Assembly (NCBI GenBank): GCA_021014325.1
Contig: CM037472.1
Span: forward strand, 21,499,063-21,563,062
Reading direction: 5' to 3'
Length of the DNA: 64,000 nt
Source: Plazaster borealis
Lineage: Eukaryota; Echinodermata; Asteroidea; Forcipulatida; Labidiasteridae
In this document: one piece after another, positions 1-64,000 of the stretch
Numbering within the stretch: the stretch's first letter is position 1
How the letters are laid out: each line of letters starts with the position of its first letter
Notes under the pieces: model-generated
Seen by the model: the letters and a program-made list of their open reading frames with translations, nothing else
Told to the model about the DNA's origin: nothing
The model's database searches: none
Translations under genes and position numbers: made by a program

Positions 1-51
1 ATGAAGGCTGCACTCAAAGGGGAAGAAGAAGAAACGGATTGGTCTGTACTG
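1..51 (+). CDS. Left-gene exon, partial at the window edge
   Basis: Open from base 1 (MKAALKGEEEETDWSVL) up to a GTTGAG donor at 52. The window happens to start on ATG, but the acidic run reads as internal protein, so this is more likely the 3' part of an internal exon than a true start. It ends in phase 0, which matches the next exon. The donor is weaker than consensus. Confidence 0.5.
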
Positions 52-3000
52 GTTGAGTGAAGGTATTTTCACTAATTATGGTCAGACTGTTCCCCCCACT
101 CTCCCCCGTGTGTAGAGAGCTAATGCATCAGCAGCAGCCAGCTTGGATGAGTTTCTTGCATTACAACCCAAGGTTTCAGAGAGTAGAGACAGCTATGGAC
201 TAGGTGAGATCCAGGCGAGTGACGATGAATCACTACCTGATGGAGACAGGTCAGTAGCAAGATGTTCAACTCTATACTCAAAAGTTTTTTGCGCAAATGA
301 GTATTTTTATTTTGCCCCAGGATTTATTGGATTGTATAATGACAAAACACTCCAAATGGACTATTTATTTTTAACAATGTGTAATACATTAACACTACTG
401 TCTGACCATTCAACATCATTTGCTATGGTTTTGAATGGTTGATAAATTCGCTGAAATTGAGTTGGAGGGTTATTTGACTGTATAATGTATGGATACCGTT
501 CACTTTTACAGATATTTCTGTTCTTTTGGAGAATTTTTTTTATCTGGGCTTACTAAGTGCTGAAAAACTTGTGTTGATATGCCAGATGGTCCACATTGAA
601 AACAAGAGTCAATATCACTGGTCAAAGTATTTAAGTTTGTGGCAGGAAAATGTGGAACGATGTTGAATTATACTTGTAATACTCCCTCCAGGTTTGACTC
701 GAGCCATCAAAAGAACGAAGCATGGATGGAGAAGACGAAAATACAACAAGCGTCATCAAGCAAGAAGCTGATGACTTCCCCAAGGATGGGTAAGTCATAA
801 CAACACTCAGTGGATGAACTCTTCGTCGCTAAGAGAAAGTTGGGGCAAAGTAAATTATAACTGATTGTGCTCTATTGAAATATAGGAATAACAACATTGA
901 AGGAAATTATACAAAATTCAACCCGATGACTTTACAATTAAAAGTCATGATATTCTTCCTACTTTAGTCTGATTTCCGATTTTTTTTTTGCCCTTGGGAA
1001 AAACCATACAAATTGTGATTATGTAGCCTGAAAAGTCTATTATATATAAAACGTGACCATGTGTATATGCAGGTCAACCCACATACTTGATATAAAGTGC
1101 CTACTTTTTTCCCAAGGAACAAAATATCATGTTTGAATTAACCAACTTGTTTTACTTTGGTACAGCTGCATAATAGCAGCCAATCCCATCACTCCAGCCG
1201 ATGCTGATGCCATGTGCCAATTTTAACAAACATTTTGTGCAGAGCAAACTGGGCAAGTGAAGTTGGTAGGAAAATGGCCGTCCCTATGCTGTTATTAAGT
1301 GATGATGTTTTGGAGGTGGAAGCGCAATGTAAACGAATGTCATACATACATGTTCACTAACATTCGTTTACACTGCACTTCAGGCTTCAGTACATCAAAC
1401 TTGCCAACAGGATTCATGATTGTAGAATGGTAGTATTGTGAATGTTGCTTTACAAAGAAAAACTGCTGTAGGCAAAACAATGACAAACAATCCAATTAAA
1501 ACCAATGTATACTACACACCAACTTACAGACTGCGATAACAGATACTACTGTTTTTACTTACAGCTGTTCACAGGAGTAAGAGACCAGTCAAACCAATGA
1601 GGCGTAGCCACTCAATACCTGATCACCGAACCGTCAAGTCACCATATAATGCTAAAGTTGTCCTCCCTCTGAGGTAGGTTTAGATGTGAGAAATTGTTCC
1701 TGTCGGTCGTTGTTTTGTAAAGACAATTAAGGTGTACAGCTTTATCTACTGCATCAATCAACAATTAACAATTTTATAATAGTAAGAAGTAACTGTAAAT
1801 AGTAAATGTGCAGGTACAACCGTGTGTAAAATCTCTTTTGGAGGAGTGTTGGCTCTGATAAGAGCCGGTGTGGTCTGGACATTTTTATTTATAATTGTAA
1901 CTGTATACCAGGGTGACATTTTAGTCATGTTGCAATAAAGAAAAATTCAGTAAGAAAATGTTTTTATTTATCCATTTATTCATTTATTAAAGATGATTGG
2001 AAACAATATTTGCAGCCAACTGGCTGAATTGCAGTGATTTATAACATAGAAATTACATCACAATCACATAAATGTTAATAATTAAATATGAATTATAAAC
2101 AATTAAAAAATATACTGAAAAACATGTGTACAAAATATGATTAAACTAAACAAATATTATGACAGTAAAAGGTAAAAATTTATGCCTGTGCATTTTACAA
2201 TTGCTCATAAAAAAAGAAAGGGGTTGCCAAGGTTACCTCTTTGTAGCTGTGGCTGTGTTGGTTTCCTTTTATTGATGTTGGCCATAGACAGAATCTGTTT
2301 TGATTTTAAAGAGCATCTCCAAGGTCAAATTTGGTTTTGTGATACACCCGTTTTCCAATAGAAAGAGTCCTCATAAAAATGGGATAAAAACAATTAGAAG
2401 TCTCTTATAACCTCACGTTAAAATGGTGTAAAATGTCATTTTATTTGGTACTCTTTAACAGCGAAATTTGAAACATGACGTCATTTGACAGCAAAAACAA
2501 ATTGGTCGGTACATTCCAGAGAGGAAAATTTGCGTCCGGCTAAAGGTCAAATTCAATGCTTTTTTGATTAAACATCAAATTCAGGAATGAACTGAATATT
2601 GTTTTTGGAAAACTTACAGATCCTTTATTTCAAATATGACATCATCAAAGTTTTTGGCTTTTGACAAAAATTTCACTTAAAGGTATCGTACACGTTTGGT
2701 AATTACTCAAAATATATATAAGCATAAAAACTTACTTGGTAACAAGCAACGGAGAGCTGTTGATAGTATAAAACATTGTAGGAAACGACTCTCTATGAAG
2801 TAACGTAGTTTTTGAGAAAGAGGTAATTTCTCACTAAAATAATAAAAACTTCTTGCAAGAAGTTTTTATTCCTATCTGAAAGCACACAAATTTGTACAAC
2901 AAGGGTGTATTTTCTTTCATCATTTTCTTGCAACTTCGATGACCAATTGAGCCCAAATTTTCACAGGCTTATTATTTTATGCATATGTTGGGATACACCA

Positions 3001-6000
3001 AGTGAGAACACTGGTTTTTTGACAATTTCCAAACGTGTTCAGTGCCTTTAAAGGGTATCAAACACAGTGGCATTTTACACCATTTTAACCTGAGAATAGT
3101 ATTTTTTTCCATTAAGACTCTATTGGAAAAATGCGAGAATCACAAATCTGAATTTGACCTAGGAGTCCCTCTTTAAGACTGAGGTGGCAAATATACGGTG
3201 TATATTCTTCCAAGTTACACAAGTTACAACTTACGAGTGACTTTCCTTACAGAGAGCCAGAGCCTCGACGTAGGCGGAGTAACGAGAGTCAACTCAGTGG
3301 CCATGAGGAAGCTCAGCTCCGTAGGAGGATGGGGGAATTAAACAGAGCTGCAATGTACCCCAGTGCCAGCCAGATGAAGATTAGAGAATGGGAGGGCATG
3401 TACGACTTAAAAGGTAAGACTTCCTTGAGAATTTTGATCAAACAAAATACTGTAGTCACATCAGAGAACTGTTGTGTTTTTAACTGGTACCCTCCAACTC
3501 TTGATAACATTTACCAGCAGCAGACAACCTTATATTGACTTACATGGCTCGAAACACTGGACCACAGACCCGAGGCCAGTGATTTTAGCGTCGGGTCAAT
3601 AAACTCACGACGGGACAGATCCGGTGGTCTCGTGTTTTTCAGTTGAATAATAATCCTTAACTGTGTAAATAATACCTGTGACAAATTTTGGCTATGAGTC
3701 TGATAAATAATATCTTTCAATTCTGTTGAGTATCGAAGTGTACCATAAGACAAATGAGATCGATCTTCTCTTAGTGCTTGTTCAACTCATTTTGATTCTG
3801 GTCTCGTAAACGAAATTCCGGTCCTGTAACATTTTTGAACTTTCAAGCCCTGCAGTCTTGAAGATTTTACCCCTAAATTTGAGCCCTGATATAGTCAGCA
3901 TTTTTCAGAGTTATAGATTTGATTGAAAAGCCAGCAGTCAAATTAATTTATTATTCTCTTTCCTAGGTTTGTCCTCTTTTCCTGCCCAAAGACATTGACT
4001 CAGTTATTAGTTTATTGAGTCATCGCGCCAAAAGCAGAGACTGGCTTCTTTACACACAGTTTGCGAAATGACCTCATTCACTAGAGTAAATTAACAGAAA
4101 TGTCAGAAAGCTCAAAGTAATGTACCATGTTTATGAAACATTTCTAAAGGTGTTCAGTTCCCAAGTGTCAATGTCTCTACATGTTTGTATGACCTTTTGG
4201 AAAACATCAGCACACCTGAAGACAAATTTACCAACTTCCTGGGAAGATGTCAGTTGCTGAATATAAGTACATGACGTAATTAGCAGGCCCCTGGATTTTG
4301 CTTTGAATCAGGCCTTAGAGATGATTGACTCACTAACCTTTTCCATCAATACCATATTCTCTGCTGAGTTAGGGTTCCTCTTGGCTCTAGTTTGTAGTTT
4401 TATATTTAAGCTTTAATTATATTCTTCTTCTTCCATATTTTTCAATTATGATATCAAGTATGAATCTGGAATACATGATGTGATTCTGCCCCTCTCCTTG
4501 TAGCCAAAGCAAACATGTTTTTAAAAATGTTGTATGCAGTATGTTTATGAAAAAGGTTGGGAATAAACTGGTTTCAAAATTTTCAATCACATGTATGTAT
4601 TTGAAATCTCACTCAATGGCAAATTTGTACCAGTTGCAATAACATGTACCATGAACAATCTCTTTAAAATGTTTTCATATTTATTGCCTGTGGTCAATTT
4701 CACAAAGATTCATCTTATGATGAGTTGTCAAAATCGCCATAGTGATTTGTATTGTGACATCACTCTTTTCTTAGCATTTAAGATTGATGCACATCTTAAG
4801 ATCAGTCTCAGCTCTTTGTGAATTCAAACCAAGCTCCCACAAAACGAGTGTATAAAGTACTTTTCTCATGTTTATTTTCTGCTTTACGGTTACTGCATTA
4901 TTTTTGTAATTTTGTATCTTTGTAATTTGGTGCTGCTGCCCTGGTTTTTACTTAATAGTCTGCAAGGACATCAGAACCATAGTGCTTAGAAACGTAGTAT
5001 TAAGCGCGGTATAAATATTTATTATTATTATACTCAAACGATAAATTGCAACCCCGAGTGTTGGATACCACTGGAGAGCTAAATAAAAATAATAATAATA
5101 GCTCTTTTCCTACTGAATTCAGAAAGGCCACAATCAGTTTTGTTTTCTTTCAAAATAACAACTTTATGGTCATTTTGTGATAACATGTCAAGTTTGAGTA
5201 GTTTATGACTTGATACATCAAATTAAAAAGCTTGCTTGCTAGTGAGTTTTTCCCAACAAATGTGATCACCCTTTGAGATGAAAGTCCATGAAAGAAACTA
5301 GAGGATTTGAGTGAATGTACTGCTCCCAAAATCAATTTCCGTACTTAACATTTTGTTAAACTGGTTGCATTCCTTCCTTTTGAAATATTAATGCCTGGAT
5401 GTTTTTCCTATGCTATGCTTTACTGGACATCAGGAGCCGGGGCTAGGCGGTAGAAACGGGTAATAAATACGGGAATGTGATTGTAGGAACTGCAGTGAGA
5501 TATGTTTTTGTTTTGCTTGTTTTGTATCCATGGACACCTCTTGCATGTACATGTACATCATCACTTAATGATGTGCTGATGATTTGGGGTCACTGCAGGA
5601 GGCATGATGATATTTTTTCTACTTTAGTCTGATTTCTGATTTGTTTGCCCTTGGGAAAATTTAGAAAAAATTGTGATTAAATAGCCTTAAAAGTCTATGA
5701 AGGCCTACACCATGTGTACATGTAGGTCGGCCATTTTTTTCCAAGGACTAAATATCATGCCTGGGTCAGAATTGTAGTGTAAATGTAATGTCTTTGTGTG
5801 TGATAGCTTTTGTGTGATTGGACCCCAAATTATGGACAAAGTAGTTGCATGACAAAATATACAAGGGAGTCCATAATGTATGCTGGGAGTGAAATATTTC
5901 AAGATGTTTTATCCACTTAAACTGAAAAGTTGGAGCTCCCTTATGTTTTGTAGTTTTTAGTGTAAATCTCTTCAGTCTACACACAGTCTTTTCATATATT

Positions 6001-6405
6001 ATGCACACAACTTAAAATTATCTGCATGTTTGATATTTGATTTTCAAGATTTTGCGTAGGTATATGGCAAATTTCTGCAAGGAGTCTATAGTGCTATTGT
6101 AATGTGATTTTGAACCAAATAATATTGTTTAGCTTGTATATTCGGTTTGCGGTAACACCATGTGTATATCTACTTTGCTGGGTAGATTTTGTTCTTTCAG
6201 AACTTGTCTTGCTATTTATGTTTACTGCCGCGGAGGAGATGGTTTGTGTGGACTTTCAAATCTCTTCTTCTTTGTCTATGACACAGAACCCTGTACCCCA
6301 CGGTGGGATGGTGGTGGTCGACCACGATCCACTCTTCACTTCTTAACGCCAGAGGAGTTCAGAAAACGTGTTTCATCACAAAGACAGTCATCATCCTGGC
6401 TCTGA
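1..6405 (+). CDS. 3' portion of an unrecognised gene; basic, Ser-rich C-terminal tail (six exons)
   Basis: Exons at 1-51, 116-249, 692-789, 1565-1673, 3253-3413 and 6287-6405 join with GT-AG borders and matching phases into one open frame of 223 residues ending in TGA at 6403-6405. The gene probably begins left of the window. I do not recognise the family. Visible features are an Ala/Leu segment (ASLDEFLALQ), a charged Ser-rich middle, RRSHSIPDH with a textbook mode-I 14-3-3 core (RSxSxP), an Arg-rich stretch (EPEPRRRRSNE), a likely conserved block (MYPSASQMKIREWEGMYDL) and a final SSWL that fits a class I PDZ ligand. It looks like the cytosolic tail of a scaffold or membrane protein; that is inference. 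The consistent phase over five junctions is the main support. An extra exon in the 3413-6287 intron is possible. Confidence 0.72.
116..249 (+). CDS. Left-gene exon encoding an Ala/Ser-rich acidic segment
   Basis: A pyrimidine-rich tract (cccactctcccccgtgtgtag) precedes the exon and GTCAGT follows it. The frame is open for 44 codons plus 2 nt and includes ASLDEFLALQPKVSES and an acidic Asp/Glu cluster. The next exon completes the split Arg codon. Confidence 0.68.
692..789 (+). CDS. Left-gene exon, Lys/Ser-rich
   Basis: Acceptor ctccctccag and donor GTAAGTC. It encodes FDSSHQKNEAWMEKTK and a Ser/Lys-rich end. It enters in phase 2 and leaves in phase 1, both matching the neighbouring exons. Confidence 0.7.
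947..1131. repeat. Short foldback repeat, family C (CATGATATT ends)
   Basis: It begins CATGATATTCTTCCTACTTT and ends TTTTTTCCCAAGG...AAATATCATG, so the two ends are inverted. Related copies lie at 5605-5758 and 29854-30035. It is intronic in the left gene, short, and without coding capacity. Confidence 0.7.
1565..1673 (+). CDS. Left-gene exon with a 14-3-3 consensus
   Basis: Acceptor ttacttacag and donor GTAGGT. It encodes a very basic segment containing KPMRRSHSIPDHR. RSHSIP matches the RSxSxP mode-I 14-3-3 motif exactly. The phases agree on both sides. Confidence 0.72.
2305..3176. mobile_element. Foldback element with a second MITE nested inside
   Basis: The left arm (2305-2465) and right arm (about 3055-3176) are diverged inverted copies sharing TTAAAGAG, AGGTCAAATT, CCAATAGA and TTAAAATGGTGTAAAATG. 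Both ends lie at TTAA. A family A MITE (2677-3052) sits inside. There is no ORF of note. Confidence 0.66.
2677..3052. mobile_element. MITE family A, copy 1
   Basis: It starts TTAAAGGTATCGTACACGTT, ends CGTGTTCAGTGCCTTTAA, and has a 30-nt perfect palindrome at 2841-2870. Close copies are at 41106-41472 and 53185-53530. TTAA at both edges suggests TTAA-targeted insertion. Confidence 0.75.
3253..3413 (+). CDS. Left-gene exon with an Arg-rich stretch and EWEGMYDL block
   Basis: Acceptor ctttccttacag and donor GTAAGAC. Fifty-three whole codons run from EPEPRRRRSNE through RAAMYPSASQMKIREWEG. Charge patterning and low repeat content suggest a conserved segment. It ends in phase 1. Confidence 0.74.
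4690..4822. repeat. Degenerate MITE of family D
   Basis: TCAATTTCACAAAGATTCAT ... CAGCTCTTTGTGAATTC with an inner block (ATAGTGATTTGTATTGTGAC) that is the inverse of the block in the copy at 9410-9557. Confidence 0.55.
4890..5035 (+). repeat. SINE-like tail ending in an ATT microsatellite
   Basis: GTGCTTAGAAACGTAGTATTAAGCG is followed by TATAAATATTTATTATTATT, the shape of a retroposon 3' tail with a simple-repeat end. No head is identified. Confidence 0.4.
5605..5758. repeat. Family C repeat, copy 2
   Basis: Shares CTACTTTAGTCTGATTTC, TTGCCCTTGGGAAAA, the block around ACACCATGTGTACATGTAGG and the terminal AATATCATG with the copy at 947-1131. Confidence 0.65.
6287..6405 (+). CDS. Left-gene terminal exon
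   Basis: A pyrimidine-rich acceptor (tcttcttctttgtctatgacacag) opens the exon. The leading AA completes a Glu codon with the G left by exon 3253-3413, giving DLK-E-PCTPRWDGGG and ending LTPEEFRKRV...SSSWL-stop. A repeat also present at 45932-46035 lies 50 bp upstream in the intron. Confidence 0.72.
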
Positions 6406-6431
6406 GATCATGTCACACAGTTATTAAGTAC

Positions 6432-6824
6432 AATTGTGATGCGATCAAGCTAAATGAGTCGTTTATCGGAAATATCAGTATGGAGAAACAAGCTAAAACG
6501 GGCCAACAGGGGTGAAATTAAAATTTAAAAAACCTTCCTTCCTGATAAAATAAATAACATCAAAAGGGGGTTAAAATTAGCATTGAAAGAAAATGTGCGG
6601 ATATAGTTTTGATAAACAACTCGACTTTAAACGCCCTTTTCTCAATTTCATTCTCTCGCATCACTTGATGTTTCTACTTTCACAACTTTTCAACCAAAGG
6701 TACGTATCAACATGGGGTTTTAACAGAATTAAAGCATAGATTAGGCTCTTTGCAAATTAAAAAAAAAAATTTAAAAATTACCTGGGTCGACAAATGACTC
6801 ATTTTGCTTGATCGCATCAAAATT
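6432..6824. mobile_element. Foldback element in the left gene's putative 3' UTR
   Basis: The arms at 6432-6469 and 6786-6824 are inverted copies, about 38 bp with a few mismatches, sharing GATGCGATCAAGC and AATGAGTC. It starts 26 bp after the stop codon and contains AATAAA at 6549-6554, so it may supply the polyadenylation signal (inference). Confidence 0.68.
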
Positions 6825-7450
6825 GGAAATTATTCAAACAGCATGGCTTATTGTGTAATATCAACCTTATTTTGACCAGGCATGCAACTTTTCAGCTGAG
6901 ATTTTCATGTCACCATGTAGAGCATTTTCTCTAGATCCTGATGGGAAAAGAACAATTATTCTGAATTACTGTTGGGAACATTATGCCTAAATACCAAACT
7001 TTCACTTTAGAAAGTTGGGTTAAAGCTTAGAGGGTATTTGCCAGAGCCAGTCACATATACACCTGTAAACTAAACACAGCATTTTTTGGTTTACGTTCCG
7101 ACTACAGTGTGTGCAAGTAAAAACATAAACATTATTTTAAGAATATGGTGTACATGTAATATTATTTCTAGTTTGTAAATTCATCACGTACAGTGGTTCA
7201 GTCTTTAGGATAATTTAATTGTCGTTTTTCACTGACATTTATTTTGACAATCATTGTATCCAGTATTTGTTATTCAGTACTGTTTATGAACTCTGTGATA
7301 GAAATAATTATAGCATAAAAAGCAATATGTACAGTAAACAAGCTTAATTTATACTAACATCAGAAAAATTCAGTATTTATTTTTGTATCAATTCATTTTG
7401 TGTATTTTTTCTAGTTTAAAGTGTGCCTTAATTATTAGAAGCCTTACTTA
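6825..7450. other. Intergenic stretch, nothing recognised
   Basis: AT-rich single-copy-looking sequence downstream of the left gene. I find no coding exon, RNA gene or clear repeat. Confidence 0.5.
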
Positions 7451-7451
7451 T

Positions 7452-7740
7452 AGTGGCGTGTCGTGGCCGAGCAGTTATGAACACCTGCCTTAGGCTCTGG
7501 TGTTTCTGACCAGCAGAGTGTTGGTTTGAGTCTCGGTCATGGCATTTGTGTCCTTAAGCAAGATACTTTACCTTAATTGCTTTGTCTTTCAGATGGGACA
7601 TTAAGCTGTTGGTCCTGTGTACTAGGATTGGTAGTGCACGTAAAAGAACCCAGAACACTTATCGTGGAAGAGTAGGGGTTAACCCCGGTGTTTCTGGTTC
7701 ACATAGCACCTTGTTTACAGGTTTCCTGAGGCTTGCAAAA
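7452..7740 (+). repeat. tRNA-derived SINE, copy 1
   Basis: The head reads as a tRNA with A-box-like GTGTCGTGGCCGAGCAGTTA and B-box-like GGTTTGAGTCTCGGTCATGG, recalling Ser/Leu-type tRNAs. A body follows with CCTTAAGCAAGATACTTTAC and AAAAGAACCCAGAACACTTA. Minus-strand copies lie at 13614-13897 and 14078-14228, so it is a dispersed element and not a functional tRNA. Confidence 0.75.
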
Positions 7741-8055
7741 ATATAAATGTTCACAGATTTGCACATACATGGTATAAAAGATGGTATGAAAACTTCCCTT
7801 GAAAAAGCTTGCTTGAAATGCCATAGTTTTTGAGATGTGAAAAAAATTAATTAGTTTTAAGCTTGCAAGTCCAAAACCTGATGGTTGAAAACAGTGAACG
7901 CATAATGTTTCTTCGTTAAAATTACTTTCTTGTGACTCCAATGTCCAATTGAGCTTACACTTTCACAGGTTTGTTATTTCATGTATATGCTGGGTCACAC
8001 AAAGTACGGATACTGGTCTTTGACAATTACCAATGTCGTCTGCATGCTTTAAGTT
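7690..8055 (-). repeat. Diverged family A-like MITE fragment
   Basis: Shares GTCCAATTGAGCTTACACTT, TTTCACAGGTTTGTTATTTC and TGCTGGGTCACACAAAGTA with the right half of family A copies and with the element at 56195-56530. The left end merges with the SINE. Confidence 0.5.
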
Positions 8056-9408
8056 TCAAATTTCAAAGTTTGACACTTACATTTACTTGATTTTTGGGTT
8101 ATTGATGGTACCATTAACGTACAGGCATGGTATCTGAACCTTGAAAAAATTAATAAATAAATTAAAAATGGGAACAAATTTTGAGTTCAAGGGCTGAACT
8201 ACTGAAGAAAAAAAAAGGACAAATATACAATGTGCGTTGAACCAGACAAAGCTGCGCTTACTTTATTTCATACTTTCTTGCCACTAAATTTAACAAAATC
8301 TGGAGATAACATTTTATGTACAAAAAGTAAATGTAAACGCCCCTTTGTGACATAATGGTAAACTCGCTAAAGTAAAAACAATATATATTGTAATTTTGTT
8401 TTATATATACAGAAACATTTTACAATTTTTGCATGAAACAACATCATCATTAAACATAACTAGAATTGATATAAGAATTGATATTAGAATGAAACAAAAC
8501 CGTAAGTATTGTGATCATAAACTGCAAGATAATCAAATCAGATGTTATAAATATTATCAAATACATGAAATGCTAATTTAAAAAAAGCTACCTCTTACCA
8601 AGGTAAGTACAAACAATCCATTGCTTTTATTCCTTAATTATTAATGGCATTTTTAAAACATGGATCCTGAAATTATACTCAACTATAGATGCGAATTAAA
8701 AGTCCTTTTAAACAATCTAACCATAACCTTTTTTGTGAGTATATTTTGATTATGTTCGGTGCAGCTAGAATATGAAATGTTACGCTCTCGTCTCGCTGTT
8801 TATTCAGGAAAAGCACCTAATGAAGTCCAATATAATGAGACACAGCACACAGGTTTACAATAATTGTGTATGGCAGAAAGTTACCCATCTCAAAGTTGGA
8901 ATTTGTCAAATGGGATCATACATCATTGAATTTTTGGACGGGTAATTTCATTATCGTCCTCGTGTTTCAAGAAAGTGACCAAACTGTGATAGTGTTATAT
9001 GCTTATATTAATTGCTGCAATTGAAATATAAAGCAACAATGATTTTAGAAGTCTTCAATTGGCCTGTACTTTATTTCTGGTACTGGGTATGAATTGGCCC
9101 CCCCCCACCTCCATGATAACCGATCCCAAATTTGTTCAGTGCGAGTGTTTGCCAGCCCAGTGACTATGCAAATTTTATTGTAAAAGTATTTCATGTTTTT
9201 CACCATACACCGGTGTGTGACTGATAAGCACTGCATACTCGGGTTGATTTTCTCTGCAGGAGGGTGGTCTCTTTAAGGGTGGGGGGGGGGGGAAGGAAGG
9301 ACTAAGTATACAGTTCTTTTATCACACATCGGTGTGGTGTAAAAACAAAATAATCTCGAATTCAATTATTCATATCAAACTGAGTTGAGTCGACACACCT
9401 GACAGACC
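8056..9408. other. Intergenic stretch with homopolymer runs
   Basis: AT-rich, no supportable exon. It holds a C9 run near 9099, a G-rich run of more than ten bases at 9278-9292 followed by GGAAGGAAGG, and A-rich segments at 8160-8220. Confidence 0.5.
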
Positions 9409-9409
9409 A

Positions 9410-9557
9410 GGGGCCGATTTCACAAAGAGTTAAGATTAATCTTAACTGTGTATCAATCTTAACTGCTAAGCAAAGTGTGATGTCACAATACAAATCACTA
9501 TGGCAACATTATCAACTCATCTTAAGATGACTCTCAGTGCTTTGTGAAATCGAGCCC
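9410..9557. mobile_element. MITE family D, copy 1
   Basis: Terminal inverted repeats GGGGCCGATTTCACAAAGAG and CTTTGTGAAATCGAGCCC enclose inner inverted repeats (TTAAGATTAATCTTAACTG). The same family occurs at 29418-29570. Confidence 0.75.
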
Positions 9558-9558
9558 A

Positions 9559-9724
9559 GGGCCCAATTTCATAAAGCTGTTAAGCAGAAAATACCAATGA
9601 GTTGGAAACCAGTTGCAACAATGTAAAATCTATGAAATTTTGGCTGGTAACCTGTTTCAGTTAAGCAATATTTTTCTGTGCTTAGCAAGTTTTTTGTGCT
9701 TGCAGGCTTTATGAAATTGGGCCC
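9559..9724. mobile_element. MITE family E, adjacent to family D
   Basis: GGGCCCAATTTCATAAAGCT at the left is matched by GCTTTATGAAATTGGGCCC at the right. It begins directly after the family D copy, sharing the CCCAGGGCCC junction. Confidence 0.75.
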
Positions 9725-10090
9725 AGGCCCTAGATCAGCTGTCCATATTATTGATAAATAAAACGCAGTTACATAACTTTACAAAGTTTAAATTGATGGC
9801 AGTGAATTCATCGTCTATACCAAACTGACTGTGCACAAAGGATACAACACCATTGGTTATTAGAAGAGTACATTCCTTCTTGCAGCTTTCACAATATTTA
9901 ATGATTCTTTACATGGTTTCTAGCTAAATGTAATTTCTTGGCTAGATTAATTGAGATTTTTTTTTTCTTGAAAGTGATGGCAGTTATTACAGCCATCAGT
10001 GCAATTGAAAGGTAATGGTGCCGACTTTGACACCAATTAACAATTTTTTATTTTTTATTTTTTAGATATGAGGGTCCGTTTCCAGAGCAG

Positions 10091-10267
10091 ACACATTTCA
10101 GAGCTCCATATAATTCAGTTCTTAACTGTAAGAAGATACTAATCTCACCGGATTCACCGACGTCCAAAACCCACCGCCGAAAAATGTATGCGGCCATGGA
10201 ATGTTAATCCAGTGAGATTAGTAGCTTCTTACAGATAAGATTTTGAATTATGGGGCTCTGAAATGTT
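10091..10267. mobile_element. Foldback hairpin element
   Basis: The left arm 10091-10154 (ACATTTCAGAGCTCC ... TAAGAAG.TACTAATCTCAC) pairs with the right arm 10206-10267 over about 60 bp. A 50-bp loop is rich in CpG. No ORF. Confidence 0.72.
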
Positions 10268-11059
10268 TCCGCCGTCACACGCAAAAGTGAAATGCCTCAA
10301 GGGCGAATAGTGGGAAAGCAAATTCACTCAAATCACCAACTTAAAATAAACACATCATTCTATCAACCTGATGAGATTTCAACAGATGCCGACACTTTCA
10401 AGACAGCAGGTGAACACTGGCCAACTGTTTCTTCATTTGTTTTCATACAACGTTATTTGCTTAATATTTCACATGCCTTGCAAGGAAAACATTTTGAGAT
10501 TAAATTTATACACAAGTTTTTCAGAGATGAAAACATTTTGACAGGAAGGACCAAAAAACCAACTTTATGCACAAAAAGTAGTCCCTATGATATTACACAT
10601 TGGATTAGCAGCTGAAAGTTATTTAAGAAATAGACAAGCTCAGTCCCCCCAGGCAAAAAGAGGCCTCTACTTTCTGAAAATCTCCACAATGTTTCATGCA
10701 TTTATAAAAAAACAAAAACAAAACATTTGCAAATACATTCATCACAACTCAGCAGATAAAATGTTGAGGAAATTTGAAAGACTTCAGCCTCTTTAGCCTT
10801 AGAGAACCTAACTTTCTTACTGTGTATGTAGACCTAGACTCCACGCATTATACATGATGGTGAAATCGGCTTCAGTATCAAACCCAATATAATCGCAGCT
10901 TTGGGTCAGAGATCAAAGGTCGGAAGCTCCAGGTCATGAATCCTTCCAAAAACGATTCAGAGATCAAGTCTACCCCTGAAAGACAAAAAGGGATAGGACA
11001 GACTTGAAAAGAAACTAGACTTATCTTGTTTGTAAATTACAAACAAACAGTGTTCGGTT

Positions 11060-13060
11060 TGTTTTTATAATTTGGTTTTAACCCTTTCCCGATCTGTTTG
11101 AAGCACTGTATACTCAGTACTTTTGCGAGTTTTGTAAAAAAAAAAATTAAAAAAAAAACATAAATTAAAAACAATTAAACGGAAGTAAAGATCACAGGGG
11201 GTCAAACTTTGTGTAAGATTTTAAAAATACTACAGGGTCTTTCACATGATCCAAAAATCTTGTGTGTAGCAATTATGGTTCTTCAGATATGAATTTTGTT
11301 CAATATTAAACATTGATTTAATGTTATAACATCATCGATGACGTCACCATCCTGAAAACCTATATGTAAAGTTTGTGAATTTTCAAGTTTATATGTGCTT
11401 GAGAAGTGTGCTTTTGTTAGCGGAAAAGCAACAGGGAGAAGAAGAAGAAGAAGTATTAAGAAAAAAAGAAAACAAAATGAAATGTAAAAGTTCATCTTTC
11501 GGTTTGACCGGAAGTCCAGTTCAAATAGGGCCACACTCTGTGTAGCGCTTGTGAAGTTGTAAAAACTCAATACCCAAGGATTTTATAACTGAACAAAGTT
11601 TGAAAATCGGTTGTAGTTCTTGAGATATGGTGTCACTTCCGGTTGATCCGGAAGTAAAGGTCAACATGGGGTCACGGTTACCCAAGGCTAATCTCCAATG
11701 CCCAAGGAGTCTATACCTGAAAACAATTTTGAAAATCAGTTGAGTAGTTCTTGAGATATGGTGTCACTTCCGTTTGACCCGGAAGTAAAGGTCAACATGG
11801 GGTCACGGTACCCAAGGCTAATCTCCAATGCCCAAGGAGTCTATAATTGAAAAAAGTTTGAAAATCGGTTGAGTAGTTCTTGAGATATGGTGTCACTTCA
11901 GGTTGACCCGGAAGTAAAGGTCAACATGGGGTCACGGTAAACCAAAGCTAATCTCCAATGCCCAAGGAGTCTATAACTGAAAACAGTTTGAAAATCGGTT
12001 GTGTAGTTCTTGAGATATTTTCCCTCTTCCGGTTGACCCGGAAGTAAAGGTCAACATGGGGTCACGGTTACCCAAGGCTAATCTCCAATGCCCAAGGAGT
12101 CTATAACTGAAAACAGTTTGAAAATCGGTTGTGTAGTTCTTGAGATATGGTCCCCTTTCCGGTTGACCTGGAAGTAAAGGTCAACATGGGGTCACGGTTA
12201 CCCAAGGCTAATCTCCAATGCCCAAGGATTTTATAACTGAAAAAAGTTTGAAAATCGGTTGTGTTGTTCTTGAATTATGAATTTTTAAAAAATCTGACAT
12301 TTGATTGTTAGCGAGGTTTGCACGGACGGCTGTTTTAGAGACTAACAAAGCGTAATGTCAAAATCAGGTTGCGCGAACCTTGAAAAGAGACTAGACTACA
12401 AGCACGTTTGAAGGACTTTGAACCTTGCGGTTGATTGAATGGAGCAAGCAGCCGCTCACCGTCTAACTGGTTTAGATTGCGTATTGTGTGTGTTTTCAAT
12501 GCAGTTTTATTCCCGCGGTTTGACAGCGGGTCAATGTATACCCGATTTCAACCATAATTGAAGGTCAAATTGGTAACATTTCTGTGGAAAAGTTTGCGGA
12601 GGAAGAACAACATATAACCTGATGTAAAAATTGTGACTGAAGTATCAGTAGTTCTTGAGATATGATTTTTTGAAATTTTCAACTTCCGGTTTGAATCGGA
12701 AGTCAAGGTCAAATGGGGTCACACTCTGTGTAGCGTTTTTTGAATTTGCAAAGGCCTTTCCGATGATGTATAGATTGTGAAAATCCACTGTGTGGTTCAT
12801 GAGTTATGATTTTTTCAAATATTAAACTTTGATTTAACGTAATTCGACACCTGATGACATCATCATGACGTAACTACAGCGGTTTCATCTCCTAATAGAT
12901 ATCTAACTATATGTGAAGTTTCAAGTTTATATGTGCTTGGGAAGTGTGCTTTTGTTAGCGGAAACGCGACGGGGAGAAGAAGAAGAAGAAGAAGTATTAA
13001 GAAGAAAAAAAAAAACGAACAAAAACAAGAGGTGTTCCGGGCGGAATGCCCGAACACCTA
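11060..13060. repeat. Complex repeat block with a 130-bp tandem array
   Basis: Two direct copies of a flanking module (11220-11480 and 12750-13020) each contain TTTATATGTGCTTG, GAAGTGTGCTTTTGTTAGCG, a GAA microsatellite and GTATTAAGAA. Between them lies an array of a 130-bp unit. There is no open frame, and the ORFs seen are low-complexity. The right end carries a GC-rich hairpin at 13030-13059. Confidence 0.65.
11573..12290. repeat. 130-bp tandem array, about 5.5 copies
   Basis: CCCAAGGAGTCTATA recurs at 11701, 11831, 11961 and 12091, with CCCAAGGATTTTATA variants at 11573 and 12221. Each unit carries GTTCTTGAGATATGGTGTCA, CCGGTTGACCCGGAAGTAAA and GGTCAACATGGGGTCACGGT. The period is exactly 130 bp in most units. 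Confidence 0.85.
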
Positions 13061-13369
13061 AAAAACACCTTACCAGATATCTGAATTTGAAAAGATACTT
13101 GTTAGGTTGGGATGGGAGCAAGTTATGAAACTCTCATTATTTGGTTTTAGTCAACAGCGTTCGCAGGAATTACAATGTGACAGTGTCAATAAAACAAAAT
13201 GCTAGTCATCGTCTTGCCCAAGAAAAAAGTAGTTTTGATGTGTAAATGAAAGATTTATATTCCCATGCAAGGCCTGAAAGCGTACATCAAGAATTTTGTT
13301 TAAAAAGATTTCCTAACATTTATGACGTGAAAAGGGTGGTGTTCATTCACATATAAACCCCCCCTTGCA

Positions 13370-13540
13370 TAGGCCGCCATAGCCGAAAAGTGCAGGCACA
13401 ACTCTCAGCCAGTGATAGTTCTTCTTTTCACCTGAGTAAGGGCAAGGTTTTTAGCTGGTGATGTCATTTGCAACATTGGCAACAACTCTCGGCCATTGAT
13501 AGGTCTTCCCTTGACTTCAGTGAGGGCACTGTTCGAGCTT
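13370..13540. repeat. Dispersed repeat with ACAACTCTC / GAGGGC motifs
   Basis: Two tandem, diverged modules of the form ACAACTCTCrGCCA.TGATAG ... CAGTGAGGGCACTGTT. A related copy with GCACAACTCTCAGGCATTGA and CCTCAGTGAGGGCGCTGTT is at 35140-35260. Confidence 0.5.
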
Positions 13541-13613
13541 GTTTTTATTATACATTTTTGTGATGAAACCAAGGATGCCTCATAAGTGAACTTAATCACT
13601 GTAGCTCGCAAGC

Positions 13614-13897
13614 CTGAGGAAACCTGTAAACAAGGGTGCTTGAGATGTGAACCAGAATTACCGCGGTTAACCCCTACTTTTCCACCATAAGCATTCTGGG
13701 TTCTTTTACATGCAATACCAATCCTAGTACACAGGACCTACGGCTTAATGTCCCATCCAAAGGACAAAGCAATTATGGTAAAAGTATCTTGCTCAAGGAC
13801 ACAAGCGCCACAACCGTGACTTGAACCCACACTCTGCTGATCAGAAACACCAGAGCTTGAGTCTGGTGCTCTTAACCGCTCAGCCAGGACAACCCAC
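13614..13897 (-). repeat. tRNA-derived SINE, copy 2
   Basis: Reverse complement of the SINE at 7452-7740. The tRNA-like head lies at the high-coordinate end (GTGCTCTTAACCGCTCAGCC, ACTTGAACCCACACTCTGCT) and the body runs to CCTGAGGAAACCTGTAAACA. Confidence 0.75.
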
Positions 13898-14077
13898 AAC
13901 AATGACCCAGTTAAGTGGGAAAGCTACATGACTGGCTAAACTCGCTCTGTGCAAATTCTTCATTCCTTTCAATTCAAGAAATTTGACTAGTTCATTTTTA
14001 TGCTCATTTTTGCACTGTGATTTGATTGCTTCTGGGATCTCATCTTTTTCTCTGTATGTGTTTGTAGCTTTTACTGT

Positions 14078-14228
14078 CTTAATGTCCCAACAAAAGGACA
14101 AAGCAATTATGGTAAAGTATCTTGCTCAGGGACATAAGTGCCACGACCAGGACTCGAACCCACACTCTGCTGATCAGACACAGCAGAGCTTGAGTCTGGT
14201 GCTCTTAACCGCTCGGCCACGACACAAC
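14078..14228 (-). repeat. tRNA-derived SINE, 5'-end fragment (copy 3)
   Basis: Contains the tRNA-like head (GACTCGAACCCACACTCTGC, CTTAACCGCTCGGCCACGAC) and the first part of the body (TATCTTGCTCAGGGACATAA). The rest is missing. Confidence 0.72.
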
Positions 14229-14239
14229 ATATGCAAGTC

Positions 14240-15217
14240 TATTGTAACATTGTGTACTTTTGAAACCTGTGATTTGGCCGTAACTTGAGCAAAGACATAC
14301 CTTCTCTATCCTTTCTCTATCATCATGTGGATGAAGGCCCTGCATCTTTGCTCTCTCCAGACTTTTTCCGCTTCAGGATTGCCTCTAAAAGTCTGGAAAG
14401 AACAAAGAAATCAGGACCATGGGAAAGACATCCTTCATCAGGATGGAGAGAACTTGTCGCATCAGTGCAAAAACGTTATATCTTAATTTATACAAAAATG
14501 CTGCATCTCGCACAAAATTGCTCCATGCAAAAACGCTGTATCTCGGCGCTTGCTTGTACATGTGTGTATGTGTGTACGTCTGGGCAATTTTATGTGAGAT
14601 ACGACATTTTGATAATTTCAAACTCGCGTGTAATGTAATTGCTAGTTTAGGAATTACAATGTTTTTAATGCACTGACTCGACGAACTACTGTGCGACAAC
14701 TTTTATAGTGACCATTAGAAAGGTGAAATTTGATGGCCCCATCTTTTATCCTAAAAAGTATCACTCTATAAATGCAGTTATTATTACAGTTAGTAAGGGT
14801 CGGGATTGTAACTACAAAAAACTTGGTTTGAAAACTCCAATGTAGTCATGCATTCTTCACACAATCACGCTAACTGCAATGTTACGAATGCTCACAAAAT
14901 CAACAATGTCCAGAAATATAAAGCTGAAACAAACACTTTCACACTTAAAGCGAATGTTACATGAAACAATTGGGTCAAATATAAGAATGCTTTTAATAAT
15001 AATGACAAATGTCACACAATGTCCCAACCTCGTGAAATGACCCAGTTATCAAGCTACAGTACACTAGTTGGCTGTAAATATAATTTCAGTTTTCTTACTG
15101 CAGACTTTGGCTTAAAAAAGAATTCTCAAATAATTGTTTATATTTTTATATGTTTCTTAGTTAATTCGGTATCTTAAAATTGAATCTTATAATGCGGTAT
15201 CTTAAAATCGACTGTTA
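14240..15217. other. Downstream flank of PCMT1
   Basis: AT-rich. It should include the PCMT1 3' UTR, reading leftward from 15217. I see no strong AATAAA on the minus strand here; an ATTAAA near 14992 is the nearest variant. Short GT-rich ORFs around 14285-14676 lack exon features. Confidence 0.4.
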
Positions 15218-15397
15218 TTACCACCTTCCAGGCCACTGGTGTTCTTTGCTCGTCAGTGGAACGTAGACCACGCCCATTAAGTTCTTCTTTGTAACACGAC
15301 CGTCTTGATCTTTGTCGTATTGTTCCAGCATTTGATTGGCTCCTTGGGGACCCACCGGGATGATGAGACGACCACCTGGTTTTAACTGCTCAATAAG
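15218..15397 (-). CDS. PCMT1: PCMT1 terminal exon
   Basis: [19 protein letters not shown] ... [19 protein letters not shown] then TAA. Fifty-nine codons plus stop. Acceptor TTTTCACTGACAG. Confidence 0.96.
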
Positions 15398-18300
15398 CTG
15401 TCAGTGAAAATTAACACCAAAATAAAAACAAAGACTATAAATACAAATATTTTAAAGCTTTGCTCTTTATCGATAATGCTTTCCTGTAAACCAGGCATGC
15501 AACTCATCAACCCCAAAAAATATTTTTAGCGCGAACTGCTAAATGCGAAGTCAATATGATGTTTAACCATGGTATGCGCCTGCTTTAGAGGACGAACCAA
15601 TTAATTTTAGTTTGGAATGCACAACAATCTCTCTTTTTTGTGTCTAATAGCCCGCAATTTGCGCTAGCTTGTGCATGTGACACTAATATTATTTCCGACT
15701 AATTTTAACAAAATGCTTTTGTTACTGTCCCACAACTTATTAATGCTAAACAGTCCCCATTTTTTAATTTTTTTTTTTCAAACACAGAATTCAGGAATGG
15801 CGGGAATTGTTTAGGGGTGGAAATCCGCAGATCCACAGAGAAGTTACATTCCTGTGTGTATTCTGTACACCAAAAGCACTGACATTATTAATTTTTCCTA
15901 AATAGTTCATAACCTTTTTCCAGTGAAAATGTCTGTCTGGTCAAAAAAAGTATGCAACATTTTGTCTTATTGTTTTCAAGATGGGAAACAACAGTATATG
16001 TCAATTCAGAAAACCCCCAACTATCTTAAGTTGAATAGATGTGGGCAAATTCTTGTATCAGCTAAGTGAGAAACCTGTCATAGGACAGGTTTCTCACTAA
16101 TAGCTGCTTATTGCTCTCCGATGGATTAAGCAAAGAGTGTTTGATGATAATGGCAACACTGCTTAGTAATTTGTTTGCAACATCAATTTTAAACTTACAG
16201 CTGGTGGTAGTAAAGGAGCTGCTGCACCAACATGAATCGCATCATACGGTCCTCCCTCCGGATAACCCTTCCTTCCATCACCAACTGCATGTTAATAATT
16301 TGAAGAAGAGGAAAAATCAATCACTGTTATAATTAGCTAATAGCCAAACCTTTTGAATGTGGATGGATACAAATGATAGTTGAGCTTGCTGGGGCGCATT
16401 TAAGTGGCCCGACCACAAATAGGTTTCGATCATCGGCTTAAAATGTTTTTGCATGTTCGGTTGAATTGTGGCGACGCAGCTGTTCCGACCAAACCGTAAC
16501 AGAGTTGTTTGCTCGGTTTGGCTTGGTTTCAAGATGGCAGATTTTACAAACTAACAAAAGATGTCAACAAATTGTTTTCAAAAAAATAAAAGACTGTCTG
16601 ATAACTATGAATGTTGATAAATATAAAGACTAAGTTCCATTATTTTAAACATTCATTTCCAAGAGACGTACCTCTATCACGAGCTGTTTATGGTTACCAA
16701 CGTAGCTCTCAGAAAAATTGTTTCGGTCAATGAATTTTATGTAAGAAACTTAATTTAGGTCAGAGTTGCCAAAACACACCACGATTGTCTCAAGTAACAT
16801 AGTCTTTTTGGAAGGAAGAATCTATTAGGTTTGAAACATAACGCCATTTAATACAGACCAGAATTGTTTCTGATTTGTGCTGCCGATTCTTCAGGAGTTT
16901 GCAATTGTTAATTGTCTTCTTCTTTATGTACCTTATGCATTGACGTCATCATGCCGCCATCTTAAGAGGTAAAACGATGATGAACCTATGGAAAGGCACA
17001 TCTAAGATGTACACAAGGTGCACAAGATGGACCAATGAGCAATCTGCTTTTGAGCTCTAGCTGAGGGTGCCCAACTCAAATGACGCAATGTGCATAAGGT
17101 CTATTCTTGAATTGTTTTCATGGCAACTATTCCCTTTTTATTTGAGTAGTACTGTTAACACTGCTATTTGACTTGAGTTTCTATTTGTTATTGTGGTCAA
17201 ATTACTCTCTTCTTCATGGACACTACCTCTACACTCCAACATGTATGGGGTGCATTTTCGCGGTCATAACCAATAACTGTTCCGGTTGAATTGGCCATTG
17301 ATTAATCACTGGCCAAGGGCCGAAACAGTTATTGGTTACAGCCCTCGAAGGCACCCTTCAGACAGACCTAAAGCACTAACCAACAAGCTTGATACGACCA
17401 GAGTCTAGTAGATTTGAATGTTCCTTGGCTACATTGATGACTGACCACTCGACTAACTCCTTGATGTGATCGATACCTACTACTCGGCCGGTCTCACCAA
17501 CCTGCACAAAAGATAAACACATACCCACTTCAATTTCCGAGTATTTACAAAACTGAAACACCAAAACTTGTATTCACCTATTTATTTTAAATGCCTTTCA
17601 ACTGCTGATGATGTGACCTATGACACCACTTGATTATAAAAATAGTGCAGTCAGGAATTCTGCACTTATGGCACCCTGTAAAGCACATCATTCCATGGGA
17701 GGTAAAGCACAGAATTCCACGGTAAGCAGAGCCATGAAATTGGGCCCAGATGTGTTCAAAAGTTTGATTGTCGTTAAATAGTAGACACCAAGATATTAGC
17801 AATTTAGATGAGATTTCAGAAAATGTTAATAATTGGGTCTACATCCAAGACCAAATCATCCTGCCCCCTTCATAAGCCTGTACTCATCTTTTCCCTTAGT
17901 AACTCACATTACATTGACCACAGAAATCACAAATATAATTTCTGAATTATTTTTACGAATTTATACAATATGTATATTAAGACTTTTGACAGTCTTTGCA
18001 AGTCTCCCACAGGGTTGAATGTTTGGCCCTGTTAAAGTGTGCAAATTTAACATTTAACGCTCCTACTACCAGCGTGTTTCTTGAGAAAACCAACGCATAC
18101 CTCACTATGCCACAACAGTCTATTTCGAGGCACACACATGCTTATCTAGAGAGTAGAGCCATAGCCCAAAAGTTCCAATGATAGTAAAACTGGAGAAGCC
18201 ACCAGCTGTGCTCAATTTCAATGGATTTTTTTGCCACTGTTGGTTAGAGCGTGGGTCCTTTCTCTATGGTTAGAGATACATGTAATATTTTCAACCTTGG

Positions 18301-21300
18301 TCAATTTCTCCAGTGGCAATCTGTGGCACTGATCGACATTACAAACAAACACAATGACAGAAAAGTGTGGAATGGGTTACTTCACCATTGTGAGCATGGT
18401 ATATGGGAGATTTACGCTGGGTTCCTGCAAACTGTTTGAATACATGTCAGAATTGCACAGTCAATTATCAAACGCAATTCTCAACATGAAAAGTCTCAAG
18501 TATCGTGTACCACATCATATTCCTGTAGTTAACAGATTGCAATTGGCTCATCCCCACACTCACCATTAACCCCATACAAGCTGTCAGATAACCACTTCCT
18601 GAACCCACATCTAATGCCGTGTTGCCTTCACCTAAATGATCCTTCAGCAGCTCAAGAGCGTGTGCATGCTGGTGGGGAAGAATGAATACAAGTCAAAGGT
18701 CAGACCATCATGTAGTTGTTGGGAAGAATGAATACAAGTCAAAGGTCAGACCATCATGTAGTTAGTTGTGGGGGAAATGAATACAAGTCAAAGGTCAGAC
18801 CGTCATGTAGTTGTGGGGGGAATGAATACAAGTCAAAGGTCAGACCGTCATGTAGTTGTGGGGGAATGAATACAAGTCAAAGGTCTGACCGTCATGTAGT
18901 TGTGGGGGGAATGAATACAAGTCAAAGGTCAGACCGCCAGGTAGTTGTGGGGGGAATGAATACAAGTCAAAGGTCAGACCGTCATGTAGTTGTGGGGGGA
19001 ATGAATACAAGTCAAAGGTCAGACCGCCAGGTAGTTGTGGGGGGAATGAATACAAGTCAAAGGTCAGACCGCCAGGTAGTTGTGGGGGGAATGAATACAA
19101 GTCAAAGGTCAGACGGTCATGTAGTTTTGGGGAAGAATGAATACAAGTCAAAGGTCAGACCATCATGTAGTTGTGGGGGGAATGAATACAAGTCAAAGGT
19201 CAGACCGTCAAGGTTGTCAGAAAATGCCAAATTTGTCAAGGTCATCAATTTTTGTTAAGTGAGTTGTTTTCAAATTTTTGATACAATTATTGCTTTTAAC
19301 ATTGCCACAAAGTTTCAGGACCTAAAATGTATTAGTTTTATGCTTACAAAAGGATGATTGATACATGTAAATCATTGGTTTGACTTTGGTTATTTCCCCA
19401 ATGTAAGGCGAATCCTACATTGAAATACATAGCATTGGCATAGTGCAAACTACTCTCGTTCAGTATTATTGGAGAAGTCAGCTTTATTTGTGGTAGCAAA
19501 ATGTTAAAGATGATACGGTAAGCTCTCCAAAACACAGCCCCCCTTTTTTTAACTTCAATTTTTAAATTTGAAAATGGGGGCAGATACTCACCATGTGAGG
19601 TGCACTGATAGTAACGGCATAACCTGGATTTGACAAAAAGGCAAATGGGAAAGAAATTTAGTCCCTATTAGAAAATGGAATTTTTTGACTTTCAGTGCAA
19701 CTCATTATTGCTGATTAAAGGAGTGCACATACTGTAAATCCACCATATAAATTCAACTTCCTGGATCCACCAAAATCCATTCATGGTAACTCAACACCAA
19801 TGATGGACTTGATGATATTGGTTTGAAAAACCCATGTAAAGCCATCAAGATCATGCATGTGGTTTTCATGTGATACTGAATCAATCAAAATCAGGCAAGG
19901 ATTCTGGATGACCTAAGGAAATCGGTTTTACACAAAACAGCTTCTTTAAGTCAGTGCCCTAGATACCCGCATGAATGACACAGCACTCCCTGGATGGGAG
20001 GGGAAGGGGGGGGGGCTTGGGAACTTAGTCACTCACCAATTCCTTGAGGAGAATCTGCATAAGGATCTGACTTGCTCTTGCTGTAGTTCTTTCTATCAAC
20101 CTGTTTCATCGCATTGTGTACACTGTCTGTCTTAATGATTCCATGCTCTGTGAACGAAGGGAAAACATTCTAAGGTAAGTTGACACTTTTGAAAAATCTT
20201 CTCCCAAAACAATATTAAATCAAATCCTCAACACTATTAGTCTTGCTTATCATCGACAATCAAGTTAAAAACATGTTCAGCATTGAAGAGGGAGTGTGGG
20301 TTGGGATGGGATTAGTTGCGATAACGTAACCCTCCCGACGGCGATAGCCGGAGGGTTACGAGCCAAGCTCGAGCGGCAAACGGCAATCTGGTCCAACACG
20401 TACAATTTCGACAGCTAGTCAGCAGATTTGCTCCATTTTTACCACTTTTGAAAATCATGACACAAATTCTAGGAACACGAACTTGATCCTCAATGTCTAA
20501 TGAATCCTTCCATATCACTCAAAACACCATTGAGGAAATATTTTGAAGAAAAAGGACAAAAACTTACCAGATCCCCGAGCGAAAGAGTCACCACACGCAC
20601 GCAGCGCTGAGACCGTTGACCCTGTTGACCTGCACACACAGCCGAAGCTCTGCCCCACTCAGATTCAAATTTTCAACCTGGGACATTTTTCACTCGTTCG
20701 CTCGGGGATCTGTTTTGTCCTTTTTTCTTCAAAATACTTCCTCAATGGTGTTTTGAGTGATATGGAAGGATCCATTAGACATTGAGGATCAAGTTCGTGT
20801 TCCTAGAATTTGTGTCATGATTTTCAAAAGTGGTAAAAATGGAGCAAATCTGCTGACTAGCTGTCGAAATTGTACGTGTTGGACCAGATTGCCGTTTGCC
20901 GCTCGAGCTTGGCTCGTAACCCTCCGGCTATCGCCGTCGGGATGGTTACGTTATCGTAACTAGGATGGGATTGGGGTAGGAGAATGATCTAACAAGGCAT
21001 GAGAGAAGTGTGTGAAGTCTGGTGACCGTACAACCAGCCAACGACTGTTCCACTAACACTGTATCGTATCCATCAATTAATAGTTGTAATGTTAATTGTT
21101 TTCCTGACAAATGTTGACCTTGGCTTGATTAATATCTAGTTGCGATAATCATAACCCTTCTTGATCCTCCAGATGCAAAAGTGACAGTCGTTGGACATAA
21201 AAACAAATTTCCGAGATGCCTGATGGATCGACATGATCGAGAGAGGGTTTTTATACAATCGCAATTTTTTTTATGATCCAAATGCCATAGCATAATTACT

Positions 21301-22240
21301 TCTTTCTAATTCTTTGCTCACATGGTCCTGGAATTATGGAGCTTTTGAGTTATGATAATTAGAGTGGTTTTTATCGTTCAAAATCGTTCATTGCTTTATT
21401 GTTGTGGTTTTCAACATAATGTGCTGTGAATGTGAGTGAGGGGACACCAACTCACAGAGATGGGGCCCACACTGTCTGGGCGTAGTAGTGCGGCTGAGTG
21501 GGGGCTACAGCCAGGTACAACATCATGCATGCACTCTGTACAGACTCCAGAGTATGGCCGGTCGCATCCGTCAATCAATGTCAGAACATCGACTTGACCA
21601 ACGCAATAAAAACACATGAACAACTTTTAGATTACGCATTTTTAAATACGGCTTCTAGACTAAATAATAACAAGCGATAACTCACGTTTAAGCTTGTAAA
21701 CAAGCTCTTCGTGTGTTGTTCCACTGGATCGCCACGCCATTGCTGATCGTGAAAATGGCGCCCCCATCGAATACACCACAATAAAGGTCACAGCGGCAAA
21801 ATAGAATCGCCTACTCCCAGATATGGGAACGCCTCGATTAAAACATATTCTGCAATATCAAAAGTAAAATGAAATATTATATTTATACATATAATTAGGT
21901 TACAGAGTGAAAACACAAACACAAGCTTTATTCCACGAATTAATATGTAAGAGTCGAGTTTCGGATAAACAACTCCAGCAACCACCCCTTCTAAAAATAA
22001 TAGTCGTGCCTTATTTTAGGTAAATTATTAATGGATGCGACGACAACCAGTACCAAATTTACCAGGAACAAACAAACTGTTGTGTGACACAGCAATATAA
22101 CAATTGTGGGAGAAGGGAATTAAATTTTGTAACACAAAAATAACGGAGGAGTTTTTGAATAGTTTCATATCCTTTACACTAAAAGCTAAAACAATAAACA
22201 GATTGTTTTAAGCTAATTACCTTTGCCTTTTTAACACCAT
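15218..22240 (-). CDS. PCMT1: Protein-L-isoaspartate(D-aspartate) O-methyltransferase, with hydrophobic N-terminal extension
   Basis: Repairs age-damaged proteins by methylating L-isoaspartyl residues with S-adenosylmethionine. Coding exons, in transcript order, are 22240-22221, 21849-21686, 20147-20037, 19623-19592, 18668-18564, 17501-17381, 16284-16199 and 15397-15218; all borders are GT-AG and all phases agree, giving 272 codons. Hallmarks are NPY-like [24 protein letters not shown] motif [13 protein letters not shown] (about 128-139), [30 protein letters not shown] and [12 protein letters not shown]. From the conventional MAW methionine (residue 44) the protein would be 229 residues, close to the 227 of human PCMT1. 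The first 43 residues come from an extra exon and contain a hydrophobic run, [16 protein letters not shown], after Arg-Arg. No C-terminal ER-retention motif is seen (it ends GRW). Confidence 0.95.
16065..16098. other. Perfect 15-bp hairpin in a PCMT1 intron
   Basis: AGTGAGAAACCTGTC, loop ATAG, then the exact inverse. Nothing longer surrounds it. Confidence 0.85.
16199..16284 (-). CDS. PCMT1: PCMT1 exon, VGDGR / YDAIHVGAA
   Basis: [20 protein letters not shown] followed by AAPLLPPA. Acceptor TTAACATGCAG, donor GTAAGTT. Confidence 0.95.
17247..17357. mobile_element. Short foldback element next to a PCMT1 exon
   Basis: The arms share GGGTGC, TAACCAATAACTGTT and TTGGCCA in inverted orientation around a 12-bp loop. 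It ends 23 bp from the donor of exon 17381-17501. Confidence 0.7.
17381..17501 (-). CDS. PCMT1: PCMT1 exon, [10 protein letters not shown] region
   Basis: [20 protein letters not shown] ... [10 protein letters not shown]. The acidic GID end of strand beta-2 binds the SAM ribose in this fold. Acceptor CTTTTGTGCAG, donor GTTAGTG. Confidence 0.95.
18564..18668 (-). CDS. PCMT1: PCMT1 exon with SAM-binding motif I
   Basis: Thirty-five codons: [15 protein letters not shown]...[17 protein letters not shown]. Donor GTGAGTGTGG. A nearer GT (GTTAAT) would break the frame. The acceptor tract CTTCCCCACCAG lies at the edge of the 45-bp minisatellite. Confidence 0.95.
18675..19211. repeat. 45-bp minisatellite, 12 copies
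   Basis: AATGAATACAAGTCAAAGGT begins units at 18681, 18727, 18776, 18821, 18865, 18910, 18955, 19000, 19045, 19090, 19136 and 19181. The unit is mostly 45 bp with a GGTCAGACCGTCATGTAGTT core and a G run. Because 45 is a multiple of three, long spurious ORFs appear on both strands. Confidence 0.93.
19592..19623 (-). CDS. PCMT1: PCMT1 microexon (32 nt)
   Basis: Encodes [10 protein letters not shown], the invariant substrate/cofactor-pocket segment. Acceptor GTCAAATCCAG, donor GTGAGTA. The small size is easy to miss. Confidence 0.93.
20037..20147 (-). CDS. PCMT1: PCMT1 coding exon 3
   Basis: Encodes [20 protein letters not shown] through [10 protein letters not shown], the conserved N-terminal region of the catalytic domain. 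Acceptor CGTTCACAG, donor GTGAGTG, phase 2 in and phase 1 out. Confidence 0.95.
20313..20962. mobile_element. 650-bp Mutator-like foldback element with 9-bp target duplication
   Basis: The arms (about 20313-20590 and 20690-20962) are near-identical inverted copies of roughly 275 bp around a 100-bp centre. The ends read TAGTTGCGATAACGTAACC and, inverted, TAGTTACGATAACGTAACC. The flanks carry GGATGGGAT directly repeated (20304-20312 and 20963-20971). Long inverted repeats with a 9-bp duplication fit nonautonomous MULE-type elements. It lies in the intron between PCMT1 coding exons 2 and 3. The mirrored ORFs in the two arms are by-products. Confidence 0.85.
21686..21849 (-). CDS. PCMT1: PCMT1 coding exon 2 with hydrophobic segment and MAW start
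   Basis: Acceptor TTTTGATATTGCAG and donor GTGAGTT. Frame: [20 protein letters not shown]... [20 protein letters not shown]. Three starts are possible: the upstream exon, the MGAPF methionine, and MAW, which is the start of the cytosolic form in vertebrates. Confidence 0.85.
22221..22240 (-). CDS. PCMT1: PCMT1 coding exon 1 (short N-terminal exon)
   Basis: GCCATGG is a strong start context. Twenty coding bases (MVLKRQ plus AG) are followed by donor GTAATTAG. The AG joins the A that opens exon 21849-21686, making Arg and leading into the frame that contains the hydrophobic run and MAW. The match of phase and donor is the evidence; no transcript is available here. Confidence 0.65.
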
Positions 22241-22700
22241 GGCGCATTCTACCACTAGCACAGCAGTGACGACTCTAAAAGAGGGTAGTGGTAACTTGCT
22301 TGGCACATAAATGGTTTTAAGGGGTAACAAAATGGTCTATAATTACAGCAGAGTTAATATTGCTGTCTAGAAATAGGTTGCTTTTGAAAAGACGAATGAG
22401 TTTAAAACATTGACGTGAATCCGTTTTTATGTGTTGGTGGAAAAATCATGTGTTTAATTTAATAACATACATTATTTTAAATATAAAATAACTCCCTCCT
22501 GTTTTATTGGGAAAAAATCTTAAAATGTCACCCCTCGTGGTTTATATGGTATGTCCCCAGACTGGTAGGATAAAAATAGATTACAATGAAAAGCTCAGCT
22601 GCGTGCGTGTGTCGTGTGGTGGCGCCCGAACCTCGCATCATGCCGCAAAACCAAAACTCACGACGAGTGTTTAGATGAGCAGACTGAAAGATGAAAATGT
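22241..22700. promoter_or_regulatory. Putative divergent promoter region between PCMT1 and gene X
   Basis: PCMT1's first coding exon reads left from 22240, and a plus-strand leader with a good donor ends at 22847. The space holds a local CpG-bearing patch at 22600-22670 (GCTGCGTGCGTGTG, GGTGGCGCCCGAACCTCGCA, CACGACGAGTG) in otherwise CpG-poor DNA. No TATA box is placed with confidence. Head-to-head arrangement is inferred. Confidence 0.45.
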
Positions 22701-22847
22701 CATACCATTTGAGTCAATACCCGTAGATGGTTTTGTCAGCTGATGGAACGTAGGTTGACGAATTGTCTCAGACAGCTTTAATGTCATGGTCACAGATTAC
22801 TCATCTGTGCTATCTTTAGAGGACCTCCAGTGTTCTGTGGAAACTTG
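22700..22847 (+). other. Candidate noncoding first exon of gene X
   Basis: The leader ends CTGTGGAAACTTG at a consensus donor GTAAGA (22848). Short upstream ORFs are present but no long frame. The next strong plus-strand acceptor with a coding exon is at 31243. The 5' boundary is not determined. Confidence 0.4.
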
Positions 22848-24216
22848 GTAAGATTTTTGCTTGCCTTGAGGCTTTTTTGGTTTTATGCCAGATTGTAATT
22901 TGTAGCCAGTTAGTTAGTTAGCACATTGAGGAATTTCCTTCCTCCATGGTTAGCAGTGCCACTGCCAGTAGCCATGGTAGCCTTCACTTGCACTGCCCAT
23001 CTATTTCTTCCTCCATGCACTGCCTTACTCTGCTAGTGCTAACAATAGAGCGTAGCACTACAGATTAATTCATGACGACTGTTTTATGACAGACCTGGCG
23101 GACAAACGACACTCACAAGTCACATGGGGGCTGAGGCCACTTCCAAGAGATGCTTTGTCACATTTGTACACTGTAGATAAAACCTGTTTACGTTTACGTA
23201 CCCTGACATGCTTGAGCTAGCTCATCATAGCTGGACCTGGGAAAGAATTTTTTACGCCTAGCTAGCTAACAAACAAAATGTCTCTCGCAGGATTCCAAAT
23301 ACTCAATACTAAAGAAACTCATTTGGATGTGTTTGGTGTCTAAACTAAAGTCCTCAAAAGACGACATTCATAATCATATCCAGCTGGATTATAAAATAAT
23401 ATGTGTGACTCATGCGTGAAAATTCACATAATATCAGCAAACTTGCTTGGTCAGTTATCACTTATCATGTGCACAATTTCTTCTTTTTTATAAAATCCTT
23501 AATTAAGTTAATTGCAATAATCCAATCTGGGTACAATGGAGGTCAAGATCATATAGTATTAATTTAGTATTTAAATTAGTTCACCTGGTACGCCGTTTTT
23601 GGGGGGTAAAAATAATGACAGTAGGCCTAAATAAAAATGATAAAAGCCTTATTGTAGTTGTACAGATGATTGAAAGCCATGTCAACTAAAATTAATAAAC
23701 ATGCAATTAAGTAAAAATGCAATTTTAAAAAAGGAAAAAGAAGAAGAAAGAATACATGATTTTAAAAACAAGCAAATAAAATAGAGGTGTAAAACTGTAG
23801 GTTCTACTGTCGCTATATTTTATTTATCTTTAATAATCATAAAATAATAGAATATAGGGGTGGACTAATAATAATATCGTAGATTAAAACAGCAAGGGAC
23901 AGTAACTGTCCCACTGAGACTAATGGCCGCTGGCTGCTGTGAGGTACAAATACAATTATTGCAGATCTTTACTAAGATTCATGGCCTTGCCTCATCAGGA
24001 CTGACATTCTGGTCCTAGTTTATGGCCCTTGTGAGAACAGTTGTGTAATTATGTAATAGTTTAATGTAGCTCTGTGGGAGGGAGGTGACAAATGTTGTAA
24101 AGATCAGGCCATGAAATGTTTTTTACGTAAAAAGCAATAGTCACTTCGCTTGCTGGTGATTTGTAACCATACTCTATACAAAATTATTTCAAAATTATTT
24201 TGAGCAACATGCTTTA

Positions 24217-24808
24217 TTTAAAGGGATTGTATACGTTTGGTTAATTGGAACCCACTGTTTGTTTCAATCTTGTAGTTGTATGGTTGTATATATACCATAA
24301 AACTAACCTGTGAAAATTTCATTTCAAAAGGTGGTAGCGTTTTTGAGATATTGCCGACAATCTGGAGTGGTTATGTCCACGCAGGAAGAATAATCTGCAA
24401 TTGGAATACACAATCTGAGAAACGTTTGGTTAATTGGAACCCACTGTTTGTTTCAATCTTGTAGTTGTATGGTTGTATATATACCATAAAACTAACCTGT
24501 GAAAATTTCATTTCAAAAGGTGGTAGCGTTTTTGAGATATTGCCGACAATCTGGAATGGTTATGTCCACGCAGGAAGAATAATCTGCAATTGGAATACAC
24601 AATCTGAGAAACGTTTCTGACAGAAAAGGGTTCTCAGATTCAATTTTGGGGGATAAAAACTGATTTCTTTTTCCATAACCGCATAACTTCAAAGTGAAAT
24701 GTTTCTAAAAATGCTTTATACTATCAGAAGCTGCTGTAGTTCTTACCAAGCAAGTTTTTATTGCCATTCATTTTATGAGTAATTACCAAACGTTTAAAGA
24801 CCCTTTAA
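24217..24808. mobile_element. MITE family B with internal 189-bp tandem duplication
   Basis: TTTAAAGGGATTGTATACGT at the left and ACGTTTAAAGACCCTTTAAA at the right. Bases 24233-24421 are repeated at 24422-24610 with a single mismatch seen. Related copies: 34448-34795 and 59988-60356. Confidence 0.82.
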
Positions 24809-25562
24809 ATAAGTGCAAGTAATTTACAGCAGAATTGTAAACTGGTATATGTAGAAGAAGAACAATAAATGAGTCTACAGGGGAACTGAAAGGAATTAAA
24901 TTTACCATCCTAGATCATAGTTTGTGGAAATAATGTTCAAAATTGTTATCACCATCTAAGCATTAAGATGCCTTCAGTTCCCTATTACATTATCCTCGTT
25001 TTTTTAAGGGACAAATTGTGTTTTTTTTCTCTCCAGTATTTTGACCTTCCTGATACAATAAAGGAAGGTTAATGCTGTAATCTAGCATGCCTGTTGACAG
25101 TTTCATCAATAGCTACCATGCAGACATGTAGTGAGTAGATAATTTGCACGCTATTAAATTCCGATGATATCATTTTGAAAAGGAAGCAATCACATTTAAG
25201 GTGTCGGTGTATTTGTGTCCATGTGGTGCTATTCTATTGAGACTCAAGCTATTGTGTGGTCCAGTCTAGACACGTGTACACTCAAATCTAAAGAAAGTCT
25301 CAGCATGGTCTTAGCAGAGAGAAATTTGTAGTAGGATCACACCTCAAACTGGCCACTGATTCTCTGATTAAACCCGGACCATTCAAATTGATTGTTGTTG
25401 GCGGGGTGCTGGTAGACCAGCCTGGAAAAATACGAAGACAAATTGTAAATATTTGGTAAAAGAATTTAATTCAAAAAAAAACATTTTAAAGACATCTCTT
25501 ATTAAGTAATAAACCAAAAGGGAAACTCACTGGGTAAATTTATAATTCTGGGTTAAAAAAGA

Positions 25563-25637
25563 AAAGTTGACAAGAGGACTTGAACCATTAACCTCCGGAT
25601 TAATGTGCCATCGCTCTACCAACTGAGCTATGTAACC
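25563..25637 (-). repeat. tRNA-like sequence (degenerate)
   Basis: The reverse strand reads GGGTTACATAGCTCAGTTGG and GGTTCAAGTCCTCTTGTC, i.e. A- and B-box-like segments. Anticodon-stem pairing is poor, so I call it a tRNA-derived repeat or pseudogene. Confidence 0.6.
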
Positions 25638-26559
25638 CTATGATGGCGGTCTACATATTTTGCCCATATCTTTGTTCCGGGATGCAAGTCAAAAACCATT
25701 CAACCTGTAACTGCCATATAGCCAGGAATCACACTCAAGTTTATGATACACAGGGGAAGTGGCAGGGCAGGGATAGTCCCTTTGTGGTTTATTACTTGAT
25801 ATTTGAAATAAATTAAACTGGGCAGGGGTCGATGATCGGCTGTTACATAACAGCTTTCCAACAGTCTGATTGTACTTCAGAAACACAACGTACAAAATTA
25901 CTAGCCATTAAAATCTGTAAATATATGAGAAAACGTCTTTAAACTGAGTTCCATTGACAAAACAAATTATTAATGGCTAAAAAACAAGGTGCTTTTCTGA
26001 CTGAAAATATTCCCGCACGGGTAACGAGAAAAGGATTTTTTCATCTCGAAGCAAACTGGTTGAAGATTTGACAGCCATCATGCAGCAGAACTTTGGTTTT
26101 TTTCTCGTCTTACTTTGGTCATTTATTTTGAAAAAGAACTCAAATTTACTAATGTAGTTGAGGCCTGACTCATTTGAATTTATTTGATTAAACAATCTGC
26201 CTTAACAGGAAATTATCTATAATAAATTTGGATGACTCAAAACTAATCAAATAGTTTTTTCATTACTACTCTGTAACTTCAGAATGCCATACCTTTAAAA
26301 GTCCCCAGTTACAAGTATTTCTCTGAAAACTAAAAACCCATCGACACTTGAATTATAAAGTTAAATACTAGAAGCGTCCTATATGTACAATTTATACATT
26401 GTTAATGTACATGGATATTGTTTGTTTACATTCTTGTTTATCTCCTATTTAATTCACAATTTTTAGTGGAAATAATTATGCATTAGGAAATGCTTCTAAG
26501 TTCTAGGTCCTTGTTTTCGTTGACTTAAATGGTTGTTGTAAGGAAGGTCTCCACTGCAC

Positions 26560-26823
26560 AGTGCACATCATAATGAGTAATGTGCACATCATGAGTAATG
26601 TGTACATCATGTGTAATGTGCACACCATGTGTGTGCACATCACGTTTAACTAATGTGCAAATCACGTGTAATGTGCACAGTACGTGTAATGTGCACAGCA
26701 CGTGTAATGTGCACAGGACGTGTAATGTGCACAGGACGTGTAATGTGCACAGGACGTGTAATGTGCATAGGACGTGTAATGTGCACATCAATAGTGTGCA
26801 CATCACGTGTAATGTGCAGATCG
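26560..26823. repeat. 18-bp satellite of GTGCAC and ACGTG motifs
   Basis: The core unit is AATGTGCACAGGACGTGT. About 12 units, the central ones near identical. GTGCAC is present in most units and CACGTG in several. The 18-bp period gives spurious Cys/Val/Thr-rich ORFs. Confidence 0.9.
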
Positions 26824-29347
26824 TGGGATTATGACTGGAAACATTGCGTGGTATTTATCCATGTATTCCTATACATGTAGATTAATTGCTTGGACCGTTC
26901 TGTGAATTACAAACTGCTGCTGTAATTGGTAACCCAATGTAATAATTGTCCGGGTATTGACAATGGTCAACCTGCACCTGTGATGGTAGCGGTAATTATT
27001 CAGACACGAAGAGTATGTGGCATGAGACATTTCAAAAGGTTCTGACCCCCAAGCAGACCATACAACTACATGTACAAGAAGCTGAGATACATAGATGTGC
27101 TGTTCACACAGATGAAGGGAACCAATGGTTTCAGCAGACTGGAGTGTTTAAATCAATAATTCACACTAATTTACAGTATGTTGTATGTATGTATAGGCCT
27201 ACATCACATCACCCTCTACATAAACAAGTTGCCCTTTCATGAGGATGAGAATAGGGACTGGAAGCTGTGAAGGTTCTTGGTAGAGCTTTAGCAATAGCTA
27301 TTTGTAGTCCAAGCAAGATTTGTTCTTTTATGATCCTATCATGAGAGAAGGAAACTAATCTCAGTGGTGCTACTGCTACTGATCTCTCTTGTGAATTGTT
27401 GTCTCTTGTGATGATCTGCACCATGTGCGGGATGGTTGGGATTTGGATTGTGTTTTATAGTACAGATGTTGAACTTGTCATGAAAAGAGCTTTCCTTAGA
27501 CACAGTATAGAGTAAAGATGTAACTTTGGCACAGGATATGAATCAGGCTGGATAACTATTTTGGTTGCAGAATTACAAAAGTCACACTCTAAAAGAACAC
27601 ATGCGTAGCTTGCTAAAATGAACGTTCGTTTGAATCTAATTTTCCTTTTCAATGATGAAAGCAATTCACTGACAATAATGACATGTACAGGTATGTACAC
27701 TGTACAACTCATCCCACAACCAAACTTACAATGTACCAAGTCTTGCTGTCTTGTTCAAGCTTAGCAAAGAGGTGTCACAACACATTTAGGCAGCCGAATT
27801 CTGTTGACAGAACCATAAGAGAAAGCCTCACAGATGACAACTGACTTGTTTACATTTCTACCACTTGATCCACTACCTTTTCTCTATGCTTTTAGTACTA
27901 TTCCCATACTGGAGATTAACTTGTCACCTGCCCTTTTGTGCATGAAATCCCATCAATGATCTGGAGAGTGTGACCCATGTAAACTCTCAGTTGGCACCAA
28001 ATTTACATGATGGCACCATCATAGCACCACAGAAAAAGTGGTCCTTTCTTTATGATAGCAGTAGCACAGCTTTCTTATTTTCTGCACGGGGCATTGAGTA
28101 CAGTTGGATACTCGTGTATAGGCAAGCCGATCATTATTCTGAAAATGGTGATACATTATTAAGTGAGTATTTTAATATAAGTTTTTACTGAAAACCAGGT
28201 CACAGCAGGAGTTCATAAACTGTAATTGGAAAAGCCTTTAACAGGTAACTACGCAAACCAGTAGCTTTCACAGTTACTGCCGGAAATAGAGGTCTGTTCT
28301 TGCATGAACAGCTGCCTACCAACTGCTGTGTAGCTCACTGCTGTGACGACTTGACTGCCAAGATGTGGCATTCTCCTATTTGCCCTTCGATCTTTGGTAT
28401 TCTTTGTGAGACTGAAGATGCGCTCCGCTCAACTGCCTTTTGGAAACGATTCCTCAGCGACGACGGAGTGGACTTTGTCTGCTCCATTGATGATTGATTC
28501 GAAGGAGGCAGTGTTTTTCCTTCTGAATCATATTTTGTAATGAATTTGGTTTTGCTTTAGAATGATTACATTATAGGGTGACGAATTTCATAATTTATTA
28601 TTGTTGTCATGGTGCGAGAGATGCAGATGGCTAGGCTTTAATAATGTAACGCCTCTGCTTTTACTCAGTCATGACTAAAATGGTTTTAAAGGTACGGTAT
28701 TAAACATTGTAAATATCCTCACCCCTCATCAAAATTGCTGGTAATTTTCTTTGAACGTTTGATATCGTGGAGATGATGAATTCCACAAATAAAAACCCTG
28801 ATTTCAAAACATGGTACATGTATATACCTGTACATGTCAGGAAGTTTGATAAATTTTACCTAAACTTGAAATTTTTGTTTTAAAAATTTGCTTTTGTTAC
28901 AACATGTAATCCTGATGTAATAAATTCAAAATTTACCTGAAATGATTATTTTGAAGTTAAGTGGGTTGATGATATATGTAGTACATGTGCACCATGTACA
29001 TAAAGCATTTCGTTTAAACTGCAAAAATAGAAGATGATGCAACTATTTAAACTTAAAAGCCTAGACCTTGTGCCACCCACACTTTAAAATCTTCGTGACT
29101 AAGATCTCTGCATATTATAAGACCAGACATGTTGTCACTCCCTCTACTTATGAACTTTTTGTTAAATGATCGAAATCCTTCATCTGAATTACATGAAATT
29201 ATGCCGGAGGAATATTTAATAGATGTAATAATTGCATTTGGCGTTAAAGAATATATTGTTTTTGTTTTACTCTACACCGATATGTGATAAACACGGCATA
29301 CTCAGAGCTATCCCCGAGACTTGTGGAAAACAAATTAACAGGCATAC

Positions 29348-29418
29348 TCTTTGGGTGGGATTTGAACCCAAGACCCCTGCCATTTTCTAGAGCAGATGTT
29401 TTACCACTAGACCACCAG
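29348..29418 (-). repeat. tRNA-like repeat
   Basis: The reverse strand starts TGGTGGTCTAGTGGTAAAAC and has GGGTTCAAATCCCACCC, resembling a Gly/Glu/Asp-type tRNA. It abuts the MITE at 29418-29570, with no mature tRNA fold evident. Confidence 0.55.
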
Positions 29419-29570
29419 GGGCCGATTTCACAAAACTCTTCCTAACTTAGGGCTAGTCCTAGGCAATGCTAAGAGATAGGACTACTCTTAAGTACGCCAG
29501 TCCTAACTTAAAACTATTCCTATCTCTTAGCATTGCCTAGGTTTAGGAAGAGTTTTGTGAAATCGACCCC
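29418..29570. mobile_element. MITE family D, copy 2
   Basis: GGGGCCGATTTCACAAAACT at the left and TTTTGTGAAATCGACCCC at the right. Almost the whole element folds back (GGCAATGCTAAGAGATAGGA pairs with its inverse). Confidence 0.8.
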
Positions 29571-29853
29571 AGGTGCCCTGTGACAAGAGGGCCAGTTTGA
29601 ATCATATATTATTAGCAGCAGGTACGGCAATAATTTATGTAATAATTGCATCAGGGATGAAAAATATTGTATTTGTTTTACACCGATCGGTGAAAGCACT
29701 TGATGCTTTCCTGAGTCCTGTCAACATTTTTTCTACAGGCCTGCATAGGCCTACTACTCAGCTGTGTTTCGAACCCACTAAGAATATTGCATATACCTGT
29801 GTCACTTAGCCACCGAACTAAAAGGGTGAGCACATGTAACCTACACTCTACAT

Positions 29854-30035
29854 GCATGATATTCTTCCTACTTTAGTCTGTTTTCCGATTCTTTTTCCCT
29901 CAGAAAAATCAGTAAAACTGTTATTAATAAAGCCTAAAAAGTCTATTACTATTAGAGCCTACACCATGTGTACATCTAGGTCAGACCGGCGGCCTTGTAC
30001 TTGATAAAACAGTCCTACTTTTTTCCCAAGGACCA
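29854..30035. repeat. Family C repeat, copy 3
   Basis: CATGATATTCTTCCTACTTT at the left, then AAAAAGTCTATTACTATTAG and CTACTTTTTTCCCAAGGACC. The right terminal motif is lost. Confidence 0.65.
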
Positions 30036-31243
30036 TACTCTGAACCTAATAATTGAACTACGAAAGTGTAAGCATTAGGCTACTACAATCGGTCTTGATA
30101 TCAAATAAAGGAAGTCATACTCTGAACCAGGAAATATATATTACAATTATCATGTTGTTCCTGTACTACTGAATAAAAGTCGCAGCTAAAAAAACACCCG
30201 GCCAATACTTGTAATCCATCATTTTGAAATCAACACGTTCTACTCACCACCTTGACCCTTACACTTATTTTGAAACTGTTTATATCCATGAATTCAGTAA
30301 TTGAACTAAATAAATTAAATCAGCCACATTGGAATTAATCAAAAGAACCTTTAGATAGTTTTGTAGTAGTTTGTTTATATGAGCTCTAATTTGGTTGTAA
30401 AGAATAAGGTTGTTGGACCCGAAAAGTTGTGTGTGCAAATGTAAATATTTGGAATTTGTCCAAACTCACAAAAATGAACTTGAACCCTTTCAACCCTGAT
30501 GCTGTTTATTTTAACATTGGTGTCAAATTTGTGCTTTTGTGAAAATGGTACATGTACGTATTTTTATATAAGTACTTCTTGGAACCATGGGAGACTGTTT
30601 TCAGCTTGTAGTTTCCTGTATCTATACATAAACTTATTTAAAGTATTATCCATAAGTGATTTTGTTTTGCTGTGGAAATTTTCTGAAAGCAATTGAGGCG
30701 TTCAAAATTTGTTGTTTCCTAGGAATAGTAAAATCCTTTTCATCATTAATTATTCAAGTGTTTTACTTTTTAGTGTGGCTCAGTTAAGACTGGGCTTCAT
30801 TAGTGTAGTGTACACTGGGCCAAATTTATAAATGACCTGCACATCATGTGTAATATAATCGGCCATTATATGCAGTGCAAAATCTTACAGAAAGCAAACA
30901 GAGGAAAATATTCCCTTAAATTCCTTTTTGCCGAGGCAAACAAGTACATGTAACAGTGCCTCATGCTCTTACCTCTTACCTACATCTTTAAATATTGATT
31001 TGTAGAAGGACACATTCATTTGTATTTATAATACCTTGGTTGGAACACTTGAAAACTTTTAAGCCTTTTGTTAAATCAATCACTATACAGGAAGTAAGAT
31101 TTTGTGCATCCTTGTGAAGCTACATTGTCCCTTTAAATCGAGATCAGCCACCAGAAAACTTACAAAAACAGTTAAGGTTATCAGTTTCAATTTTGTCACC
31201 AGTAACATCACCCTGTACAATAAATGAATCTTCCTCCCTACAG

Positions 31244-31523
31244 GTTGCGGTTTCACCATGCCTTGAGAAACACCAACTGTGTTTTAAGTGCCTGCTACTA
31301 AAACAATCTGGATTGCTCTACTGATGTAACCTGGGATCTTTTTGGAGAGCTATGGAGGATAGGGACTGTTGTGATCAAGGTGGTGACAGAGGCCAAGAGA
31401 GCCTGACAGCAGGGGCGGGGACTGGGACAGTGTGTACTGTAGCTGAGATGGACGAAGGCACAGCTGTCTTTATCACTTCCAGCACACCGCTGTCATCAAC
31501 GGACAAGCCTGAGAGTAAAAAAG
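31244..31523 (+). CDS. Gene X exon A (first coding exon of the long transcript)
   Basis: A strong acceptor (CTTCCTCCCTACAG) opens the exon, so it is internal with part of the 5' UTR. A short ATG-Pro-stop lies at 31258. The main ATG is at 31352, with an in-frame stop upstream at 31322. It encodes 57 residues starting MEDRDCCDQGGDRG and ending STDKPESKK, then one G before GTTTGT (a weak donor). Gly/Thr/Ser-rich, no domain. Confidence 0.6.
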
Positions 31524-34500
31524 GTTTGTCTTTTTAAGTTTATGTGTCCATTCTTGAGGAGGGTTGCTGAAATGTTTCGTCTGTCAGATTCTGTTATTTG
31601 TTGAAATTGATATTCAGGTTGGCACTTTCAGTGGCTTTCGTCAATGATAGATGCAATATTAATATGAGTGTAATTTGTTACAGTTTGTTGGGTTTTGAAT
31701 AAAATTCAAGCTGACAGCTGTCATTTGAGAATGGGATGAGCATTGAGTGCTTTGATTAAAAAGATTCCTGCTTTTTTTCATCTTCAAAGAAGCAAACACA
31801 AAAATCACTTTAAATATGTTTATGTTAGAGTTAAGCACATTTTGTGATTAATTTCATTTTTCATGAATTGCTACTGTGACTCTTCTCTTGACCTACAAAA
31901 ATACTTAAACAATTATAAAGTACATATCAGGTAACATACATCATACACAGTCCAACTGTATTTGGGGACCAAAACTGAAACCAAACTAGAAGGAATTATT
32001 TGAACTAGTGGTTCAGGCATCCTTCGTTCTATGTACAATTAGACATTTGGTTTTGAATACTGAACGCTGCTGGTGGAAACATGAACCAAAGTTCCCTGGA
32101 GAAAGTTGATGGCATTGTTGTTTTAAGATCTGTTTTGTGCATGAAGTCTTCAAGTCAAATACATTGTTTATTGTATTTATTGTACAGTGTTTATCAGGAT
32201 CCAGATGTTTAAATTGTTATTTTCAATATAATGTGCAATAGGCTCGATGTACTGTATTACACTAGGAAGTATTACATGGGGATACATGTGTAAATGATGA
32301 AATTTCCATATTTCTCATCAAACTTAACTGAAATTCCTTCTTGGTCTTTAAGTTTGGGTTTCATTCTACTAGTTTTCTGCTTCATCTGTACACATTTTGT
32401 ACTTAAAAACATGACAAATATTCAATTATGTCATGCATACAATAGGCCCTACATGTCAATTGTTTGCATACAAAAACTGTTGAGAAATTAATAACAGTGT
32501 ATGTTTCATGTTCGCATGGACGGGAACTTTGTGTTTTTGTTCATCCACAAAAAAAGTTACAAATGTCTGCCTTTCAACTTTGTGTAAATTGAATCGGAAC
32601 CCCAATTTCAGCCAAGAAGTAGATCACAGAATTAGTGTTCGATCCTGGAATTCTTACATATGTATAATACACAAAGGTTTATCAATTGTTGTTCTCACCC
32701 CCAGACATGATGGAAGCAATCACTGGTTGCCGGTCACAGGGCACCACTGACCTCTTTCACGACCCCAACCTACCCTTATGATCTGTTGATTTAATGATAT
32801 TGACCGATAAGCCTACAATGGAACAGACGAATGTCATAAAGGCAGAGTCGGAAGTTTTTGAACTAGTACTTTAACTCTATTTGAAAGATTATTATCTGGT
32901 ATTTGTTGTTCGATCTGTAGTGTTCGCTGCTCACATTAAGTCTTGTTTTTATAGTCAGTAAGGTTCTGAGATCTAATATATCATGGTCATTTTGGATGTT
33001 GTCAGCTGAGAACGGAAGGATACTTTTACTAAATAGAAACATATACAACAGATGATGTTTCCTGAGACCTACATGTAAAACTTGCTGGGTCAGCTGTCCT
33101 GGGTTCTTTTTTACTCTTTGATCAGTTTGTGGTGGTAAGTGCTGAAATAGATGTCTAGAGACGATTCAAACAAAGTCATCATGACAAAAATACACTGATG
33201 GAAACACGCTTTGAATGAGCCCTTGACAAGGTGTCTGGTACATAAATAACTTGCTTGGTCACTCTCAATTTTGAATTCTTAAGACTGGATTTGTTGAAAA
33301 AGCAGGCAACCTTTTTTTTTTTAAATTATGGACACTGCAAACTCTTTGGCTTATATTTATGGGGTCACATTGTATTTGTGGCAGTATTGTTTTTTTAGAG
33401 TTCATTGTCCAACCCACTTGTCTGATCTGTGAACTTGTACTTGTTCCACCGGCATGACAAATATGAATTTACAAAAGACCCTTGTGGAGTGAACTAAATT
33501 ACCCTTGAACCAAGCTAGTGTTTCCCCTGTACCATCCCAAGGGTGAAGCTTTAAATAACAGCACTGTGCTGTACATCATCACTCTAATGAGGCCTCACAA
33601 TCCTATAGCTATGTAATAATCAGACGCTCACCATGATTTCATGCAAACTTGAGCATTTTCATTTGTCACTTCTGTTGAAAGATCTGTCACACGGATGAAC
33701 AAATATTGAAATGGAAATGTGTACAAACGTTTGTCAAGTACATACATGTACTCATGCATGTATGACTCATTAAAAAATTCACTAATTTTAAAGATGTTGG
33801 TTTTCAGTTGTTCTTAATAGTGAATGTATAATACATTTACTTGTTAGAAGACGGCATTTGAAGCAAAACACCTGAAAAATAACTTAACAAGTATTGTTAG
33901 AATTAGAAAGGAGTTTTACTTTTACTTTCATATTTTTGCTGGTGTTTTGTATGGTCTTAAAATCAACTCTCCTCTGTGCGTGTGAATGTTGTGACCACAT
34001 ACATGTACACTGTTATTTAGCCTCTACCTAACTTGATGATTGTTTATCCCTCTGAGCACATTCAGAAAATAGATTGGTAACAGCCCGTTTCATAATGAAC
34101 TTGAAATGAATACCAGGCTCCATCATGATAAGGGGATTGGAATATTTGATACTCTGGGAGTCTCTGTTAGTGTATTCCACTGATGAAAGAGAAGCTGACC
34201 ACGCTAGGGTTGGAAGGTTTTACAGATTTCCCTCTCGGACTTAAAATATCACTGAATCAGCGCAACAAATTTGGTCTTGCTTAAATTTTAAATTGTCTTA
34301 AATTGCTGAAACACTCTGTAGAAAGTTTTGCAACTAACTTCTGAAAGTTGGATTCAAATGCTGATGTTGTTGACACAACAAGCTTCATATATTTAGGACG
34401 AAGTTACCAGACAGTGATGGCACTTTTGATGTAATTATTTTTCACATTCATTTTAAAGGGATTGTAAAAGTAAGCTGTGAAAATTTCATTTCAAAAGTTG

Positions 34501-37500
34501 GTAGTGTTTTTTGCGATATTGCTGAAACTCTGGAGCGGTTATGTCCACATAAGAAAAATAACCTGCAATTGGAATACACAATCTGAGAAACGTTACTGTC
34601 AGTGACGCTTCTCAGATTCAAATTTTTTGTGATAAAAAGTTATATCTTTTTCCATAACCGCAGTACTTCGAAGTGAAAAGTTTCTCAAAATGCATTAAAC
34701 TATCCAAAGCTGACTGTACTTCTTACCAAGTAAGTTTTTATTGCCATTCATTTTCAGAGTCATTACCAAACGTATACAGACCATTTATAAAAGTCAAATA
34801 TCAAGTAATACACCACAAGGGAAACCGACTGGGTAAATTTTAAATAATTTTAAAGGTTGAAAACCAACTTTACCCTTAGTAAGCATTCAAGATCATAAGT
34901 GGATAATTCTTTAATGGGATCCTGCCTCGTTTCCTAACAAATTAATTCATCAAATCCCACCTTTGACTCACTCGAGAACAGGCTGCATTGGTCACCAGCA
35001 ACATATTCACAAGAGACCACAGGTTCTTGTTGCTCGGAAGTTTCACAGGGCCAGAAATATTTCTTACAAGGCCTAAAATGTTTTCCTTCTTTTTTTATAT
35101 TTGCTGAACTTCTTGGTGGAGGTTTGGAACAGACCTCTTGCATTGCCCGCCATCACTGAGGTCAAACAATGAAAATGTGCACGCGTGTACGCACCACGCA
35201 CAACTCTCAGGCATTGATAGGTCTTCATTGACCTCAGTGAGGGCGCTGTTGGTGATTTTTACGTCATGCAAGGAGTCTATAGAAAAGTTTGAAAAACATA
35301 CATGTACACTAAATGCATTTGTTTTTCGTAAATTTTCAAAAGTATGTGTTTGCGATCAAAACACTAGACTGCAGGACTTAATTGGTTGTGGGTTTACTGG
35401 CTAAGTGCTAACCTTACTGGACTCTGGACAGTGGTCCAAGTGGGTAGTTCCTGGAGAGCTCTGAAAGGATAGCATTTGTGCAGATAATTTAAGATATGTT
35501 TTGGCACTTTGTCAGCTTTGATTTGAATAAATCCAAGCCAAGCAGAAGTACATGTAGGTGACAAAAATGCTGATAGATTTTGTTTCATGGATGCCCAACA
35601 TAAAAAGTTGCTCCTCTCCAATCACATACATGTACCTTTGTAATTGAATGTGTTAAGACCTTGGTATAAAGGTATTTCCAAATAGGAAGTTCCAAATGCC
35701 ACATTAATTGATTTGATCGTAATTAATTAGAAGGACATCAAACTAGATCATGGTCTCATTTTTTTGCGCTTTCTTTATTGTGCTTTGATTTATAAATCTA
35801 TTCTTCCTGTATTAATCATACGACATGACCTGGGTATCTATCACCTCAAGCCAAGTTGACAAGATCAAGTTTACGGGTTCCGTTTCCATAGCATTTGGGA
35901 TTGGGATTGGATTTGTAACCGTCCGGTCGGCTGAGTTAGTCAGGAAGACAACCCTGGGAAGGGGGAATGTGTCATCAGAGTGCGGGACCGAGCTGGAAGC
36001 CAAATATAGGATCCACAGAATCGGTTTTGGGATGTTACGAGGAGGAGGTGTTCTGAGGACTCGCTCGACACCGCTTCAAGCAAGATGCTGCAGTACGCAA
36101 AGTTTGCCAAGCTGAAAGTCTTACTGAAGCACATTAATGCCAATAGAGACTGCCCTCCCACTGTGGTTGCCATCGGCGATTGCCGGCAGTCAACAATGGG
36201 GAATTGTTATGGTTGTGGTTCTCGTGGTGAGGAGACCAAGAGGTTGGAGGATGACAGAAAACAGGTTGCTGGTGAGTGATTGTCAAAAGGAAAAAAGAAT
36301 CTTAGAAATAATAGGAAGTTTTTTTCATGATTGATTTTTTGACGAGTGATCGTAGAAGAGGGTTTGTGGTTAATTTTTTATGTTTACAATAACTATTGAA
36401 ACTCTAGTTATTCATTTCATGTAAACAATAATAAGCTGTTCATTTTGAAAGACTTTCAGCCATGATTTACTTTTAAGTCATTTTAAAGAATAGTAAAAAG
36501 TTTACTGAACAAGTTTTTTTGAAACAAATTCCCACATGCAGTGTAAAAGGTGTCCTAAAGTCTTTCATTTATTACTTGAAATATAAGCAACTCTTCCGCC
36601 TGACTCAAAAAAAGTTGCCTTGAGTGAAAGGATATATGACTGAATTGAATATTCATGATTTAGCAAAATGTTTGAACTGGTATTTTTTTCAAGTATTTGA
36701 AATGAAAAGAAACTTCTAATGAGGGGGAAAAATAGGTTAATGTACTGTAAACATACTTTCCTTAACCGACCTACAAGGATATTTCATTGAAAGTGTGTTT
36801 TAATTGAATAATTGATGATGGGATTAGGCTTAGTTGTGTTTGGGTCTCATCCAGGAACTTGAGGAGGACACAAAGGCTGGTGTCCTCTAATGAACGGATT
36901 GAGAGCTCCGAATCAATGCTCATTAGTTACGCTGACTGCTCTGGAGTCTCCGGGTCAATCCTGAGGGAACATGACATTTCCTAGAAGGGCTCTTCGGTTT
37001 GGGCTTTACAGTTAGATGCGTGAGAGGAAAGTTAACATACAGTGGGAATCTTCCGAGAAATTTGTAAGGTTAGAATCTTTGGAATGCTGTGTAAGTTCAT
37101 TTAATGTATAGCTTATGTGCCTTATAAAACATGACCTTTTTATTATGCAATTTAAGAACATCAATGTTTGGATAATGTACTTAATGTTGAGTAATTGTCA
37201 GTAAGATCTACGTGTACAGGCATTGCTGAGGACAGTTGACTGTATTTTGATCATTTACATTATGCATCAGTTTCAAATTGATTGCCTCTTCTGGGTAGAT
37301 TGGTTGTTGTTGTTGTTATTGTTGTCGTTGTCGTTGTTGTCGTTGATGTTGTCGTTAATGATGTTTTGATGTTGTCGTTGATTATGTTTTGATGGAAATT
37401 CGTTTTGATGTTGTCGTTGATTATGTTTTGATGTTGATGTTGTCGTTGTCGTCGTTGATGTCATCGTCGTTCATGGGAATTGAATATTCATGTTTTGGAC

Positions 37501-40500
37501 TCAACATCTATAGGCCCCATGTTCTTAAATTGCAGTTACCAATATTAATGCTGGTATTCTGTCAAGGTTAACACCATACATTTTTTAAATCATGGCATCT
37601 GCCGTTCCGCCCGTATTGTTTTTTTTATTATACCATGAGGCAGTTCTACCCTCATGGGTTATACTATACTACAAAAAAAAACTTACAAACAGTTCAAATT
37701 AAATGTGTTTTTTTTTTTTTTTTTTTTTTTATTTTATTTACATTTGGTTGGTTTTTGCATATTTAAACAAGTACAAGTGACTCGTGACTCGACGGACTCG
37801 TGACCTGTGACGACTGACTCGACTCTGGACCCTCGACCGACTGACTCGACCACTCGACGACCACTTGACTGTGACTTGACTCGACGACTCGACTGTGACA
37901 CAGGTACAACACTGACTTGTATTGCTATCCTGGACTTGAAAGTGTAAAGCTGTTAAGATTTTACTACTGAGCTGTGTACTTTCGTACATTACATTTTAGT
38001 ACGCAAGAGTAATTGTGGATGAATTCAATTATGTTGACTTTGAAGGCGTTACTTTCTATAATTGAAAGCTGAATTAACAGAGCACAATGTTAAAGATAGG
38101 CCGACAATGTTGATAACCTGGAGTGTCCGACGATTCTAGGAAAGAGCTTTGTCTTGGTTCACTGAAAACTAGACTCGGATCTTGAGGGTAGATGTACTTT
38201 CTGAATGACCCTCACCTGAACCAAGAAGGAATCTTCTCCATTCCGTTTGTCTCTTTGCGATAGGAAACAGTCAATAAAAACCTTGCTTTGGTAATGAACG
38301 CTTTGTTTAAAATGATTCTATTTTTTTGTTGATCGAGGGGAGTGAGCTCAGGACATTGTTAGTTAATAATTTCCTGTTTCCACACTCCACCTTATCTTTA
38401 AATAATTAATGAGATTCCTAAATTTCTCTACAAAGGTAGGTTGGTACATGCACATGCAGCGTTTTTCCTTAACAGTAGTCCGTTTGCCAAGTCAGAATTC
38501 TCTCCAAGTGGTCAGACGGGCTAGTCCGGTTTTGACAAGTGTCTCTATTTAATAGCAAATATGAACTAGTGATAAAGCTGAAGGACTAGTTATTAAGTGA
38601 AATGACTATCTTACTGGAACCGCTGGCTAGTTACTGAAAAGGTTACATGTAAGGGCAAACCCTGACATGTACATTCTGTATATTGTGTAATCTACAAGAG
38701 AAACTGTTTTCAACAAAATGACAGACTCCACTTCACTGCAGGAAAATTCTTTTTAATTCACCAAGTAAAGATGGTATTGATGGCCTGGGATCCTGGGATG
38801 TTCTTTGGGAAATTCAACCCATTTGTGTACAAATTTACATGTACATGTATGTCCTTGGAACTTGGACAAGTGTGCCATATGTATTGAAGCAAAGATCTAC
38901 TGTTTGAAAATTTTGCTTGATATCAAAGCCCTCCTGGAAATGTTTTTTGCAGCACAAACTGTTATTATTGCACATTTTTAAAGATGTAGGCCTACACACT
39001 TGGTCTGACCAGTAACCCTGGATTTCATGTGTTGACTACTTAAATGTAGATTGGATCACAGGATTTCCACCTGTAAAAAACATTGGCTGGCTATAAACCA
39101 GTAACCATTAAAGGGCCCCTTCATCTTATTAAGGAATACATATATGCCCCCACCAAAGCCTGCCTGTCTTCGCAAGGTCATCCTCCCCCAACAATACCCA
39201 AAGAAAGTTTGTTTACTTGCTTCACAATCACATGGCTTGCTCTCAAAAAATCTCAAGTTGTTTTCCTTGGCCCAAAAAGAGTTCCAAGTGGGGTGGCTTA
39301 AGCCTTGCCATTGTCCAGCACCTTAATTTGCCGAGGTATGTGTTGGGGAATGACTGTGTGAATTTATGTCAAGCGGTAGATCTGTAGTTTCCTACCCTGA
39401 TTGGCCTCTTCATTGTTGGAAGGCCCTCGTTGGACACCCCATCTTGGGTCAGTGATGAGACTAATGAGGGCAAAATTGTATGCATGTCACATCAGGACAT
39501 GTCATTATTCATCAACTTGAGTACGGTAGCATCCTTGTGTGCAAACACCAAGGATGTGGTGCATATAGAACTGTGCATTTTGTCATTTTGTTGAAATTTT
39601 ATTAGAATGATGGATGTTAGATAAGTGGCTTTCCTTGTTGGCATAGGAGACATTGTGCAAACTGCAAGTCTAGCCAGGAGAGTAGACTGCTCTTCTCTAT
39701 CAGTACACCTAAGGTTAGGCCGTGTCCGAATTGGCGGCTACAGCTACATGTATGACTACAGCTGGATCATCATGCATTTAGGTATCTAGGACATCCTCAG
39801 CAACACACTTGTGTAGCAACAGTCTCTCTTAGCCATAGCTGTAGCTGCTAATTCGGATACGGCCTATATCAATATGAGACCTGTGTTCATTCTGAATGCA
39901 CATTATTTTACAGATGTGCAGTGGAGGATTCCTTCCATTTGCCTCGGTAACTGTTGGTGCAGTTTTTATACCAGATCCACTTAAATTTTGCAATGAATGA
40001 AATCATCTCTTAAGTGATTAATATCGTTTTTTAATGTATAGAAATATAATCTTGAGGTAATTATGATATTGGTTTATGGTTCATAGTCCACTGTTTGTTT
40101 ACACATCTATTGGAATTCTTGTCTTTGTTCAGTAGACTTTTTAGTCAACTTGTTCCAGGCATATATATATTTTTGTTATCCCTTATCTTTGATTTATTCA
40201 GAGGCTAAAGTGGATCATCGGTGACAATTTTTTGTTTGAAGTATTTACACTGTTGTACAAATGACAACTCTGGGCGAAAATAATAACAACATTTGTTACC
40301 AGAAAGTTTCTTCACGTTTTACTTTAGAAACGTATAACACTTGCAATTCCTGCAACACGATCTAACAACAGAGAAGGAGAACTGTTGCAGCAGTCCTGAG
40401 TTCCGTTTTAACGTTGAATTGACCAACAGCAATAGATGTTTTCTGTAGGTTCACCTTTGATTCACACCATCCTGAGCTACCTCCCCATGCCTCATTGGAA

Positions 40501-43500
40501 GAGGACAGGACACTACCTGTTGGCACTCCAGTAACAATTATCTCCTCTTTGTCATCCCGTGATCTCACTCTAGTTCCCCCCATTGTAGGATTACCACTCT
40601 AATTTCGGCTCCCCCAAATGCCGATCATGCTCGAGTTACTTTGTCCTTATGGGTGAATGATTTCCCTGTTGTCGCCACCTCTTTAGAGAAAACATTTTCT
40701 TTGCTCTATGCTTCAATCCAGGACGGTGTGTTGTTTACAGCTTGAAGAAGCTTACAAAGCTCAGACTTGCTGTTGGATACAATTGTACTCTTTATTGGCT
40801 TGTTGAGAAGCATAATGAAAGCATAGAAAGTTCAAACTTCTTCTGGACTATTGAAGGACGTGCATTCACTTTGTTAATTTCAAATCAACCATTCAAACAA
40901 GTAAAGGTACAATAGTAGATGCAGTGTGAACTATGTGCATAACTGGGCATATCGTAAAATGCACGCTGCATTTGTTACTGATGCAATTAAGTGTTCGATT
41001 GATCAAGGACTGCATATTTTTGTTAAAAAGTATGTTTATTGTTTATCAGGTGTTTCCCTTTTCTTTTCCTTCAATTCTCATGCTGCTATTTTCTCATGTG
41101 TGCCTTTAAAGGTATCGTACACGTTTGGTAATGACTCAAAACAAATATCATTAGCATAAAAACTTACTTGGTAACAAGCAACGGTGAGCTGTTGAAAGTA
41201 TAAAACATTGTAGGAAACGACTCCCTCTGAACTTTTGAAAAAGGGGTAATTTCTCACTAAAATAATAAAAACTTCTTGCAAGAAGTTTTTATTCCTATCT
41301 GAAAGCACACCATTGTACAACAAGGGTGTTTTTTCTTTCATCATTTTCTTGCAACTTCGATAACCAATTGAGCCCAAATTTTCACAGGCTTGTTATTTTA
41401 TGCATATGTTGGGATACACCAAGTGAGAACACTGGTCTTTGACAATTTCTAAGCGTGTTCAGTGCCTTTTAACTGTTTGTAGAACAATTTAAACAACACG
41501 TTAAAACCTGCTCGACCATTGCACCACCAACCCTATTCTATTCACACTCTTTATTTTGGGGACAACATTAATCTGAACAAACCCAGCTCTCTCGTGTGCA
41601 CAACATGAGAACTTCCAAATACGGTACTCTAACATTGCAAGACCCAGAAAGACAGAGCGACCTACGTGGAGGCATTCACCGGCACACGCACCGTGGAGTT
41701 AGTATCCCGGTGACATAAAACGGATCACCTTTCAGGGAGAACTAGTGATAAAATTGTGTTATTGCATTATAAAATATGAAAGTGGGTCAAAAAGAATAAA
41801 GCAGTTAAGCTGTAAAGAAAAAGTTCTTTCACAGTGGCATTATTTATATATTTTTGTCTCTAGATTGTGTTCTAGATTTATTATTTATATGTACACGTCG
41901 TTATTTGTGTACTACACTTGGTAAGACCTTTCGTGCTTATTTCAGCAAAGTCCACCAAAATAAAATGCAGAAAATAGTTTGTGGTCTGACCTTTTCAATC
42001 CTGTAGCAGAGTCTTTCTCGAAGGCTAAAGGCTGAAATTAGGCCCCACTTGGTTTTATCTCCCATTATAAGCAGTGACTTTGGTGTTAACTTTAAATTAA
42101 TGTATTGCTGAATCATGTGATGGACTGTTGATAGAAACGTGTTTGCCAACTGCTCCCTCCGCACCCAAATAAACATAAATGTATACTATTCATGTTTGTA
42201 CTTGTAGTTGTTTGCATTATAACATTGATGCACACATAATGTTCTGCCAGTTGATTATTAATCACTGTCATGTGTGTGGTGGTTTAGTTTTGATTTTGAG
42301 ACTTTGCGCAAGTGGAATATTCCAAAAGGAATAGCATAGTAACGCACAACCACTAGTTGTTTTTCTCTTCAGGAATTATCATATTAAGCAATGAGGATCT
42401 GCACTGCCCCATTAAGTGCATTGTTCTCCTGTAAACCAGAACAGGTACACACAGGGTACACACTGTTAATAATGTACACAATGCAGTTCAGCATCAACAT
42501 CCCAATGTTGACAGTCAACCAGCATATAGACAGATTAGGCTTAATATTATGCAACAATTTCAGGAGAACTGGTTCCCCAGACAAACAAATCCAGGGCCAG
42601 GTTTTACCTCTGTAATACGAATCCCAAACATAACAGGGTCTTACTCTTTTGTATTGTTGAATTCAAACCGCACTGAATCGCCACAGAGAAAGTGTCTTTC
42701 TTTGCTCTTTGGTGTGTTTTCTTGCCTCCAGTGTGTGTTTTCGCTGGTCACTAGAATGACTGAAATCGGAAAGAGTAATAAATTTTTGTTTTTGATCCAA
42801 AAAATAATGCTTGATTTCCTCATAATATGAAATATGGGTCCTCAGGGACACTTCAAAGGGAAATGTGTCACTGAACAGAGTTGTCAGATTTTCCCTTCTG
42901 GGCTTGATTATAAATCAAGGCATCAGGTTGGCTCAGTGGTTTCTTTCCCTGCTTTTTACCTCTGTGGACCTCAGTTCTAATCCCACCTCGGACCGGAGCC
43001 TTGCATGTGGATTGGGTTTTCAGTCCCTACCTGATAGTGATGGTTTGGGTTTTCCCCATGTGTGGTTTTCCCTCCGGCATCTAAAACTGAACATTACTTC
43101 TCGTTTCCTATTCACCATCCTGCTATTGGCACTTGCGCTGTTGACTGTGTAATCATGGTGTAATGAATTAAATGTAATGAAATACATCAATATCAATCAG
43201 TGTGTTGTACAAAATGTTTACATGCACCGTATGTCTGTACCCTTCCATTTTAACGACGACTATGTGTTGGGCAGTATTCCTGGGGACTGTCAGGAAATTA
43301 AATGTGCATTCAGGGGCGTGGCAAGGTCTGGGATGTTGTATGAATGCCAATTTGCCAAATTGACACATCCTTTCAGAGAGGGTACATGGAAGCCAGTGTG
43401 CCAACTTGCTAACTGTCAATGTTCCCCACACTATTCCAAAGCAAAATTTTTCTAGTATGTGACACGAGGCAATTTACAGGCAACCAGTTCCAGGCAATCT

Positions 43501-45818
43501 CAATGAAGAAAAGGCATTCACATTTGAATTTTCAGATATTTTTCTTGGGGATCGTAAGACGCTGTTTGAAAAATTACTGATGTGCTACCAAAGTGATCCT
43601 GTGGCATGCACTGCAGTTGGTTGCCTCCAAGGTGCCTGTAAAAGTTGCCTCGTGTGACAGGGCCCTAGGACTGAAAGAAAGACTATCGTCTTGGACTGAT
43701 ATTAAAATGTATGTCAAAGCAACAAGCGTTCTTGCAAGTTGGAGTTGGAGTTGCTTAAAAACGAAGAAAGGAAAAACAAAGAAGCTGAGACGATAAAAAT
43801 GAACACATTTTAGTCTGTTCTGTAGTTCTATTCTGCTTCATTCATTGAATGCTGAATGCTGAGGCTCACTATGGAAACTGAAAAAAATATTTGCATCATA
43901 CCCCCACCCTGGTTGCTATGCTCATGTGTACATTGACTATGAACAATGTGCATGTCATCCATCTTTGTATAAAGTTGAAGGACTTGAATTTTATTACCAT
44001 CCCAATAAATACATGTATACTGAAATACTTGGAATGCTGTTTGTAGTTGAGAAAAAATTGTATAAGTCTGATCATGGTCTGATCTTATTTCTTGACTTTT
44101 AACAGTACAAAAAACTATAAGAACTTAAAACAAAAACCCCCACATCTTAACAGTTGAATGTCATCTATTTCAAAGACACATTTTTTGACAACTAGAGGAT
44201 TGTATTGGGAACCCTTTCAAGAAAACCAACGATGTACAAAACTTTTTAACGTCCAAGATGTTCCCAGCAGCCATTCATCTATTTCCATATGATTGCTCAG
44301 TGTTAAAAGATTACGAATGAAGGAAATCACTGTAATAGAATGGGAAATTAACAATTGGTCATAAATGCGGTTTCATCTTGGTTGGACTGTTCAATGGCTC
44401 TTTTACACTGTGTGACATTCCATCTTGGTTGACGCTATTTATGAGAGATGATGATGTTAATGATGATGGGTGGGTTCGGGGATGAATCTTGACTCCTGAT
44501 ATCAGAGATTGGTCACTCATAGTTGCTCATCATTTTTTCTAGTAATCTTGTGATGATTAGGGGAGGGGTCGATGCATCGACATCAGGTTGGAGAGTGGAT
44601 CGCGTACACACTCGTGTACAGAGATGATCTATGAATGGAGTTCATGTAAAAATGATTGATGCACAAATGTATTGAAGATGACAATCCAAATTCAGAGTGA
44701 AAGATGCAGACAAATTCTAAAGACAATTATTAGGCCTATGCGTTTCAAGAAAGCCATTTCAATGACACCTTTGTACTTTTGTATTGAAACAAATACATTA
44801 TTGTTTACATGTAATAACCATCAGGTTTTTTAATGATTTTAGAAAATGCCTTGATTCACCGAGGAGATTTTCCAAGAAGATGTGTAATTCATAAGTGTGC
44901 ATAGATTGACATTGCGAGATGGCCCAATGAAGGAAGCCAGAAGGCCATACGTGAGGAATGTATATCTTGTGGGTGTGGTTCATTTTGTGGTCAGTGGTTG
45001 AGCAATGTTCAACGACCACAGTATTATCAACTCATACAGTAAACAAGTAAGAACTTGGTTAAGACTGCGCTCGTTTTAACGCAACATTTCCCGTGGAACT
45101 TATTTCATCAGCAGCAAAAATGAGAGTTTGTGGCAACAAAGGTAACCAAACGTGAACCCTTTTTTAAAAACGTTCCATTTCTTTTACTTTAGTGGCTTTC
45201 TTTTTAATGAACTGTTTTCCCAGGCATGAATCTATGTCTTCATTGTGTTCTGGGAATCTAAGGAATTCTTTATCAGAGGATTTTAGGGTGGGGGGGGGGG
45301 ACTTCTGTCCAAGAGGAAAAGAGTGTGTTAAGGTATGGATATATATATAAGGTGATCCCCGGCTGCCGCTTCCCAGGTTGTATCGTATGGGTGTGATCCC
45401 TGGCTACACGGCAGTTTGCGGCCAACATAGGGCTAGATAGCTCAGTTGGTAGAGCGCCGCACGTTAAACCGGAGGTCGGTTCAAATCCCCCTTAGTCATT
45501 TTTTTTTTTTCTTTGTTCAACCCAAATCATTTAATATTTACCCAGTCAGTTGTGGTCCATTACTTGAATTATATGATATATAAATAAAAAATAAAATAAG
45601 GTAGGTGATCCCCGCTGCCCGGTCCCAGGTTGTATCATAGGAGTGTGGATTGGTGCTCCTGGCAGTTTGGCATGAATGGCTTGAATGGCTTTCTGACAAC
45701 AAAGATATTGACAAAATGACAAGACCGCCAACATAGGGCCTAGGCTCTAGAGTTAGTAGAGCGAGGTAGTACGGGTTAAACCGTTCGTTGGTTCAAATCC
45801 CTCTTAAAAATCATTATA

Positions 45819-45849
<31 letters not shown>

Positions 45850-48800
45850 GGGGGGGGGGGCACCCTCTGCCACATATTGGGCATGACAACATAATAGACA
45901 TTTAGGATTTGAAGCATGGGGTATTAATGTATATATTTGGCTTGCGGTAACACCATGTGTATCTACTTGGCTGTGTAGATTTATGTTCTTTGAGAACTTG
46001 TCTTGCTGTATTCTACTGCCGCAGGGTAGATTTCGTAATTCGGGAGACTACTCTACTGCCGCCTGGTAGATTTTCGGAATTCAGGAGACTACCAAATTCT
46101 GAAAAGAACTGTCCTGCTTCTGATAAATAGACATACCTTGTAGTGCAAGGACCTGACTGAGAATAAAAGCCACTGTGCAGGTGCTTCTTTTGAAGGGGCT
46201 CTTGAGATTAGGGTAATACATGTACATGAACAATAACACCAACAGTGCAGACAGCCAACCAGCCAGCCAACCAGCCGGCCGCCTATACATTTGTAAGAGC
46301 ACTTTTGTTGTTTTGCACAAGTTTTGAAGACACAAAACAAGTCCATTATTGTCCAACTTGTCTTTTTTTTTGCTCCCTCTCTGGTTTGCAATCCTTGTAA
46401 TAAATTAGGCAGTGTGAATTCCAGAATTACTGTGTAATAAGTCTTTGACAATGAAAGCAAAGCGTGTTCGGTATGCTTGGAATGTGCTAGACAATAGTTA
46501 CGGGGTATGCCTTGACACAATTTTCAACATCCTGTAATCTATCAAATAACTTCCTATCCTTCCTGACTAACTGTAAAACCAATCAGGACGCTGTTTACCT
46601 ACAATTTGGGTGAAGTGGATGCATCTTTACATGTACAGCCCTGACTACTGATTTCTGATTTGTACTTCTAAATCCCTGATTTAAAAAAGCATTCTGTCCA
46701 AAATCGGGACCCTGACCCAAGACTACAAATGTCAAGAGCACAAAGGCAGAGGCAAATTTTACGGATGATTAGGTCCTTGGTTCTCATCGTCACTCGCAAG
46801 TCCCTTTAGAGATTTCTGTTCTGTCCAGTGTATCATGTATACGTGCACGAGTTCACTGAATAGCTTCATGCCCTTGCAGTTGCAGTCAGCTGTTAAGAGA
46901 GATCGGTCTCCTGAATCGATGACGTTGGACAAGATTCAGCAAGAACCCTCTACTCTGTGTCCAATTTAAGGGACCCTGCATGCTATCCAATGTGAGTTCT
47001 CGCCAGTGATATGTTAAGGATTCATGTGAAGTCGAAGAATTGATGTTGGAAGATTCTATCAACAAATGTTCTACCTATGTGGCTGTTACGTTTGACCAAG
47101 TTTTGTGGAAACGGAAGGTTCCTGTATGTATGGTGTGGTCCATGATGTAGACATGTACACTGAATGCTGTCATTGTAGTATGCAGTGAACTGGAGTGTGG
47201 TGCTGAATGGAGGAGTTGTCCCTTATTGTTATTCCTGTGAGTACAGTCTTTTCTTTAATATTATAATTAATGAATTAATAACTACATGGGTAGGTAATAA
47301 TTAACTATTAACCAGTCCCATGGGTAGGTTATAATTAACTTCTGTACATTGTGCTCTGTACATGTACACACTGTTGATGATGTTCACGTGGATACATGGG
47401 TCATTGGTGTGCGAGTTGGGCGTGCGTCTTGTATAAAGTGGGAAATAATTCAACAACGGTTTCCTAAAGATGTCACAACACTGCATCTACTATTACAGTG
47501 TATTCAAAATAGTGTAATTATTTCACTCAGCACTCATAGGTTTATTTAAGTGTAAGTATCAATAAGTCAAGGACTGAATCTCAATGATAAGAAAGAGGGG
47601 AGAGTCCAGCAAATGGGAGTTGTCTTGGCTGAAAAGTGACCATACATCAGTGGAAGTCCTGGAATGGTGAGTGTGGCTAATTTACAGAGGTCAGTCTGGC
47701 CTAAAATACTTGCACCCCTGTTCTCACGCTGTCTTGATATCATAAAAGGGGGTAAGCGCCGTGACTTAATTGACCCTTGGGACCTTTTTTTAATAATCTT
47801 TAAAAAGTGACATCCATGACCCCTGTATCAGGCAACCACCAGGGTGAACCAGGGTGAACCAGAACGAACAAAGCCATCCTCTACAAAAAATAGCGACTGT
47901 CTTGGTTCATTAATTTGTCCTGTGGTTTTTCTGCTGTGGGTGAATGATTAAGATGAGGCGTACACGCTCATTTAAGATTCCCTTCAAGGCATGGTTTATC
48001 CATGGAGGTAGACTTATCCAAGGACTGCCCTGATGCCTCGCACAGTTCAAGTGCTGCCAATTATTGCACGGTCCACTTGCTACCCCATGTTATGGAAAAA
48101 CGCTCATTTTAATGGGCACTGCTTAATACCAGTACCAGAACCTTGGGTGAACTCTCTGCGTGTTGGTGGCCCGCAGCAGATTGGAATTGGTTTTAACTGC
48201 AGTTTGTGTTTCATCAGTCATGATGTATTGTGCTTAGGTGTTGGGTCGGCCGACGAAAGGGAGTTTTATTCAATCTTGCTGATGATCTGTTTCAAATTGT
48301 GCTTCCTATGCCTTGTTGCAGGTAATTGTGCTTTGTATTCTTATCTTGTAGGATCAGGTTTTATTGATAAAAACCCATAAAATGAACAACTTCTCCGGAG
48401 CAGTTTTTTTCTTCAATTGGAACATGGTGAAATTAGTTTGACCATGGGAGTAGGCTATTGAAAGCACACCGGGACGGAAGGAAAACATGTTTTTCTTATC
48501 AATGGTCACCAAGGACTCCCAACACAAACCATTTGTAAAAGACCAACATTATTAATGTCAGTAAATCAAGAGGACTATGGTGGTCCGACTGTGAACATAC
48601 AAACCTAATTTATAAACGGCAAAAGAAATATTTGTTAAAAGGAAAGGGGTTTGTGGGTTTTTTAATTGCAGTTTTTAACCATGGCCACACTTGGTTGTTT
48701 CATCAAGGCAGGAATATAACTCAAGAAAAAAACTGAAAGAATAAATATAATAGCCGTAGTTAATTGTGGCAGCATTTAATTTATAATTCTGAATCTGCAT

Positions 48801-51800
48801 CATGACAAAGATGTTGACACCATTCATGTAATTAACACAGAGGAAAGTGACCCTCATAAAAAGATGTTTTTGTGCTGTTTTCATAAACAGCACCTTGAGT
48901 TATAAAATGGAATTAATGTACTGGTACACTTTAGCACCAAGGAGTAAACAATTTGTTTTGTTACTTTTTATCTTTGGTTCAAGGCGGAACTCAAAGACCT
49001 CGAACAACATTTTTCTTGTGGTTTTAATAGCCAGATGTTTTTCCTTCAGTTCAATTCATTGGCACAGAACTGAGGCATGAATGGAAAATAGCCGGGTGCC
49101 TTTTTGGGTAAAATGTTAATTGGTATTCATGCTTGCAGTTTGTTTTCTTTTTACGTACATACAGGGAACTTGACCAAAATGGTGGAAGCATGATATACAA
49201 TAACCTAGCATCGTCTTGGGCTTTGGCTTTGGCTTTGGCTTAATCCATCTGCCTGTACCAAAAATGCACGTTTTCAAAATAACTAACAGCCTAATCCGTA
49301 GTCATTTCAAAAAGGGCCCTAAATGTACATTATGTAGGTACTGTACATGTATGACATGTCAGTTTTCATTTCAAATGTTTTAAATTTATTGTGGGATCCA
49401 GTGTTTAAATTTGTTAAATCTCTTATGAGCATGTGTGTAATAGTAAATACACTACATTGTGAACTTCAGTCCTTAAAAGAACATCTACTCTGTATGGACA
49501 TTTAGATTACATTATCTATAATGTTCTGTAAAAATGAATAATTATTATCCAATTTGACATAGTTCATTCTTTTGTATGAAGTTACATCATAGCTGTGGTA
49601 TTGGTAATCCCTTGCTGAAAGGCCATGGTAAACTAGTCGTACATTGTACATTGTACAGTACATGTAAATCAAATAATATTGATTGCAGACACTCTGCATA
49701 ACATTCAGCGATAATGGGCGATCTGTGATGCTCCCGTGTGCTTCAGTGAAAAAAAACACGGGCTATGATTGAAGCAGGTGCAACCATTACGCAGTAGATG
49801 AACAGGTTGAGTGTTTCATAGATGTACATCATGTACTGATCTCACACTGAGTGGGTCTGCCAGTACAGGAGGGATTCTGAGGATGATAATTACGTCAGCG
49901 TAAAGGTATGGCAGATATGACAATACACTTTTATTTAAACTGTGCTCTGATGGAGTATTCCACTCGCTATATACACTGTATGTCAGTGAAAATTATTAGT
50001 CATAATATGGAATGTCGGAAACGCATGAGTTGTATCCCATTATTGTTGATTATTCAGCAATGATCAAAATTGGAATCCTAATGGAGCGAGGACAATAAAT
50101 AACAGATGAAGGAGTGTATTGTGGGTTTTTGTTGTTATTAGTGTTATATTTATACAGTTATCCGTCTAGTAAAACTGTCATTTAGGATTTCAAGCATGAA
50201 TACAGTTTCCAATTTCCAATTAGTTTATCTGGTCACATTGGCAGTGGATCCTTCCTCCATGATTAAAGTAACTTATTTTTGTGTTTGATGTCATATCTTA
50301 TCATAATCTTACTTACATATGTACATGTACTGTAGTACACATCTATTGTTCATAAAACAAACACTTTTACTGTGCAACATTAAACACTGTGTACATTAGT
50401 GATCCTCGTAAACCAGCATCTTGTGTACACTGTACCTATGTATGTTGTGTTTTTGTGTTTTTGTTTTTTGTTTTTTACAAATACATGTAAGTGAAATACA
50501 TCAAAGCAAAAGGATAATGTGTACACTTAAATCCTCTGAATTTGATACATTCCCTGCATTGTGAAAACGACATGGATTGTTCTCAAATTATGGCAATTAT
50601 CTCCAATCTCCTTACTTATTTACATGAAATTCAGTTAATCACATGGGACAAGACAGAAGTTTACCAACGAGGTGTGTTTGTTGGCACTCTTCCTTGTCTA
50701 AGAAGCACAAGAGAATGAGCGGCGAACATTATTTTAGCAACTCGTTAAAATAATCAGCTACAAAAGAAAATCTGTTGAACAGAATATCATGATAAACAGT
50801 AAAAAACATGTATCGTCAGACAATTTGCACAATGTCAGTTGGACAGTAATTGTTGATTTCCATTCCCAGAACCAGCCATATTTGTATAGGAGCTATTTGT
50901 AGACTTTGGAATCACTGGTAATGTTCCATGTTTTTCTAGCTGATCAACTTGAATTCCATTGTTGACCTTTGAGGTCAAGAGAGGGTTTTAATGATCGATC
51001 GATCCTTTCAATGAGTCATGGCCGAGGAAGCCATGTGATTGGCCACCTATCATGACTGCCTTTTGTTTGTTTGTTTGAATTCAAAAAAGCTCATGTTTAC
51101 CCTGACGCTGATGGCAGAGCATTACATAAATAACGGTTCTGGTCATGAGCTTAAACCCAGGGTTGACTGGAATAACAATTGGTGTCGAGGCAATGATTTA
51201 TGGCAGGGTTAATACATTGAAAGATTTGCTGTATTAAGTCGACATCTACTTGAGAATGTCCAAGAAGAAGTTGTTGATTGTTTTTGGACCTCATGAGTTA
51301 GTTTTATTCCTCATTTTACTTTCGGATTGTTTTTGGAACTCATGAGTTAGTTCATTCCTCATTTTACTTTTGGATTGTTTTTGGACTCATGAGTTAGTGC
51401 CATTCCTTATTTTACTTTTGGATTGTTTTTGGACTCATGTGTTAGTGTCATTCCTTATTTTATTTTATGATTGTTTTTGGAACTCATGTGTTAGTCGATT
51501 CCTCATTTTACTTTTGGATTGTTTTTGGAACTCATGTGTTAGTCGATTCCTCATTTTACTTTTGGATTGTTTTTGGAACTCATGAGTTAGTTTCATTTCT
51601 CATTTTACTTTGGGATCGTTTTGAACTCGTGAGTTATTTTCATTCCTCATTTTACTTTGGGATTGTTTTTGGAACTCATGAGTTAGTTCATTCCTCATTT
51701 TCCTTTAGGATTGTTTTTTTGGAAATCATCAGTTTAAGAGTCATTCCTCATTTTAAAACTATTGTGGTAAACGAATGGAAGAAACGTTTTTGGATTTGTG

Positions 51801-54800
51801 CAGAGGTGGAGAAGCAAGAATGAATGGGTTGGGTGATCAGACAGGAAATGCAAAATTGCAATGTTCATGTGTTGTGAAATGCAATGTTCATAAAATGAAA
51901 TGTACTTTGTTATAAAGTACCAGACCAGTGTGCATAAATATAAAATTGTCATTCCATTCATGTTACTGTCATGTGTAATGAAATGTGATATTCATAACAA
52001 ATATAATGTTGGACTATACACGTGCATGCACCATCAAATGGGTACGTACCATGTACATGGATTTGTTTAAAACTGCTAATTTTGTCAAGGTGATTCCTTT
52101 GAGTAAATTGCTTTTTTACAAAAATGGTAATACACTCTATTGCTGACTAGTACACAAGTGATTTTGTCAATGACCAACACAAGCAGTACCTGTATTGATT
52201 CTTCAGAGTTTCTTATCCCCTCATCAATATGTAAGACCCTCCTATTATAAAAATGGTTGAATCCAATGACTCATCCTTTGCTTTGTGCATATATAGGGCA
52301 CTCGCCCTGCAGGACCAAAGAACTACTCTTTGTTTCGGAGGGTATTAAGTTTGATTCCATGGGCATATTTTCCCTTTCATCTACAGCCTGGAAAAAATAA
52401 ATTCAAAATACAATTTTTTGGGTGACCCTAGGGGAAAGCATTACTCTGGGATGTATTTTTGTGTAGGATTATGCAAATGTTATTAAAACTTTTTCGGGGA
52501 AGTAATTAATAAATGAGCTTGTCAATCCTTATTAAGTTTATAATTAAGTGCAGGTCTTTTAGAGTTTGGTGAGTATACACCTTTGAACGGAGGGCAGCTT
52601 TTTAGGACGAATTTCCTAGTGCAAGGATTGCTGAGAGAAGTCTAATATAGAATTCAGTTTATTTATAGCAGAGAATTACATAGTGGCATTTTGGAAAGGT
52701 TAAAGAAAATGTGCAAAATGTAAAATTATGGACATTAGTGTACATGTACATGTCTCACACACAGTACATGTATGCAGATCCTCATCAAGAAATGTACATT
52801 TTGTGCCGTACTTAATATAAAAAACCCCACAAAAAACGGGTGTTGTGTTAAATGCTCAGATCATTTTAAGAAAGCCTTTTTACAGAATTAGTTGAACTCT
52901 TTGTATACATGTAGATGTCAGGTTATGGATTTATTTATGATTTGACACTGTTACTATAGACTGTGCAAGTCTCGCATGAAGTCCAACATTTTTGGAACAC
53001 TTTGCTCCCACGTACATGACTGCTTGAAGGAAAGAAATTCACTGGTCCCAATGTTCGAGTACGCGTGAGATTCGCACAGTCTAATTGCAATTACTGTTAT
53101 TAGTCTGCAGCTTGGCTTCACATCCTACATAATGCAATGTACATTGTACATCATTATTTATTGTATGATGCTCTGAAAAATTACATTAAAGGTATCGTAC
53201 ACGTTTGGTAATGACTCAAAACAAATATTAGCATAAAAACTTACTTGATAACAAGCAATGGAGAGCTGTTGATAAAAACATAAAACGTAGGAAGCGACTC
53301 CCTCTGAAGTAACGTAGTTTTTGAGAAAGAGGTAATTTCTCACTAAAATAATAAAAACTTCTTGCAAGAAGTTTTTATTCCTGTATCTGAAAGCACACAA
53401 ATTTGTACAACAAGGGTGTTTTTTCTTTCAACATTTTCTTGCAACTTCGATGACCAATTGAGCCCAAATTTTCACAGGCTTGTTATTTTATGCATATGTT
53501 GGGATACACCAAGTGAGAACACTGGTTTTAATATGTAGGCATAATGTGTCAAATATCACTAACCCCGGCACATATAATGTACATTGTAAGTACCATAAGT
53601 GTACATGTATATGATATTCGGATTAATATATACCTGCATATTGTGTCAAATATCACTAACGCTTAAACAAACTTATAAAATTGTATGCCAGTGAACAGTA
53701 AGTTTTTATATTTCATCAATTCTTTTCTTGCCTCCATCTCGCTCTCATTCTCACATTACATACATGTATCAATGTTACCCATGCCCTTTCTAATTAATTA
53801 ACGACTGAAGAGCCAACGATCCCTATAATATAGCACCGCAATGCATTACCTCATCGCAGCAACGTGGCCGCACAAAATGTATGCAGGTCACTCCCATTAG
53901 CCGCCGGCCAGGTCACCAACCGGTTAACGGAAATAACATTGTGCCATTGAACCGTGCTCAATCGTGCACAGGGAACAGTGAATGAAATTGTAATATTCGA
54001 TTTGGAGAAGTTCCAACGTGGAACTGGCAACCCTGGGAATAAATGATGTAATGCCTGCATCTGCAGGGCACCGTGTGTTTGTGCACAGGTGTACGTATAA
54101 AAACCCTGACATTTGTGGATTTCTCCGTTCCTCTTTCGTTGAGTTTTGGTTTGAGCTGAACGTGGGAGATGCTCTGCTCGATGAAATTTTGTTTCTGCAA
54201 ACAATTTATTTGTATTAAGTACCTTGGCTTTGGATTGTCTGTCTGTGTGCGGAGAGATTGGCATTTGGACTTTTGATCTGTTGTGTTTAGAATTTCTGAC
54301 GATTGTTGAACCATGCTTGGAATTGTTCTTCCGTTTGGTAAATCAAAAGGGAAGAAGAAGAAGAAAGTTGAGATGAAGCACCTTACTGGTAACTATCGTC
54401 TTTGTTGATCTGGGAATGCATTAAATTCAACGAACAGTTTGCTATGATTTGTTTATTTTGTTTTGTTAAATATTGGAAATAAGTATTTAAAGGCAGGGTA
54501 TACTTTTGGTAATTGTCAAAGACCAGTATCCTTACTTGGTGTATCCCAACATATGCCTTAAATAACAAACCTGTGAACAATTTGGCTCAATTGGTCGTCA
54601 AAGTTGCAAGAAAGCAAAATTTAAAAAACCATTAAAAAAACACTCTGTTGCATAGACTCACTGTTTTCAGATGCCCGAGAAAGGCTTCATGACTGAAGCA
54701 TTTCTCGGATTCAAATTTTGGGGTGAAAAATTACCTCTTTGTTTAAAACTACATTATTTCAAATGGGGTGATTTCTAACAATGTTTTATAATATCAACAG

Positions 54801-57800
54801 CTCTCTGGTGCTCTTTACCAAGTAAGTTTTTTCTGGTCATTAACTTACTAAAAGTACATCCTGCCTTTAAATGTTACTTTTAGTTTACGACAATTGAACT
54901 TGCCTCTTCTTGGGGTGCAATTTTCATTTTTTGACAAGTTTTGTTGTGTTTTTAGGGTTGTTTATGTGTACATTACGCGACTGATTAGCTGTCAGATAAT
55001 GAAATTGTTTTTCCTTGGCATCAGAACAATGCTGTATTGCAATCGCTCTTCATTTCCTTTGCTGTGTGCAGTACTTTGCAGTCATCATTCACTCTGGATG
55101 TATTTTTCTGTATGATTTAACTGCAGAGCAAGATAGTCTACATACTGATCATAAATGAGATAATGTGCTTGTTATGTTAAACCATGGAGCTGTACATACT
55201 GGAAAAAAAGACAGGAAGCTGTTTTTGCTCTTGTCTACCCTAACGCCAATCAATTATTTATGTAGCCAATTAACCCCTTGATTAAATAAGCAGCGCTTGT
55301 CAGCCACTATTGTGAGCTCAGTCATTTGTTTGGGGAATGTGTGGCTGATAATAGGAAGGAATCAGTGTAAATAAATAGAGGGTAGACATCCTGGTGATAA
55401 AGTTAACAACTTCCACCCCGTCAGGATTAGGTTGTTTGGGTTAGGGTTAGGGTTGTTGCTGGACACTGGTGTTTCTGGGTCATCGTGTTGAAACTGTTAT
55501 AATAGCTGATTTAGAGGTTTGGATGTTTATTATTACTGCTGATGTGTTTGTTAAAAAAAGCTGGTGAAGAAGATTGTGGTCAGTGCATTGCACAATGAGC
55601 ATGTGATGAAAAAATTACTGGGAATTGGAGTATAAATTCTGGCAACAAAAAATTGAGTGATTTCAAAGAAAATTTGTATGGCTATTCTATCCATGTGTAC
55701 ACGTAATGTAAAAAAGTAAAATATCTGTTCAATTTAAAATTAAATTTACGCATGCACTTGTATCAAGCGGTATGCATCTACTCGCTGGGATACGAACATA
55801 CATAACCCATGTACTGCCGTCAACCTTATAAATGTAAAAAGGAAACACACTTGTCATTTTCCCTCCTCCCCAAAATTGAAGGACAAATCAAAGAAAATAG
55901 AGCACAATACAGTTAGCTGTTGGGTCCTGCTGGGCCTTGACCCATGCATGGTCACAGTTCCCATAAATACTTGCATGGTAAACCAACAACCAATGACAGT
56001 TCTTCTAAGAAGAGAAAAAAAGGTGTGACAGAGAAGCGTAAACAAACGTCTGATGCTTTATTCTTTTTTATTTGTCTAGGTTAGTGTCGCACTGCGGGCC
56101 CCAACACTTTATTTCTTTATTATTTCTTTATTTCAACCAGGAAGAAACTGGTTGAATTCGAACATCCTTATGGGACTCCAGTTTGTTTTGTTCTTTTAAA
56201 GGCCCTGTACACTATTGGAAAGATCGAAAAACACAAATGTTCACAGATTCACACACAACTTACATGATTTAAAGTAAGTAATGGTTGAAAGGGTTCCTTA
56301 AAATATTTCTGCCTAAAATGCTATTGTTTCTGAGAAATGAGTAAAACAATAGTTTTTATCACGCGCGATATTTTGAAAAACAGAAAACACATAAGGTCTC
56401 TTTTCACTATTTTCTTGTGACCAATTGAGCTCAAATTTTCATAGGTTTGTTTGTTCATGCGTATGTTGAATCACACAAACAAATTGTGGACACTGATTTT
56501 GAGCTGTTACCAAAAGTGTACAAAAAAACCTTTAAGTCACAAGGGAAAATCCAAGCATGCAAACTGAGAGCACAGGGAGTTGATGTTGATGTCCTCACAT
56601 CAGGGTCAACTTTATTACTGCCAAATGCCAGCTGGATACCATTGCACCTCATTGCACTTTTCATTTTAAAAGCCAATTCTCTTTTAAGTTTTGTTTTGTT
56701 TGGGTTTTTTGGGGTTTTTTTGTTGGGGGGCGAGAGGGGTGTTATAAGGATCACAGTTGACATGTATCGCAAATTTAAATAAGGGAACTTCCATTTGCAA
56801 GTTTGCATAAACTCCGCAATATCAGGTAGTGTGTACTTGTTTAAAAGTAGGCCTCCATGCACCTTACTACTAGCAATTGTTTTAATCTTTCATGGATGTT
56901 AAATGTTGATTACCAGATCCATTTGGTGTCCTATATTATTACATGTCTACGTTTAGATTTGTAGGTGGAAATATTGTTATAAAAGAGATGACCAAACATC
57001 AGGCTGGGAAAATAATACGAGTCAAAATACGCTGAAATAGTTCTGATAGTCCTTAAACACGCCAAGTGTGATTTTTATAACTTTTAATTCATTACTTCCG
57101 AAAGTGTGAAAGTCCCACAGTGCTGTGATATTTTTTTTCTATAGTCTTCATCAGAATGGAACCATTACCTCCTCCTCCACTGTAGCCGATTTGTTGACAT
57201 AACCTAGCCTTCAATCCATGTCTTCTATATTTCATGCTCTTTCAGCAACCATGTTTAGATAAGCTTGTGGGAAAAACATTTTGAAAGAACGGGAACTGCT
57301 GTATATATACCCTACCTGTTGCCACACACAAGCAATTGCTTCCTGTGGCCACCAAACCAAACCAAACCAAACCCCCAAAAAACCTTGACAAAGAATTCAC
57401 TTTTGTTATCTCAAGTTCAGGTATTTCGTATGCATGGGTTTTTTTTTAGTGCAGTTGCGCACATTGGCATGTGGGCAATTGCATTATTCATACTGAGGGG
57501 GTAGTGGCTGGCTGTTGACTCAGTGTGGATGTATGTCCAAATTGGACTGAGCTTTATTTCCTTGGTTAGTCTCCGAATCAGCTGGAAGCCTGGAGTATTA
57601 CTTGTCTGGTCCAAGAAGAATAAAACGTAAATGTTGTCAACCCAAAACAGCTGCTGCTGAAATCATGGATTTCTCAGGGTACGTACATGTAAACTTATTC
57701 AACTCATCCCTCCAAAAGTTAGAACATTGTGGCGGAGTTTGAAAAAGTGGTTGAGTCTCCGCTTGATATTGAAGAACAAAGGAGCAGTTGTTCCATTGCA

Positions 57801-60800
57801 GTTGTTCAGGTATTTCTTTTGACAAGGTGTACATGTGTGTGGTGAGCTAATTGTACCCGTGATACGTGAGGCCCAAGGCAAGAGGCCCATGTTCAGTTAG
57901 GACAGTAACCCAGTCCTACAACCAGTCTGTCTGTAAGAACAGCTGGTATAGCTTAATACTGGAGTACCACTTGGGATGTTACTGTGTGTGCGGGTGTAAA
58001 TTGTAACTTGGCACTGTTACTAGATTTATTGGATTTTTATATATACGCTCTATTCAAGTCATGTCTGTGGCGATGTTGTTGGTACAGCTTCGCATGAGGA
58101 TTGAAAGGGAACTTTTTCCTGCAGGTAATTTTCTAATGATTTTGGAATTATTTGATTGGATGATTTTTGTTAGCTTGATCATGTCATAGAGAAAGGACAG
58201 GATCATGTGCAGTCGTCGTCTTACATTTGTTTACCAAGAAGACAGATTAATGAACAAGTTAAACCAATTTGAAGTGCCATGTACAGGCACAGCTAGACAT
58301 TGAGTGGAAGTTTTTGATTTGTTTGTTTAACTCTTGATTTGTTTGTTGGTTTGTTAAACAATTAACTCAAAATTAAAATGAACTTGAAACTCAAAATAAA
58401 TAACACCACTGTGTGACTTTGATTACTGAAATATTTCTAATGTTCATAATGGAGGTAGAAATAGACCTCACTCAGTCGGTGGTCAGAGAATAGGTAGGAC
58501 TGTGAAGTTGGTATACTAAACAGTGAAATTAAAGGGTAATTACAGTTACATAATTCATTGGAAATAAATTCAAAATGCAGACTTTTTTTGAAGATAAAAA
58601 TTCTGTTAAACGAACATGAATCTGATTCGTTGCCTTTTTCAATGAAATGTTAACACTTTCAAAACTTAAAAAGTACTGCGAAAAATTACAAATCTTGATC
58701 TCTCAGAAGTCAGTATTTTGGAATTCCTGACACAAGTTCGTAATTTCTCTTCCATATGCTGTTGTGTGTCTATGAGCAGTCTTTATTTCACGACACAACT
58801 TTCACTGGCAATGCAGATCTATCAAAGTCCAGATGACCGTCATATTACTTCCTGGGTTATCCAACAAATTTGTAATCTCAGTGGTATTTAACCATTGGCA
58901 GTCGTTCATCATCAGCCCTACTATCACTCAAAAAAGCCATAAATAATCAACATGATGAAATCTCATTATTTGTGTGGTGCGTGACTAGGCTTCCATGCAT
59001 GTGGGTCGAAAGCACGGTAAGGGCATTTCCATCCCTGCATGTAGGGAGGACATTTCTTGATGTGTTGTTGGATCTATATATAATTGTTATGGGAAACTGT
59101 GGTCACTCGTTGTAGCAACAGTGTCAAGAATCACTGACGCAAATCATGTCTATGGTCAGAAGAAGTTCCTTCCTGCGTGATATTAAACTTGTCGGAGGAG
59201 ATTCTAAATGAGGGCAAAGGGTGAGCTGTTACCAGGCCTGAACTTTTATTGTGGATGTGACAAGTCCCATTTCCCCGCGAAAATGGCACTTTTATTGGGA
59301 AAATTGAAATGCTTTGAATAGCTTCAAGGGTCACCAAGACCAGGGTTAGGGCAAACGAAGTGATGGACTGGGTGGCTTTGGTGATATTCTAGGCCTGTAC
59401 TACCCACACCATTAGTTGACACTTGATTTTTTTCAACAAGTGTATGCCTTTTTCTTGAGTTCATTTTCCTCTCTTCAGTTTGAACTCCCAATTTTTGACT
59501 TGAGTTTATATTATCATGATTTGGCAAAACTATGCATGTCTCAAAGTTCACTGCTAGCATTGAACTTAATTGGATGCCCATGATTCAGAGGCTGGAGATT
59601 TGTTTAGCCCACCTCCTATACATGCAATGGAGCAACCTCCAAAAATGTATTAATGGAATAATTAGGAGAAGGATGTTGAAACTGGATCGAGGCTGAGGTC
59701 AGAATCTATACCTGAGTCTTGACCTTTAGCGCCTCTATTTGTTACAGCCATGGCTCAGGTTTCTTTGTTTATAAAATATTATTGAGGGGAAATATTAGTC
59801 TGGTGTTATATTCCCCCAAAATAACAAAACAAATTGTGAACTACATGTTGGGAGTCCATGTACATGATAGTAGATTGTACTGATTTTGTATTATGTAGAA
59901 CGTATTTCTACCTCTTTGTTTGTAGCACCTTTATAACAGTACCACCCCATCACTTCATGAGCTTGTTCTTTAATCCTAACATTCAATTTAAAGGGTCTGT
60001 AAACGTTTGGTAATGACTCTGAAAATTAATGGCAATAAAACTTACTTGGTAAGAAGTACAGCAGCTTTGGATAGTACATGTATAATGCATTTTGAGAAAC
60101 TTTTCACTTCGAAGTACTGCGGTTATGGAAAAAGATATCTCTTTTTATCCCCCATTGTGTATGCCAATTGCAAATTATTCTTCCTGGGTGGACAAACCGC
60201 TCCAGATTTTCGGCAATATTTCAAAAGCTACCAGTACCACCTTTTGAAATGAAATTTTCACAGGTTAGTTTTATGGTATATAGCCGGTCTACAACTATAT
60301 AGGATTGAAACAAACAGTGGGTTCCAATTACCAAACATATACAATCCCCTAAAAGGGTACCTAAAAATACTTACCTAAAAAGGTTTATTTTATCATTATT
60401 TACACTTTATTGAATTAAACAAATATATCAATTTTCTAATTGTAACACCCCCACCCAACCTTCTGGTAGTGTCATCAATTCCCACATAACTGGAATTCCT
60501 ACTTCACCCAACCAGACAGCAGACGGACATGTGGTTTGATTTTACCTGATACAGGTTGATTTAATTAGAATTCAGGAAATCAGGTCTGTGAGTTGTCACT
60601 TTTAAAATAGTGTGTATAGTTCATCATAGGGATATGATACATTACAGTGCGGATGGATTAGTATCACTATCAATGTTCAACGTGCTTGTCCTGTTGGTTG
60701 ATTGAAGGTATGGTCAAACCATGGTCAAACCTTGATCTGTTTGGTCAGACACCAAGATTGCATGTAGCATAGAGCAAGGACATAACGCAGTGACCAACAC

Positions 60801-63800
60801 TGCTTCTTTCACCACATCCAAAACGAGAGAAGGATATTTCCCAGTGAGCCAATTAAGTGTTGTCCCCTGTCTATGGATTTACTAGCTCAGTGTGTGCCAG
60901 TTTAAAACAATGATTTCTACGGTCCATGCTGTTATGTGCCATGTGTACGGTATGTGTTAAAACTTTCTGTCACCCTTGCATGTGATGTAGTTTATAGTGT
61001 ATGTCATACATTAGTCATCAAGAATAGTATTAGTATATAGCTGTAAGTGTAATGTTGGCATTTTTAATACAAATAATATCAGTTACATTTTTTAAAGAGT
61101 GTTTTTAAGGACATGTAGCTTTACGGCCTAGGTGTTCACTATGATTTTCTTAAATATACAATGGTAGTATTTTTTTTTCACTTGATATGGTTTTGTATTA
61201 TGAAACAAAAAACACAAGTTGTTTCCCAAAGTCGAGTGCCTGATTCTCCACTCAGCCATACAGGGCATTGGTGTAAAACAAACAATTCCTCAAAAAGTCC
61301 AAACTACTGGGCGTTGTTGTTATTTCCCAACTTGTCATCCACCTAGCCTTAGAGGTGTGTACATTACAACAAGGTTCCCATAGTGTCCAGTCCTGGTATT
61401 TCAACGCTCACATTACCCTCCTTCATCAGAGTTGTGGGACACATTCCTGCCATGTCCGTGCAGCGCTTGGTAACTGGTCACCCACTTGTTGTTAGAACCC
61501 CTCTTCTTTTCTTTTTAAACTGGAAGACTTTCATCTGGTACGGTACCCAAAGTAAACATACCTGTTCCTATTGCCAAAGGGTTGTTTTATTTTCACTCAG
61601 GCTGTAGTTACTGTTTATTTTGTGATTCTAGTAGAAAATATCCCTGTATTGTTCTCAGGATGTTGAAAGGTACACAATTTACTGATCAAGTAACAAGATC
61701 AGTTTCTGAGATATGTCACCTGCTTCACACAGTCAGTTCGGAACTTTGGATGACTGCAACACCACTATTGTTTCAAACAAAATCAATTTTGTTGCATCAA
61801 TTTTCTTGATTCTATAAGTTCATCATCTCATTTCATGGTTTTTTAGTTCCTTGTATGACATGTGTAACAAAGTTTCCAAAGAGTTGGTGTGGGTTACAAT
61901 TGTTTATACAACCTGATATTTGTAATGTCAGTGAATGTACGTGGTTGTTTATTGTCCTTCTGTATGATGTGTGGTTTGACCTGCCATTATTCACTCAATG
62001 AATGCTGGAACTTTCTGAATAGAATAGAAAAAGTGACAAACACACTTACATTTTGGCATACATGTCCATGTTTGGACCAAACAAATTCAATGGCAAAACT
62101 CCCACACATCTGCAAGAAACTATTATTAATTTTTTCTTCTTTCTCAAACGTAAGTGTTTTGGTGCATGCACCTGGTTCCATTCTTTCAGCAGAGAAATTC
62201 CACTAGATAACATATTTACTTTATAGAAAGTGGCCGAATTCAGCTCTTTCTCTGGTTTGTTATGAAAACACTTAATTTGAAAAATCACACACTTGCAATT
62301 CTCTAAACCACCAGTGTATCTACAAGGTAATTGGATAGTTTGTGTAATAAAGTACTTGTCTCTCAGTACCACAATGATAAGATAATAGACCCGTACTTCT
62401 AGAGCAAGAATTCCAGAGCAAGAATGGGCGGAAGATAGACCCTCAAGCTGTTCAGCAATCCCCAAGGTCCTCAACTCACTAAATACAAGGCAAACTTTAA
62501 TTCCACTCCAGTAGTGCCTAATTTACAGGCAACACCCCTCCAGCAAATCTCAGAGTTGGTTTTTATTATGAAGCACAGTGGGGATTTCAGCCACCAGGTC
62601 CATCAGGACAGACTGTCCTTTCATCTGTGGTGTGAGGAGGAATTTTGTGGTTAAAACCTCAAACATGATTTCTTGCTCTTGTAACAGTAGACCCTAAGAG
62701 CTTGCTTTTTTATTGATAAATTGCACAATGTTTTCTCAGGTGGGTTGGGGGGCTTTTGGCAGTGGATTCAGAAATGAAAATTCTTGCAATCACTTGTTGA
62801 GAGAGTGAGTTTAACTCAAAATGTGGAAGGGTAGTGAAAGATGTAACTTCGTAATGTATACCAAATTGTGTTGTATTTTGAGGTACCATGGTACATTTTA
62901 AATAAATATAATCAGTTTTACCTTTTTTGTCTTTGAAAACTTATTTATTCTTTTTCTAGGAAATTGAAAGGATAGGTTTCTTCAAAACCAGACTTGTTTT
63001 TTTTTTAAATAATGAACTTTCAAAACCAGTGGTTTACCATCTCCTTTGCCTTTACCTACATGTACATGTGGAGTATTAAAGTTATATAATTTTCAGGCTT
63101 GAAGTTCATCTTTGAGAGGGCAAGGCCATAGGCCTATATATTTTGCAAAAGGGAAAATCTTAAAGTCTATAGACAACTTTTGAAGGAGCACCAAGGCCAA
63201 GATCAGGGGAAACGGGAGGACATGGCCTCCGTGGCCTTCATGTAATTCCAGGCCTGAATTTGTGCAGTTCTGCTCAAACTTAGAAATGGTGTGTTTCCCA
63301 CTACCAGATCTGACACCCTAATGCAATTGTCATCATTTGTTTTCTTCTTGTCTCTTCTGTATACAGATTCCTCTATGGAAATAGCGCCTTCACTGATCAC
63401 ACTGTATGACAAGTATGCATCAGCAGACAGAGAACTCATGTCTATCCAAGAGAGTGAATCCACAGAGACGGAATCTCCCAACAGAACCAACAACGATGAG
63501 ATCATCGGCACTGAACAGGGAACAACAGGAATCAGGGTGTCTGAGGACCAGGAAGACAAGATGGCAGTACATAGTGGCGACACTGCAGAGTGTTTCATGA
63601 ACACCAGTGATGTCGCTGTTGTGAACGACCAGCCAGATGAAGAGACTGAGAATACTGAGGCGACGACGCCAAAATCCCCCAACCAAAGTTTTTTATACAA
63701 ACCTGCACAGCCAGAAGTGGAAAGTGATCTTGATATGAGCAAGGAGAGCATCAAACCAAGAAGTGGGAGCTGTTCGGCAATTTTGGATGAAGAAAGTACT

Positions 63801-64000
63801 AGAGCCAAGATGGACCAGGCGGAGCCTGAAATAACATGTACTATGGCTCACTCAGAGAGCAAATCTAATTCCTCAAGTCTTGACAAACACAGCCATCTAC
63901 CAAAACGCAAAAATGCTGCAACAACGCCGCCAGAAAAGACGGACAGTAACGCCAACCTGAGAAGTTTCCAAAGGACTCTGTCATTCGGCGCTCGATTGGC
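31244..64000 (+). CDS. Gene X: acidic Ser-rich protein with alternative N termini, partial
   Basis: Three candidate first coding exons (31352-31523, 36196-36271, 54313-54388) all end in phase 1 at a GT donor. The exon opening at 63367 starts with the two bases needed to complete a codon (G+AT, Asp) and stays open to the window end: 210 residues beginning SSMEIAPSLITLYDKYASAD. This shared part is rich in Ser, Glu, Asp and Thr, has no recognised domain, and ends in a basic/hydrophobic patch (NLRSFQRTLSFGARL) with a basophilic kinase-type site. The protein is probably a disordered scaffold. N-terminal choice would set membrane attachment. AKAP12/gravin is a candidate family on architecture only; a RhoGEF or other scaffold cannot be excluded. 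Confidence 0.6.
34448..34795. mobile_element. MITE family B, copy 2
   Basis: Starts TTTAAAGGGATTGTAAAAGT and ends TACCAAACGTATACAGACC. Shares CAATTGGAATACACAATCTG and TTTTTCCATAACCGCA with the other copies. Confidence 0.72.
35140..35260. repeat. Dispersed repeat copy (CACTGAGGTCAA palindromic)
   Basis: CACTGAGGTCAAACAATG is matched by inverted CATTGACCTCAGTG, and CTCAGGCATTGATAGGTCTT matches 13488-13507. The short ORF across it is not supported. Confidence 0.5.
35785..36085 (+). promoter_or_regulatory. Candidate promoter and leader of gene X exon B
   Basis: A TATA-like TATAAATC is at 35791. CpG density rises over 35860-36080 (TACGGGTTCCGTTTCC, ACCGTCCGGTCGGCTGAG, GACTCGCTCGACACCG) compared with the flanks. 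It lies just upstream of exon B. A long frame at 35825-36115 overlaps it in a different phase and is not taken as coding. Confidence 0.4.
36196..36271 (+). CDS. Gene X alternative first exon B, acylation-type N terminus
   Basis: ATG in context ACAATGG. Twenty-five codons, MGNCYGCGSRGEETKRL then EDDRKQVA, and a G left before donor GTGAGTG. Gly2 with Asn3 fits N-myristoylation, and Cys4 and Cys7 are natural palmitoylation partners (known from Src-family and G-alpha N termini; here inferred). An in-frame ATG lies upstream at 36085 (MLQYAKFAKLKVLLKH...), and use of that start would hide the glycine. The phase matches exon 63367. Confidence 0.6.
37296..37475. repeat. GTT/GTC trinucleotide-type tract
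   Basis: Imperfect TTG and TCG triplets, including TGTTGTCGTTGATTATGTTT twice. Purely low complexity. Confidence 0.9.
37780..37902. repeat. Degenerate GACTCGA-rich tract
   Basis: Many GACTCG, GACTGA and CTCGAC words in varied spacing, following the T24 run. CpG-rich compared with the region. Confidence 0.75.
39716..39866. mobile_element. Short foldback element with GGCCGT ends
   Basis: TAGGCCGTGTCCGAATTGGC at the left is matched by inverted GCTAATTCGGATACGGCCTA at the right, arms about 32 bp. It may have TA target sites. Confidence 0.72.
41106..41472. mobile_element. MITE family A, copy 2
   Basis: Starts TTTAAAGGTATCGTACACGT, ends AGCGTGTTCAGTGCCTTTTA, and has the central palindrome at 41264-41293. 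Confidence 0.78.
42926..43160 (+). repeat. tRNA-derived SINE (second family)
   Basis: A head like a tRNA (GGTTGGCTCAGTGGTTTC ... CAGTTCTAATCCCACCTCG), then CATGTGGATTGGGTTTTCAG and GGTTTTCCCTCCGGCATCT, and an ATG/TAA-rich tail. The overlapping 95-codon frame is the SINE body, not a gene. Confidence 0.65.
45345..45815 (+). repeat. Duplicated tRNA-like repeat
   Basis: Two modules, 45345-45500 and 45600-45815, each with GGTGATCCCC.GCTGCC, CCCAGGTTGTATC, CCAACATAGGG and a tRNA-like part. The first retains TAGCTCAGTTGGTAGAGCGC and GGTTCAAATCCCCCTTAGTC; the second is decayed. A (TA)n tract plus T and G runs follow at 45813-45860. Confidence 0.7.
45932..46035. repeat. Repeat shared with 6133-6240
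   Basis: GCGGTAACACCATGTGTAT, CTACTT.GCTG.GTAGATTT and AGAACTTGTCTTGCT occur at both places. The copy near 6133 sits just ahead of the left gene's last exon. Confidence 0.65.
51276..51760. repeat. 48-bp minisatellite, 10 copies
   Basis: GATTGTTTTTGGAACTCATG starts units at 51276, 51325, 51373, 51421, 51469, 51517, 51565, 51614, 51661 and 51709. Each ends ATTCCTCATTTTACTTTTG. The period is a multiple of three, which explains the Phe/Trp/Cys-rich ORFs. Confidence 0.92.
52957..53083. mobile_element. Short foldback element (TAGACTGTGC ends)
   Basis: TAGACTGTGCAAGTCTCGC at the left, GCGTGAGATTCGCACAGTCTA at the right: arms about 20 bp around a 90-bp centre. Confidence 0.62.
53185..53530. mobile_element. 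MITE family A, copy 3 (right end truncated)
   Basis: Starts TTAAAGGTATCGTACACGTT and has the palindrome at 53350-53379. It stops after GAGAACACTGGTTTT, without the CAGTGCCTTTAA end. Confidence 0.75.
54096..54103 (+). promoter_or_regulatory. TATA box for gene X exon C
   Basis: TATAAAAA in ACGTATAAAAACCC. It would place transcription start near 54126-54130, about 185 nt before the exon C ATG, with no splice signal needed. The surrounding 53850-54190 is richer in CpG than the flanks. Confidence 0.6.
54313..54388 (+). CDS. Gene X alternative first exon C, Lys-rich N terminus
   Basis: ATG in context ACCATGC. Twenty-five codons, MLGIVLPFGKSKGKKKKK then VEMKHLT, plus one G before donor GTAACT. It has the same length (76 nt) and phase as exon B. 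A short hydrophobic start followed by a Lys cluster could bind acidic phospholipids or act in nuclear import. There is no Gly2, so no myristoylation. Confidence 0.6.
54484..54873 (-). mobile_element. MITE related to family A, inverted
   Basis: TATTTAAAGGCAGGGTATAC at the left and TACATCCTGCCTTTAAATG at the right. Reverse of family A at AGTATCCTTACTTGGTGTAT and CAATTGGTCGTCAAAGTTGC. The centre is a different hairpin (CCGAGAAAGGCTTCATGACT and its inverse). Confidence 0.72.
55438..55455 (+). repeat. Interstitial telomere-type repeat
   Basis: GGGTTAGGGTTAGGGTTG, just under three TTAGGG units. Confidence 0.7.
56195..56530. repeat. Diverged family A-like MITE
   Basis: TTTTAAAGGCCCTGTACACT at the left, then TGTGACCAATTGAGCTCAAA and TTCATAGGTTTGTTTGTTCA. 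The right edge is uncertain. Confidence 0.55.
59988..60356 (-). mobile_element. MITE family B, copy 3 (inverted)
   Basis: TTTAAAGGGTCTGTAAACGT at the left and TACCAAACATATACAATCCC at the right. Contains TACTGCGGTTATGGAAAAAG, the inverse of TTTTTCCATAACCGCAGTA in copy 2. Confidence 0.75.
63367..64000 (+). CDS. Gene X large shared exon, cut by the window edge
   Basis: A long pyrimidine tract and ATACAG precede it. Two bases complete the phase-1 codon, then 210 codons stay open to base 64000. Composition is typical of disordered regions (Ser, Glu, Asp, Thr, Asn). Segments include APSLITLYDKYASADREL, QESESTETES, KSPNQSFLYKPAQPEVES and, last, NLRSFQRTLSFGARL. Both other plus frames are broken by stops. 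The antisense 201-codon ORF is its shadow. Confidence 0.72.

What the first reader, a model, noticed from the sequence alone, without database searches (positions are those of the whole stretch)
31352..64000. Three alternative first exons with different membrane-targeting N termini converge on one exon
Exon A (ends 31523), exon B (ends 36271) and exon C (ends 54388) each run from an ATG to a GT donor and stop in phase 1. The large exon at 63367 supplies exactly the two missing bases. Exons B and C are both 76 nt. The three N termini differ in kind: Gly/Thr/Ser-rich, MGNCYGC (acylation type) and MLG plus five consecutive lysines. Established: alternative promoters that switch N-terminal lipidation occur in AKAPs and G-protein regulators. 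Inferred: that these exons are really used.
Basis: partly seen in the sequence, partly recalled or inferred. Interest (0 to 1): 0.85.

Follow-up and report, generated by a model that had tools for sequence, protein, structure and literature searches.

The report
RhoGEF gene with alternative first exons
An animal gene for a cell-shape regulator (a Rho GTPase activator) seems to have two or three different starting exons that would give the protein different front ends; this is a plausible case of a known arrangement, still without RNA proof.

Summary
Traced past the window, 63367 joins ten further exons to 95123 in one open frame of about 1,480 residues with a RhoGEF (DH) and a PH domain: a Dbl-family RhoGEF, by recalled resemblance of PLEKHG1/2/3 type. 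Such ATG-to-donor frames are common by chance (26 on the plus, 19 on the minus strand of the intron). B and C stand out because database proteins of a relative hold both frames with start and donor kept (P0002, P0003) and because both lie in CpG-richer DNA (93rd and 95th percentile of the intron). Exon C is no better conserved than its adjacent intron. No splice was observed. Likely an alternative-first-exon gene; the lipidation switch is weak.

The parts
31244..31523 (+). Exon A: acceptor at 31244, untranslated part with in-frame stop at 31322 and a start-stop ATGTAA at 31324, coding from ATG 31352 (MEDRDCCDQGG...PESKK), second in-frame ATG 31448, donor after 31523 (phase 1, score 1.1)
   Evidence: single match in own genome; no relative found for its last 26 residues (weak test)
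36085..36271 (+). Exon B, coding part as I read it: ATG 36085 MLQYAKFAKLKVLLKHINANRDCPPTVVAIGDCRQST-MGNCYGCGSRGEETKRLEDDRKQVA, donor after 36271 (phase 1, score 6.7)
   Evidence: P0002 in frame from 36013 to 36276; copy number in own genome not answered
36196..36271 (+).
   Evidence: MGNCYGCGSRG identical 11 of 11 in P0002
54096..54103 (+). TATAAAAA element 217 bases before the ATG of exon C; possible core promoter
   Evidence: TATAAAAR occurs 8 times on + and 13 times on - in 64 kb, so it means little alone
54313..54388 (+). Exon C: MLGIVLPFGKSKGKKKKKVEMKHLT, in-frame stop TGA at 54307 just before the ATG, donor after 54388 (phase 1, score 2.8)
   Evidence: P0003; single match in own genome
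63367..64000 (+). Common exon (continues to window coordinate 64379 outside the window), phase 1 in, phase 0 out; Ser/Thr-rich N-terminal region leading into the DH domain
   Evidence: P0001. Ten further exons traced at 64986-95123

Best explanation
The window holds the 5' half of a Dbl-family (DH-PH) RhoGEF gene of an animal, by recalled resemblance of the PLEKHG1/2/3 type. The body of the protein is coded by one common chain of exons from 63367 onwards. The DNA upstream (31-63 kb) holds at least two (B, C) and probably three (A) alternative exons with a start codon, each able to join 63367 in phase. B and C would each have their own promoter; A would be a spliced exon behind an unidentified upstream noncoding exon. 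Promoter choice thereby sets the N terminus: A acidic, B basic-hydrophobic (MLQYAKFAKLKVLLKH..., with MGNCYGCG inside), C hydrophobic plus polybasic. The likely consequence is a different subcellular address for the same GEF module in different cells. Shown: frames, phases, the body of the gene, counterparts of the B and C frames in a relative. Inferred: transcription, the splices, promoters, membrane effect, PLEKHG assignment.
For: Phases and junction codon; one open frame through the eleven common exons whichever start exon is used; RhoGEF PF00621 E 1e-39 and SOS1_NGEF_PH E 3.2e-10; the genome scan places a RhoGEF match at window 72312-72557. B: best donor among the ATG-to-donor phase-1 frames of the intron; P0002 matches 77 of 91 aligned positions from 36013 to 36276 with three indels, all of one codon (two of them inside 36085-36271), while 5' of 36013 the match goes on in two other frames. 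C: P0003 keeps start, frame and donor with one added Lys codon. CpG o/e before B and C 0.72 and 0.77: 93rd and 95th percentile of the intron, 87th and 90th of the window; three other ATG-donor frames lie at the 52nd, 10th and 58th, A and 63367 at 0.14 and 0.15 as expected of internal exons. A and C give a single match in the own genome. If the PLEKHG assignment holds, rat Plekhg1 is a precedent for a remote upstream start site (PMC8742872, passages seen).
Against: No RNA evidence. Exon C differs from P0003 in 4 of 25 codons, the adjacent intron in 3 of 18, so no selection is visible; in a substitution-only simulation 0.48-0.69 of neutral copies of C and 0.31-0.56 of the long B keep start, GT and open frame. 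The 24 codons before ATG 36085 differ in only 1, fewer than in the B coding part (10 of 62), so the conservation at B is not specifically coding either. The added codon of C lies in an AAG run. P0003 is a weak hit (E 3.5e-3). P0001-P0003 lie on three different contigs of unnamed source and may not be one species. CpG-rich stretches also occur elsewhere in the intron (37.0-37.8 kb, near simple repeats), and GC skew does not single out B and C (C 69th percentile; an unrelated frame at 58061 98th). Donor of A is weak (1.1). An upstream frame with two nested ATGs precedes the start of C, two precede that of B.
Confidence: 0.6

Rival explanations
1. Only one of B and C is a real first exon (most likely B); C is a chance frame lying in conserved regulatory DNA such as an enhancer or the promoter of a noncoding RNA.
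For: C is as conserved as its flanking intron (4 of 25 against 3 of 18 codons); 12 frames of the same intron have a donor as good; the added codon is in an AAG run, where slippage gives in-frame changes anyway.
Against: ATG preceded by an in-frame stop, CpG o/e at the 95th percentile and a TATA element 217 bases upstream; start and donor kept in P0003.
Confidence: 0.25
2. Exon B makes two proteins: a long N terminus from ATG 36085 and, by leaky scanning or a transcription start between the two ATGs, a short one from ATG 36196 that is myristoylated and palmitoylated (MGNCYGC). Compatible with the best explanation.
For: Both ATGs have A at -3 and 36196 also G at +4; MGNCYGCGSRG is identical 11 of 11 in P0002, the longest unchanged stretch after ATG 36085 apart from none longer that I counted by rule.
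Against: The frame before MGNC is open and kept in P0002 with a one-codon indel, as expected if the long form is the main one; a first ATG in good context lets few ribosomes through (general knowledge).
Confidence: 0.2
3. B and C are chance frames; the protein starts in exon A or within 63367 (ATG 63376) only.
For: Frames of this kind are common by chance; survival of start, GT and frame in one close relative is not improbable.
Against: At B the best donor among such frames, two of two indels in the coding part in frame (three of three from 36013) and a CpG-richer flank coincide; C also has such a flank and is kept in a relative.
Confidence: 0.15

Closest known systems
TIAM2 long and short forms (Dbl-family RhoGEF)
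   Same: One DH-PH GEF gene with two transcripts; the short form, unlike the long one, lacks N-terminal domains and myristoylation sites and was suggested to have its own promoter (PMC7408714, passages seen).
   Different: The TIAM2 short form loses whole N-terminal domains; here the body would stay the same and only the first 25-62 residues would change.
PLEKHG1 (rat)
   Same: By recall the closest subfamily; in rat heart the nearest CAGE cluster lies more than 100 kb upstream of the annotated start (PMC8742872, passages seen).
   Different: Nothing in those passages about coding alternative N termini.
Src-family/G-alpha type MGxC N termini (recalled)
   Same: MGNCYGC has Gly2, a small residue at position 6, and Cys at 4 and 7.
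   Different: Here the MG is probably not the start of the protein (in-frame ATG at 36085, frame kept in a relative).

Membership tests
Dbl-family RhoGEF | DH (RhoGEF) domain | tested here: met
   PF00621 E 1e-39, 137 bits, cut-off 27.6, residues 345-516 of the joined model; 57 PDB sequences at E up to 1e-5, best DBS 1.4e-31
Dbl-family RhoGEF | PH domain directly after the DH domain | tested here: met
   PF22697 SOS1_NGEF_PH E 3.2e-10, 40.6 bits, cut-off 27.7, residues 544-638
PLEKHG1/2/3 subfamily | closest relation to PLEKHG1/2/3 among RhoGEFs | not tested
   Recalled resemblance of DH-PH segments only; no PLEKHG sequence was compared and no tree was built
Alternative-first-exon gene | alternative exons end in a phase that fits the common acceptor | tested here: met
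   A, B, C phase 1; 63367 completes the codon and the frame stays open
Alternative-first-exon gene | each first exon has its own transcription start and is spliced to the common exon | not testable with these tools
   No RNA data; only CpG values and one TATA element as hints
N-myristoylated protein | Gly directly after the initiator Met | tested here: inconclusive
   MGNC at 36196, but an in-frame ATG at 36085 with the frame kept in P0002; A and C have no Gly2

The most novel reading that the evidence does not exclude
One RhoGEF gene with up to four N termini from three promoters plus a second start codon in exon B, of which one is doubly acylated and one polybasic, so that promoter and start-codon choice place the same GEF on different membranes.
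Probability: 0.12. Interest if true: 0.55.

Novelty: new member of a known kind. Interest (0 to 1): 0.35.

Why it matters
If true it is a clean natural experiment: the same DH-PH module with interchangeable short N termini, which would let one test how far a few N-terminal residues decide where a RhoGEF acts. The kind of arrangement is known.

Tried and rejected
Reading MGNCYGC as the established start of exon B: set aside because of ATG 36085 and the frame kept in P0002. Equal length of B and C as a meaningful sign: set aside, it depends on the same choice. Conservation as proof of coding for C: set aside, its intron is as conserved. Pfam hit Pyocin_S on the common exon (E 0.0094, 16.9 bits, cut-off 22.5) and the PDB hit of P0001 to an MHC chain (E 0.22): taken as chance. 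No Pfam or NCBIfam family for A, B or C (NCBIfam covers bacteria and archaea, so it says little). No PDB match for the common exon. Papers: ten searches, four of which found no paper; passages of two papers seen, the rest listings only.

Left open: whether the DNA of exon B is single copy was asked 11 times and never answered; likewise the bindin family and a paralogue search with the DH-PH protein.

Full report
What was checked. The four coordinates of the finding are correct. A 31352-31523, B 36196-36271 and C 54313-54388 end in phase 1 at a GT, and the acceptor at 63367 completes an Asp codon followed by SSMEIAPS.

What the gene is. The window is G000:C18:21499063-21563062 in an assembly of 560.6 Mb and 717 contigs. 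I fetched 80 kb downstream (1 kb of it overlapping the window) and 60 kb upstream and traced the gene by hand with simple splice scores: 63367-64379, 64986-65083, 71731-71800, 72360-72557, 77532-77693, 81851-81886, 83218-83334, 83685-83780, 84880-84991, 85894-86040, 92809-95123 (window numbering). The joined frame is open to a final stop for A, long B, short B and C (1511, 1516, 1479 and 1479 residues); the choice of 92809 as last acceptor and the absence of further small exons before it are not certain. Pfam gives RhoGEF (E 1e-39) and an SOS1/NGEF-like PH domain (E 3.2e-10) on the first 660 residues of the C form; the best-scoring solved structures are DBS, Trio and collybistin. A scan of the whole assembly found 40 RhoGEF matches (a lower bound by the tool's own note), one of them in this gene at window 72312-72557. 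That it is of the PLEKHG1/2/3 type is my recall of the DH-PH sequence, not a test.

Chance. In 31524-63300 there are 26 ATG-to-donor phase-1 frames of 60-300 nt with donor score 1.1 or more on the + strand, 19 on the - strand and 12.2 on average in 30 first-order resamples. With the donor score of C or better: 12, 8, 4.7. With that of B: 2, 0, 0.2, both being the two ATGs of B. The ten donors of the common exons score 1.7 to 6.8; A scores 1.1, C 2.8, B 6.7. Splice signal alone therefore singles out B only.

A relative. Three protein searches (all that were allowed) gave one protein each. The common exon: P0001, 201 aa, from 68 candidates; 168 of 191 aligned positions identical. Exon B: P0002, 107 aa, from one candidate, E 2.5e-24. 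Exon C: P0003, 45 aa, from one candidate, E 3.5e-3 (the identity of 52% printed there is over the composite query); it reads MLGFVLPFGKSKGKKKKKKVEMARLSGNYRLC..., that is exon C with four changes and one more Lys, and the read-through over the donor. The A piece in that same query found nothing, which says little, since short frames are often not in such databases. The three proteins lie on contigs of 1191, 2835 and 661 bases from ENA with no organism shown.

Exon B begins earlier. After a TAG at 36007 the frame of MGNC is open, with an ATG at 36085 (A at -3) 37 codons before MGNC. P0002 follows this frame from 36013 to 36276 with three indels, all of one codon: one before 36085, one between the two ATGs, one after MGNC. 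Further 5' the match continues in two other frames, so frame-breaking changes lie there. Amino-acid differences: 1 of 24 codons before 36085, 5 of 37 between the ATGs, 5 of 25 from MGNC on, none of them in MGNCYGCGSRG. The in-frame indels favour coding from about 36085, but the low divergence before 36085 shows that the conservation is not special to coding. I take ATG 36085 as the more likely start and MGNC as internal; a second start at 36196 remains possible.

Exon C. Start, frame and donor are kept in P0003, but 4 of 25 exon codons and 3 of 18 intron codons differ. In a substitution-only simulation with 5, 7.5 or 10% divergence start, GT and open frame survive in 0.69, 0.58 and 0.48 of 4000 runs for C, in 0.56, 0.42 and 0.31 for the long B and 0.68, 0.56 and 0.46 for the short B. 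So the relative is too close to prove selection. C has an in-frame stop at 54307, one codon short of its ATG, and a TATAAAAA 217 bases before it; TATAAAAR occurs 21 times in 64 kb, both strands counted.

Promoter hints. CpG observed/expected before the ATG is 0.72 for B and 0.77 for C: 93rd and 95th percentile of the intron, 87th and 90th of the window. Of the seven + strand frames with donor 2.7 or more and a purine at -3, two rows are B, one is C and four share three other donors; those three have CpG at the 52nd, 10th and 58th percentile. A and 63367 have 0.14 and 0.15. This fits B and C as first exons and A as an internal exon. Against it: higher CpG values occur at 37.0-37.8 kb, near simple repeats, and GC skew does not separate the exons from the other frames (B 92nd, C 69th, the frame at 58061 98th percentile). 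Exons A and C give a single match in the assembly; for B the question did not complete.

Mechanism. Most likely, promoter choice gives the RhoGEF different N termini. B begins with a basic, hydrophobic stretch, C with a hydrophobic start plus a Lys run, either of which may favour acidic membranes; A is acidic and has no such sign. That is inference. TIAM2 is a precedent for a RhoGEF whose forms differ in N-terminal myristoylation sites (PMC7408714, passages), and rat Plekhg1 for a remote upstream start site (PMC8742872, passages).

Verdict. Alternative first exons: likely (B about 0.75, C about 0.55 by my judgement). A switch of lipidation: not shown and, for B, made less likely. A new member of a known kind.

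Noticed in passing
window 1-3413 and upstream to about -6400: Exons of an ankyrin-repeat gene lie just upstream on the + strand (Pfam Ank for candidate exons at -6385 and -3560). Candidate exons inside the window (116-249, 1565-1673, 3253-3413) may be its end; the two of these three that were scanned matched no Pfam family.
   Followed up: partly
window numbering 139670-141001 (outside the window): An open frame of 444 codons downstream looks like a sphingomyelinase-type phosphodiesterase (Exo_endo_phos E 1.3e-4, 22.2 bits, below the cut-off 24.5; the name is recalled).
   Followed up: partly
window 35967 and P0002: In the relative the frame of exon B is open further 5' to an ATG (MCHQRVG...), whereas in the window that ATG opens a different, short frame (35967-36056).
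   Followed up: partly
window 54169-54276: An upstream frame of 35 codons (MLCSMKFCFCKQF...) with a second ATG at 54181 lies in the putative 5' untranslated part of exon C.
   Followed up: no
window 11568-12273, 18672-19210, 51276-51755: Tandem arrays with units of 130, 45 and 48 bases.
   Followed up: no
window 29347-29421 (-): tRNA-like match just over the Rfam cut-off (30.5 bits, cut-off 29), possibly a tRNA-derived short repeat.
   Followed up: no
G000:C683:31514-33424 and G000:C692:44246-46152: Two small contigs carry what look like the same pair of RhoGEF pieces at almost the same spacing (1692 and 1688 bases), perhaps uncollapsed haplotypes or a recent duplication.
   Followed up: no
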